64,000 nucleotides of DNA, from NCBI GenBank assembly GCA_949130485.1, contig OX422189.1, positions 4,276,720 through 4,340,719 on the forward strand, written 5' to 3'. Position numbers and translations under genes: made by a program. Of the stretch, positions 1-64,000 are shown in pieces (within the stretch, counting starts at the first letter, position 1; each line of letters starts with the position of its first letter). The notes below the pieces were generated by a model, which worked only from the letters and a program-made list of their open reading frames with translations, searched no databases and had not been told where the DNA came from. Origin of the DNA: Agelas oroides (taxonomy: Eukaryota > Porifera > Demospongiae > Agelasida > Agelasidae).

Positions 1-634
1 GGGGTGAAAACTGATTTCTCGTTCTTTCCCGGCACTTAAACAGGCCTATACATGCTTCACAGGACTACTGTAGTGACTAAAACTACTTTGTCGATCTTTC
101 ACGGCAATTAAACAGGCCTATACGAGCTTCACAGGACCTCCACAGAGGTGAAAACTGCTTTCTCGATCATTCCCGGCACTTACACAGGCTTAAGCGAGCT
201 TCACAAGACCACCACAGAGGTGAAAACTGTTTTCTCGATCTTTCCCTGGACATAAACAGGCCTATACGAGCTCTACAGTACCACCACACAAGTGAAAACT
301 GAGTCCTCAATCTTTCCAGGCACATAAACAGGCCAATAACGAGCATCACAGGACCTCAACAGAGGTGAAAACTGCTTTCTCAATCGTTCCCGGCACATAA
401 ACTGGCCTATACGACCTTCACAAGACTTCCACAGTGTCAAAACCTAGTTTGTCGATTTTCCAGGCACATTAACAGGCCTAGGCGAGCTTCACAGGACCAC
501 ACAGGGATGAAAACTGCTTCCACGATCTTTCCAGGCATTGAAACCGGCCTATACAAGCTCACGGGGCCTCCACCGGGTTGAAAGTTGCCTTCCCAATCGT
601 TCTCGTCACATAAAGAGGTCTGTACGTGCTTCAC
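1..634 (+). repeat. 72-bp satellite array, forward orientation (left end)
   Basis: Head-to-tail copies of a 72-bp unit. Landmarks in order are CACATAAACAGGCCTATACG, a CTTCACAGGAC block, a CACAGAGGTGAAAACTGC block, and TTTCTCGATCGTTCCCGG. Two main unit types have linked differences: one reads CCTCCACAGAGGTGAAAACT followed by GCTTTCTCGATC, the other CTTCCACAGTGACGAAAACT followed by ACTTTGTCGATC. A third type with ACCACACAGGGGTGAAAAC is 71 bp and shifts the phase by one base. The array is already in progress at base 1, so its true left edge is outside the window. No gene is seen here. Confidence 0.97.
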
Positions 635-808
635 TGTGGAAGTCCTGTGAAGGAAGTCTTGTGAAGCTCGTATAGGCCTGTTTAAGTGTCGGGAAAGATG
701 GACAAAGTAGTTTGCGTCACTGTGGAAGTCCTGTGAAGCTCATATAGGCCTGTTTATGTCCCGGGAAAGATCTGAAAAGCAGTTTTCACCACTGTGGCGG
801 TTCTGTGA
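631..808 (-). repeat. Small reverse-oriented satellite block
   Basis: Orientation flips from forward to reverse at about 631-634 (shared CAC) and back at about 804-809 (shared GTGAC). The block holds about 2.5 units. It has an internal break at 650/651, where a truncated unit (ending AGTCCTGTGA) is followed directly by AGGAAGTCTTGTGAAGC. It is the only short orientation reversal I found in the satellite. Confidence 0.9.
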
Positions 809-873
809 CGCAAACTACTTTGTCCATCTTTCCCGACACTTAAACAGGCCTATACGAGCTTCACAAGACTTCC
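652..873. repeat. Perfect 69-bp inverted repeat with 84-bp spacer
   Basis: The 69 bases at 652-720 are the exact reverse complement of 805-873, including a rare variant (TTTGCGTCAC / GTGACGCAAA) found nowhere else nearby. Neighbouring units of this satellite normally differ at several positions, so a perfect match points to recent fold-back copying rather than chance pairing of two old units. The match stops sharply on both sides (651/874 and 721/804 do not pair). Confidence 0.93.
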
Positions 874-3449
874 ACAGTGACAGAAACTACTTTGTCGATC
901 TTTCCCGGCACATAAACAGGCCTATACGAGCTTCACAGGACCTGCACAGAGGTGAAAACCGCTTTCTCGATCATTCCCGGCACATACACAGGCTTATGCG
1001 AAATTCACAAGACCACCACAGATTTGTAATTTGATTTCTCGATCTTTCTCGGGACATAAACAGGCCTGTACGAGCTTAACAGGACTTCCACAATGACAAA
1101 AATTACTTTGTCGATCTTTCTAGGCAGATAAACAGGCCTATACGAGCTTCAAAGGACCACACAGGGGTGAAAACTGCTTTCACGATCTTTCCATGCACAT
1201 ACACAGGCCTACATACAAGCTTTACAAGGCCTCCACAGAGGTGAAAGCGTATGAATTCAACAGGGGTGAAAACTGATTTATCGTTCTTTCCCGGCACATA
1301 AACAGGCCTATACGAGCTTCACAGAACCGCCACAGAGGTTAAAACTGTTATCTCGATCATTCCCAGCACATAAACAGGCCTACTATACGAGCTTCACAGG
1401 ACCTCCACAGAGGTGAAAACTGCTTCCTCGATATTTCCAGGCACAGAAACAGGCCTACACAAGCTCACGGGGTCTCCACCGATGTGAAAGCTGATTTCTC
1501 AATCGTTCTCGGCACATAAACAGGTCTATACGTGCTCCACAGAACCGCTACAGAGGTGAAAACTGCTTTCTCGATCTTTCCCGGGACATAAACAGGCCTC
1601 TACGAGCTTCACAGGACTTCCACAGTAACGAAAACTACTTTGTCCATCTTTCCCGGCACTTAAACCGGCTTATACGAGCTTCACAAGACTTCCACAGTGA
1701 CAGAAACTACTTTGTTGATCTTTTCCGGCACATAAACAGGCCAATACGAGGTTCATAGGACTTCCACAATGACGAAAACAACTTTGTCGATCTTACTTAA
1801 ACAGGCCTACACGAGCTTCACAGGACCTGCACAGAGGTGAAAACCGCTTTCTCGATCATTCCCGCCACATCCACAGGCTTATGGGAGCTTTACAAGTCCA
1901 CCACAGAGGTAAAAACTGCTTTTTCGATCTTTCTCGGGACATAAACAGGCGTATACGAGCTTCACAGGAATTCCACAGTGACGAAAACTACTTTGACATT
2001 CTTTCCCGGCACATAAACATGCCTATACGAGCTTCAAAGGATCACACTGGGGTGAAAACTGCTTTCTCGATCTTTCAGGTACATACACAGGCCTATACAA
2101 GCTTCACAAAGCCTCCACAGAGGTGAAAGCTGCTTTCTCGATTGTTCTCGGCACATAAACTTGCCTATACGAGCTTCATAGGACTTCAACAGGGGTGAAA
2201 ATCTGATTCCTCGTTCTTTCCCGGCACATAAACAGGCCTTTACGTGCTTCACAGAACCGCCACAGTGGTTAAAACTGTTTTCTCGATCGTTCCCGGCACA
2301 TAAACTGGCCTGAATGAGCATCACGGGACCTGCACAGTGGTTAAAACAGCTTTCTCGATCTTTCCCGGCACATACACAGGCTTATGCGAGCTTCACAAGA
2401 CCACCATAGAGGTAAAAACTGCTTTCTCGATCTTTCCCGGGACATAAACAGGCCTTTACGAGCTTCACTGGACTTCCACAGTGACGAAAACTGCTTTCTC
2501 CGTCGTTCCCTGCACATAAACAAGCCTATACGACCTTCACAAGACTTCCACAGTGTCAGAAACTAGTTTGTCGATCTTTCCAGGCACATAAACAGGGCTA
2601 GGCGAGCTTCACAGGACCACACAGTGGTGAAAACAGCTTCCTCGATCTTTCCAGGCATAGAAACAGGCCTATACAAGCTCACGGGGCCTCCACCGAGGTG
2701 AAAGCTGCTTTCACAATCGTTCTCGGCACATAAAGAGGTCTATACGTGCTTCACAGAACCGCCACAGAGGTGAAAACTGCTTTCTCGATCTTTCCCGAGA
2801 CATAAACAGGCTTATACGAGCTTCACAGTACTTCCACAGTGACGAAAATTACTTTGTCCATCTTTCCCGGCACTTAAACAGACCTATACGAGCTTCACAA
2901 TACTTCCACAGTGACAGAAACTACTTTGTCGATCTTTTCCGGCACATAAACAGGCCTATACGAGCTTCATAGGACTTCCACAATGACGAAAACAACTTTG
3001 TCGATCTTACTTAAACAGGTCTATACGAGCTTCACAGGACCTGCACAGAGTTGAAACCGCTTTCTCGATTACTTCCGGCACATATACAGGCCTATGCGAG
3101 CTTCACAAGTCCGCCACAGAGGTAAAAACTGCTTTTTCGATCTTTCTCGGGACATAAACAGGCGTATACGAGGTTCACAGGACTTCCACAGTGACCAAAA
3201 CAACTTTGACGATCCTTCCCTGCAGATAAACAGGCCTATACGAGCTTCAAAGGACCACACAGGGGTGAAAACTGCTTTCTCGATCTTTCCAGGCACATAC
3301 ACAGGCCTATACAAGCTTCACAAGGCCTCCACAGAGGTGAAAGCTGCTTTCTCGATCGTTCCCGGCACATAAACAGGCCTATACGAGCTTCACAGGACCT
3401 CCACAGAGGTGAAAACTGCTTTCTCGATCGTTCCTGCACATACACAGGC

Positions 3450-5930
3450 TAATGCGAGCTTCACAAGACCACCACAGAGTTGTAATTTGCTTTCTCGATC
3501 TTTCTCGGGACATAAACAGGCCTATACGAGCTTCACAGGAATTCCATAATGTCGAAAACTACTTTGTCGATCTTTCCTGGCACATAAACAGTCCTATACG
3601 AGCTTGGCAGGACTTTCACAGTGACGAAAACTACTTTGTCGATCTTTCCCGGAACTTAAACAGGCCTATACGAGCTTGACAGGGTTTCCACAGAGGTGAA
3701 AACTGCTTTCTCGATCTTTGCAGGCACATAAACAGGCTTATACGACCTTCACAAGACTTCCACAGTGACAAGAAACTACTTTGTGGATGTTTCCAGGCAC
3801 ATAAACAGGCCTATGCGAGCTTCACAGGATCACACAGGGTGCAAACTGCTTTCTTGATCTTTCCAGGCACATACACAATCTAATACGAGCTTCACAAGAA
3901 CACCACAATGGTGAAAACGGCTCCCTCGATCTTTCAAGGCCCAGAAACAGGCCTATTCAAGCTTCACGGGGCCTCCACAGAGGTGAAAGCTGCTTTATCG
4001 ATCATTGTCGGCACATAAACAGGTCTATATGAGCTTCATAGGACTTCAACCTGGATGAAAACTGATTTCTCGTTCTTTCCCGGCACTTAAACAGGCCTAA
4101 ACGTGCCTCACAAAACCACCACAGCGGTTAAAACTGCTTTCTCGATCGTTCCCGGCACATAAACAGGCCTATACGATCTTCACAGGACCTCCACAGAATT
4201 GAAAACTGCTTTCTCGATCACTACCTGCACATAAACATGCCTATACGTGCTTCACAGAACCGCCACAGCGGTTAAAACTGCTTTCTCGATCGTTCCCGGC
4301 ACATAAACAGGCCTATATGAACTTCACAGGACCTCCACAGAATTGAAAACTGCTTTCTCGATCGTTATCTGCACATAAACAGGCCCATACGTGCTTCACA
4401 GAACCGCCACAGAGGTTAAAACTGCTTTCTCGATCGTTCCCGGCACACAAACAGGCCTATACGAGCTTCACAGGACCTCCACAGAATTGAAAACTGCTTT
4501 CTCGATCGTTACCGCCACATAAACCGTCCTATACAAGCTTCATAGGACCTCCGCAGAGGTGAAAGCTGCTTTCTCGGCACATAAACAGGTTTACATGAGC
4601 TTCATAGGACTTCAACAGGGGTGAAGACTGATTTCTCGTTCTTTCCCGGCACTTAAACAGGTCTATACGTTCTTCACGGGACTTCCACAGTGACGTACAC
4701 TACTTTGTCGATCTTTCCCGGCACTTAAACAGGCCTATACGAGCTTCACAGGACCTCCACAGAGGTGAAAAACTACTTTGTCGATCTTTCCCGGAACTTA
4801 AACAGGACTATACGTGCTTCACAGAACCGCCACAGAGGTTAAAACTACTCTCTCGATCGTTCCTGGCACATAAATAGGCTTATACAAGCTTCACATGACC
4901 ACCACAGAGGTGAAAACTGCTTTCCTGATCGTTCCCGGCATATAAACAGGCCTGAACGAGCATCACAGGACCTGCACAGAGGTGAAAACTGCTTTCTCGA
5001 TCTTTCCCGGCACATACACAGGCTTACGCCAGCTTCACAAGACCACCACAGAGGTAAAAATTGCTTTCTCGATTTTTCCCGGGCCATAAACAGGTCTATA
5101 CCAGGTTCACTGGAATTCCACAGTGACCAAAACTGCTTTCTCCATAGTTCCCTGCACATAAACAGGCCTATACGAGTGTCACAAGACTTCCACAGTGACA
5201 GAAACTACTTTGTCGATCTTTCCAGGCACTTAAACAGGCCTATGCGAGCTTCACGGGGCCTCCACACAAGTGAAAACTGCTTCCTCGATCTTTCCCGGGC
5301 CATAAACAGGCCTATGCGAGCTTCACTGGACTTCCAAATTGACGAAAACTACTTTCTCCATCCTTCCCAGCACATAAACAGGCCTATACGAGCTTCACAA
5401 GACTTCCACAGTGACAGAAACTACTTTGTCGATCTTTCCAGGCACATAAGCAGGCCTATGCGAGCTTCACAGGACCACACAGGGGTGAAAACTGCTTTCT
5501 CGATCTTTCCAGGCACCTACATAATCCTATGCGAACTTCACAAGAACACCACAGCGGTGGAAACTGCTTCCTTGATCTTTAAAGGCACAGAAACCGGCCT
5601 ATACAAGCTTCACGGGGCCTCCACAGAGGAGAAAGCTGCTTTCTCGATCGTTCTCGGCACATAAACAGGCCTATACGAGCTTCACAGGGCCTGCACAGAG
5701 GTGAAAACTGCTCTCTCGATCATTCCCGGGATATACACAGGCTTATGCGAGCTTCACAAGTCCACCACAGAGGTAAAAACTGCTTTTTCGAACATTCCCG
5801 GGACATAAACAGGCGTATACGAGGTTCACAGGACTTCCACAGTGACGAAAACTACTTTGTCGATCTTTCCCGTCACATAAACAGGCCTATACGAGCTTCA
5901 CAGGACCTCCACAGAGGTGAAAACTGCTTT
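3450..5930 (+). repeat. Segmental duplication, left copy (partner about 18430-20840)
   Basis: The order of unusual unit variants here is repeated about 15 kb downstream at a nearly constant offset. CACATACACAATCTAAT occurs at 3868 and 18843 (offset 14975). TCCTGGCACATAAATAGGCT occurs at 4861 and 19841 (offset 14980). The GGTGGAAACTGCTTCCTTGA unit near 5510 recurs near 20424 (offset about 14912, one unit lost). The retrotransposon at 13281-16625 lies between the two copies and accounts for 3.3 kb of the offset. Limits are approximate. Confidence 0.8.
4120..4530 (+). repeat. 144-bp dimeric higher-order repeat, three copies
   Basis: Two unit types alternate. One has ACCGCCACAGCGGTTAAAAC (or the GAGGTT version); the other has the rare CCACAGAATTGAAAACTG variant. 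The marker CCACAGAATT occurs at 4191, 4335 and 4479, exactly 144 bases apart each time, so the pair of units was amplified as a block. Only single-base differences separate the copies. Confidence 0.85.
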
Positions 5931-6167
5931 CTCCATCGTTCCCTGTACATAAACAGGCCTGTACGAACTTCACAAGACTTCCACAGTAACAGAAACTACT
6001 TTGTCGATCTTTCCAGGCACATAAACAGGTCCATGCGAGCTTCACAGGACCACACAGGGGTTAAAACTGCTTTCTCGGTCTTTCCAGGCACATACACAGG
6101 CCTATACAAGCTTCACGGGGCCTCCAGAGATGTGAAAGCTGCTTTCTCGATCGTTCTCGGCACATAA
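5458..6167 (+). repeat. Higher-order repeat block recurring at 8161 and 21589
   Basis: A run of about ten units, beginning with a 71-bp ACCACACAGGGGT unit and passing through a unit with CAAGTCCACCACAGAGGTAA. It recurs in the same order from 8161 and from 21589. Parts of it recur at 9092-9514 and 12013-12399, and in reverse orientation near 54998-55420. This shows amplification in multi-unit blocks of about 0.7 kb or more. Confidence 0.75.
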
Positions 6168-9100
6168 ACCGGCCTATATGAGCTTCATAGCACTTCAACA
6201 GGTGTGAAAACTGATTTCTCGTTCTTTCCCGGCACTTAAACCGACCTAAACGTGCTTCACAGGACTTCCCCAGTGACAAAACTACTTTGTCGATCTTTCC
6301 CGGCACATAAACAGGCCTATGCGAGCTTCACGGGGCCTCCACACAGGTGAAAGCTGCTTTCACGATCGTGCTCGGCACATAAACAGGTCTAAATGAGCTT
6401 CATAGGACTTTAACAGCGGTGAAAACTGCTTTATCGATCGTTCCCGGCACATACACAGGCCTGAACGAGCATCACTGGGCCTCCACAGAGGTGAAAACTG
6501 CTATCTCCATCGTTTCTTGCTCATAAACAGGCCTATACGTGCTTCACAGAACCGCCACAGAGGTTAAAACTGCTTTCTCGGTCGTTACCGGCACATAAAC
6601 AGGCCTATACAAGCTACATAGTACCTCCACAGAGGTGACAACTGCTTTCTCAATCTTTCCCGGCACATACACAGGCTTAATTCGAGCTTCACAGGACTTC
6701 CACAGTGACGAAATCTACTTTGTCGATCTTTCCCGACGCATAAACAGGTCGATGCGTGTTTCGCAGAGCCACACAGGGGTGAAAACTGCTTTTTCGATCG
6801 TTACCGGCACATAAACGGGCCTATACGAGCTTCATAGGACTTCCACAGTGGTGAAAGCTGCTTTCTCGGCACATAAACAGGTCTATATGAGCTTCATAGG
6901 ACTTCAACAGGGGGGAAAACTGATTTCACGTTCTTTCCCAGCACTTAAACATGCCAATACGAGGTGCACAGATCTTCCACAGTGACGAAAACTACTTTGT
7001 CGATCTTTCCCGGCACATAAACAGGTCTATGCGTGCTTCGCAGGGCCACACAAGGGTGAAAACTGCTTTCTCGATCGTTACCGGCACTTAAACGGACCTA
7101 TACCAGCTTCATAGGAATTCCACAGAGGTTAAAGCTGCTGTTTCGGCACATAAACAGGTCTATATTAGCTTCATAGTACTTCATCAGGGGGGAAAACTGA
7201 TTTCTCGTTCTTTCCCGGCACTTAAACATGCCAATACGAGGATCACAGAACTTCCACAGTGACGAAAACTACTTTGTCGATCTTTCCCGGCACTCAAACA
7301 GGCCTATACGAGCTTCACAGGACCTCCACAGAGGTGCAAACTGCTTTCTCGATCTTTCCCGGCTCATACACAGGCTTATGCAAGCTTTACAAGACCACAA
7401 CAGAGGTGAAAACTTGATTTCTCGATCCTTCCCGGGATATAAACAGGCCTGCAGTGCCACCACACACGTGAAAACTGCTTCCTCGATCTTTCCCGGCACA
7501 TAAACAGGACTATACGAGCTTCACAGGACTTCCACAGAGACGAAAACTACTTTGTCCATCTATCCCGGCACATAAACAGGCCTATACGAGCTTCATAGGA
7601 GTTAGAACAGGGGGGAGAACTGATTTCTCGTTCCTTCCCGCCACACAAACAGGCCTATACGAGCTTCACAGCATCTCCACAGAGGTGAAAACTGTTTTCT
7701 CCATCGTTCCCTGCACATAAACAGGCCAATACGTGCTTCACAGACTCGCAACAGAAGTTAAAACTGCTTTCTCGTTCGTTCCCGGCATATAAACTGCCCT
7801 ATACGAGATTCACAGGTCCTCCACAGAGGTGAAAACTGCTTTCTCGATCGTTCCCGGCACATAAACAGGCCTGAACGAGCATCACAGGACTTGCACAGAG
7901 GTGAAAACTGCTTTCTCGATCTTTCCCGGCACATACTCAGGCTTATGCGAGCTTGACAAGACCACCACAGAGGTAAAAACTGCTATCTCGATCTTTCCCG
8001 GGACATAAACAGGCCTATACGAGCTTCACTAGACTTCCAAATTGACGAAAACTGCTTTCTCCATCGTTCCCAGCACATAAACAGGCCTATAGGAGCTTCA
8101 CAAGACTTCCACAGTGACAGAAACTACTTTGTCGATCTTTCCAGGTACATAAACCGGCCGATGCGAGCTTCACAGAACCACACAGGGGTTAAAACTGCTT
8201 TCTCGATCCTTCCAGGCACATACACAATCTCATGCGAGCTTCACAAGAACACCACAGCGATGGAAACTTCTTCCTCGATCTTTCAAGGCACAGAAACCGG
8301 CATATACAAGCTTCACGGGGCCTCCAGAGAGGTGAAAGCTGCTTTCTCGATCGTTCTCGGCACATAAACAGGCCTATACGAGCTTCACAGGACTTGCACA
8401 GAGGTGAAACTGCGCTCTCGATCATTCCCGGCACATACAAAGGCTTATGCGAGCTTCACAAGTCCACCACAGAGGTAAAAACTGCTTTTTCGCTCATTCC
8501 CGGGGCATAAACAGGCGTATACGAGGTTCATAGGACTTCCACAGTGACGAAAACTACTTTGTCGATCTTTACCGGCACATAAACAGGCCTATACAAGCTT
8601 CACAGGACCTTCACAGAGGTCAAAACTGCTTTCACCATCGTTCCCTGCACATAAACAAGCCTGTACGAACTTCACAAGCCTTCCACAGTGACAGAAACTA
8701 CTTTGTCGATCTTTCCAGGCACATAAACAGGCCTATGCGAGCTTCACAGGACCACACAGGGGTGGAAACTGCTTTCTCGATCTTTCCAGGCACATACACA
8801 AGCCTATACAAGCTTCACGGGGCCTCCAGAGATGTGAAAGCTGCTTTCTCGATCGTTATGGGCACATAAACTGGCCTATACGAGCTTCATAGGACCTCAA
8901 CAGAGGTGAAAACTGCTTTCTCGATCTCTCCTGGCACATACACAGGCTTATGCGAGCTTAACAGCACTTCCACTGTGACAGAAACTACATTGTCGATCTT
9001 TCCCGGAACATAAACCGCCTATGCGAGATTCGCAGGACCACACAGGGGTGAAAACTGCTTTCTCGATCTTTCCAGTCACATACACAGGCTTATGCGAGCT

Positions 9101-12100
9101 TCACAAGTCCACCACAGGGATAAAAACTGCTTCTTCGATCATTCCCGGGACATAAACAGGCATATACGAGGTTCACAGGACTTCCACAGTGACGAAAACT
9201 ACTTTGTCGATCTTTCCCGGCACATAAATAGGACTATGCGAGCTTCACAGGACCTCCACGGAGGTGAAAACTGCTTTCTTCATCGTTCCCTGTACATAAA
9301 CAGGCCTGTTCGAACTTCACAAGACTTCCACTGTGACAGAAACTACTTTGTCGATCTTTCCAGGCTCATAAACAGGCCTATGCGAGCTTCACAGGGCCAC
9401 ACAGGGGTTAAAACTGCTTTCTCGGTCTTTCCAGGCGCATACACAGGCCTATACAAGCTTCACGGGGCCTCCAGAGATGTGAAAGCAGCTTTCTCGATCG
9501 TTCTCGGCACATAAACCGGCCTATATGAGCTTCATAGCACTTCAACAGGTGTGAAAACTGATTTCTCGTTCTTTCCCGGCACTTAAACCGGCCTAAACGT
9601 GCTTCACAGGACTTCCCCAGTGACTAAACTACTTTGTCGACCTTTCCCGGCACTTAAACCGGCCTATACGAGCTTCACAGTACCTCCACAGAGGTGAAAA
9701 CTGCTCTCTCGATCTTTCCCGGCACATACACAGGCTTATGCGAGCTTAACAGGACTTCCGCAGTGACAGAAACTACTTTGTCGACCTTTCCCGGCACATA
9801 AACAGGCCTATGCGAGATACGCAGGACCGCACAGGAGTGAAAACTGCTTTCTCGATCTTTCCAGTCACATACACAGGCTTATGCGAGCTTCACAAGAACA
9901 CTACAGCGGTGAAAACTGCTTCCTCGATCTTTCAAGGCACAGAAACAGGCCTATACGTGCTTCGCAGGACAACACAGGGGTGAAAACAAATTTATCGATC
10001 TTTCCAGGCACATACACAGGCTTATGCGAGCTTCACAAGAACTCCACAGCAGTGAAAACTGCTTCCTCGATCTTTCAAGGCACAGGAACAGGTCTACACA
10101 TGCTTCACGGGGCCTCCACAGAGGTGAAAGCTGCTTTATTGATCGAGCTTCACAGGACATCCACAGTGACGAAAACTACTTTGTCCATCTTTCCTGACAC
10201 ATAAACCGGCCTATACGAGCTTCACAAGACTTTCACAGTGACAGAAACTACTTTGTCGATCTTTCCCGGCACATAAACAGGCCTATACGAGCTTCATAGG
10301 GCTTCCACAGTGACGAAAAACACTTTGTTGATGTTACATAAACAGGCCTATCGAGCTTCACAGGACCTGCACAGAGGTGAAAACCGCTCTCTCGATCATT
10401 CCCGGCGCATAAACAGGCTTATGCGGGATTGACAAGTCCACCACAGAGGTAAAAACTGCTTTTTCGATCTTTCCCGGGACTTAAACAGTCGTATACGAGG
10501 TTCACAGGACCTCCACAGTGACGAAAACTACTTTGTCAACCTTTCCCGGCACATATAGAGGCACATACGAACTTCACAGCACTTCCCACCGTGACAAAAA
10601 CTACTTTGTCGATCTTTCCCGGCACATAAACAGGCCTATACGAGCTTCACCGGACCTCCACAGAGGTGAAAACTGCTTTCTCGATCTTTCCCGGCACATA
10701 CACGGGCTTATGCGTGCTTCACAAGACCACTACAGAGGTGAAAACTGTTTTCTCGATCTTTCCAGGGACATTAACAGGCCTAAATGACCTCTAAAGTACC
10801 ACCACACAGGTGAAAACTGCTTCCTCAATTTTTCCAGGCATATAAAGAGGCTTATACAGGCTTCACTGGGACTCCATAGCAGTGAAAACTGCTATCTCCA
10901 TCGTTCCTTGCACATAAACAGGCCTATATGTGCTTTACAGAACTGCCACAGAGGTTAAAACTGCTTTCTCGATCGTTACCGGCACATTAACTGGCCTATA
11001 CGAGCTTCATAGGACCTCAACAGAGGTGAAAACTGCTTTCTCGATCTTTCCCGGCACATACACAGGCTTATGCGAGCTTAACAGGACTTCCACAGTGACA
11101 GAAACTACTTTGTCGATCTTTCCCGGCACATAAACAGGCCTATGCGAGATTCGCAGGACCACACAAGGGTGAAAACTGCTTTCTCGATCTTTCCAGTTAC
11201 ATACACAGGCTTATGCGAGCTTCACAAGAACACTACAGCGGTGAAAACTGCTTCCTCGATCTTTCAAGGCAAAGAAACAGGCCTATGCGTGCTTCGCAGG
11301 ACAATACAGGGGTGAAAACTGATTTATCGATCTTTCCAGGCACATACAAAGGCTTATGCGAGCTTCACAAGAACACAACAGCGGTGAAAACTGCTTCCTC
11401 GATATTTCAAGGCACAGAAACAGGCCTATACATGCTTCACGGGGCCTCCACAGAGGTGAAAGCTGCTTTCTAGATCGAGCTTCACAAGACTTCCACAGTG
11501 ACAGAAACTACTTTGTCGATCTTTCCCGGCACTGAAACAGGCCTATGCGACATTCGCAGGACCACACAGGGGTGAAAACTGCTTTCTCGAACTTTCCAGT
11601 CACATATACAGGCTTATGCGAGCTTCACAAGAACACCACAGCGGTGAAAACTGCTTCCTCGACCTTTCAAGGCACAGAAACAGGCCTATACATGCTTCAC
11701 GGGGCCTCCACAGAGTTGAAAGCTGCTTTCAAGATCGAGCTTCACAGGACTTCCACAGTGACGAAAACTACTTTGTCCATCTTTCCCGGCACTTAAACCG
11801 GCCTATACGAGCTTCACAAGACTTCCACAGAGACAGAAACTACTTTGTCGATCTTTCACGGCACATAAACAGGCCTATACGAGCTTCATAGGACTTCCAC
11901 AGTGACGAAAAACACTTGTTGATGTTACATAAACAGGCCTATACGAGCTTCACTGGACCTGCACGGAGGTGAAAACTGCTCTCTCGATCATTCGCGGCAC
12001 ATACTCAGGCTTATGCGAGATTCAAAAGTCCACCACAGAAGTAAAAACTGCTTTTTCGATCTCTCCCGGGACATAAACAGGCGTATACGAGGTTCACAGG

Positions 12101-13279
12101 ACTTCCACAGTGACAAAAACTACTTTGTCGATCTTTCACGGCACATAAAACAGGCCTATACGAGCTTCACAGGACCTCCACAGAGGTGTAAACTGCTTTC
12201 TCCATCGTTCCCTGCACATAAACAGGCCTGTACGAACTTCACAAGACTTCCACAGCGACAGAAACCACTTTGTCGATCTTTCCAGACACATAAACAGGCC
12301 TACGCGAGCTTCACAGGACCACACAGGGGTGAAAACTGCTTTCTCGGTCTTTCCAGGCACATACACAGGCCTATACAAGCTTCACGGGACCTCCAGTGAT
12401 TTGAAAGCTGCTTTTTCGATCGTTCTCCGCACATAAACCGGCGTATATGAGCTTCATAGCACTTTCAACAGGTGTGAAAACTGATTTCTCGTTCTTTCCC
12501 GGCACTTAAACCGGCCTAAACGTGCTTCACAGGCCTTCCCCAGTGACAAAACTACTTTGTCGATATTTCCCGGCACTTAAACCGGCCTATACGAGCTTCA
12601 CAGGACCTCCACAGAGGTGAAAACTGCTTTCTCGATCTTTCCCGGCACATATACGGGCTTATGCGTGCTTCACAAGACCACCACAGAGGTGAAAACTGTT
12701 TTCTAGATCGTTCCAGGGACATAAACAGGCCTAAACGAGCTCTAAAGTACCACTACACAGGTGAAAACTGCTTCCTCGATTTTTCCAGGTATATAAACAG
12801 GCGTATACAAGCTTCACTGGGTCTCCACAGAGGTGAAAACTGTTTTGTCGATTTTTCCAGGGACATAAACAGGCCTAAATGAGCTCTAAAGTACCACCAC
12901 ACAGGTGAAAACTGCTTCCTCGATTTTTCCAGGCATATAAAGAGGCTTATACAGGCTTCACTGGGCCTCCATAGAGGTGAAAACTGCTATCTCCATCGTT
13001 CCTTGCACATAAACAGGCCTATACGTGCTTCGCAGAACCGCCACAGAGGTTAAAACTGCTTTCTCGATCGTTACCGGCACATAAACTGGCCTATACGAGC
13101 TTCATAGGGCCTCAACAGAGGTGAAAACTGCTTTCTCGATCTTTCCCGGCACATACACAGGCTTATGCGAGCTTAACAGGACTTCCACAGTGACAGAAAC
13201 TACTTTGTCGATCTTTCCCGGCACTTAAACCGGCCTATACGAGCTTCACAAGACTTCCACAGTGACAGAAACTACTTTG

Positions 13280-13444
13280 TTTTTTTTTTTGTTTTGTTTT
13301 TTTTTGTTTTTTTTTGTCGTCAACTCAACTGGTGATTCAACACACACATGCACTGCACGTGATACAACAACAACAACAACCAAAAAATGTATAGTAAGTG
13401 ACGTATGTACAAAACAAAAAGGAAACTTGGGTGAAACAAAGAGA
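13280..13444 (-). other. 3' UTR and A-rich tail of the RLE retrotransposon
   Basis: Downstream of the stop (minus strand) lie about 128 bases of 3' UTR. These include a short (TTG)n tract, seen on + as ACAACAACAACAACAAC at about 13365-13381. An interrupted poly(A) follows (T-rich 13280-13316 on +, broken by single G's) and abuts the satellite directly. The tail fixes the element's orientation and shows insertion by target-primed reverse transcription. Confidence 0.85.
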
Positions 13445-14419
13445 TTAAAAATCTGGTGTAATATAGGACTCAGTGATGGCAAGGTCTATGGCTGCTGGAG
13501 GGTGGGCGGCTTGGCCTCGAGAGGATCTTGCTCCTCGTAGGGCTTGGATGGCTGAACGGATAAGGGAAAAGGTCAGACGACACCTTAGCCACCAGAGTGT
13601 GGTGCTGTATGGATGATCCCACTTCTCAGCGAGCATGGAGGCCAGGCGTTTGTAGAAACAGGTTGCCTCTCTCCCCATTCCTCCTGTGGCCGAAAAAACA
13701 AGTGGAGTGAAAGACGAGTGCTCCACCTCGCGTATCCTCTGTTCATAAGCTCGTTTTTTCTCTTTCTCATGCTTTCTGTAACAGGCGGAAGGCGTCTGGT
13801 TCTTGTTAGAGGGGGTGTGGGGGTTGAAGACTCGCACATCAAAAAATGTCTTTTCAAATCTCCCACCCCACACTCCATTTGCTGAGACATCAAGCCTCGC
13901 CCCGTCCTGTGAATTGGCAGTGGCTCCAGACAGTTGGTCTGACGTAGTTGGCTGCAGGTTGGGTTCAATGCACACCTCGCTACACACTTCTGTGAGGAGA
14001 TTGGCCGTAAGGTCGCGGATTTCATTGTGCCTGATGGAAGGAAAACCTCCTTTGGCACATGAGAGTGCATGTTCAACAGTGAAATGGTTGCCGCAGTCGC
14101 ACATGGGCGGGAGATTTGAGGGAGACCATCCGTATCGCAGGGCCATGGCATCGTGGAAAGCAGCCCTATGCAGTGAAAAGCCATGTTCCTTGAGGGGGAG
14201 AGCTGTGAACCAGGTGGAGGCACCTTTCTCCTTGGCTAGATCCACTGCTTTCTGCAGTTGGGCTGGCAAATGGCTGTAGAGGTGATCTGCTTCTTTGGAG
14301 CTCATTTCTTTGTTCCGATTTCTGATAGTGGCCTTGCTCTGCAGCTGATCGGCTATGATGTCATATCCATACTCCTGGTTTTGTTCAAGGATGTGAGATA
14401 CGAGGGAGAAGTTTATAGT
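13445..14419 (-). CDS. Retrotransposon protein, C-terminal part: zinc knuckle plus restriction-like endonuclease
   Basis: This continues the reverse transcriptase protein in the -1 frame from about 14419 (TINFSLVSHILEQ), 324 residues to the stop at 13445-13447. Counting from the frame's upstream start at 14509, a CCHC cluster is at 137-151 (C137, C139, H147, C151) and is followed by RHNEIRD (160-166). The endonuclease core follows: LDV (Asp207), FFDVRVFNP (Asp224) and a lysine-rich helix HEKEKKRAYEQR (247-258). This is the order of the R2-type CCHC/RHD/PD-D/ExK nuclease that nicks target DNA to prime reverse transcription. A conserved SFTPLVFSATGGMG block (266-279) closes the domain. No stop interrupts this part. 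A restored product of about 1,057 residues would be one polypeptide, so the break is either one indel or, less likely, a programmed frameshift. Confidence 0.85.
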   Translation of the reverse strand, partial: TINFSLVSHILEQNQEYGYDIIADQLQSKATIRNRNKEMSSKEADHLYSHLPAQLQKAVDLAKEKGASTWFTALPLKEHGFSLHRAAFHDAMALRYGWSPSNLPPMCDCGNHFTVEHALSCAKGGFPSIRHNEIRDLTANLLTEVCSEVCIEPNLQPTTSDQLSGATANSQDGARLDVSANGVWGGRFEKTFFDVRVFNPHTPSNKNQTPSACYRKHEKEKKRAYEQRIREVEHSSFTPLVFSATGGMGREATCFYKRLASMLAEKWDHPYSTTLWWLRCRLTFSLIRSAIQALRGARSSRGQAAHPPAAIDLAITESYITPDF

Positions 14420-16614
14420 TGGGAGGACTGCAGTTCTTTCTCTGCATTCTTGGAGGGGATTCTTATCCCCAAGCCCCCATGCCGTGCTGGTAAGGCAAAG
14501 AGGGCACATTCCTGGTCATTGGGTGTGGGCCTACTAGTGAGGGCGGGCAGCAGCTCCGTTCTCAAAGCGGTGTCAAGTGGGATCAATAGGTGACTAATAT
14601 TAGGGGTTACCCTGCTCAGGTAGGACCATTTGCTTGAAAGGCGATGTACCAGGGCTGAGTAGGCAGCATGGGGCTGAGACTTTGCGATCTCACTGAGGAG
14701 GGTAATACTTGATGTCCATTCCCCGACCTTAGATCGCAGGTGTTCCTCGATGAAGTCTGGGGAGCCCAAGGCTGCACCAAGGTAAGGCCTACCATTTGGG
14801 GTGATGTTAACCCCTGAGCCAGCAAAGATCTTGGCTGCATTTTGGAGGTGCAGGTCTTTAGTTACCAGCCATGTTTTGGAAGGATTGGCAAAGTAGCCAT
14901 AGCTGGGGCCTTCTGTGGTCAGTCTATCCCACCAGCTGCGTAGATGTTCAAGGGAGCCAAAGGCAGCGGAGTCATCGGCATACCAAACTTGCTTGCAGGG
15001 GCCGTTCAGCCTTCGAATGAGAGGGATTGTAGCCAGGCCATACATGGCCATGGCTAGCGGGTCACCTTGTGTTGTTCCTTCCTGTGAAAGGATAACATCA
15101 CAATCCACAAAGAGCTCTGTTGGGGCTCTGTAAGAGTTGACTAGGATGGTGGCAATTGGGGGACAGAGGCGTCTGATGTTTTGCAGTGCTACTTGGCGGT
15201 TAAGGGAGTTGAATGCATTCGTGGCGTCTATGAGTAGGGCAGCTTCGCATTCCGCTGAGTCAAATGCTTGACGTGCTGCATGAACAGCAGCCTCAATCCC
15301 AGAAATCTGTCCACCACACATCTGCTGGCAGCCTGATGCATCCTGGATATCTTGCTGTGTGATGGAAAGGATGGCTTTAGCAATGATACGGCGGGCCGTG
15401 TCTCCAATGCCGATTGGGCGGACTCCAGGATGTTTGTCGAGTGCGATGAGACGACATGCAAGGAGTGGGGCTATGGATGAGGGGTGCACATATGAGGTGC
15501 TGATCCTTATGGCAACTGATGCAAGAGAGGCGCAGAGGTCTCTTGATGCACCCTTGTGGCTGGTGCAAAGACGTCTCCATTCATGGGAGTCCAGGCCAGA
15601 GGGGCCGGCGGCACCATTCACTCTCAAGGCAGCTGAACGGATGACATTGGCGTCTAGAGACTCAAATATCACGGGGTGGGGGTCCTGTGGTTCATTTGGA
15701 ATTATACATGAGTTATACACTGGTTGGCCTACGGGGTGCTTGCTGATCAGTGATTCTCTGACAGTAGGTGAGTTTGGGTCATCTGGGTTGACAGGATCGT
15801 CAAGATGGAGAATGCCCCCTTTCTCCTCCCTGGACAAGAGGTCAAGGGCGGCCTTACACTTCCCCATGAACATCAGGTTGGAGAAAGAGCGAGCCAGGTT
15901 GGAGTTGACCATGGTCGAACCATTTTTGGGTAGCCTCTGTTGTATGGCTCTGCCTTCCCTCACTAGTTCGTCCAATTCTCCGTTGGACCACCACCCCAAC
16001 CTTCTCTCAAGGTGTGTAATGTGATGTTTGGTCTTAGAGGCCCTGCTTGGCTTTTGCAGGAGCAGTATTGGGAACACCAAGGCAGCCTTTAAGGCGACAG
16101 ATTCCATAGCGGAGGCGGATCCGTAGGCTGAGTAGAGCCTTGATAACTCCCTCACAAAGTCTTTTCCTGCCTTGCCAAAAGGAACAGTGAAGTGGTTGCG
16201 CCTCCAGTGAACTACTTCGGCGTATGTGGCGTCTAGGGATTTTGCAAAGGACGAGCCACTAAACTTTCCCCATGTGAACGTTGGTGTGCTCATGGGGACA
16301 TATTCTGGTAGCGGTGGGGAGTGCTCATCGAGGGAGAAAGGTGTATCAGGAACAGAGGGCTGACTTGGGGCACTAGTGTGTGCAGAGGAGTCGGGCGCTG
16401 AGGACGGAGGTCCGAGTTGACTGGTCGCGGCAGTGGTGGTTGTGGTTGGCGGGTTGGGGTTAGTATTGGCGAGGTTGGCGGTTCGTGTGACAGCAGGTTG
16501 GCGGTTGGTACAGTTCCCTAGCTTCCCGGGCAGGCAGTTATCGCAGGATTTCTTTGCCTTTCTACAGGCACAGCCCTTACAGGAGCCGGATCTGTTACAC
16601 TTGCAGCACGCCAT
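14413..16614 (-). CDS. Retrotransposon protein, N-terminal part: Cys-rich domain plus reverse transcriptase (frameshifted)
   Basis: 733 residues from an ATG 10 bases inside the element; an in-frame TGA lies just upstream at 16621-16623. Residues 3-35 form a dense cysteine cluster (CKCNRSGSCKGCACRK, then CDNC and C35) resembling a CXC/tesmin-type zinc-binding segment, probably for nucleic-acid binding. A low-complexity Pro/Thr/Ser linker follows (about 38-105), then an extension with LLLQKPSR (185-191). The reverse transcriptase shows RLIALDKHPGVRPIG (388-402), motif A LLIDATNAF (460-468, Asp463), motif B GTTQGDPLAMAMYG (513-526) and motif C YADD (545-548). All catalytic aspartates are present. 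The protein would copy element RNA at the target site. The frame ends at TAA 14413-14415 shortly after ALPARHGGLGI; homology continues one base out of frame, so this is a broken gene rather than a natural C-terminus. Confidence 0.88.
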   Translation of the reverse strand: MACCKCNRSGSCKGCACRKAKKSCDNCLPGKLGNCTNRQPAVTRTANLANTNPNPPTTTTTAATSQLGPPSSAPDSSAHTSAPSQPSVPDTPFSLDEHSPPLPEYVPMSTPTFTWGKFSGSSFAKSLDATYAEVVHWRRNHFTVPFGKAGKDFVRELSRLYSAYGSASAMESVALKAALVFPILLLQKPSRASKTKHHITHLERRLGWWSNGELDELVREGRAIQQRLPKNGSTMVNSNLARSFSNLMFMGKCKAALDLLSREEKGGILHLDDPVNPDDPNSPTVRESLISKHPVGQPVYNSCIIPNEPQDPHPVIFESLDANVIRSAALRVNGAAGPSGLDSHEWRRLCTSHKGASRDLCASLASVAIRISTSYVHPSSIAPLLACRLIALDKHPGVRPIGIGDTARRIIAKAILSITQQDIQDASGCQQMCGGQISGIEAAVHAARQAFDSAECEAALLIDATNAFNSLNRQVALQNIRRLCPPIATILVNSYRAPTELFVDCDVILSQEGTTQGDPLAMAMYGLATIPLIRRLNGPCKQVWYADDSAAFGSLEHLRSWWDRLTTEGPSYGYFANPSKTWLVTKDLHLQNAAKIFAGSGVNITPNGRPYLGAALGSPDFIEEHLRSKVGEWTSSITLLSEIAKSQPHAAYSALVHRLSSKWSYLSRVTPNISHLLIPLDTALRTELLPALTSRPTPNDQECALFALPARHGGLGIRIPSKNAEKELQSSQL

Positions 16615-17289
16615 TTTATATCACCTCTTTCCCGGCACATAAACAGGCCTATACGAGCTTCATAGGACTTCCACAGTGACGAAAAACACTTTGTTGATGT
16701 TACATAAACAGGCCTATACGAGCTTCACAGGACCTGCACAGAGGTGAAAACTGCTCTCTTGATCATTCCCGGCACATACACAGGCTTATGCGAGATTCAC
16801 AAGTCCACCACAGAGGTAAAAACTGCTTTTTCGATCTTTCCCGGGACATAAACAGGCGTATACGAGGTTCACAGGACTTCCACAGTGACGAAAACTACTT
16901 TGTCAATCTTTCCCGGTACATATAGAGGCACATACGAACTTCACAGCACTTCCACCGTGACATAAACTACTTTGTCGATCTTTCCCGGCACATAAACAGG
17001 CCTATACGAGCGTCACAGGACCTGCACAGAGGTGAAAACTGCTTTCTCGATCTTTCCTGGCACATGCACAGGCTTATGCGAGCTTCACAAGACCACCAAA
17101 GAGCTGAAAACTGCTTTCTCAATCTTTACCGGGAGATAAACAGGCCTATACGAGCTTCACAGTACTTGCACAGTGACGAAAACTACTTTTGTCGATATTT
17201 CCCGATAAATAAGCAGGCCTATACGAGCTTCACAAGACCACTACAGAGGTGAAAACTGCTTCCTCGATCTTTCCAGTCACATAAACAGG

Positions 17290-18865
17290 CCTATACAAGC
17301 TTCACAGGGCCTCCATAGAGGTGAAGACTGCTTTCTCGATCGTTCTCGGCACAAAAACAGGCCTATACTAGCTTCACAGGACTTCCACAATGACGAAAAC
17401 TACTTTGTCGATATTTCCTGGCACATAAACAGTCCTATACGAGCTTCACAAGACATTCACAGTTACGAAAACTACTTTGTGGATCTTTCCAGGCACTTAA
17501 ACAGGCCTATACGAGCTTCACAGGACCTCTACAGAGGTGAAAACTGCTTTCTCCATCGTTCCCGGCACATAAACAGGCCTATACGAGCTTCACAGGACCT
17601 CCACAGAGGTGAAAACTGCTTTCTCGATCGTTCCGGTACATACAAAGGCTAATGCGAGTTTCACAAGATCACCACAGAGTTATTTGCTTTCTCGATCTTT
17701 CTCGGGACATAAACAGGCCTATACGAGCTTCACAGGAATTCCATAATGACGAAAATTACCTTGTCGATCTTTCCTGGCACATAAACAGTCCTATACGAGC
17801 TTGACAGGACTTCCACAGTGACGAAAACTACTTTGTCGATCTTTCCCGCAACTTAAACAGGCCTATACGAGCTTGACAGGTTCTCCACAGAGGTGTAAAC
17901 TGCTTTCTCGATCTTTCCAGGCACATAAACAGGCCTATACGACCTTCACAAGACTTCCACAGTGACAAGAGACTACTTTGTCGATGTTTCCAGGCACATA
18001 AACAGGCCTATGCGAGCTTCACAGGACCACACAGGGGTGAAAACTGCTTTCTTGATCTTTCCAGACACATAAACAGGCCTATACAAGCTTCAGAGGGCCT
18101 CCATAGAGGTGAAGACTGCTTTCTCGATCGTTCTCGGCACAAAAACAGGCCTATACTAGCTTCACAGGACTTACACAATGACGAAAACTACTTTGTTGAT
18201 ATTTCCTGGCACATAAACAGTCCTATACGAGCTTCACAAGACATTCACAGTGACGAAAACTACTTTGTGGATCTTTCCCGGCACTTAAACAGCCTATACG
18301 GGCTTCACAGGACCTCTACAGAGGTGAAAACTGCTTTCTCCATCGTTCCCGGCACATAAACAGGCCTATACGAGCTTCACAGGACCTCCACAGAGGTGAA
18401 AACTGCTGTCTCGATCGTTCCGGTACATACACAGGCTAATGCGAGCTTCACAAGATCACCACAGAGTTGTTCGCTTTCTCGATCTTTCTCGGGACATAAA
18501 CAGGCCTATACGAGCTTCACAGGAATTCCATAATGACGAAAACTACTTTGTCGATCTTTCCTGGCACATAAACAGTCCTATACGAGCTTGACAGGACTTC
18601 CACAGTGACGAAAACTACTTTGTCGATCTTTCCCGGAACTTAAACAGGCCTATACGAGCTTGACAGGGTCTCCACAGAGGTGTAAACTGCTTTCTCGATC
18701 TTTCCAGGCACATAAACAGGCCTATACGACCTTCACAAGACTTCCACAGTGACAAGAAACTACTTTGTCGATGTTTCCAGGCACATAAACAGGCCTATGC
18801 GAGCTTCACAGGGGTGAAAACTGCTTTCTTGATCTTTCCAGGCACATACACAATCTAATTCGAGC
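17290..18865 (+). repeat. 788-bp tandem duplication (11 units per copy)
   Basis: The rare variant GCACAAAAACAGGCCTATAC occurs at 17349 and 18137, 788 bases apart. The following units repeat in the same order in both copies: ATATTTCCTGGCACATAAAC, an AGACATTCACAG unit, and the shortened ACCACAGAGTT(G)T unit near 17670 and 18460. Differences are scattered single bases, so the duplication is recent relative to ordinary neighbouring units. Confidence 0.85.
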
Positions 18866-20840
18866 TTCACAAGAAAACCACAACGGTGAAAACTGCTTCC
18901 TCGATCTTTCAAGGCACAGAAACAGGCCTATACAAGGTTCACGGGGCCTCCACAGAGGTGAAAGCTGCTTTATCGATCGTTGTCGGCACATAAACAGGTC
19001 TATATGAGCTTCATAGGACTTCAACCGTGATGAAAACTGATTTCTCGTTCTTTCCCGGCACTTAAACTGGCCTATACCTGCCTCACAGAACCGCCACAGC
19101 GGTTAAAACTGCTTTCTCGATCGTTCCCGGCACACAAACAGGCCTATACGAGCTTCACAGGACCTCCACAGAAGTGAAACCTGAGTTCTCCATCGTTCCC
19201 TGCACATAAACCTGCCTCTACGTGCTTCACAGAACCGCTACAGAGGTTAAAACTGCTTTATCGATCGTTACCGGCACATAAACAGGTCTGAACGAGCATC
19301 ACTGGGCCTCCACAGAGGTGAAAACTGCTATCTCCATCGTTCCTTGCACATAAACTGGCCTATACGTGCTTCACAGAACCGCCACAGAGGTTAAAACTGC
19401 TTTCTCGACCGTTCCCGGCACATAAACAGGCCTATACGAGCTTGACAGGACCTCCACAGAATTGAAAACTGCTTTCTCGATCGTTACCGGCACATAAACA
19501 GGCCTATACGAGCTCCATAGGACCTCCACAGAGGTGAAAGCTGCTTTCTCGGCACATAAACAGGTCTACATGAGCTTCATAGGACTTCAACAGGGGTGAA
19601 GACTGATTTCTCGTTCTTTCCCGACACTTAACCAGGCCTATACGTGCTTCACGGGTCTTCCACAGTGACGTAAACTACTTTGTCGATCTTTCCTGGCACT
19701 TAAACAGGCCTATCCGAGCTTCACAGGACCTCCACAGAGGTGAAAACTACTTTGTCGATCTTTCCCGGAACTTAAACAGGCCTATAGCTATACGTGCTTC
19801 ACAGAACCGCCACAGAGGTGAAAACTGCTCTCTCGATCGTTCCTGGCACATAAATAGGCTTATACAAGCTTCACATGACCACCACAGAGGTGAAAACTGC
19901 TTTCTCGATCGTTCCCGGCATATAAACAGGCCTGAACGAGCATCACAGGACCTGCACAGAGGTGAAAACTGCTTTGTCGATCTTTCCCGGCACATACACA
20001 GTCTTACGCCAGCTTCACAAGACCACCACAGAGGTAAAAATTGCTTTCTCGATCTTTCCCGGGCCATAAACAGGTCTATACCAGGTTCACTGGAATTCCA
20101 CAGTGACGAAAACTGCTTTCTCCATAGTTCCCTGCACAGAAACAGGCCTATACGAGCGTCACAAGACTTCCACAGTGACAGAAACTATTTTGTCGATCTT
20201 TCCAGGCACATAAACAGGCCTATGCGAGCTTCACGGGGCCTCCACACAAGTGAAATCTGCTTCCTCGATCTTTCCCGGCACATAAACAGGACTATACGAG
20301 CTTTACAGGACTTCCACAGAGACGAAAACTACTTTGTCCATCTTTCCCAGCACATAAACAGGCCAATACGAGCTTCATAGGACTTACAACACGGGTGAAA
20401 ACTGATTTCTCGTTCTTTCCAGGCACATACACAATCTTATGCGAGCTTCACAAGAACACCACAGCGGTGGAAACTGCTTCCTTGATCTTTAAAGGCACAG
20501 AAACCGGCCTATACAAGCTTCACGGGACCTCCACAGAGGTGAAAGCTGCTTTCTCGATCGTTCTGGTCACATAAACGGGACTATACGAGCATCACAGGGC
20601 CTGCACAGAGGTGAAAACTTCTCTCTCGATCATTCCCGGCACATACACAGGCTTATGCGAGCTTCACAAGTCCACCACATAGGTAAAAACTGCTTTTTCG
20701 AACATTCCCGGGACATAAACAGGCGTATACGAGGTTGACAGGAATTCCATAGTGACGAAAACTACTTTGTCGAACTTCCCCGGAGCATAAACAGGCCTAA
20801 ACGAGCTTCACAGGACCTCCACAGAGGTGAAAACTGCTTT
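18430..20840 (+). repeat. Segmental duplication, right copy (partner about 3450-5930)
   Basis: Direct-orientation copy of the block at 3450-5930, with the markers CACATACACAATCTAAT (18843) and TCCTGGCACATAAATAGGCT (19841) in the same order and spacing. One unit near 20300-20420 has been lost or gained relative to the left copy. Edges are approximate because both copies merge into the same satellite. Confidence 0.8.
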
Positions 20841-23800
20841 CTCCATCGTTCCCTGCACATAAACAGGCCTATACGAACTTCACAAGACTTCCACAGTGAT
20901 AGAAACTACTTTGTCGATCTTTCCCGGCACATAAACAGGTCTATGCGTGCTTCGCAGGCCACACAGGGGTGAAAACTGCTTTCTCGATCTTTCCCGGCAC
21001 ATAAACAGGACTATACGAGCTTCACAGGACTTCCACAGAGACGAAAACTACTTTGTCCATCTTTCCCAGCACATAAACAGGCCTATACGAGCTTCATAGG
21101 ACTTACAACGGGGGTGAAATCTGATTTCTCTTTCTTTCCCGGCACACAAACAGGCCTACACGAGCTTCACAGCATCTCCACAGAGGTGAAAACTGCTTTC
21201 TCCATCGTTCCCTGCCCATAAACAGGCCTATACGTGCTTCACAGAATCGCCACAGAAGTTAAAACTGCTTTCACGTTCGTTCCCGCAACATAAACTGGCC
21301 TATACGAGATTCACAGGACCTGCACGGAGGTGAAAACTTCTTTCTCGATCTTTCCCGGCACATACTCAGGCTTATGCGAGCTTGACAAGACCACCACAGA
21401 AGTAAAAACTGCTTTATCGATCTTTCCGGGCCATAAACAGGCCAATACGAGCTTCACTAGACTTCCAAATTGACGAAAACTGCTTTCTCCATCGTTCCCA
21501 GCTGATAAACAGGCCTACACGAGCTTCACAAGACTTCCACAGTGACAGAAACTACTTTGTCGATCTTTCCAGGCACATAAACAGGCCTATGCGAGCTTCA
21601 CAGGACCACACAGGGGTCAAAACTGCTTTCTCGATCTTTCCAGGCACATACACAATCTTATGCGAGCTTCACAAGAACACCACAGCGGTGGAAACTGCTT
21701 CCTCGATCTTTCAAAGCACAGAAACCGGCCTAGACAAGTTTCACGGGGCCTCCACAAAGGTGAAAGCTGCTTTCTCGATCGTTCTCGGCACATAAACAGG
21801 CCTATACGAGCTTCACAGCACCTGCACAGAGGTGAAAACTGCGCTCTCGATCATTCTCGGCACATACACAGGCTTATGCGAGCTTCACAAGTCCACCACA
21901 GTGGTAAAAACTGCTTTTTCGATCATTCCCGGGACATAAACAGGCGTATACGAGGTTTACAGGACTTCCACAGTGACGAAAACTACTTTGTCGATCTTTA
22001 CCGGCACATAAACAGGCTTATACAAGCTTCACAGGACTTCCACAGAGTTGAAAACTGCTTTCTCCATCGTTCCCTGCACATAAACAGGCCTGCACGAACT
22101 TCACAAGACTTCCACTGTGACAGAAACTACTTTGTCGATCTTTCCAGGCACATAAACAGGCATGTGCGAGCTTCACAGGACCACACAGGTTAAAACTGTT
22201 TTCTCGATCTTTCCAGGGACATAAACAGGCCTAAACGAGCTCTAAAGTACCACCACACAGGTGAAAACTGCTTCCTCGATTTTTCCAGGCACAGAAACAG
22301 GCGTATACAAGCTTCACTGGGCCTCCACAGGGGTGAAAACTGTTTTATCGATCTTTCCAGGGACATAAACAGGCCTAAATGAGCACTAAAGTACCACCAC
22401 ACAGGTGAAAATTGCTTCCTCGATTTTTCCAGGCATATAAAGAGGCTTATACAGGCTTCACTGGGCCTCCATAGAGGTGAAAACTGCTATCTCCATTGTT
22501 CCTTGCACATAAACAGGCCTATACGTGCTTCACAGAACCGGCACAAAGGTTAAAACTGCTTTCTCAATCGTTCCAGGCACATAAACAGGCCTATACGAGA
22601 TTCACAGGACCTCCACAGAAGTGAAAACTGCTTTCTCCATCGTACCCTGCTCTGAAACAGGCCTGCACGTGGTTCACAGAACAGCCAAAGTGGTTAAAAC
22701 TGCTTTCTCGATCGTTCCCGGCACATAAAGTGGCCAGAACGAACATCACTAGACCTGCACAGAGGTGAAAACTGCTTTCTCGATCTTTCCCTGCACATAC
22801 ACAGGCTTATGCGAGCTTCACAAGACCACCACAGAGGTACAAAGTGCTTTCTCCATCGTTCCCTGCACATAAAAATGCCTATACGAAATTCACAAGACTT
22901 CCACAGTGGCAGAAACTACTTTGTCGATCTTTCCATGCACATAAACAGGCCAATGCGAGCTTCACAGGACCACACAGGAGTAAAAATCGCTTTCTCGATC
23001 TTTCCTGGCACATACACATGCTTATGCGAGCTTCACAAGAACAACACAGCGATGAAACCTGCTTCCTCGATCTTTCCATGCACAGTAACAGGCCTATGCA
23101 AGCTCACGGGGCCTCCACCGAGGTGAAAGCTGCCTTCTCGATCGTTCTCGCCAGATAAAGAGGTCTTGGCGTGCTTCACAGAACCGCCACAGAGGTGAAA
23201 ACTGCTTTCTCGATCTTTCCCTGCACATACACAGGCTTATGCGAGCTTCACAAGTCCATCACAGCGGTGAAAACTGCTTCCTCGATCTTTCAAGGCACAG
23301 AAATTGGCCTATACAAGCATCACGGGGCCTCCACAGAGGTGAAAGCTGCTTTCTCGATCGTTCTCGGCACATAAACAGGTCTATATGAGCTTCATAGGAC
23401 TTCAACAGGGGTGGAAACTGATTTCTCCTTCTTTCCCGGCACTTAAACCGGCGTATACGTGCTTCACTGGGCCTCTACAGAGGAGAAAACTGCTTTCTCG
23501 ATCGTTTCTGGCACATAAACAGGCCAGTACGAGCTTCACAGGACATGCACTGAGGTGAAAGCTGCTTTCTCGATCTGTCTTGGCACATAAACAGGTCTAT
23601 ATGAGCTTCATAGGACTTCTACAGGGGTGAAAACTGATTTCTCCTTCCTTCCGGGCACTTAAACAGGCCTATACGTTCCGCACGTGGCCTCCACAGAGGT
23701 GAAAATTCCTTTCTAGATCGTTCCCGGCACATAAACAGGACTGTACGAGCTTAACAGGACATGCACAGAGGTGCAAACTGCTTTCTCGATCGTTCCCGGC

Positions 23801-23947
23801 AAATAAATAGGCCTGTACGAGCTTCACAGGACATGCCCAGAGGTGAAAACTGCTTTCTCGATCTTTCCCGGCACATAAACAGGCCTATACGTGCTTGACA
23901 GGACTTCCACAGTGACGAAAACTGCTTTGTCGATCTTTCCCGGCACT

Positions 23948-23963
23948 TAAACAGGCCTGTTTA
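23948..23963. other. Left inversion junction (forward to reverse satellite)
   Basis: The forward array ends ...CACTTAAACAGG and the reverse array begins CCTGTTTATATCCC..., giving the perfect 16-bp palindrome TAAACAGGCCTGTTTA, which no normal unit contains. The switch is centred on the AGGCCT core present in every unit. All satellite from here to 57164 is in reverse orientation. Confidence 0.95.
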
Positions 23964-26900
23964 TATCCCGAGAAAGATCGAGAAAGCAGTTTTCAACTCT
24001 GTGGTGGTCTTGTGAAGCTCGCATAAGCCTGTGTAAGTGCCGGGAAAGATCGAGAAAGCAGTTTTCACCTCTGTGGAGGTCCTGTGAAGCTCGTATAGGC
24101 CTGTTTATGTGCCGGGAACGATCGAGAAAGTGGTTTTAACCTCTGTGGCGGTTCTGTATAGCACGTATAGGCCTGTTTATGTGCCGAGAGAGAAAAGAAA
24201 TCAGTTTTCACCCCTGTGGAAGTCCTATGAAGCTCGTATAGGCGTGTTTATGTGCCGAGAACGATCGAGAAAGTAGCTTTCCCCTCGGTGGAGGGCCTGT
24301 GTAGCTTGTATAGGCCTGTGAATGTGCTTCGAAAGATCGAGAAAGCAGATTTCACCCCTGTGTGGTCCTGTGAAGCTCGTATGAGCATGTTTATGTGCTG
24401 GGAATGATCGACAAAGTAGTTTCGGTCACTGTGGAAGACCTGTGATGCTCGTATAGGCCTGTTTATGTACCTGGAAAGATCGAGAAAGCAGTTTTCACCT
24501 CTGTAGAAGCCCTGTGCAGCATGTATAGGCCTGTTTATGTGCCTTCAAAGATCGAGGAAACAGTTTTCACCCCTGTGGTGGTCTTGTGAAGCTCCCATAA
24601 GCCTGTGTATGTGCATGGAAAGATCGAGAAGGCAGTTTTCACCCCTGTGTGTTCCTGTGAAGCTCGTATATGCCTGTTTATGTGCAGGGAACGATGGAGA
24701 AAGTAGTTTTCACTTCTGTGGAGGTCCTGTGAGGCTCGTATAGGCCTGTTGAAGTGCCGGGAATGGTCGACAAAGCAGTTTTTCTCACTTGGGAAGTCCT
24801 GTGATGATCGTATAGGCCTGTTTATGTGCCTGGAACGATGGAGAAAGCAGTTTACACCTACGTGGAGGCCCTGTGAAGCTTGTATAGGCTTGTTTATGTG
24901 CCTGGAATGATCGAGGAAGCAGTTTACACCCCCGTGGTGGTAGTGTAGAGCTCGTATAACCCTGTTTATGTCCTCAGAACGATCGAGGAAACAGTTTTCA
25001 CCTCTGTGGTGGTCTTGTGATGCTCGCATAAGCCTGTGTATGTACCGGGAAAGATCAAGAAAGCAGTTTTAACCTCTGTGGCGGTTCTGTGATGCACGTA
25101 TAGGCCTGTTTATGTGCCGGGAAAGATCGACAAAGTAGTTTTTGTCACTGTGGAAGTCTTGTGAAGTTCGTATAGCCCTAGTTATGTGCAGGGAATGATG
25201 CAGAAAGTAGCTTTCATCTCTGTGGAGGACCTGTGAAGCTCGTGTAGGCCTGTTTAAGTGCCTGCAAAGATCGAGATAGCAATTTACACCTACGTGGAGG
25301 CCCTGTGAAGCTTGTATAGGCTAGTTTATGTGCCTGGAAAGATCGAGGAAACAGTTTTCACCTACGTGGTGGTACTGTTGAGCTCGTATAGGCCTGTTTA
25401 TGTCCTGGTAACGATCGAGGAAACAGTTTTCACCTCAGTGGTGGTCTTGTAAAGATCGCGTAAGCCTGTGTATGTACCGGGAAAAGTCGAGAAAGCAAAT
25501 TTTCACCACTGTTGAGGTCCAGTGAATCTCGTATAGGCCTGTTTATGTGCCTGGAAAGATCCAGGAAGCAGTTTTCACTTGTGTGGTGGTCCAGTAGAGC
25601 TCGTATAGGCCTGTTTATGTTCCGGGAAAGATCGAGAAAGCAGTTTTCACCACTGTGCAGGTCCTGTGAAACTCGTATAGGACTGTTTATGTGCCGGGAA
25701 CTATCGAGAAAGCAGTTTTTACCTCTGTTGCGGTTCTGTGAAGCACGTATAGGCCTGTTTATGTGCCGTGAAAGAAGAAATCAGTTTTCACCTCTGTTGA
25801 AGTCCTATGAAGCTCGCATAGGCTAGTTTACGTGACAAGAACGATCGAGAAAGCAGTTTTCACGTATGTGGAGGCCCTGTCCAGCTTGTGTAGGCCTGTT
25901 TAGGTGCCTGGAAAGATCGAGGAAGCAGTTTTCACCCCTTTCGGGTTCTTGTGAAGCTCCCATAAGCCTGTGTATGTGCATGGAAAGATCGAGAAAGCAG
26001 TTTTCACCCCTGTGTAGTCCTGTGAAGCTCGTATAGAACTGTTGAAGTGCCGAGAATGGTCGACAAAGTATTTTTTGTCGCTGTGGAAGTCCTGTGATTC
26101 TCGTATAAGCTGTTTATGTGCCTGGAAAGATCGCGAAAGGAGTTTACACCTACGTGGAGGCCCCGTGAAGCTTGTATAGGCTTGTTTATGCGCCTGGAAA
26201 GATCGAGGAAGCAGTTTTCACTTGTGTGGTGGTCCAGTGGAGCTCCTATAGGCCTGTTTATGTTCCGGGAAAGATCGAGAAAGCAGTTTTCACCTCTGTG
26301 CAGGCCCTGTGAAGCTCGTATAGGCCTGTTTATCTGCCGGGAAAGATCGAGAAAACAGTTTTAAACTCTGTTGCGATTCTGTGAACCACGTATAGGCTTG
26401 TTTATGTGCGTTGAAAGAACAAGACATTAGTTTTCACCGCTGTTTAAGTCCTATGAAGCTCGCATAGGCTTGTTTACGTGCCGACAACGATCGAGAAAGC
26501 AGTTTTCACCTATGTGGAGGCCATTTGCAGCTGGTATAGGCCTGTTTATGTGCCTGGAAAGATCGAGGAAGCAGTTTTCAACCCTGTGGTGGTCTTGTGA
26601 AGCTCCCATAAGCCTGTGTATGTGCATGGAAAGATCGAAAGGGCAGTTTTTACCCCTGTGTGGTCCTGTGAAGCTCGTATAGGCCTGTTGAAGTGCCGGG
26701 AAAGGTCGACAAAGTAGTTTTTGTCACTGTGGAATTCCTGTGAAGCTCGTATAGGCCTGTTCATGTGCCGGTAAAGGTCGACAAAGTAGTTTTTGTAACT
26801 GTGGAAGTCCTTTGATGCTCGTATAAGCCTGTTTATGTGCCTGGAAAGATAGAGAAAGGAGTTTACAACTACGTGGAGGCCCTGTGAAGCTTGTATAGGC

Positions 26901-29900
26901 TTGCTTATGCGCCTGGAAAGATCGAGGAAGCAGTTTTCACCTCCGTGGTGGTACTGCAGAGCTCGTATAGGCCTGTTTATGTCTTGGAAACGATCGCGGA
27001 AACAGTTTTCACCTCTGTGGTGGTCTTGTGATGCACGCATAAGCCTGTGTATGTACCGGGAAAGATCGAGAAAGCAGTTTTAGCCTCTGTGGCGGTTCTG
27101 TGAAGCACGTATATGCCAATTTATTTGCCGGGAAAGATCGAGAAAGCTGTTTCCACCTGTGTGGTGGTACTTCAGAGCTCGTATAGGCCTGTTTACGTCG
27201 CGGCAACGATCGAGAAAACAGTTTTTCACCTCCGTTGTAGTACTGTAGAGCTCGTATTATGTCCTGGGAAATATCGAGAAGGCAGTTTTTAACACTGTGG
27301 AGGTCGTTTGGAGCTCGTGCAAGGCTGTTTAAATCCAGGGGAGTGTCAACAAAGCCGTTTTATCCACTGTGGAAGTGCTGTGAAGCTCGTATATGCCTGT
27401 TTATGTGCCGAGAAAGAACGAGAAATCAGTTTTCACCCCTTTGGAAGTCCAGTGAAGCTAGTTTAGACCTGTTTACGTGCCGAGAACGATCGAGAAAGCA
27501 GTTTTCACCACTGTGCAAGTCCTGTTAAGCTCGTATAGACCTGTTTATGTGCCGGGAACGATCGAGAAAGCAGTTTTCACCGCTGTGAAGGTCCTGTGAC
27601 GCTCGTATAGGCCTGTTTATGTGCCGGGAACGATCGAGAAAGAGGTTTTAACCTCTGTGTGGTCCTGTGAAGCTCGTATAGGGCTGTTTATGTGCTGGGA
27701 ATGATCGACAAAGTAGTTTCTGTCACTGTGGAAGACCTGCGATGCCCGTATAGGCCTGTTTATGTGCTTGGAAAGATCGACGAAGCAGTTTTCACCTGTG
27801 TGGTGGTACTGTAGAGCTCGTATAGGCCTGTTTATGTCCCGGAAACGATCGAGAAATCAGTTTTCACCTCTGTGGTGGACTTTTGAAGCTCGTATAAGCC
27901 TGTGTATGTACCGGGAAAGAACGAGAAATCAGTTTTCACCTCTGTTGAAGTCCTGTTAAGCTCGCATAGGCTTGTTTACGTGCCGAGAATGATCGAGAAA
28001 GCAGTTTTCACCTATGTGGAGGCCCTGTGCAGATTGAATAGGCCTGTTTATGTGCCTGGAAAGAGCGAGGAAGCAGTTTTCACCTCTGTGGTGGTCTTGT
28101 GAAGCTCCCATAAGCCTGTGTATGTGAATCGAAAGATGGAGAAGGCAGTTTTCAACTCTGAGGAAGTCCTGTGAAGCTCGTATAGGCCTCTTTATGTGCC
28201 GAGAAAGAACGAGAAATCAGTTTTCACCCCTGTTGAAGTCCTATGAAGCTCGTTTAAGCCTGTTTATGTGCCGAGAACGATCGAGAAAGTAGCTTTCCCC
28301 TCTGTGGTGGCCCTGTGTAGCTTTTACAGGCCTGTGTATGTGCTTGAAAGATCGAGAGATCTGTTTTCACCCCTGTGTGGTCCTGTGAAGCTCGTGTAGG
28401 CCTGTTTATGAGCCGGGAATCATCGAGAAAGTAGTTTTTGTCACTGTGGAAGTCCTGTGATGCTCGTATAGGCCAGTTTATTTGCCTGGAAAGATCGAGG
28501 AAGCAGTCAACACCTACGAGGAGTCCCTGTGACGCTTGCATAGGCTAGTTTATTTGCCGGGAAATATCGAGAAGGCAGTTTTTACCACTGTGGAGGTTGT
28601 TTGGAGCTCGTATATGCCTGTTTATGTGCCTGCAAAGATCGAGGAAGCAGTTTTAACCGGTGTGGTGGTACTGTAGAGCTCGTATAGGCCTGTTTATATC
28701 CCGAGAAAGATCGAGAAGCCAGTTTTCACCTCTGTGGAGGTCCTTTGAAGCTCATATAGGCTTGTTTATGTGCCGTGAACGATCGAGAAAGAGGTTTTAA
28801 CCTCTGTGACGGTTTTGTAAAGCTCGTGTAGGCCTGTTTATGTGCCGCGAAAGAACGAGAAATCAGTTTTCACCCCTGTTGAAGTCCTATGAAGCTCGTA
28901 TAGGCCTGTTTATGTGCCGAGAAAGATTGAAAAACTAGCTTTCCCCTCTGTGGACGCCCTGTGTAGCTTGTATAGGCCTGTGTATATGCCTGGAAAGATA
29001 GATAAAGCAGTTTTCACCCCTGAGTGTCCTGTGAAGCTCGTATAGGCCTGTTGAAGTGCCAGGAAAGGTCGACAAAGTAGTTTTTGTCACTGTGGAAGTC
29101 CTGTGAAGCTCGTATAGGCCTGTTTAAGTGCCTGGAAAGATCGAGGAAGCAGTTTTCACCCGTGTGGTGGTACTGTAGAGCTCGTATAGGCCTGTTTATG
29201 TCCCGGGAACGATCGATAAAACAGTTTTCACCACTGTGGTGGTCTTGTGAAGCTCGTATAAGCCTGTGTATGTAACGGGAAAGATCGAGAAAGCAGTTTC
29301 CTCATCTGTGGAGGTCCTGCGAACATCGTATAGGCCTGTTTAAGTGCTGGGAAAGATCGATAAAGTAGTTTTCGTCACTGTGTAAGTCCTGTGAAGTTCG
29401 TATAGGCCTGTTTATGTGCCGGGAACGATCGAGAAAGCAGTTTTCACCCCTGTTGAAGTCCAATGAAGCTCGTATAGGCCTGTTTATGTGCCGAGAACGA
29501 TCGAGAAATCAGCATTCACCTCTGTGGAGGCCCTGTGAAGCTTGTAAAGGCCTGTTTCTGTGCCTTGAAAGATCGAGGAAGCAGTTTTCACCTCTGTGGT
29601 GGTCTTGTAAAGCTCGCATATGTCTGTCTATGTGCATGGAAAAATCGAGAAAGCAGTTTTCAACCCTGTGTGTGTGAAGCTCGTATAGTCCATTTATGTG
29701 CCGGGAAAGATCGACAAAGTAGTTTTTGTCACTGTTGAAGTCTTGTGAAGTTCGTATAGCCCTGTTTATGTGCAAGGAACTATGGAGAAAGTAGTTTTCA
29801 CCTCTGTGGAGGTCCTGTGAAGCTCGTATAGGCCTGTTTAAGTGGCGATAAAGGTCGACAAAGTGGTTTTTGTCACTGTGTAAGTCCTGTGATGCTGGTA

Positions 29901-32900
29901 TAGGCCTGTTTATGTGCCTGGAAAGATCGAGAAAGCAGTTTACACCTACGTGGAGGCCCTGTGAAGCTGGTATAGGCTTGTTTATGTGCCTGGAAATATC
30001 GAGAAACCAGTTTTCACCTCCGTGGTGGTACTGTAGAGCTCGTATAGAAATGTTTATGTCCTGGGAACGATCGAGGAAACAGTTTTCGCCTCTGTGGTGG
30101 TCTTGTGAAGCTCGCATAAGCCTGTGTATGTACCGGAAAAGATCGAGAGAGCAGTTTTCACCTCTGTGGAGGTCCTGTGAACCTCGTATACGCCTGTTTA
30201 TGTGCCTGGAAAGATCGAGGAAGCAGTTTTCACTTGTGTGGTGGTCCAGTGGAGCTCGTATAGGCTTGTTTATGTTCTTGAAAATATCGAGAAAGCAGTT
30301 TTCACCTCTGTGCAGGTCCTCTGAAGCTCGTATAGGCCTATTTATGTGTCGGGAACATTCGAGAAAGCAGTTTTAACCTATGTTGCGGTTCTGTGAAGCA
30401 CGTATAGGCCTGTTTATGTGCGGTGAAAGAACAAGAAATCAGTTTTCTCCCCTGTTGAAGTCCTATGATGCTCGCAAAGACTATTTTACGTGTAGAGAAC
30501 GATTGAGAAAGCAGTTTTAACCTATGTGGAGGCCCTGTGCAGCATGTAAAGGCCTGTTTATGTGCCTAGAAACATAGAGAAAGCAGTTTTCACCCCTGTG
30601 GCGGCCCTGTGCAGCTTGTATAGGCCTGCTTATGTGCCTTGAAAGTTCAAGGAAGCAGTTTTCACCCCTGTGGTGGTCTTGTGAAGCTCCCATAAGCCTG
30701 TGTATGTGCATGGAAAGATCGAGAAGGCGGGTTTCACCCCTGTGTGGTCCTGTGAAGCTCGTATATGCCTGTTTATGTGCAGGGAACGATGGAGAAAGTA
30801 GTTTTCACCTCTGTGGAGGTGCTGTGAAGCTCGTATAGGCCTGTTTATGTGCCTGAAAAGATCGAGAAAGCAGTTTACACATACGTGGAAGCGCTGTGAA
30901 GCTTGTATAGGCTTGTTTATGTACCTGGAAAGATCGAGGAAGGAGTTTTCACCTCCGTGGTGGTACTGTTGAGCTCGTATAGGCCTGTTTATGTCCATGG
31001 AACGATCGAGGAAATAGTTTTTACCTCTGTGGTGGTCTTGTGAAACTCGCATAAGCCTGTGTATGTACCGGGAAAGATCGAGAAAGCAGTTTTCACCTCT
31101 GTGGAGGTCCTGTGAACCTCGTTTAGGCCTGTTTATGTGCCTGGAAAGATCGAGGAAGCAGTTTTCACTTGTGTGGTGGTCCAGTAGAGCTCGTATAGGC
31201 CTATTTATGTTCGGGGAAAGATCGAGAAAGCAGTTTTCACCGATGTGCAGGTCCTGTGAAGCTTGTATAGGCCTGTTTATGTGCCGGGAACGATCGAGAA
31301 AGCATTTTTAACTTCTGTTGTGGTTCTGTGAAGCACGTATAGGTCGGTTTATGTGCCGGGAACAATCGAGAAAGCAGTTTTAACATCTGTTGTGGTTCTG
31401 TGAAGCACGTATTGGCCTGTTTATGTGCGGTGAAAGAACAAGAAATCAGTTTTCACACCTGTTTTCACACCTGTTGAAGTCCTACGAAGCTCGCATAGGC
31501 TTGTTTACGTGCCGAGAACGACCGAGAAAGCAGTTTTCACCTATGTGGAAGCCCTGGGCAGCTTGTATAGGCCTGTTTATGTGCCTGAAAAGATCGAGAA
31601 AGCAGTTTTATCCTCTGTGGTGGCCCTGTGCAGCTTGTTATAAGCCTGTTTATTTGCCTGAAAAGATCGAGGAAGCAGTTTTCACCCCTGTGGTGGTATT
31701 GTGAAGCTCCCATAAGCCTGTGTATGTGCGTGGAAAGATCGAGAAGGCAGTTTTCTCCCCTGTGTGGTCCTGTGAAGCTCGTATAGGCCTGCTGAAGTGT
31801 CGGAAAGGTCGACAAAGTAGTTTTTGTCACTGTGGAAGTCCTGTGATGCTCATATAGGCCCGTTTATGTGCCTGGAAAGATCGAGAAAGCAGGTTTCACC
31901 TCTGTGCAGGACCTGTGAAGCTCGTATAGGCCTGTTTATGTTCCGGGAACGATCGAGAAAGCAGTTTTAACTTCTGTCGCGGTTCTGTGAAGCACGTATA
32001 GGCCTGTTTATGTGCGGTGAAAGAACAAGAAATCAGTTTTCACCCTGTAGAAGTCCTATGAAGCTCGCATAGGCTTGATTACGTGCCAAGAACGATCGAG
32101 AAAGCAGTTTTCACTTATGTGGAAGCCCAGTGCAACTTGTGTAAGCCTGTTTATGTGCCTGGAAAGATCGCGAAAGCAGTTTTCGCCTATGTGGAGGCCC
32201 TGTGCAGCTTGTATAGGCCTGTTTATGTGCCTGGAAAGATCGAGAAAGGAGTTTACACCTACGTGGAGGCCCTGTGAAGCTTGTATAGGCTAGTTTATGT
32301 GCCTGGAAATATCGAGGAAGCAGTTTTCACCTACGTGGTGGTACTGTTGAGCTCGTATAGGCCTGTTTATGTTCGGGGAAAGATCGAGAGGGCAGTTTTC
32401 ACCTCTGTGCAGGTCCTGTGAAGCTCGTATAGGCCTGTTTATTTGCCGGGAACGATCGAGTAAGCAGTTTTAACCTCTGTCGCGGTTCCGTGAAGCACGT
32501 ATAGGCCTGTTTATGTGCGGGTGAAAAAACAAGAAATCAGTTTTCACCCGTGTTGAAGTCCTATGAAGCTCGCATAGGCTTGATTACGTGCCAAGACCGA
32601 TCGATAAAGCAGTTTTCACCTATGTGGAAGCCCTGTGCAACTTGTGTAAGCCTGTTTATGTGCCTGGAAAGATCGAGAAAGCAGTTTTCGCCTATGTGGA
32701 GGCCCTGCGCAGCTTGTATAGTCCTGTTTATGTGCTTGGAAAGATCGAGGAAGCAGTTTTCAACCCCTGTGGTGGTCTTGTGAAGCTCCCATAAGCCTGT
32801 GTATATGCATGGAAAGATCGAGAAGGCAGTTTTCACCCCTGTGTGGTCCTGTGAAGCTCGTACAGGCCTGTTGAAGTGCCGGGAAAGGTCGACAAAGTAT

Positions 32901-33064
32901 TTTTTGTCACTGTGGAAGTCCTGTGATGCTCATATAGGCCTGTTTATGTGCCTGGAAAGATCGAGAAAGGAGTTTACACTTACGTGGAGGCCCTGTGAAG
33001 CTTGTATAGGCTTGTTTATCTGCCTGGAAAGATCGAGGAAACAGTTTTCACTTGTGTGGTGGTC
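23956..33064 (-). repeat. 72-bp satellite array, reverse orientation (left part of inverted block)
   Basis: Same 72-bp family read on the minus strand (TATAGGCCTGTTTATGTGCC on +). Unit variants here, such as TGGTGGTACTGTAGAGCTCG and TACACCTACGTGGAGGCCCT, match those of the forward array at 57165-64000 in reverse complement. A multi-unit block recurs at about 24535-25029, 26546-27040, 29509-30117 and 30630-31052. No gene is seen. Confidence 0.95.
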
Positions 33065-33405
33065 GTCTTTGCTCGTTCTTTATCCTTGTTATCTTCTGCT
33101 CTGTCCTGTCCTTCGTTCCCTGTTTCTTTTATCTATCGTGTTTCTTCCAACCTTGTGTATACTCCGTGTGGGTTCAACCGTCTCCGTGGACATAACTATA
33201 AGAAGACTTATTATCCTGAAGACCTTTTTTGTGCTAACATAATTAGAGATATTAGAATTAGTTGTGTGTCTAGCAGTGACTTTGAATATGTAATTTCTGT
33301 TATCTCTTCACACTAACTTAATTTACATTTTAATTTAGTTGTTTGTCTCTTACACCTATGTTGGTGTGTTTTCTCAATTGTAATAATAATCATAATAATA
33401 ATAAT
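33065..33405 (+). mobile_element. Probable 5'-truncated LINE 3' end inserted in satellite
   Basis: About 341 bases with no satellite similarity, ending in a microsatellite of AAT units as many CR1/L2/jockey-type retrotransposons do. An open frame (plus strand) ends with TAA at 33314-33316 and contains LRGHNYKK followed by PEDLFCANIIRDI. This faintly resembles the C-terminal tail of LINE reverse transcriptases (an RGH..K block, then F..N..). The satellite on either side resumes with about 13 bases of a unit missing. The identification is tentative; it could be another kind of short insertion. Confidence 0.5.
33380..33405 (+). repeat. (AAT)n microsatellite at the 3' end of the insertion
   Basis: About eight AAT/ATA triplets with one C interruption (TAATAATAATCATAATAATA), directly abutting the resuming satellite (GGCTTGTTTACGTG). 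The position at the insertion edge fits the terminal simple repeat of a target-primed insertion. Confidence 0.9.
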
Positions 33406-33899
33406 AGGCTTGTTTACGTGCCGAGAACGATCGAGAAAGCAGCTTTCACCTCTGTGGAGGACCTGTGAAGCTTGTGTAGGCCTGTGTATGTGCCTGGAAA
33501 GACCGAGAAAGCAGTTATCACATCTCTGCAGGTCCTGTGAAGCTCGTACAGGCCTGTTTATGTGCCTGGAACGATCGAGAAATCAGTTTTCACCTCTATT
33601 GAAGTCCTATGAAGCTCGTATAGGTACCGAGAACGATCATAGAAAGCAGCTTTCACCTATGTGGAGGCGTTGTCAAGCTTGTATAGGCCTGCGTATGTGC
33701 CTGCAAAATTCGTGCAAGCTGTTTTCACCACTTTGTGGTCCTGTGAATCTCGTATAGGCCTGTTTATGCAGTGGGAAAGATCGAAAAATTAGTTTTCGTC
33801 ACTGTGGAAGTCCTGTGAAGCTCGTATAGACCTGTTTATGTCCCGGGAAAGATCGAGAAAGAAGTTTTCGTCACTGTGGAAGTCCTGTGAAGCACGTAT

Positions 33900-35335
33900 G
33901 GGCCGGTTTAAGTACCGGGAAAGAACGAGAAATCAGTTTTCACCCCTGTTGAAGTCCAATGAAGCTTATATAGGCCTGTTTATGTGCCGAGAACGATCGA
34001 GAAAGCAGCTTTCACCACTGTGGAAGCCCTGTGAAGCATGTATAGGCGTGTTTCAGTGCCTTGAAAAATCAAGGAAGCAGTTTTCACCTCTGTGGTGGTC
34101 TTGTGAGGCTCGCATAAGCCTGTGTATGTGCCTGGAAAGATCAAGAAAGCAGTTTTCACTCCTGTGTAGTCCTATGAAGCTCGCATACGCCTGTTTATGT
34201 GCCTGGAAAGATTGACAAAGTAGTTTCTGTCACTGTGGAAGTCTTGTGAAGTTCCTATAGGCCTGTTTATGTGCAGGGAACGATGGAGAAAGCAGTTTTC
34301 ACCACTGGAGTTCCTATGAAGCTCGTATAAGCCTGTTTAAGTGCCGGGAAAGATCGACAAAGTAGTTTTCGTCACTGTGGAAGTCCTGTGAAGCTCGTAT
34401 ACGCCTGTTTATGTCCCGGGAAAGATCGAAAAAGCAGTTTTCACCTCTGTGGAGGTCCTGTGAAGCTCGTATAGGCCTGTTTAAGTGCCGGGAAAGAGCG
34501 ACAAAGTAGTTTTCGTCACTGTGGAAGTCCTGTGAAGCTCGTATAGGCCTGTTGATGTGCCGGGAAAGATCGACAAAGTAGTTTTCGTCACTGTGGAAAT
34601 CCTGTGAAGCTATATAGTTTAGACCTGTTTGTATCCCGGGAAAGATCGAGAAGGCAGTTTTCACCTCTGTGGCGGTTCTGTGAAGCACGTATAGGCCTGT
34701 TTATGTCCCGGGAAAGATCGAGAAAACAGTTTTCACCTCTGTGGTGGTCTTGTGAAGCTCGCATAAGCCAGTGTATATGAAGGGTAAGATCGAGAAAGCA
34801 GTTTTCACCACTGTGGAGGTCCTGTGAAGCTCGTATAGTCCTGTTTAAGTGCCGGGAATGATCGAGAAAGAAGTTTTCGTCACTGTGGAAGTCCTGTGAA
34901 GCACGTATAGGCCTGTTTAAGTGCCGGGAAAGAACGAGAAATCAGTTTTCACCCCTGTTGAAGTCCAATGAAGCTTATATAGGCCTGTTTATGTGCCGAG
35001 AACGATCGAGAAAGCAGCTTTCACCTCCTGTGAAGCATGTAGAGGCGTGTTTCAGTGCCTTGAAAAATCGAGGAACCAGTTTTCACCTCTGTGGTGGTCT
35101 TGTGAAGCTCGCATAAGCCTGTGTATGTGCCTGGAAAGATCAAGAAAGCAGTTTTCACTCCTGTGCAGTCCTATGGAGCTCGCATACGGCCGTTTATGTG
35201 CCTGGAAAGATCGACAAAGTAGTTTCTGTCACTGTGGAAGTCTTGTGAAGATCGTATAGGCCTGTTTATGTGCAGGGAACGATGGAGAAAGCAGTTTTCA
35301 CCACTGAAGTTTCTCTGAAGCTCGTATAGACCTGT
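33900..35335 (-). repeat. About 1.0-kb higher-order repeat, with a third copy at about 37200-37640
   Basis: The marker GTTGAAGTCCAATGAAGCTT occurs at 33948, 34958 and 37241 (spacings 1010 and 2283). Each time it is followed by the same unusual units: a GGCGTGTTTCAGTGCCTTG unit, a unit with GGAAAGATCAAGAAAGCAG, and a unit with ACGATGGAGAAAGCAG. The run of shared variants spans about 400 bases in each copy. Confidence 0.82.
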
Positions 35336-35390
35336 TTAAGTGCCGGGAAAGATCGACAAAGTAGTTTTCGTCACTGTGGAAGTCCTGTGA

Positions 35391-35640
35391 TGCTTACGCC
35401 TGTTTATGTACCGGGAAAGATCGAGAAAGCAGTTTTCACCTCTGTGGTGGTCTTGTGAAGCTCGCATAAGCCTGTGTATGCGCCGGGAAAGATCGACAAA
35501 GTAGTTTTCGTCACTGTGGAAGTCCTGTGATGCTTACGCCTGTTTATGTACCGGGAAAGATCGAGAAAGCAGTTTTCACCTCTGTGGTGGTCTTGTGAAG
35601 CTCGCATAAGCCTGTGTATGCGCCGGGAAAGATCGAGAAA
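35391..35640 (-). repeat. 140-bp tandem duplication of a truncated dimer
   Basis: GTGATGCTTACGCCTGTTTA occurs at 35387 and 35527, 140 bases apart. The sequence between is essentially identical in both copies, including a short unit where part of AGCTCGTATAGG has been lost. Shared loss of the same bases shows the two copies arose by duplication after the deletion. Confidence 0.85.
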
Positions 35641-36121
35641 GTAGTTTTTGTCACTGAGGAAGTCCTGTGAAGCTCGTAAAAGCCTGTTTAAGTGCCGAGA
35701 ACGATCGAGACAGCAGTTTTCACCTATGTGTAGGCCCTGTGAAGCTTGTATAGGCCTGTTTATCTGCCTGGAAAGATCGAGAAAGCAGTTTTCACCCCTG
35801 TGCAAGTCCTGTGAACATCGTATAGGCCTGTTTATGTGCCGGGAAAGATCGAGGAAGCAGTTTTGACATTTGTGGTGGTCGAGTAGAGCACGTATAGGCC
35901 TGTTTAGGTCCCGGGAAAGATCTAGAAAGCAGTTATCACCTCTGTGGTGGTCTTGTGAAGCTCGCATAAGCCTGTGTATGTGCTAGGAAAGATCGAGAAA
36001 GCAGTTTTTGTCGCTGTGGAAGTCCTGTGAAGTTCGTATAGGCCTGTTTATGTGCAGGGAACGATCGAGAAAGCAGTTTTAATCTCTGTGGAGGTCTTGT
36101 GAAGTTGGTATAGGCCTGTTT

Positions 36122-39100
36122 ATGTGCCGGGAAAGAACGAGAAATCAGTTTTCACCCCTGTTGAAGTCCAATGAAGCTCGCATAAGCCTGTTCACGTGCC
36201 GAGAACGATCGAGAAAGCAGTTTTCACCAGTGTGGAGGCCCTGTGAACCATGTATAGGCCTGTTTATGTGCCTGGAAAGATCGAGAAAGCAGTTTTCACC
36301 CCTGTGCAAGTCCTGTGAATATCGTATAGGCCTGTTTATGTGCCGGGAAAGATCGAGGAAGCACTTTTCACCTTTGTTGTGGTCGAGTAGAGCTCGTTTA
36401 GGCCTGTTTATGTTCCTGGAAAGATCGAGGAAGCAGTTTTTACCATTGTAGTTGCCCTGTAGAGCTCGTATAGGTCTGTTTATGTACCGGGAAAGATCGA
36501 GAAAGCAGTTTACAACTCTGTGGTGGTCTTGTGAAGCGCGCATAAGCCTGTGTATGTGCCGGAAAAGATCGACAAAGCAGCTTTCACATCTGTGCTTGTG
36601 CTGTGAAGCTCGTATAAGCCTGTTTATGCGCCGGGGAAAGATCGACAAGGTAGTTTTTGTCACTGTGGAAGTGCTGTGAAGCTCGTATATGCCTGTTTAG
36701 GTGCAGGGAACGATCGAGAAAGCAGTTTTAACCACTGTGGCGGTCCTGTGAAGCACGTATAGGCCTGTTTATGTGCTGGGAAAGATCAATGAAGCAGTTT
36801 TCACCTTTGTGGTTGTACTGTAGAGCTGGTATAGGTCTGTTTATGTGCAGGGAACGATCGAGAAAACAGTTTTCACCTCTGGGGTGGTCTTGTGAAGCTC
36901 TCATAAGCCTGTGTATTTGCCGGCAAAGATCGAGAAAGCAGTTTTCACATCTGTGGAGGTCCAATGAAGCTCGTATAGGCCTGTTTAGGTGCCGGGAACG
37001 ATCGAGAAAGCAGTTTTAACGTCTGTGGCGGTTCCCTGAAGCACGTATAGGCCTGTTTACGTACCGGGAAATATCGACAAAGTAGTTTTTGTCACTGTAG
37101 AAGTCCTGTGAAGAATGTGTAGGCCTGTTTAAGTGCCGGGAAAGAACGAGATACCAGTTTTCACCTCTGGGGAGGTCCTGTGAAGCTCGTATAGTCCTGT
37201 TTAAGTGCCGGGAATGATCGAGAAATCAGTTTTCACCCCTGTTGAAGTCCAATGAAGCTTATATAGGCCTGTTTATGTGCCGAGAACGATCGAGAAAGCA
37301 GCTTTCACCTCTGTGGAAGCCCTGTGAAGCATGTATAGGCGTGTTTCAGTGCCTTGAAAAATCAAGGAAGCAGTTTTCACCTCTGTGGTGGTCTTGTGAA
37401 GCTCGCATAAGCCTGTGTATGTGCCTGGAAAGATCAAGAAAGCAGTTTTAACTCCTGTGTAGTCCTATGAAGCTCGCATACGCCTGTTTATGTGCCTGGA
37501 AAGATTGACAAAGTAGTTTCTGTCACTGTGGAAGTCTTGTGAAGTTCCTATAGGCCTGTTTATGTGCAGGGAACGATGGAGAAAGCAGTTTTCACCACTG
37601 GAGTTCCTATGAAGCTCGTATAAGCCTGTTTAAGTGCCGGGAAAGATCGACAAAGTAGTTTTCGTCACTGTGGAAGTCCTGTGAAGCTCGTATACTCCTG
37701 TTTATGTCCCGGGAAAGATCGCATAAGCCGGTGTATATGCCAGGAAAGATAGAGAAAGCAGTTTTCACCCCTGTGGAAGTCATATGAAGCTCGTATAGGC
37801 CTGTTTATGTGCCGGAAAAGATCAAGGAAGCAGTTTTCATTACTATTGAGGTCCTGTGAAGCTCATGCAAGGCTGTTTAAGTGTGGGGCAGGTTTGACAA
37901 AGCTGTTTTAGCCACCCTGGAGGTCTACTGGAGCTCGTTTAGGCCTGTTTATGTGCCGGGAAAGATCGAGAGTGTAGTCCTGTCAAGGTCGTATAGGCCT
38001 TTTTATGTGCCGGGGAAGATTGACAAAGACGTTTTCACGACGGTGGAGGTCCAGTGAAGCTCGTATAGGCCTGTTTATGTGCCGGGAAAGAACGAGAAAT
38101 CAGTTTTCACCCCTGTTTAAGTCCTATGAAGCTCGCATAAGCCTGTTTACGTGCCGAGAACGATCGAGAAAGCAGTTTTCACCTCTGTGGTGGTCCAGTA
38201 GAGCTCGTATAGGCCTGTTTATGTCCCGGGAAAGATCGAGAAAGCAGTTATCACCTCTGTGGTGGTCTTGTGAAGCTCGCATAAGCCTGTGTATGTGCTA
38301 GGAAAGATCGAGAAAGCAGTTTTTGTCGCTGTTGAAGTCCTGTGAAGTTTGTATAGGCCTGTTTATGTGCAGGGAACGATCAAGAAAGCAGTTTTAACCT
38401 CTGTGGAGGTCTTGTGAAGTTCGTATGGGCCTGTTTATGTGCCGGGAAAGAACGAGAAATCAGTTTTCACCAGTGTTGAAGTCCTATGAAGCTCGCATAA
38501 GCCTGTTGACGCGCCGAGAACGATCGAGACAGCAGTTTTCACCTATGTGGAGGCCCTGTGAAGCTTGTATAGGCCGGTTTATATGCCTGGAAAGATCGAG
38601 AAAGCAGTTTTCACCCCTGTGCAAGGCCTGTGAACATCGTATAGGCCTGTTTATGTGCCGGGAAAGATCGAGGAAGTAGTTTTCACATTTGTGGTGGTCG
38701 AGTAGAGCACGTATAGGCCAGTTTATGTGCCGGGAAAGAACGAGAAATCAGTTTTCACTCCTGTTGAAGTCCTATGAAGCTCGCATTAGCCTGTTCACGT
38801 GCCGGGAACGATCGATAAAGCAGTTTTCACCTATGTGTAGGCCCTGTGAAGCTTGTATAGGCCTATTTATATGCCTGGAAAGATCGAGAAAGCAGTTTTC
38901 ACCACTGTACAAGTCCTGCGAACATCGTATTGGCCTGTTTATGTGCCGGGAAAGATCGAGGAAGCAGTTTTCACATTTGTGGTGGTCGAGTAGAGCTCGT
39001 TTAGGCCTGTTTATGTGCCTGGAAAGATCGAGGAAGCAGTTTTTACCATTGTGGTTGTCCTGTAGAGCTCGTATAGGTCTGTTTATGTACCGGGAAAGAT

Positions 39101-39660
39101 CGCGAAAGCAGTTTACAACTCTGTGGTGGTCTTGTGAAGCGCGCATTAGCCTGTGTATGTGCCGGAAAAGATCGAGAAAGCAGTTTTCACATCTGTGCAT
39201 GTGCTGTGAAGCTCGTATAAGCCTGTTTAAGCGCCGGGGAAAGATCGACAAGGTAGTTTTTGTCACTGTGGAAGTCCTGTGAAGCTCGTATATGCCTGTT
39301 TAAGTGCAGGGAACGATCGAGAAAGCAGTTTTAACCACTGTGGCGGTCCTGTTAAGCACGTATAGGCCTGTTTATGGGCTGGGAAAGATCAATGAAGCAG
39401 TTTTCACCTTTGTGGTGGTATTGTAGAGCTGGTATAGGTGTGTTTATGTGCAGGGAACGATCGAGAAAACGGTTTACACCTCTGAGGTGGTCTTGTGAAG
39501 CTCTCATAAGCCTGTGTATTTGCCGGCAAAGATCGAGAAAGCAGTTTTCACCTCTGTGGAGGTCCAATGAAGCTCGTATAGGCCTGTTTAGGTGCCGGGA
39601 ACTATCGAGAAAGCAGTTTTAACGTCTGTGGCGATTCCGTGAAGCACGTATAGGCCTGTT
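36122..39660 (-). repeat. About 2.6-kb higher-order repeat (two copies)
   Basis: About 900 bases at 36122-37050 recur at about 38724-39660. AAAGATCAATGAAGCAG is found near 36782 and 39384 (about 2602 apart). The flanking units agree in order, including a CGCCGGGGAAAGATCGACAA unit and a TTTGCCGGCAAAGATCGAG unit. The conceptual 24-residue translations of the two copies differ at only scattered positions. Confidence 0.8.
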
Positions 39661-40299
39661 TATGTGCCGGTAACGATCGAAAAAGCAGTTTTAACCGATG
39701 TGGAGGACCTATGAAGCTTGTATTGGCCTATTTAAGTGCCTGGAAAGATCGAGGAATCAGTTTTCACCTGTGTGGTGGTCGAATAGTCCGCGTATAGGCC
39801 TGTTTATGTGCCTGGGAAGATCGAGGAAACAGTTTTCACCATTGTTGTAGTCCTGTAGAGCTCATATAGGCCTGTTCATGTACCGGGAAAGATCGAGAAA
39901 GCAGTTTACAACTCTGTGGTGGTCTTGTGAAGCTCGCATAAGCCTGTGTATGTGCCGGGAAAGATCGAGAAAGCATTTTTCACCACTGTGGAGGTCCTGT
40001 GAAGCTCGTATAGGCCTGTTTATGTGCCAGGAAAGATCGACAAAGTAGTTTTAGTCACTGTGGAAGTCCTGTGAAGCTCGTATAGGCCTGTTTATGTGCC
40101 GGAAAAGATCGAGAAAGCAGTTTTCACCTCTGTGCAGGTGCTGTGAAGTACGTATAGGCCTGGTTATGCGCCGGGAAAGATCGACAAAGTAGTTTCTGTC
40201 ACTGTGGAAGTCCTGTGAAGCTCGTATAGGCCTGTTTAAGTGCAGGGAACGATCGAGAAAGCAGTTTTAACCTCTGTATCGGCCCAGTGAAGCACGTAT

Positions 40300-43200
40300 A
40301 GGCCTTTATATGAGCCGGGAAAGATCAATGAAGCGGTTTTCACCTTTGTGGTGGTACTGTAGAGCTGGTATAGGTCAGTTTATGTCCCGGGAACGATCGA
40401 GAAAGCAGTTTTCACCACTGTGGTGGTCTTGTGAAGCTCGCATAAGCATGTGTATTTGCCGGGAAAGATCGTGAAAGCAGTTTTCACCTCTGTGGAGATC
40501 CTGTGAACCTCGTATAGGCCTGATTAAGTGCCGGGAATGATCGGCAAAGTAGTTTTCGTCGCTGAGGAAGTCCTATGAAGCTCGTATAAGCTTGTTTATG
40601 TGTCGGGAAAGATCGACAAAGTAGTTTTCGTCACTGTGGAAAACCTGTGAAGCTCGTATAGGCCTGTTTATGTGCCGGGAAAGATCGAGAAAGCAGTTTG
40701 CAACTCTGTGGTGGTCTGGTGAAGCTCCCATAAGCCTGTGTATGTGTCGGTAAAGATCGAGAAAGCAGTTTTCACCACTGTGGAGGTCCTGTGAAGCCCT
40801 GTTTATGTGCCGGGAAAGATCGACAAAGTAGTTTTCGTCACTGTGGAAGTCCTGTGAAGCTCGTATATGCCTGTTTATGTGCCGGAAAAGATCGAGAAAG
40901 CAGTTTTCACCTCTGTGCAGGTGCTGTGAAGCACTATAGGCCTGTTTATGCGCCGGGAAAGATCGACAAATTAGTTTCTGTCACTGTGGAAGTCGTGTGA
41001 AGCTCGTATAGGCCTGTTTAAGTGCAGGGAACGATCGAGAAAGCAGTTTTAACCTCTGTAGCGGTCCAGTGAAGCACGTATAGGCCTTTATATGTGCCGG
41101 GAAAGATCAATGAAGCAGTTTTCACCTTTGTGGTGGTACTGTAGAGCTGGTATAGGTCTGTTTATGTCCCGGGAACGATCCAGAAAACAGTTTTCACTAC
41201 TGTGGTGGTCTTGTGAAGCTCGCATAAGCCTGTGTATTTGCCGGCAAAGATCGTGAAAGCAGTTTTCACCTCAGTGGAGATCCTGTGAACCTCGTATAGG
41301 CCTGATTAAGTGCCGGGAATGATCGACAAAGTAGTTTTTGTCGCTGAGGAAGTCCTATGATGCTCGTATAAGCCTGTTTATGTGCCGGGAAAGATCGACA
41401 AAGTAGTTTTCGTCACTGTGGAAACCCTGTGAAGCTCGTATAGGCCTGTTTATGTGCCGGGAAAGAACGAGGAATCAGTTTTCACCCCTGTTAAAGTCCA
41501 ATGAAGCTCGTAAAGGCCTGTTTAAGTGCCGAAAACGATCGTGAAAGCAGTTTTCAACTCTGTGGAGGTCCTGTGAAGCTCGTATAGGCCTGTTTAAGTG
41601 CCGGGAAAGATCGACAAAGTAGTTTGTATGTGCAGGGAAAGATCGAGAAAGCTGTTTTCACCTCTGTGGATGTCCTGTGAAGCTCGTATAGGCCTGTTTA
41701 TGTGCCGGGAACGATCGAGAAAGCAGTTTTAACCTTTGTGGCGGTTCTGTGAAGCGCGTGTAGGCCTGTTTATGTGCCAGGAAAGAACGCGAAATCAGTT
41801 ATCACCCCTGATGAAGTCCTATGAAGCTAGTATAGGCTTGTTTATGTGCCGAGAACGATCGTGAAAGCAGTCTTCACCGCTGTGGTGGCCATGTGAAGCT
41901 GGTATAGGCCTGTTTACGTGCCTGGAAAGATTGAGAAAGCAGGTTTCACCTCTGTGGTGCTCTTGTGAAGCTCGCATAAGCCTCTTTATGTCACGAGAAA
42001 GGTCGAGAAAGCAGTTTTCACCTCTGTGTAAGTCCTGTGGAGCTCGTACAGGCCTGTTTATATGCCGGGTAAGATCGATAAAGTTGCTTTCGTCACTGTG
42101 GAAGTCCTGTGAAGCTCGTATAGGCCAGTTTATGTCCCGAAAAAGATCGAGAAATCAGTTTTCACCTCTGTGCATGTGCTGTGAAGCTCGTATAGGCCTG
42201 TTTATGTGCCGGGAGGGATCGACAAAGTAGTTTTTGTCACTGTGGAAGTGCTGTGAAGCTCGTATAGCCATGTTTATGTCCCGGGAAACATCGAGAAAGC
42301 GGGTTTCACCTCTATGGTAGTCTTGTGAAGCTCGCATAAGCTTGTTTATGTCCCGGGAAAGATCGAGAAAGCAGTTTTCACCTCTGCGTAGGTCCTGTGA
42401 AGCTCGTACAGGCCTGTTTATATGCCGGTAAAGATCGACAAAGTGGTTTTCGTCACTGTGGAAGTCCTGTGAAGCTCGTATAGGCCTGTTTAAGTGCAGG
42501 TAACGATCGAGAAAGCAGTTTCATCCTCTGCGGTGCTCCTGTGAAGCACGTATAGGCCTGTTTATGTGCCGGGAAAGATCAATGAAGCAGTTTTCAACTT
42601 TGTGGTGGTACTGTAGAGCTGGTATATGTCTGTTTATGTCCCGGGAAGGATCGAGAAAACAGTTTTCGCCTCTGTGGTGGTCTTGTGAAGCTCGCATAAG
42701 GCTGTATGTGCCGGAAAAGATCGAGAAAGGAGTTTTCACCTCTGTGCAGGTGCTGTGAAGTTTGTATAGGCCTGATTATGCACCTGCAAAGATCGACAAA
42801 GTAGTTTTTGTGACTGTGGAAGTCCTGTGAAGCTCGTATAGCTCTGTTTAGGTGCTGTGAAGCACATGTAGGCCTGTTTATGCGCTGGGAAAGATGGACA
42901 AAGCAGTTTTTGTCACTGTGGAAGTCCTGTGAAGCTCGTATAGGCCAGTTTAAGTGCAGGGAACGATCGAGAAAGCAGTTTTAACCTCTGTAGCGGTCCA
43001 GTGAAGCACGTATAGGCCTTTTTATGTGCCGGGAAAGATCAAAGAAGCAGTTTTCACCTTTGTGGTGGTACTGTTGAGCTGGTATACGTCTGTTTATGTC
43101 CCGGGAACGATCGAAAAAACAGTTTTAACCTCTGTGGTGTTCTTGTGAAGCTCGCATAAGCCTGTGTATTTGCCGGCAAAGATCGAGAAAGCAGTTTTAA

Positions 43201-43300
43201 CCTCTGTGGCGGTCCTGTGAAGCACGTATAGGCCTGTTTATGTGCCGTTAAAGATCAATGAAGCAGTTTTCACCTTTGTGGTGGTACTGTAGAGATGGTA
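40300..43300 (-). repeat. Region of repeated AAAGATCAATGAAGC-containing blocks
   Basis: The marker AAAGATCAATGAAGC recurs near 40319, 41101, 42568 and 43251 (a near-copy, AAAGATCAAAGAAGC, is near 43036). Each is usually followed by a unit with GGTATAGGTCTGTTTATG and a CCCGGGAACGAT unit. The flanking sequences agree over several hundred bases between the 40300 and 41080 copies in particular. Confidence 0.72.
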
Positions 43301-44770
43301 TAGGTCTGTTTATGTCCCGGGTACGATCGAGAAAACAGTTTTCACCTCTGTGGTGGTCTTGTGAAGCTCGCATAAGACTGTGCATTTGCCGGAAAAGAAC
43401 GAGAAAGCAGTTTTCACCTCTGTGGAGGTCGTGTGAACCTCGTATAGGCCTGATTAAGTGCTGGGAAAGATCGACAAAGTAGTTTTCGTCACTGTGGAAA
43501 TCCTGTGAAGCTCGTATAGGCCTGTTTATGTCCCGGGAAAGATCGAGAAAGCAGTTTGTACTCTGTGGTGGTCTTGTGAAGCTCGCATAAGCCAGTGTAT
43601 GAGCCGGGAAAGATCGAGAAAGCAGTTTTCACCCCTGTGGCGGTTCCGTGAAGCAAGTATAGGCCTGTTTATGTGCCGGGAAAGAACGAGAAATCAGTTT
43701 TCACCCCTGTTGAAGCCCTATGAAGCTCGCATAAGCCTGTTTACGTGCCGAGAACGATCGAGGAAGCAGTTTTCACCTATGTGGAGGCCCTGTGAAGCTT
43801 GTATAGGCCTGTTTATGAGTCTGGAATGATCGCGAAAGCAGTTTTCACCCCTGTGCAAGTCCTGTGAACATCGTATAGGCCTGTTTATGTGCCGGGAAAG
43901 ATCGACAAAGTAGTTTTGTCACTGTGGAAGTCCTGTGAAGTTCGTATAGGCCTGTTTATGCGCAGGGAACGATCGAGAAAGCAGTTTTCATCTCTGTGGA
44001 GGTCCTGTGAAGCTGGTATAGGCCTGTTTATGTGCCGGGAATGATCGACATAGTAGTTTTCGTCACTGTGGAAGTCCTGAGAAGCTCGTATAGGCCTGTT
44101 TATGTGCCGGGAATGATCGACAAAGTAGTTGTTGTCACTGTGGAAATCCTGTGAAGCTCGTGTAGGCCGGTTTATGTGCTGGGAAAGATCAACAAAGTGG
44201 TTTTTGTCACTGTGGAAGTCGAGTGACAGCTCGTACAGGCCTGTTTATGTGCTGGGAACGATCGAGAAAGCAGTTTTAACCTCTGTGGCGGCACGTACGT
44301 ATAGGGCTGTTTATGTGCCGGGAAAGATCGAGAAAGCAATTTTCACCTCTGTGGAGGCTTTGTGAAACTTGTATAAGCCTGTGTATGTGCCGGGAAAGAT
44401 CGAGAAAGCAGTTTTCACCTCTGTGCAGGTCCTTTGATGGTCGTACAGGCCTGTTTATGTGCCGGAACGATCGAGAAAGTGGTTTTCACCTCTGTGGAGG
44501 TGCTGTGAAGCTCGTATAGGCCTCTTTATATGCCGGGAAAGATCGAGAAAGCAGTTTTTACCTCTGTGGTGATCTTGTGAAGCTCGCATAAGCCTGAGTA
44601 TGAGCCAGGAAAAATCGTGGAAGCAATGTTCACCTCTGTGCAGGTCCTGTGATGCTTGTACAGGGCTGTTTATGTGCTGGAAATGATCGAGAAAGCAGTT
44701 TTCACCCCCTGTTGATGACCAATGAAGCTCGTATAGGCCTGTTTATGTGCCGAGAACGATCGAGAAAGCA

Positions 44771-44950
44771 GCGCAACTGTGAGAGAGCCTCACAGTGGTT
44801 AGTCAAGTGTGAGAGAGCCCCACACTCGCATTGTTAATTCTAGTGAGCTTCAGACCTATAGCGCAACTGTGAGAGAGCCTCACAATGGTTAGTCAAGTGT
44901 GAGAGAGCCTCACACTCGTAATGCCAATATGAGTGAGCCTCAAAGATAAC
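44771..44950. repeat. Twin 90-bp tandem repeat with perfect hairpins
   Basis: GCGCAACTGTGAGAGAGCCT starts at 44771 and again at 44861, a 90-bp period. Each copy has two short inverted repeats of the form GTGAG-AGAGC-CTCAC. CTGTGAG (44777-44783) pairs with CTCACAG (44789-44795). In the second copy GTGTGAG pairs with CTCACAC. Related half-motifs (AGTGAGCTTCA, AGTGAGCCTCA) end each copy. Function unknown. Confidence 0.88.
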
Positions 44951-45046
44951 ACCGAACAGCCCCAGTTCAACCCTAGCCATAGCTCAGCCTTACGGAACCG
45001 ACTATAACCCTAGGCGTACCGTTACTATAGCAAAGCACACGCTATA

Positions 45047-45064
45047 AGTTAGTTAGTTAGTTAA
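45047..45064 (-). repeat. 3' terminal tetranucleotide repeat of the CR1-like element
   Basis: On + it reads AGTTAGTTAGTTAGTTAA, i.e. (TAAC)n at the 3' end of the minus-strand element. CR1/L2-type retrotransposons commonly end in a short tandem repeat instead of poly(A), so this marks the 3' boundary. Confidence 0.85.
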
Positions 45065-45087
45065 ATTTTCATTTTTAACAGGAAAAG

Positions 45088-45118
45088 TCCCTTCAGCCTG
45101 AAGGCTGGTCCACCAGGG
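45088..45118 (-). other. Twin hairpin in the 3' UTR of the CR1-like element
   Basis: Two adjacent inverted repeats: CCTTCAG (45090-45096) with CTGAAGG (45098-45104), and CTGGT (45105-45109) with ACCAG (45112-45116). They lie about 25 bases before the terminal repeat. Conserved 3' stem-loops near the tail are recognised by the reverse transcriptase in related LINEs; that role here is inferred. Confidence 0.7.
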
Positions 45119-45226
45119 AGTCCTGCATAACAAGTACAAACAACAACAATTTAGACTATAATAATATTACAAGTTATAAAATATATATATCTACTATAAA
45201 TCCTGTATAATTAGTCATTGTTCTAA

Positions 45227-47968
45227 CTATAACTTGTCCAGGAGGTATTTCTTCAAACATCTCTTGAAATTGTCCACCGAGCCCAGTTCCTTTAGTTCAA
45301 CTGGCAGTTTGTTCCACTCCCATGCTCCTTTAAATGTAAATGACCTCCTGAAGAACTCAGTTTTTACCAAAGTCAGAAACAAGTTGTTGCTGCCACGTGT
45401 TTTGAAGTTCCCAATCTCCGCATTTGTTTTAAATCTATCACTCAAACATTGAGGGGCCTGCTTTCTTAAACACCTGTGCACCAATACCATGCGGAACATC
45501 TCTCTTCTAGTGCTTAGAGGCATCCAGTTCAGTCTTTTCCTAAGACCTTCACTCGGAGTTCTGGGAGGTTGTGACAGGATGAGTCTCATGCCATAATTTT
45601 GAATCCTGTCAAGTCTGAGTTGCAACGCTAATGAGCACTCCTGCCAAACAACAGAGCAGTAGTCTAGGTGTGGCTGCACGAGTGCACAAAATATTCTCTT
45701 CTTTGTCAAACTTGGAAGGACATTTTTCAATCGCTTCAACTTTGCAAGCCCTGCAAAGCACTTCCTCCTCACTGCCTCCACCTGGTCTTGCCATGTTAGA
45801 CCGTCATCAATCCAGACTCCTAAGTACTTCACCTTCTTACTTCTTGCAACCTTCGTGCCTCCCATTCTTACATCCACCTGCTCCAATTCCTGTAACCTCC
45901 GCCTTCTACTCAGCAGCAACATCTGGGTCTTTTCTTCATTGAGCCTGAGTTTGTTATCAATCACCCACTTTGCCACTCCCTCTAAGTCACTAGTAAGACC
46001 ATCTTCCAAGCCACGTACATCCTTACTCACCAGGGAGAGTGTTGTATCATCAGCATACTGTTGAACAAAACAGTGTTGCACAGCTTGAGGGAGATCATTT
46101 GCATAGATTATGAACAGCAGTGGCCCCAAAATTGAGCCCTGTGGTACCCCTCTTCTGATGGTAGCCCAGTCAGACTTAGCATTCTCAACACATACTCTCT
46201 GCCTTCTTTCGTACAAATAATCTGTAAACCACTTCAGCTCCTTTCCTCTAACACCATATTTTGCCATTTTCAACAACAGTAATGAGTGGTCCACCATGTC
46301 AAAAGCCTTACTAAAATCCAAATAAACAGCCCCCACCACTTTGTCCTCATCCATTGCCTTTCTCCATCCATCAACCATATTTACTAGCACATCCTGTGTA
46401 GAGTGCCCTGGTCTGAAACCAAATTGATTTGGCTCTAAAATGTTGTTAAGGTGAAGGAAAGTATACAGCTGTTTGTGTATCAACCTCTCAAATACCTTGG
46501 CAACAACTGGTAATACAGAAACCGGTCTATAGTTCACTACAATCTCGCTATCACCCCCTTTAGGCACAGGTGTAATATGTGCCGACTTCCATTCACCAGG
46601 CAGCTCACCACTTTCCAAACTATAGTTGAACAATGATGTCAAGCTACCAGAAATGCCAGCTGCAGTAACACAAAGAATCTTAGCGCTTACTTCATCTGAG
46701 TTCACTGCTTTGTTAGGATCAAGACTTCTCAGCAATGCTAAGACCTCATCCTCCTTAACCCTGTCAAATTTAAACTCTTTCTCACATCCCCTAAGCCTTG
46801 CACAAACATCAGCTGAGTTGACCTCACTATCTGAATCCCCAACTATTGATGAGAAATACCTGCCAAACTCGTCAGCAATATCCTCTCTCTCTGTCAGCAA
46901 ATGTGAATCTGTTCTTATAGAGTTAATACCATGCTTGCAAGTGCTACCCAGTAGCCTGTTCACCTCTCTCCATGCCTTCTTTGGATTTCCCTTTGACTCC
47001 TCACTAAGCTCCTCAAAGTACTGAATCTTTGCCTTCCGTATTCTCTGTGTCACCAAGTTTCTCACACTCTTGTACTTCTCCCAATCTTCATCCTTCCTGC
47101 TCTTTTTTGCCTTTGTAGAAAAGTAGCTCCTTGCCCTCATCAGTGCCCTGATTCCATGAGTGATCCATGGCAGACTCTTACTCCTCACCCTTGCCCTCTT
47201 CAATGGGATGTGAGAATCAACAATTTCCCAAAACAGTTGTTTCCAGTACTCCCATCGATCACCAATGTCAGTCATTGATTCCATCACCTGCCATGGGGCA
47301 GATTTCAAGTCCCCAATTAATGCTTCTTGATCACACCTGCAAAAGCATCTAATCATTCTCATCAAACCCCTCTGCCTCACCACTTTGATGTCCAGTGCTC
47401 CAAATATCATACCATGATCACTCAGTCCAAACTCCTCACAACCCACATCTCTTACCAAATCAGGATCCGAGGTGAAAAACAAGTCAATCAGAGATGCGGA
47501 GTTGGCAGTTACCCTAGTAGGACAACTTATCATTTGCAATAGCCCATACTCAGACATCACCCTATCCAGTCTAAGAGCATTTGTGCTAGGATTCAACATG
47601 TCACAGTTGAGATCTCCCATCAAAAATACAGGCATCTTCTCCAGTACAGCCCTCTCAATCATCACTCCCAAACTCTCCATCCATGCTGATTGAGCATTTG
47701 GTGGTCTATAACTGTTACAGATAAGTATCCTCCTCCTCCTTATCCTTACTTCTATCCACAACGCCTCAATATCTGTAACTTCCAGGTCATGCCTCCTCCT
47801 ACTAACAATGTCCTCAGTGACATAAACCAATACACCACCACCTCTGGTTACTCTGTCTCTTCTATACATCCGAAAACCCTGTATCTTCATCTCCGCATCA
47901 CACACTCCCTCATTTAGCCAAGTTTCACTAATACCCAACACAAGGCCCTTACAACCCTCTATGAGGAC
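45227..47968 (-). CDS. CR1-like polyprotein, main part: endonuclease and reverse transcriptase
   Basis: 913 residues, in the same frame as the upstream piece and separated from it only by the TAG at 47969-47971. The apurinic-like endonuclease shows GISETWL, NSYRPP, GDLNCDM, SLIDLFFTS and SDHGMI, so the metal-binding Glu, the Asp/Asn pair and the final Asp-His are all present. The reverse transcriptase (about 460-650) shows ITPVPKGG, NYRPVSVLP, FGFRPGHST, motif A LDFSKAFDMV, motif B GVPQGSILGPLLF and motif C YADD. A thumb-like region (VKYLGVWID, LVQPHLDYCSVVW) and a typical LINE tail (FRRSFTFKGAWEWNKLP) follow to the natural stop at 45227-45229. The fingers motif reads DPNKAVNSDEVSAKIL where DPNKAxGPDGIxAxIL is usual. 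It would nick chromosomal DNA and copy element RNA in place. No other stop or frameshift is present. Confidence 0.92.
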   Translation of the reverse strand, partial: VLIEGCKGLVLGISETWLNEGVCDAEMKIQGFRMYRRDRVTRGGGVLVYVTEDIVSRRRHDLEVTDIEALWIEVRIRRRRILICNSYRPPNAQSAWMESLGVMIERAVLEKMPVFLMGDLNCDMLNPSTNALRLDRVMSEYGLLQMISCPTRVTANSASLIDLFFTSDPDLVRDVGCEEFGLSDHGMIFGALDIKVVRQRGLMRMIRCFCRCDQEALIGDLKSAPWQVMESMTDIGDRWEYWKQLFWEIVDSHIPLKRARVRSKSLPWITHGIRALMRARSYFSTKAKKSRKDEDWEKYKSVRNLVTQRIRKAKIQYFEELSEESKGNPKKAWREVNRLLGSTCKHGINSIRTDSHLLTEREDIADEFGRYFSSIVGDSDSEVNSADVCARLRGCEKEFKFDRVKEDEVLALLRSLDPNKAVNSDEVSAKILCVTAAGISGSLTSLFNYSLESGELPGEWKSAHITPVPKGGDSEIVVNYRPVSVLPVVAKVFERLIHKQLYTFLHLNNILEPNQFGFRPGHSTQDVLVNMVDGWRKAMDEDKVVGAVYLDFSKAFDMVDHSLLLLKMAKYGVRGKELKWFTDYLYERRQRVCVENAKSDWATIRRGVPQGSILGPLLFIIYANDLPQAVQHCFVQQYADDTTLSLVSKDVRGLEDGLTSDLEGVAKWVIDNKLRLNEEKTQMLLLSRRRRLQELEQVDVRMGGTKVARSKKVKYLGVWIDDGLTWQDQVEAVRRKCFAGLAKLKRLKNVLPSLTKKRIFCALVQPHLDYCSVVWQECSLALQLRLDRIQNYGMRLILSQPPRTPSEGLRKRLNWMPLSTRREMFRMVLVHRCLRKQAPQCLSDRFKTNAEIGNFKTRGSNNLFLTLVKTEFFRRSFTFKGAWEWNKLPVELKELGSVDNFKRCLKKYLLDKL

Positions 47969-48589
47969 CTACAACTCATCAAACTTAGAAACAAGACTCC
48001 TAATGTTCAAGTGACAAAATAGCACATTCCCACTGCTCTCAAACAACTTTGGCAACTGTTGTAAGTCATCACCACCCTCAGCATTGATCAGCCCATCTCC
48101 ACTACTGATATTCGTAAGACTGGCATCAACAAACGGTAATTCACAAGCAAGACATCCAGGACAATACCACAGCTCATTTTCATTCACACTAATCTTCTCA
48201 TACTCATCAATAGAAACACCACAACAGCTAGCATGACTCCAGTTTTCACACCTCGTGCACTCTATTCCTCGCTGATTACAACGTACTGGTTGCTTACACA
48301 CAGTGCAGGGATACCTCACTGGGCCTGGATTCTGCTCGACATCCACCGCAAGCAGTAGTAGCCAGAAGACCAGGTTTGGCGCCTTCCGACGGCAACGACA
48401 AGTGAACGGACACAGGTGTGGATTTTTCCTCCAGACACAGACCACAGCTGAAGAGCTAACAACCTGAACATACATCTTCCTTGGAGCTAACAGTAGCTTA
48501 CAATTGTCCTCCGTACAACACCTTGGTGCTGTTACAGCTCGAATCACAACAAAAAGCCATAGGCACAAGAGCGAAAATCGGAGCGCCAT
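47969..48589 (-). CDS. CR1-like polyprotein, N-terminal part: signal-like leader, 2A and PHD finger, ends in amber stop
   Basis: 206 residues from the first ATG (48587-48589) after an in-frame TAA (48632-48634). Residues 1-21 look like a signal peptide (MALRFSLLCLWLFVV, then AVTA). Cysteines are frequent at 24-67. A second hydrophobic run LVFWLLLLAV (73-82) leads into DVEQNPGP (83-90), a canonical 2A ribosome-skipping signal. A PHD-type C4HC3 finger follows: C95, C98, C111, C114, H119, C122, C143, C146. The frame then enters the endonuclease (LFCHLNIRSLVSKFDEL) and stops at TAG (47969-47971); the same frame resumes at once with VLIEGCKGLVLGISETW. The break is thus one nonsense change in an otherwise open 1,119-residue protein. 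The 2A would release an 89-residue leader from the PHD-endonuclease-RT part. Confidence 0.88.
   Translation of the reverse strand: MALRFSLLCLWLFVVIRAVTAPRCCTEDNCKLLLAPRKMYVQVVSSSAVVCVWRKNPHLCPFTCRCRRKAPNLVFWLLLLAVDVEQNPGPVRYPCTVCKQPVRCNQRGIECTRCENWSHASCCGVSIDEYEKISVNENELWYCPGCLACELPFVDASLTNISSGDGLINAEGGDDLQQLPKLFESSGNVLFCHLNIRSLVSKFDEL
48320..48343 (-). other. 2A-like ribosome-skipping motif (DVEQNPGP)
   Basis: The eight codons read DVEQNPGP and match the D-V/I-E-x-N-P-G-P consensus; a hydrophobic stretch (FWLLLLAV) sits immediately before, as in active 2As. Skipping would occur between Gly89 and Pro90. 2A motifs near the N-terminus of CR1-like elements have been described in sea urchin, sponge and other invertebrates. 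Activity of this copy is inferred from the intact consensus. Confidence 0.9.
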
Positions 48590-48648
48590 AATAGTCACGT
48601 AAGAATGTATATAACTAGCGTAAAGATGCCGTTACTAGGGTAATTATG

Positions 48649-49123
48649 CCGTTACTAAGAGAAGCACGCTCCCATTTAAAGCTCCCCGACCGGGTCTCAC
48701 ACACAAACTAGTATAGTACTCACCGCGAAAAAGTCGCCACAGCACAGACCCGAGTGTCCAGCAAAAGAGTCTTCAGTACAGAAACGCCTACCGCCGAACA
48801 AGCCTCCCAGACGCACGGAACGACAGCGAGTCTGCGAGAGACGGTATGTTGGTTCGCCCATCCCCCTAGTTAGTGTTATGATAACTACACCCATTTAGCC
48901 CCACCCCCAATTTGCTTAGTAATTAGAATATTCTTAGCTGTGTGAATGCCAACCGAGAGCTGGGCTCCTCACTCAAAGCCAGCCTTAGGCGGGGAGTGGT
49001 CCCGCCCTTTCTGTAGTAGGCCACGGATCGGGAGTTCAAAGGGACCGAAACCCGTGGTCATGCGAGGACCGGAAAGGGTACTCCCCTGAAGACCAGTATT
49101 TTTTTGAGCATATAATAGTAACT
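48649..49123. other. Unassigned sequence right of the CR1-like element
   Basis: About 475 bases with no satellite similarity and no convincing gene. Short open frames lack recognisable motifs. Seen here: a second GCCGTTACTA repeat (48629-48638 and 48649-48658), a splice-donor-like GCGGTGAGTA on the minus strand (48717-48726) and an acceptor-like TGCTTCTCTTAG about 60 bases further on. It may be the 5' UTR/promoter of the CR1-like element or part of the older host insertion; I cannot tell which. Confidence 0.5.
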
Positions 49124-49336
49124 AACCGCCCCATCCATTTGAGCCATAAATGCCCCACCCATTTTAAGTCATAAATGCCACACCCATTAAAGTCATAAAT
49201 GCCCCACCCATTTTAAGTCATAAATGCCACACCCATTAAAGTCATAAATGCCCCACCCATTTCAGCCATAAATGCCCCACCCATTTAAGCCATAAAAATG
49301 CCCCATTCATTTAAGCCATAAATGCCCCATCCCCAA
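49124..49336 (+). repeat. 24-25-bp minisatellite (CATAAATGCCCCACCCATT)
   Basis: About eight or nine copies of a unit built on CATAAATGCCCCACCCATTT, with alternating variants (ATGCCACACCCATTAAAGT versus ATGCCCCACCCATTTTAAGT). The alternation gives a partial 48-49-bp dimer in the middle (49150-49250). A/T- and C-rich, with no coding potential. Confidence 0.9.
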
Positions 49337-49427
49337 CTGCCTTTATGTTTTAACTCCACACTTTATGTGTGAAATTTTGAACATCGATGTGCCTGAGGTG
49401 TTGGTGTTCCCCCACTCAACACACAAC
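49337..49427. other. Right edge of the composite insertion
   Basis: About 90 bases between the minisatellite and the resumed satellite. It contains a small inverted repeat (CACACTTTATGTGTG, near 49358-49372) and ends CACTCAACACACAAC. Nothing recognisable is seen in it. Confidence 0.5.
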
Positions 49428-50111
49428 TTCACCCCTGTGGAGGCCCTGTGAAGCTTGTATAGGCCTGTTTCTGTGCCGGGAAAGATCGAGAAAGCAGTTT
49501 TCACCTCTGTGGAGGTCCTGTGAAGCTTGTATAGGCCTGTTTAAGTGCCGGGAATGATCGACAAAGTTGTTCTCGTCACTGAGGAAGTCCTGTGATGCTC
49601 GGACAGGCTTGTTTATGTGCCGGGAATGATCGGGAAAGCAGTTTTCACCTCTGTCGTGGTTCTGTGAAGCACGTAAAAGCCTGTTTATATGCCGGGAAGG
49701 AACGAGAAATCAGTTTTCACCCTTGTTGAAGTCCAATGAAGCTCGTATAGGCCTGTTTATGTGCCGAGAACGATCGAGAAAGCAGCTTTCACCTCTGTGG
49801 AGGCCCTGTGAATCTTGTTTAGGCTTGTTTCTGTGCCTTGAAAGAGCTAGGAAGCAGTTTTCACTTCTGTGGTTGTCTTGTGAAGCTCGCATAAGCCTGT
49901 GTATGTGCCTGGAAAGATCGAGAAAGCAGTTTTCAACCTTGTGTGGTCCTGTGAAGCTAGTATAGGCCTGTTTATGTGCCGGGAAAGATCGACAAAGCAG
50001 GTTTCGTCACTGTGGAAGTCCTGTGAATCTCGTATAGGCCTGTTTATGTCCCGGTAAAGATCGAGAAAGCAGTTTTAACCTCTGTGGCAGTTCTGTGAAG
50101 CACGTATAGGC
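49428..50111 (-). repeat. 72-bp satellite array, reverse orientation (after composite insertion)
   Basis: Ordinary reverse-oriented units with the common variants (TATAGGCCTGTTTATGTGCC). The 49720-49960 stretch shares the GCCTTGAAAG...GCTAGGAAGC variant run with 55960-56110. It grades at about 50112 into the diverged subfamily. Confidence 0.94.
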
Positions 50112-52640
50112 CTGTTTAAGAGCCAGGGAAGATCGAGAAAGCAGTTTTCACCGCTGTGGAGGCCGTGAGAGCATAGTGCAAGCATGTTTGTTTTCGGGAA
50201 ATCCTTGTAAAGCGGTTTTAACCTCCGAAGAGATGCTGAGAAGCACGTGTAGGCCTGTTTAAGTGGTAGGGAAGATCGAGAAAAATTTTTTCTCCACTGT
50301 GGTGGTCCTATTAGGCTCGTGCAAGCCTGTTTATGTGCGGGAAAGACCTGATAACGCCGTTTTGACCGCCGAGGAGGTGCTGTGAAGCACGTGCAGGCCT
50401 GTTTAAGTGCCAGGGATGACTGAGAAGGAAGTTTTCACCGCTGTCGAGGTGCTGTGAGGCTCGTGTAAGCCTGTTTATGTGAGGAGATTACCTGAAAAAG
50501 CCGTTTTAACCAACGAGGATGTTCTCTGACGCAGGTGAATGCTTATATAAGTGCTAGGGAAGATCGAGAAACCACTGTGGAGGTCCTGTGAGGCTGGTGC
50601 AAGCCTGCTTATGTGTGGGAAAGACCTGATAACTGCGTTTTACCCTCCGAGGAGGTGCTGTGAAGCACGTGTAGGCCTGCTTAAGTGTCAGGGATAATCG
50701 AGAAAGAAGTTTTCACTACTATGGAAGTCCTGTGTGGCTTGTGCCAAGCCTGTTTATGTGGGGGAAAGAGCTGGTCACGCCGTTTTATCCACCGAGGAGC
50801 TGTGAAGCACGTGTATGTCCCAGAGAAGATCGAGAGAGCAGATTTCACGGCTGTGAAGGCCATGTGAGGTTGGTGCAAGCCTGTTTATATACGGGAACGA
50901 CCTGATAACTCCGTTTTAACCTCGTAGGAGGTGCTGTTAAGCACGTGGAGGCCTGTCTAAATTTCAGAGATGATCCGCTGTGGAGGCCGTGAGAGCTTAG
51001 TGCAAGCATGTTTGTGTGCGGAAATCCTTGTAATTTAACCTCCGAGGAGATGCTGTGAAGCGCGTGTAAGCCTGTTTAAGTGCCAGGGAAGACTGAGAAG
51101 GAAGTTTTCACCACTGTCGAGGTCCTGTGAGGCTCGTGCAAGCCTGTTTATGTGAGCAAATTACCTGACAAAACCGTTTTTACAACCGAGGAGGTGCTAT
51201 GAAGGAGGTGCAGGCCTGTTTTAGTGCTAGGGAAGATCGACAAAGCAGTTTTCACCACTGTGGAGGCCCGTGAGAGCTTAGTGCGAGCATGTTTGTGTGC
51301 GGGAAATCCTTGCAAAGCGGTTTTAACATTCGAGGAGATGCTGCGAAGCAGTGTAAGCCTGTTTAAGTGCAAGGGAAGACTGAGAAGGAAGTTCTCACCA
51401 CTGTCGAGGTCCTGTGAGGCTCGTGCAAGCCTGTTTATGCGAGGAAATTACCTGAGAAAGCAGTTTTAACCACCCACCTCGGAGTAGGCCTGTTTATGTG
51501 CCAGGGAAGATCAAGAAAGCATTTTTCTCCACTGTGGATGTCCTGTGCGACTCGTGCAAGCCTGCTTATGTGTGAGAAAGACCTGATAACTACGTTTTAC
51601 CCTCGGAGGAGGTGCTGTGAAGTACGTGTAGGCCTGCTTAAGTGGCAGGCAAGATCGAGAAAGCTGTTTTCACTACCATGGAAGTCCTGTGAGGCTTGTG
51701 CAAGCCTGTTTATGTTGGGGAAAGACCTGGTCACGTTTTGTCCACCGAGAAGGAGCTGTGGAGCACGTGTAGGCCTGTTTATGTGCCAGAGAAGATCGAG
51801 AGAGCAGATTTTACCGCTCAGAAGGCCCTCTGAGGTTGGTGCAAGCCTGTTTATGTGCGGGAAAGACCTGATAACGCCGTTTTAACGTCCGAGGTGGTGC
51901 TGTGAAGCACGTGCAGGCCTGTTTAAGTGCCAGGGAAGACTGAGAAAGAAGTTTTCACCGATGTCGAGGTCCTGTGAGGCTTCTGCAAGCCTGTTTATGT
52001 GGGGGAAAGACCTGGTCACGCCGTTTTATCCACCGAGAAGGAGCTGTGAAGTACGTGTAGGCCTGTTTATATGCCTGAGAAGATCGAGAGAGCAGATTTC
52101 ACCGCTGTGAAGGCCCTGTGAGGTTGGTGCAAGCCGGATTATATGCGGGAACGACCTGATAACGCCGTTTTCACCTCCTAGGAAGTGCTGTGAAGCACGT
52201 GCAGGTTTTTTTAATTTCCTGAAATGATCGAGAAAACAGTTTTAACCGCTGTGGAGGCCGAGAGGGCTTAGTGCAAGCATGTTTGTGTGCGGGAAATCCG
52301 TTTAAAGCGGTTTTAACCTCCGAGGAGATGCTGTGAAGCACGTGTAGGCCAGTTTGAGTGCCAGGGAAGATCGAGAAAGAAGTTTACACTACTATGGAAG
52401 TCCTGTGAGGCTTGTGCAAGCCTGTTTATGTGGGGGAAAGACCTGGTCACGCCGTTTTATCCACCGAGAAGTAGCTGTGAAGCACGTGTAGGCCTGTTTA
52501 TGTGCCAGAGAAGATCGAGAGCAGATTTCACCGCTGTGATGGCCCTGTGAGGTTGGTGAAAGCCTGTTTATTTGCGGGAACGACCTGATAACGCGGTTTT
52601 AACCTCCTAGGAGGTGCTGTGAAGCACGTGGAGGCCTGTT
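50112..52640 (-). repeat. Diverged dimeric satellite subfamily island (about 144-bp period)
   Basis: Unit length and general plan match the main satellite, but two strongly different types alternate. One has GGGAAAGACCTGATAACGCC and CCGAGGAGGTGCTGTGAAGC; the other has GCCAGGGAAGATCGAGAAAG and a GAGGCTCGTGCAAGCCTG junction. AAGCCTG junctions at 50323 and 50467 are 144 apart. Sub-variants recur within the island (GGAAATCCTTGTAAAGCGG; GAAAGACCTGGTCACG). Ordinary units meet it on both sides (GGCCTGTTTAAGAGCCAGGG at 50108, GAGGCCTGTTTATGTGCCAG near 52631). No gene is seen. Confidence 0.9.
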
Positions 52641-55600
52641 TATGTGCCAGGAAAGAGCGATAAATCAGTTTTGACCCCTGTTAAAGTCCAATGAAGCTCG
52701 TATAGGCCCGTTTATGTGCCGAGAACGATCGAGAAAGCAGCTTTCACCTCTGTGGAAGTCTTGTGAAGCTCGTATAGGCCTTTTTATGTGCTGGGAACGA
52801 TAGAGATAGCAGTTTTAACCTCTTTGGCGGTTCTGTGAAGCACGTATAGGCCTGTTTATGTGCCAGGAAAGAGCGATAAATCAGTTTTCACCCCTGTTGA
52901 AGTCCAATGAAGCTCGTATAGGCCTCTTTATGTGCCTAGAACGATCGAAAAAGCAGCTTTCACCTCTGTGGAGGCCCTGTGAAGTTTGTATAGGCCTGTT
53001 ACTGTGCCTTGAATGATCGAGGAAGCAGTTTTCACCTCTGTGGTAGTCTTGTGAAGCTCGCATAAGCCGGTGAATGAGCCTGGAAAGATCGAGAAAGCAG
53101 TTTTCAACCCTATGTTGTCCTGTGAAGCTCGTATAGGCCTGTTTATGTGCCGGGAAAGATCGACAAAGTAGTTTCTGTCACTGAGGAAGTCCGGTAATGC
53201 TCGTATAGGCCTGTTTAAGTGCAGGGAACGATCGAGAAAGCAGTTTTAACCTCTTTGGCGGTGCTGTGAAGCACGTATAGGCCTGTTTATGTGCATGGAA
53301 AGATCGAGGAAGCAGTTTTCTCCTGTGTGGTGGTACTGTAGTTCTCAATTAGGCTTGTTTATGTCCCGGGAACGATCTAGAAATCAGTTTTCACCTCTGC
53401 GGTGGTCTTGTGAAGCTCGCATAAGCCTATGTATGTGCCTGGAAAGATCGAGAAAGCAGTTTTCACCTCTGTGCAGATCCTGTGATGCTCATTCAGGCCT
53501 GTTTATGTGCCGGGAACGTTCGAGAAAGCAGTTTTAACCTCTTTGGTGGTTCTATGAAGCACGTATAAGCCTGTTTATGCGCAGGGAACGATGGAGAAAG
53601 CAGTCTTCACCTCTATGCTGGTCTTATGAAGCTCGCATAAGCCTGTGTATGTGCCGGGAAAGATCGAGAAAGCAGTTTTCACCTCTGTGCAGTCCTGTGA
53701 AGCTCGTATAGGCCTGTTTAAGTGCCGGGAAAGATCCACAAAGTAGTTTTCGTCACTGTGGATGTCTTGTGAAGCTCGTATAGGACTGTTTATGTGCCAG
53801 GAAAGATCGACAAAGTAGTTTTCGTCATTGTGGAAGTGCTGTGAAGCTCGTATAGGCCAGTTTATGTCCCGAGAAAGATCGAGAAGGCAGTTTACAACAC
53901 TGTGGTGGTCTTGTTAAGCTCGCATAAGCCTGCGTATGTGCCTGGAAAGATCGAGAAAGCAGGTTTCACCTCTGTGCAGGTCCTGTGAAGCTCGTACTGG
54001 CCGGTTTTTGTGCCGGGAACGATCGAGAAAGCAGTTTTCACCTCTGTGGAGGTCCTGTGAAGCTCGTATAGGCCTGTTTGTATGCCGGGATCGATCGAGA
54101 AAACAGTTTTCACCTCTGCGGTGGTCTTGTGAAGCTCGAATACGCCTGTGTTTGTGCCGGGAAAGATCGAGAAAGTAGTTTTCCTCACTGTGGAAGTCCT
54201 GAGAAGCTCGTATAGGACTGTTTAAGTGCCGAGAAAGATCGACAAAGTGGTCTTCGTCACTGTGGAAGTCCTGTCGTATAGGCCTGTTTATGTGCCGGGA
54301 AAGATCGATAAAGTAGTTTTCGTCACTGTGGAAGTCCTTTGAAGCTCGTATAGGCCTGTTTATGTCCCGGGAAAGATCGAGAAAGCAGTTTTCACTCCTG
54401 TGCAGGTCCTGTGAAGCTCGTACAGGCCTGTTTATGTGCCGGGAAGGATTGAGAAAGCAGTTTTCACCTCTGTGGAGGTCCTGTGAAGCTCGTATAGTCC
54501 TGTTTATGTGCCGGGAATGATCGAGAAAGCAGTTTTTACCTCTGTGGTGGTCTTGTGAAGCTCGTAATGGCCTGTCTATGTGCAGAGAGCGATGGAGAAT
54601 GCAGTTTACACCTCTGTGGAGGTCCTGTGATGCTCGTATAGGCTTGTTTAAGTGCCGGGAATGATCGACAAAGTAATTATCGTCACTGGGGAAGTCCTGT
54701 GAGGCTCGTATAGGCCTCTTTAAGTGCCTGGAAAGATCGGGGAAGCAGTTTTGACCTGTGTGGTGCTCGTATAGGCTAGTTTATGTCCTGGAAACGATCG
54801 AGAAAACAGTTTTTCACCTCTGCAGTGGTCTTGTGAAACTCGTATAAGCCTGTGTATGTGCCGGGAAAGATCGAGAAAGCAGTTTTCACCTCTGTGCAGG
54901 TCCTGTGAAGCTCGTACAGGTCTGTTTATGCGCCGGGAACGATCGTGAAAGCAGTTTTCACCTCTGCGGAGGTCCTGTGAAGCTCGTATATGCCTGTTTA
55001 TGTGCCGGGAACGATCGAGAAAGCAGTTTTAACCTCTGTGGGGGCCCCGTGAAGCTTGTATAGGCCTGTTTCAGTGCCTTGAAAGATCGTGAAAGCAGTT
55101 TTCACCCCTGTGTGTTCCTGTGAAGCTCGCATGGACCTGTTTATGTGCCTGGAAAGATCGACAAAGTAGTTTCTGTCACTGTGGAAGTCTTGTGAAGTTC
55201 CTATAGGCCTGTTTATGTGAAGGGAGCGATGGACAAAGCAGTTTTCACCTCTGTGGAGGTCCTGTGAAGCTCGTATAGGCCTGTTTACGTGCCGGGAAAG
55301 AGCGACAAAGTAGTTTTCGTCACTGTGGAAGTCCTGTGATGCTCGTATACGGCTATTTTTGTCCCGGGAATGATCGAAAAAGCAGTTTACACCTCTGTGG
55401 TGGTCTTGTGAAGCTCGCATAAGCCTGTGTATGTGCAGGGAAAGATCGAGAAAGCAATTTTCACCACTGTGCAGGTCCTGTGAAGCTGGTATATATCTGT
55501 TTAAGTAAGTTCGACAAAGTGGTTTTTGTCGCTGTGGAAATCCTGTGAAGCGCCGGAAAGAACGAGAAATCAGTTTTCACCCGTGTTTAAGTACTATGAA

Positions 55601-57164
55601 GCTCATATAGGGCTGTTTATGTGCCGAGAAAGATCGAGAAAGCAGCTTCCACCTCTGTGGAGGCCCCGTGAAGCTTGTATAGGCCTGTTTCTGTGCCTTG
55701 AAAGATCGAGGAAGCAGTTTTCACCTACGTGGTGGACTTGTGAAGCTCGCATAAGCCTGAGTATGGGCCGGGAAAGATCGAGAAAGCAGTTTTCACCTCT
55801 GTGCAGGTCCTGTGAAGCTCGTATAGGCCTGTTTAAGTGCCGGGAAAGATCGACAAAGTAGTTTTCGTCACTGGGGAAGCCCAATGAATCTCGTATAGGC
55901 CTGTTTATGTGCCGAGAACGATCGAGAAATCAGCTTTCACCTCTGTGGAAGCTCTGTGAAGCTTGTAAAGGCCTGTTTCTGTGCCTTGAAGGATCTAGGA
56001 AGCAGTTTTCACCTCTGTGGTTGTCTTGTGAAGCTTGCATAAGCCTGTGTATGTGCCTGGACAGATCGAGAAAGCAGTTTTCAACCTTGTGTGGTCCTGT
56101 GAAGCTCGTATAGGCCTGTTTATGTGCTGGGAAAGATCGACAAAGTAGTTTCTGCCACTGTGGAAGCCTTGTGAAGTTCGTATTGGCCTGTTTATGTGCA
56201 GGGAACGATGGAGAAAGTAGATTTCACCGCTGTGGAGGTCCTGTGAAGCTTGTATAGGCCAGTTTAAGTGACGGGAAAGGTCGACAAAGTAGTTTTTGTC
56301 ACTGTGGAAGTCTGGTAATGCTTTAAGTGCAGGGAACGATCGAGAAAGCAGTTTTAACCGCTGTGGCGGTTTTGTGAAGCACGTATAGGCATGTTTATGT
56401 CCCGGGAACGATCGAGAAAACAGTTTTCACCTCTGTGGTTGTCTTGTGAAGCTCGCATAAGCCTGTGTATGTGCCTGGACAGATCGAGAAAGCAGTTTTC
56501 AACCTTGTGTGGTCCTGTGAAGCTTGTGTAGGCCTGTTTATGTGCTGGGAAAGATTGACAAAGTAGTTTCTGCCACTGTGGAAGCCTTGTGAAGTTCGTA
56601 TTGGCCTGTTTATGTGCAGGGAACGATGGAGGAAGTAGATTTCACCGCTGTGGAGGTCCTGTGAAGCTCGTATAGGCCAGTTTAAGTGACGGGAAAGGTC
56701 GACAAAGTAGTTTTTGTCACTGTGGAAGTCTGGTAATGCTTTAAGTGCAGGGAACGATTGAGAAAGCAGTTTTAACCGCTGTGGCGGTTTTGTGAAGCAC
56801 GTATAGGCTTGTTTATGTCCCGGGAACGATCGAGAAAACAGTTTTCACCACTGCGGTGGTCTTGTGAAGGTCGCATAAGCCTGTGTATGTGCGGGGAAAG
56901 ATCGAGAATGCAGTTTACACCTCTGTGGAGGTCCTGTGAAGCTCGTATAGGACTGTTTATGTGCCGGGATAGAACGAGAGATCAGTTTTCACCCCTGTTG
57001 AAGTCCTGTGAAGCTCGTATAGGCCTGTTTATGTCTCGGGAAAGATCGAGAAAGCAGCTTTCACCCTTGTGTGGTCCTGTGAAGCTCGTATAGTCCTGTT
57101 TAAGTGCAGGGAAAGATGGACAAAGTAGTTTTCGTCAGTGTGGAAGTCCTGTTAAGCTCGTATA
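52641..57164 (-). repeat. 72-bp satellite array, reverse orientation (right end of inverted block)
   Basis: Ordinary reverse-oriented units. Blocks here resemble the forward array at 3-23 kb in reverse complement. For example, the units at 54998-55420 match the block at 9092-9514, and GGCCCCGTGAAGCTTGTATA near 55660 matches the TATACAAGCTTCACGGGGCC units. The array ends at the second orientation switch. No gene is seen. Confidence 0.95.
56020..56857 (-). repeat. 418-bp tandem duplication
   Basis: The rare variant CTGGACAGATCGAG occurs at 56057 and 56475, 418 apart. Following units match almost base for base, including ACAAAGTAGTTTCTGCCACT, GTTCGTATTGGCCTG, a shortened unit reading GGTAATGCTTTAAGTGCAGG, and GACGGGAAAGGTCGAC. 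The shared truncated unit explains why the period is not a multiple of 72. Confidence 0.88.
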
Positions 57165-57178
57165 AGCCTATACGAGCT
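57155..57178. other. Right inversion junction (reverse to forward satellite)
   Basis: The reverse array ends ...AAGCTCGTATAAG and the forward array starts CCTATACGAGCTCTAC..., forming a 10-bp inverted repeat (AGCTCGTATA at 57155-57164, TATACGAGCT at 57169-57178) around AGCC. The switch falls at the same place in the unit (A-G-G/CCT) as the left junction at 23955/23956. Confidence 0.95.
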
Positions 57179-60100
57179 CTACAGTACCACCATACAGGTT
57201 AAAACTGCTTCCTCGATCATTGCAGGCACATAAACAGGCCTATACGAGCATCACAGGACTTCCACAGTGACAAAAACTACTTTGTCGACCTTTCCCGGCA
57301 CTTAAACAGGCGTATACGAGCTTCACAGGACCTCCACAGAGGTGAAAACTACTTTCTCCATCGTTCCCTGCACATAAACAGGCCTATACCAGCTTCACAA
57401 CACTTTCACAGTGACAGAAGCTACTTTGTCGATCATTCCCGTGACATAAACGGGTCTATACGAGCTTCACAGGACCACACAGGGGTGAAAACAGCTTTCT
57501 CGATCTTTCCAGGCACATACACAGGCCTATACAAGCTACACAGGGCCTCCACAGAGGGGAAAGCTACTTTCTCGATCGTTCTCGGCACATAAACAGGCTT
57601 ATACGAGCTTCATAGGACTTCAACAGGGGTGAAAACCGATTTTTCGTTGTTTCACGGCACATAAACATGCCTATACGAACTTCACAGGACCTCCACAGAG
57701 GTGAAAACTACTTTCTCCATCGTTCCCTGCACATAAACCGGCCTATACCAGCTTCACAAGACTTTCACAGTGACAGAAGCTACTTTGTCGATCATTCCCG
57801 GCACATAAACAGGCCTATACGAGCTTCACAGGACCACACAGAGGTGAAAACTGCCTCCTCCATCTTTCCATGCACATACACAGGCTTATGGGAGCTTCAC
57901 AAGTCCACCACAGAGGTGAAAACTGCTTCCTCGATCTTTCCAGGCACACAAACAGGCCTATACGAGCATCACAGGACTTCCACAGTGACAAAAACAAGTT
58001 TGTCGACCTTTCTCGGCACATCAACAGGCCTATACGAGCTTCACAGGACCACTCAGGGGTGAAAACTTCCTTGTCTATCTTTCCATGCACATGCACAGGC
58101 TTATGGGAGCTTCACAAGACCACCACAGGGGTGAAAACTGCTTCCTCGATCTTTACAGGCACATAAACAGGCCTATACAAGCTGCACAGGGCCACCACAG
58201 AGGTGAAAAGTGCTTTCTCGATCTTTCCCGGCACATAAACAGGCCTATACGCGCTTCACAGAACCGCCACTGAGGTTAAAACTGCTTTGTCGATCGTTCC
58301 TGGTATATACACAGGCTTATGCGAGCATCACAAGACCACCACAGAGGTGAAAACTGTTTCGACGATCGTTCCCAGGACATAAACAGGCCTATACGAGCTC
58401 TACAGTACCACCATACGGGTGAAAACTGCTTCCTCGATCTTTCCAGGCACATAAACTGGCCTATACGAGCATCACAGGACTTCCACAGTGGCAGAAACTA
58501 CTTTGTCGATCATTCCCAGCACATAAACAGGCCTATACGAGCTTCACAGGACCACACAGGGGTGAAAACTACTTTCTCGATCTTTCCCGGCACATACACA
58601 GGCTTAAGCGAGCTTCACAAGACCACCACAGAGTTGAAAACTGCTTTCTCGATCTTTCTCGGGATATAAACGGGCCTATACGAGCTCTACAGTACCACCA
58701 CACAGGTTAAAACTGCTTCCTCGATCTTTGCAGGCACATAAACAGGCCTATACGAGCATCACAGGACTTCCACAGTGACAAAAACTACTTTGTCGACCTT
58801 TCCCGGCACTTAAACAGGCGTATACGAGCTTCACAGGACATCCACAGAGGTGAAAACTGCTTTCTCCACCGTTCCCGGCACATAAACAGGCCTATACCAG
58901 CTTCACAAGACTTTCACAGTGACAGAAGCTACTTTGTCGATCATTGCCGGCACATAAACAGGCCTATATGAGCTTCACAGGACCACACAGGGGTGAAAAC
59001 AGCTTTCTCGATCTTTTCAGGCACATACACAGGCCTATACAAGCTACACAGGGCCTCCACAGAGGGGAAAGCTACTTTCTCGATCGTTCTCGGCACATAA
59101 ACAGGCTTATACGAGCTTCATAGGACTTCAACAGGGGTGAAAACTGATTTCTTGTTCTTTCTCGTCACATAAACAGGCCTATACGAGCTTCACAGGACCT
59201 CCACAGAGGTGAAAACTGCCTTGTCGATCTTTCCATGCACATACACAGGCTTATGGGAGCTTCACAAGACCACCACAGAGGTGAAAACTGCTTCCTCGAT
59301 CTTTCCAGCACATAAACAGGCCTATACAAGCTGCACAGGGCCTCCACATAGGTGAAAACACCTTTCTCGATCGTTCTTGGCACGTAAACAAGCCTATGCG
59401 AGCTTCATAGGAATTCAACAGGTGTGAAAACTGATTTCTTGTTCTTTCACCGCACATAAACAGGCCTATACGTGCTTCACAGAACCGCAACAGAGGTTAA
59501 AATTGCTTTCTCGATCGTTCCCAGCACATAAACAGGCCTATACGAGTTTCACAGGACCGCCACAGAGGTAAAAACTGCTTCCTCGATCTTTCCAGGCACA
59601 TAAACAAGCCTATACAAGATCCACTGGACCACCATACAAGTGTAAACTGGTTCCTCGATCTTTCCAGGCACATAAACAGGCCTATACGAGGTTCACTGGA
59701 CCACCACAGAGGTGAAAATTTGCTTTCTCGACCTTTCCCGGTACATACACAGGTTTATGCGAGCTTTACAAGACCACCACAAAGGTGAAAACTGTTTCCT
59801 CGATCGTTCCCAGCACTTAAACAGGCCTATACGAGCTCAACAGTACCACCACGTAGGTGAAAACTGCTTCCTCGATCTTTCCAGGAACATAAACAGGCCT
59901 ACACGAGCTTCACAGGACCTCCACAGAGTTGAAAGCTACTTTCTTCATCGTTCCCTGCACATAAACAGGGCTATACGAACTTCACAAGACTTCCACAGTG
60001 ACAAAAACTACTTTGTCGATCTTTCCCGGCACATAAACAGGCCTATACATGCTTCACAGAACTGCCACAGAGGTTAAAACTGCTTTCTTGATCTTTCCCG

Positions 60101-63100
60101 GTAGATACACAGGCTTATGCGAGCTTCACAAGACCACCACAGGGGTGAAAACTATTTCTTCGATCGTTCCCAGGACATAAACAGGCTTATACGAGCTCTA
60201 CAGTACCACCACGGAGGTGAAAACTGTTTCCTCGATCATTCCAGGCACATAAACAAGCCTATACAAGCTTCACAGGGCCTCCACGTAGGTGTAAACTGCT
60301 TTCTCCATCGTTCCAGGCACATAAACAGGCCCATACGAGCATCACAGGACTTCCCAAGTGACAAAAACTACTTTGTCGACCTTTCCGGGCACTTCAACAG
60401 GCTTATACGAGCTTCACAGGACCTCCACAGAAGTGAAAACTACTTTCTCCATCGTTCCCTGCACATAAACAGGCTTATGGGAGCTTCACAAGACCACCAC
60501 AGGGGTGAAAACTGTTTCCTCGATCTTTGAAGGCACATAAACAGGCCTATACAAGCTGCACAGGGCTTCTACAGAGGTGAAAACTGCTTTCTCGATCTTT
60601 CCAGGCACATAAACAGGCCTATACAAGCTACACAGGGCCTCCACATAGGTGAAAACTACTTTCTCAATTGTTGTCGGCACGTAAACAAGCCTATGCGAGC
60701 TATATAGGACTTCAACAGGGGTGAAAACTGATTTCTTGTTCTTTCACCGCACATAAACAGGCCTATACGAGCTTCACAGGTCCTGCACAGAGGTGAAAAC
60801 TGCTTTCTCGATCTTTCCCGGAACATAAACTGGCCTATACGAGCTCTACAGTACCACCACAGAGGTGAAAACTGCTTCCTCGGTCTTTCCAGGCACATAA
60901 ACAGGCCTATACAAGCTTCACTGGGCCTCCACAGAGGTGAAAACAGCTTCCCTGCAAATAAACACGCCCATACGAGCTTCACAGGACCACACAGGGGTGA
61001 AAACTGCCTTGTCGATCTTTCCATGCACATAAACAGGCCTATACAAGCTGCACAGGGCCACCACAGGGGTGAAAATTGCTTCCTCGATCTTTCAATGCAC
61101 ATAAACAGGCCTATACAAGCTGCACAGGGCCTCCACATAGGTGAAAACTGCTTTCTCAATCTTTCCAGCACATAAACAGGCCTATACAAGCTGCACAGGG
61201 CCTCCACATAGGTGAAAATTGCTTTCTCCATCGTTCTCGGCACGTAAACAAGCCTATGCGAGCTTCATAGGAATTTAACAGGTGTGAAAACTTATGTCTT
61301 GTTCTTTCACCGCACATAAACAGGCCTATACGTGCTTCACAGAACCGCAACAGAGGTTAAAACTGCTTTATCGATCTTTACCGGCACATAAACAGGCCTA
61401 TACGAGCTTCACAGGACCGCCACAGAGGTGAAAACTGCTTCCTCGATCTTTCCAGGGAGATAAACAAGCCTATACAAGCTTCACAGGGCCTCCACGTAGG
61501 TGTAAACTGCTTTCTCGATCTTTCCAGGCACATAAACAGGCATATACGAACTTCACAGGATTTCCACAGTGACAAAAACTACTTTGTCGACCTTTCCTGA
61601 CACTTAAACTGGCCTATACGAGCTTCACAGGACCACACAGGGATGAAAACTGCTTTCTCGATCTTTCCAGGCACAGAAACAGGCCTATACAAGCTTCTCA
61701 GGGCCTCCACAGAGGTGAAAGCTGATTTCTCGATCGTTCTCGGCACATAAACAGGCATATACGTGCTTCACGGAACTGCCACAGAGGTTAAAACCTCTTT
61801 CTCGATCGTTCTCCGGCACATAAACAGGCCTATACGAGCTTCACAGGACCTCCACAGAGGTGAAAACTGCTTTCTCGATCTTTCTTGGGATATAAACAGG
61901 TCTATACGAGCTCTACAGTACCACCACACAGGTTAAAACTGCTTCCTCGATCCTTGCAGTCACATAAACAGGACTATACGAGCTTCACAGGACCTGCACA
62001 GAGGTGAAAACTGCTTTCTCGATCTTTCCCAGAAAATAAACAGGCCTATACGAGCTCCACTGGACCACCAGACAATTGAAAACTGCTTCCTCGATCTTTC
62101 CAGGCACATAAACAGGCCTATACGAGGTTCACAGTACCTCCACAGAGGTGGAAACTGCTTTCTCGATCTTTCCCGGCACATACACAGGCTTATGCGAGCT
62201 TCACAAGACCACCAGAGAGGTGAAAACTGTGTCCTCGATCGTTCCCAGGACATAAACAGTCCTATACGAGCTCAACAGTACCACCACGTAGGTGAAAACT
62301 GCTTCCTCGATCTTTCCAGGCACATAAACAAGCCTATACAAGCTTCACAGGGCCTCCACGTAGGTGTAAACTGCTTTCTCGATCTTTTCAGCCACATAAA
62401 CAAGCCTATACGAGCATCACAGGACTTCCACAGTGACAAAAACTACTTTGTCGACCTTTCCCGCCACTTAAAGAGGCCTATACGAACTTCCCAGGACCTC
62501 CACAGAGGTGAAAACTACTTTCTCCATCGTTCCCTGCACATAAACAAGACTATACGAACTTCACAATACTTCCACAGTGACAAAAAGTACTTTTTCGTTC
62601 TTTCCCGGCACATAAACAGGCCTATACGAGCACTACAGTATCAGCACACAGGTGAAAACTGCTTCCTCGATCTTTCCCGGTACATACACAGGCTTATGCG
62701 AGCTTCACAAGGCAACCACAGAGGTGAAAACTGTTTCCTCGATCCTTCCCAGGACATAAACAGTCCTATACGAGCTCTACAGTACCACCACGGAGGTGAA
62801 AACTGCTTCCTCGATCTTTCCAGGCACATAAACAAGCCTATACAAGCTTCACAGGGCCTCCACGTAGGTGGAAACTGCTTTCTCGATCTTTCAAGGCACA
62901 TAAACAGGCCTATACGAGCATCACAGGACTTCCACAGTGACAAAAACTACTTTGTCGACCTTTCCCGGCACTTAAACAGGCGTATACGAGCTGCACAGGA
63001 CCTCCACAGTGGTAAAAACTACTTTCTCGATCTTTCCAAGCACGTAAACAGGCCTATACAAGCTGCACAGTGCCTCCACATAGGTGAAAACTGCTTTCTC

Positions 63101-64000
63101 GATCGTTCTCGGAACGTAAACAAGCCTATGCGAGCTTCATAGGACTTCAACAGGGGTGAAAACTGATTTCTCGTTCTTTCACTGCACATAAACTGGCCTA
63201 TACGTGCTTCACTGAACCGCAACAGAGGTTAAAACTGCTTTCACGATCGTTCCCGGCACATTAACAGGCCTATACGAGCTTCACAGTACCACCACACAGG
63301 TGAAAACTGCTTCCTCGATCTTTCCAGGCAAATAAACAGGCCTATACGGGCATCACAAGACTTCCACAGTGACAAAAACTACTTTGTCGACCTTTCCCGG
63401 CACTTAAACAGGCGTACACGAGCTTCACAGGACCTCCACAGAGGTGAAAACTACTTTCTCCATCGTTCCCTGCACATGAACACGACTTTACCAGCTTCAC
63501 AAGACTTCCACAGTGACAGAAACTACTTTGTCGATCATTCCCGGCACATAAACAAGACTACACGAGCTTCATAGGACTTCAACAGGGGTGAAAACTGATT
63601 TCTCGTTCTTTCTCGACACATAAACAGGCCTATACGTGCTTTACAGAACCGCCACAGAGGTTAAAACCTCTTTCTCGATCGTTCCCGGCACATAAACAGA
63701 CATATACGAGCTTCTCAGGACCTCCACAGAGGTGAAAACTGCTTTCTCGATCTTTCACGGCACATACACGGGCTTATGCGAGCTTCACAAGACCACCACA
63801 GAGTTGAAAACTGCTTTCTTGATCTTTCTCAAGATACAAACAGGCCTATACGAGCTTCACAGGACCACACTGGGGTGAAAACTTCCTTCTCCATCTTTCC
63901 ATGCACATAAACAGGCTTATTGGAGCTTCACAAGACCACCACAGAGGTGAAAACTGCTTCCTCGATCTTTCCAGGCACATAAACAGCCTATACAAGCTGT
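57165..64000 (+). repeat. 72-bp satellite array, forward orientation (right end of window)
   Basis: Forward-oriented array running off the end of the window. A run of units beginning TATGCGAGCTTCACAAGACC recurs near 59757, 60117, 62192 and 62696 (the last two are 504 = 7 x 72 apart). The same run is found in reverse complement at 24.5-31 kb. The open frame 62192-63142 (316 residues) is 13 satellite units in one frame and has no features of a real gene beyond the 24-residue period. Confidence 0.95.

Follow-up and report, generated by a model that had tools for sequence, protein, structure and literature searches.

The DNA analysed here, a window of 64,000 nucleotides (C7:4276720-4340719) from the Agelas oroides assembly (259 Mb in 141 contigs), sits within an array of roughly 200 kb made of 72-bp satellite units, and it raises the question of whether two orientation switches lying 33.2 kb apart are the two ends of one inverted block and what placed its breaks. 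The initial annotation had read them as one inversion of 23956-57166 in which an AGGCCT fold-back may have taken part. We find a single reciprocal inversion of this 33.2-kb block of satellite very probable, and the part of that reading which joins the two switches in one event stands; the role given to fold-back is not supported.

We examined the window together with 200 kb of flank (264 kb, containing no N bases) and located the units over it with nhmmer. This yielded 2213 units, of which 775 fall in the window (379 on the + and 396 on the - strand). In window coordinates the hits extend from about -95.8 to +107 kb, with non-satellite inserts between them. Random pairs of units are on average 76.5% identical (99th percentile, 0.90). 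Rfam gave no matches in the window at gathering thresholds, and a narrow literature search, which may have passed over a published description of the unit, gave no match to a published 72-bp satellite. Elsewhere in the same genome, 10 kb on contig C10 (137 units) keep a single orientation throughout, and 16 kb on contig C2 have only 9 units, too few for comparison.

Orientation changes 13 times in the unit list. We set aside three of the changes, which concern lone units lying off the arrays, and kept ten switches, at about -19.0, -4.67, -3.47, -1.89, -0.27, 0.64, 0.80, 23.956, 57.166 and 95.07 kb; the left side of the first consists of one weak - unit only. The 33-kb flip, treated at first as the sole one in the window, thus shares it with a second, much smaller piece, the four switch points inside the window being about 644, about 800, 23956 and 57166 (Table 1). 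Outside the window, one inverted piece seems to be present in two diverged copies, bounded by the -4.67/-3.47 and the -1.89/-0.27 pairs: by inspection, the sequences flanking the switches of one pair match those of the other. Over their full length the two pieces have only 2.6-3.5% of 30-mers in common. Two of the other switches were apparently duplicated once locally (by inspection).

Table 1. Features of the window, in window coordinates
Feature	Position	Strand	Basis or remark
Separate small inverted piece, ~150 bp	641..800	-	monomer map
A2: 72-bp satellite left of the proposed inversion	16626..23955	+	monomer map
Left breakpoint, AGGCCT, 6 bp common to both sides	23953..23958	.	
Proposed inverted block, 33.2 kb	23956..57166	-	orientation map and continuity tests
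B1: satellite	23957..33055	-	closest relatives outside itself in D1 (57.2-72.5 kb, +)
Rare word CTTTCTCGGGATATAAAC at left breakpoint	23959..23976	-	other 3 exact copies are followed by 57167-like sequence
~340-bp non-satellite insertion, (AAT)n at end	33065..33406	+	by inspection
B2: satellite, related mostly to itself	33404..44772	-	monomer map, 24-mer sharing
Non-LTR retrotransposon (endonuclease and reverse transcriptase, PHD finger) with flanking non-satellite DNA	44773..49430	-	within the proposed inverted block
C: satellite, right end of the proposed inverted block	49431..57166	-	monomer map
Right breakpoint, AGCCT (AAG/CCT)	57165..57169	.	
D1: satellite right of the proposed inversion	57167..64000, continuing to 72452	+	
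Intact paralog of the proposed pre-inversion right junction (reverse complement of 23956-24100 plus 57167 onward)	58530..59217	+	

Sequence continuity before and after reversal

Raw identity of long blocks did not discriminate, most of the listed long in-phase satellite alignments lying at about 77-81%, and we used stricter scoring and the sharing of rare words in its place. Rare 24-mers are shared locally in this array: for pairs in the same block, O/E stays near 4 over the first 8 kb, falls to 2.1 at 8-12 kb and 1.4 at 12-16 kb, and lies under 0.7 at distances above 16 kb. Counted within 6 kb, sharing over the present junctions drops to 0.38 (A/B) and 0.51 (C/D), as against a minimum of 0.81 and a median of 2.46 at 49 control points, and after reversal of the block it stands at 1.76 (A/C) and 3.96 (B/D). 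Among the nine points tested, only 23956 and 57166 have an O/E below 1. Local sharing persists across 7/8 of the other switches (O/E 1.37-3.32; no value was obtained at -19.0 kb). Short or local flips would be expected to behave in this way. The values are not independent, since several of these switches lie less than 6 kb apart.

On the right side, sharing also decays with distance once the block is turned back. By de-inverted distance, B-D O/E is 2.8, 5.6, 2.9, 3.8, 1.7 and 0.7 in the bands 0-2, 2-4, 4-8, 8-12, 12-16 and 16-24 kb, a decay resembling the baseline; with distance taken as it now stands, the values over 0-16 kb are 0.2-0.6. The corresponding A-B values are irregular in the first five bands (0, from 1 pair; 3.7, from 5 pairs; 1.1; 1.95; 0.5) and lie at 0-0.5 when present distance is used. 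We varied k, multiplicity cap and range in seven settings, over which the restored similarity was equalled by 0.3-1.0% of 400 far pairs on the right and by 4-10% on the left. In five of the settings both present junctions fell under the control minimum; at cap 40, A/B was under it (0.70) and C/D over it (0.82, minimum 0.78), and at cap 4, A/B was just under it (0.36) and C/D over it (0.54, minimum 0.37). The evidence for the reversal is strong on the right side and suggestive on the left. The check proposed in the initial annotation, that reversing the block should restore higher-order continuity, accordingly came out in its favour, strongly at the right and weakly at the left.

Reversals were also compared with one another. 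Among 45 pairs of switch points, reversal of 23956-57166 ranks first (3.62 versus a baseline of 3.47), and among 815 grid reversals only its own rounded image, 24000-57210, equals it. On a free 1-kb grid scored as O-E it ranks 36 of 19950, with a gain of 986. The eight best listed grid reversals there form two other clusters, one confined to a one-way block of recent duplication between -68 and -57 kb (best listed, 1738) and one whose reversals begin around -38 to -32 kb and end around +77 to +86 kb (best listed, 1668, for -33 to +85). With the best of each cluster applied, the top choice for a third step is, in moved coordinates, -5000 to 28000. This interval is the image of the 23956-57166 block, as subtracting each breakpoint from -33000+85000 shows. 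A further, larger rearrangement, from -33 to +85 kb, may be present as well.

The sequences now right of each breakpoint were formerly adjacent

Let B-start and D-start denote the sequences lying to the right of the left and of the right junction, respectively. A flip of the block 23956-57166 would mean that these two were once neighbours. The assembly preserves this adjacency elsewhere in the array. The de-inverted right join, B-start reverse-complemented and followed by D-start, aligns to 57930-59407 with per-unit identities of 93 and 97% to the left of the join and 97, 100, 94, 93, 96, 100, 90 and 88% to its right, that is, 93-100% per 72-bp unit across the eight units around the join at 58.5-59.2 kb; an intact order had indeed been noticed near 58600-58770. 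A second paralog of the join, at 64.9 kb, has 90 and 96% on the left and 89, 96, 97, 88, 97 and 97% on the right. The B-side of the match is short (two units, about 144 bp), and further left of the join the alignment to 57930-59407 falls to 72-79% per unit.

Ranking all in-phase places gave the same picture. The best three paralogs of D-start among 2192 such places lie at 58674, 63268 and 64921, and their flanks rank 5, 1234 and 10 of 2192 for similarity to B-start (B-start itself ranking 1), so the old order is kept at two of the three. A follow-on test based on exact copies of CTTTCTCGGGATATAAAC agrees: this 18-mer occurs four times without mismatch in 264 kb, at the left breakpoint and, away from it, at 58654, 64901 and 28692, and the 144 bases that follow these last three match D-start at 98.6, 92.4 and 85.4%, respectively, on a background of 10 places at or above 90% and 110 at or above 85% among the 2192. 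The 28692 copy lies inside the inverted block. Among the variants that the initial annotation had called rare, ACCACCACAGAGTTGAAAAC, CTTTCTCGGGATATAAAC and CAGGTTAAAACTGCTTCCTC are so as exact words (6, 4 and 3 copies in 264 kb; 70, 15 and 49 with one mismatch), but ACGAGCTCTACAGT, with 39 exact copies, is not. The local duplications behind the 57.2, 58.7 and 64.9 kb copies are probably older than the inversion, judging from the uninverted order that the 58.7 and 64.9 kb copies retain.

The relation between the two sides extends beyond the join. Of the 30-mers of 24-33 kb, 15.7% are found in 57.2-72.5 kb, compared with 3.5% in 16.6-24.0 kb and 4.5% in 33.4-44.8 kb, no other block exceeding 5.7%, bearing out the earlier observation that this stretch matches the + side in reverse complement. 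This strong kinship with D1 is limited to B1; B2 and much of C are related mostly to themselves, and for the left pre-inversion join (A plus reversed C) no intact paralog was found among the in-phase places in 264 kb. Both facts would suit a pair of independent template switches, or a copy of D1 sequence inserted in inverted sense at 24-33 kb, and elsewhere in the locus blocks L5 and D2 are likewise related in inverted sense although a clean flip is not evident there. However, a duplication would have left the old left neighbour of D-start in its place, and sequence of the neighbour type is found instead exactly at the other switch; A2 and reversed C, moreover, have a modest restored similarity (1.76, versus 0.38 at the present A/B junction). 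We regard this alternative in either form as very improbable, and B-start seems to have been moved from beside D-start, not copied. Two marks of a simple inversion are thus present, namely two orientation switches that bound one block and, for the right join, former neighbours at opposite breakpoints.

The two junctions and the AGGCCT word

In the unit map, + units end at 23960 and - units begin at 23947 on the left, and - units end at 57172 and + units begin at 57195 on the right. At the level of bases, the left junction reads TAAACAGG/CCTGTTTA (in longer form, CACTTAAACAGG/CCTGTTTATATCCC), with the switch at 23955/23956 and ambiguous within AGGCCT; by exact extension the + type reaches 23958 and the - type begins at 23953, an overlap of 6 bp. 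The right junction reads CGTATAAG/CCTATACG (in longer form, CTCGTATAAG/CCTATACGAGCTC), with the switch at 57166/57167. Both switches fall at the same AGG/CCT point of the unit, as first reported, the right one reading AAG/CCT. The exact-extension measure gave a 1-base gap and zero shared bases at the right junction and 2 bp at the -4.67 kb switch; over all switches it left gaps at six and had no value for two. Because single variants defeat this measure, we read the overlaps at the right junction and at the other switches by inspection, which gave 4 bp (GCCT) at the right junction, common to CTCGTATAAGCCT (38 copies) and AGGCCTATACGAG (481 copies). Each junction 16-mer has one copy in 264 kb.

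These joins also bear on whether the assembler or scaffolder misoriented a 33-kb piece. Turning back such a piece would restore continuity no less than turning back a real inversion, so that the continuity tests cannot separate the two, and the sharing test alone cannot exclude misassembly; only the joins argue against it here, the 264 kb having no N and both joins being base-continuous through only 4-6 shared bp. An assembler would have little to go on with so short an overlap, although a gap-filling step is conceivable. A fold-back copy arising within a read was rejected, given that the arms of the junctions are 0.72-0.83 identical at five lengths, compared with a mean of 0.765 for random monomers. 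On balance we hold an assembly artefact to be improbable.

AGGCCT is its own reverse complement. It is the longest inverted word in the unit consensus and the commonest inverted 6-mer in the array, accounting for 22.5% of inverted 6-mer pairs, and it might be a preferred site of breakage or fold-back at which inversions recur, a reading compatible with a real inversion. Both ends of the 23956-57166 inversion lie at this word and, by inspection, the - side ends in AGGC or a variant of it, within AGGCCT, at the -3.47 and -0.27 kb switches, which resemble two copies of a single switch. Yet in 0/8 of the other switches do both sides lie there, the 23956/57166 pair being the only such case (by inspection); the site, present in 993 of 2005 full-length units (about half), is plentiful and seldom used, and its use here is predicted by ordinary microhomology. 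We consider the recurrent-site reading highly doubtful, and as a general rule it fails. The small 641-800 piece switches at TCAC/GTGA, which belongs to one of the two word pairs that come next in length, and its left join also has a 14-bp duplication (both by inspection).

The proposal that the AGGCCT palindrome promotes fold-back finds no support in the same count of the other switches or in the junction arms, which are no more alike than random monomers. Over lengths from 72 to 2016 bp they are not mutual copies, and a fold-back inverted duplication was rejected on these grounds. The preferred course, a single inversion, would start from a satellite stretch all in one orientation here, in which a 33.2-kb segment was cut out at AGG/CCT in two units far apart and put back the other way round. 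We infer that this was one event, which may have proceeded by two double-strand breaks or by a replication-fork template switch, and that the joins would have been resolved through the 4-6 bp common to both units in the inverted sense. Among 200,000 simulated random inversions in the array, at least 4 bp were shared in 1.6% and at least 6 bp in 0.15%. Since AGGCCT is the commonest inverted 6-mer, a join guided by microhomology would often land on it, and since it is also self-complementary, no special fold-back or site-specific enzyme would be needed; ordinary inverted microhomology of 4-6 bp would be enough to place the break.

Comparison with known satellite inversions

The kind of event, an inversion in a satellite array, is already known. 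Inversions in primate alpha-satellite arrays (PMC11062924) likewise consist of a reversed block of units within a longer array and were found by unit orientation; those cases concern centromeric arrays, one of 3.2 Mb, and were validated with ultra-long reads, whereas the present block is 33 kb of a 72-bp unit and is known from the assembly alone. Beetle (Tribolium) satellites form arrays of alternating orientation with macro-dyad symmetries (PMC13081366), and like them the array described here has long subarrays that alternate in orientation with defined switch points. In Tribolium a few conserved sites recur as switch points in thousands of near-identical copies; here, by contrast, the junction 16-mers are single-copy in 264 kb, which does not amount to a conserved switch. 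Fold-back inverted duplications (PMC3907307) use 2-8 bp of inverted microhomology, and a short inverted microhomology is likewise present at the joins of the sponge block; that process copies the sequence beside the spacer, whereas here the sequence appears to have been moved.

One might suppose that self-complementary words of the monomer set the phase of inversion breakpoints and thus the dyad architecture of arrays, an idea that we think unlikely to hold; in this array AGGCCT, the longest word of this kind in the consensus, is the one at which the largest clean flip took place. Of wider use is the comparison of sharing before and after reversal, which can be applied to other satellite arrays as a means of finding block flips and of telling them from local switches. 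In this array, its own higher-order copies record part of the order that preceded the flip. Because these copies keep the old order, one ancestral join can be read at the level of bases from a single assembly and without an outgroup, which is the best feature of an otherwise modest case.

A possible larger rearrangement

Reversal of the segment from about -33 to +85 kb is among the two that most improve local continuity (rare-word sharing along the satellite array), and the 33-kb inversion may therefore sit within a larger inversion or inverted copy. An inverted near-identical pair of sequences, spaced about 112 kb apart, shares 97.3% identity over 2.8 kb and 95% over a further 1.4 kb.

Positions of the inverted pair and inserted elements (negative or >64,000, flanking sequence)
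Feature	Window position	Contig C7 position	Strand
Inverted pair, left	-37575 to -33596	4239144-4243123	opposite to right
Inverted pair, right	78843-82897	4355562-4359616	opposite to left
Reverse-transcriptase element in satellite	13276-16620		-
Non-LTR retrotransposon reading frames (Pfam domains)	47969-48631; 45227-47968		-
24-bp minisatellite, unit GCCCCACCCATTTAAGCCATAAAT, edge of retrotransposon block	49128-49329
1.75-kb insert	85387-87142	4362106-4363861

Smaller inverted pieces and duplications

An inverted satellite piece of about 150 bp occurs at window 641-800; its left join carries a 14-bp direct duplication (638-666), which suggests that it originated through a multi-step template switch. 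The region from -4666 to -274 (C7:4272053-4276445) appears by inspection to hold two diverged copies of one inverted piece, in which both ends show the same switch sequences and 30-mer sharing is low over the full length, as if tandem duplication had followed inversion of the segment. Large recent duplications lie within the satellite at -69953 to -55253 (C7:4206766-4221466), with copies spaced 4.8, 5.2 and 10.0 kb apart and 98-99% identical.

Mobile elements and a transposon-like insert in the array

The non-LTR retrotransposon inside the inverted block encodes a PHD finger, an endonuclease and a reverse transcriptase in two reading frames separated by one stop. It also carries a signal-peptide-like start and the 2A-like motif DVEQNPGP. 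Left of the inversion, the reverse-transcriptase element has a cysteine-rich N-terminus and a T-rich end, corresponding to poly-A on the other strand. The 1.75-kb insert right of the window is a putative DNA transposon, which it resembles by its inverted ends (CACTGCAAAAA...TTTTTGCAGTG).
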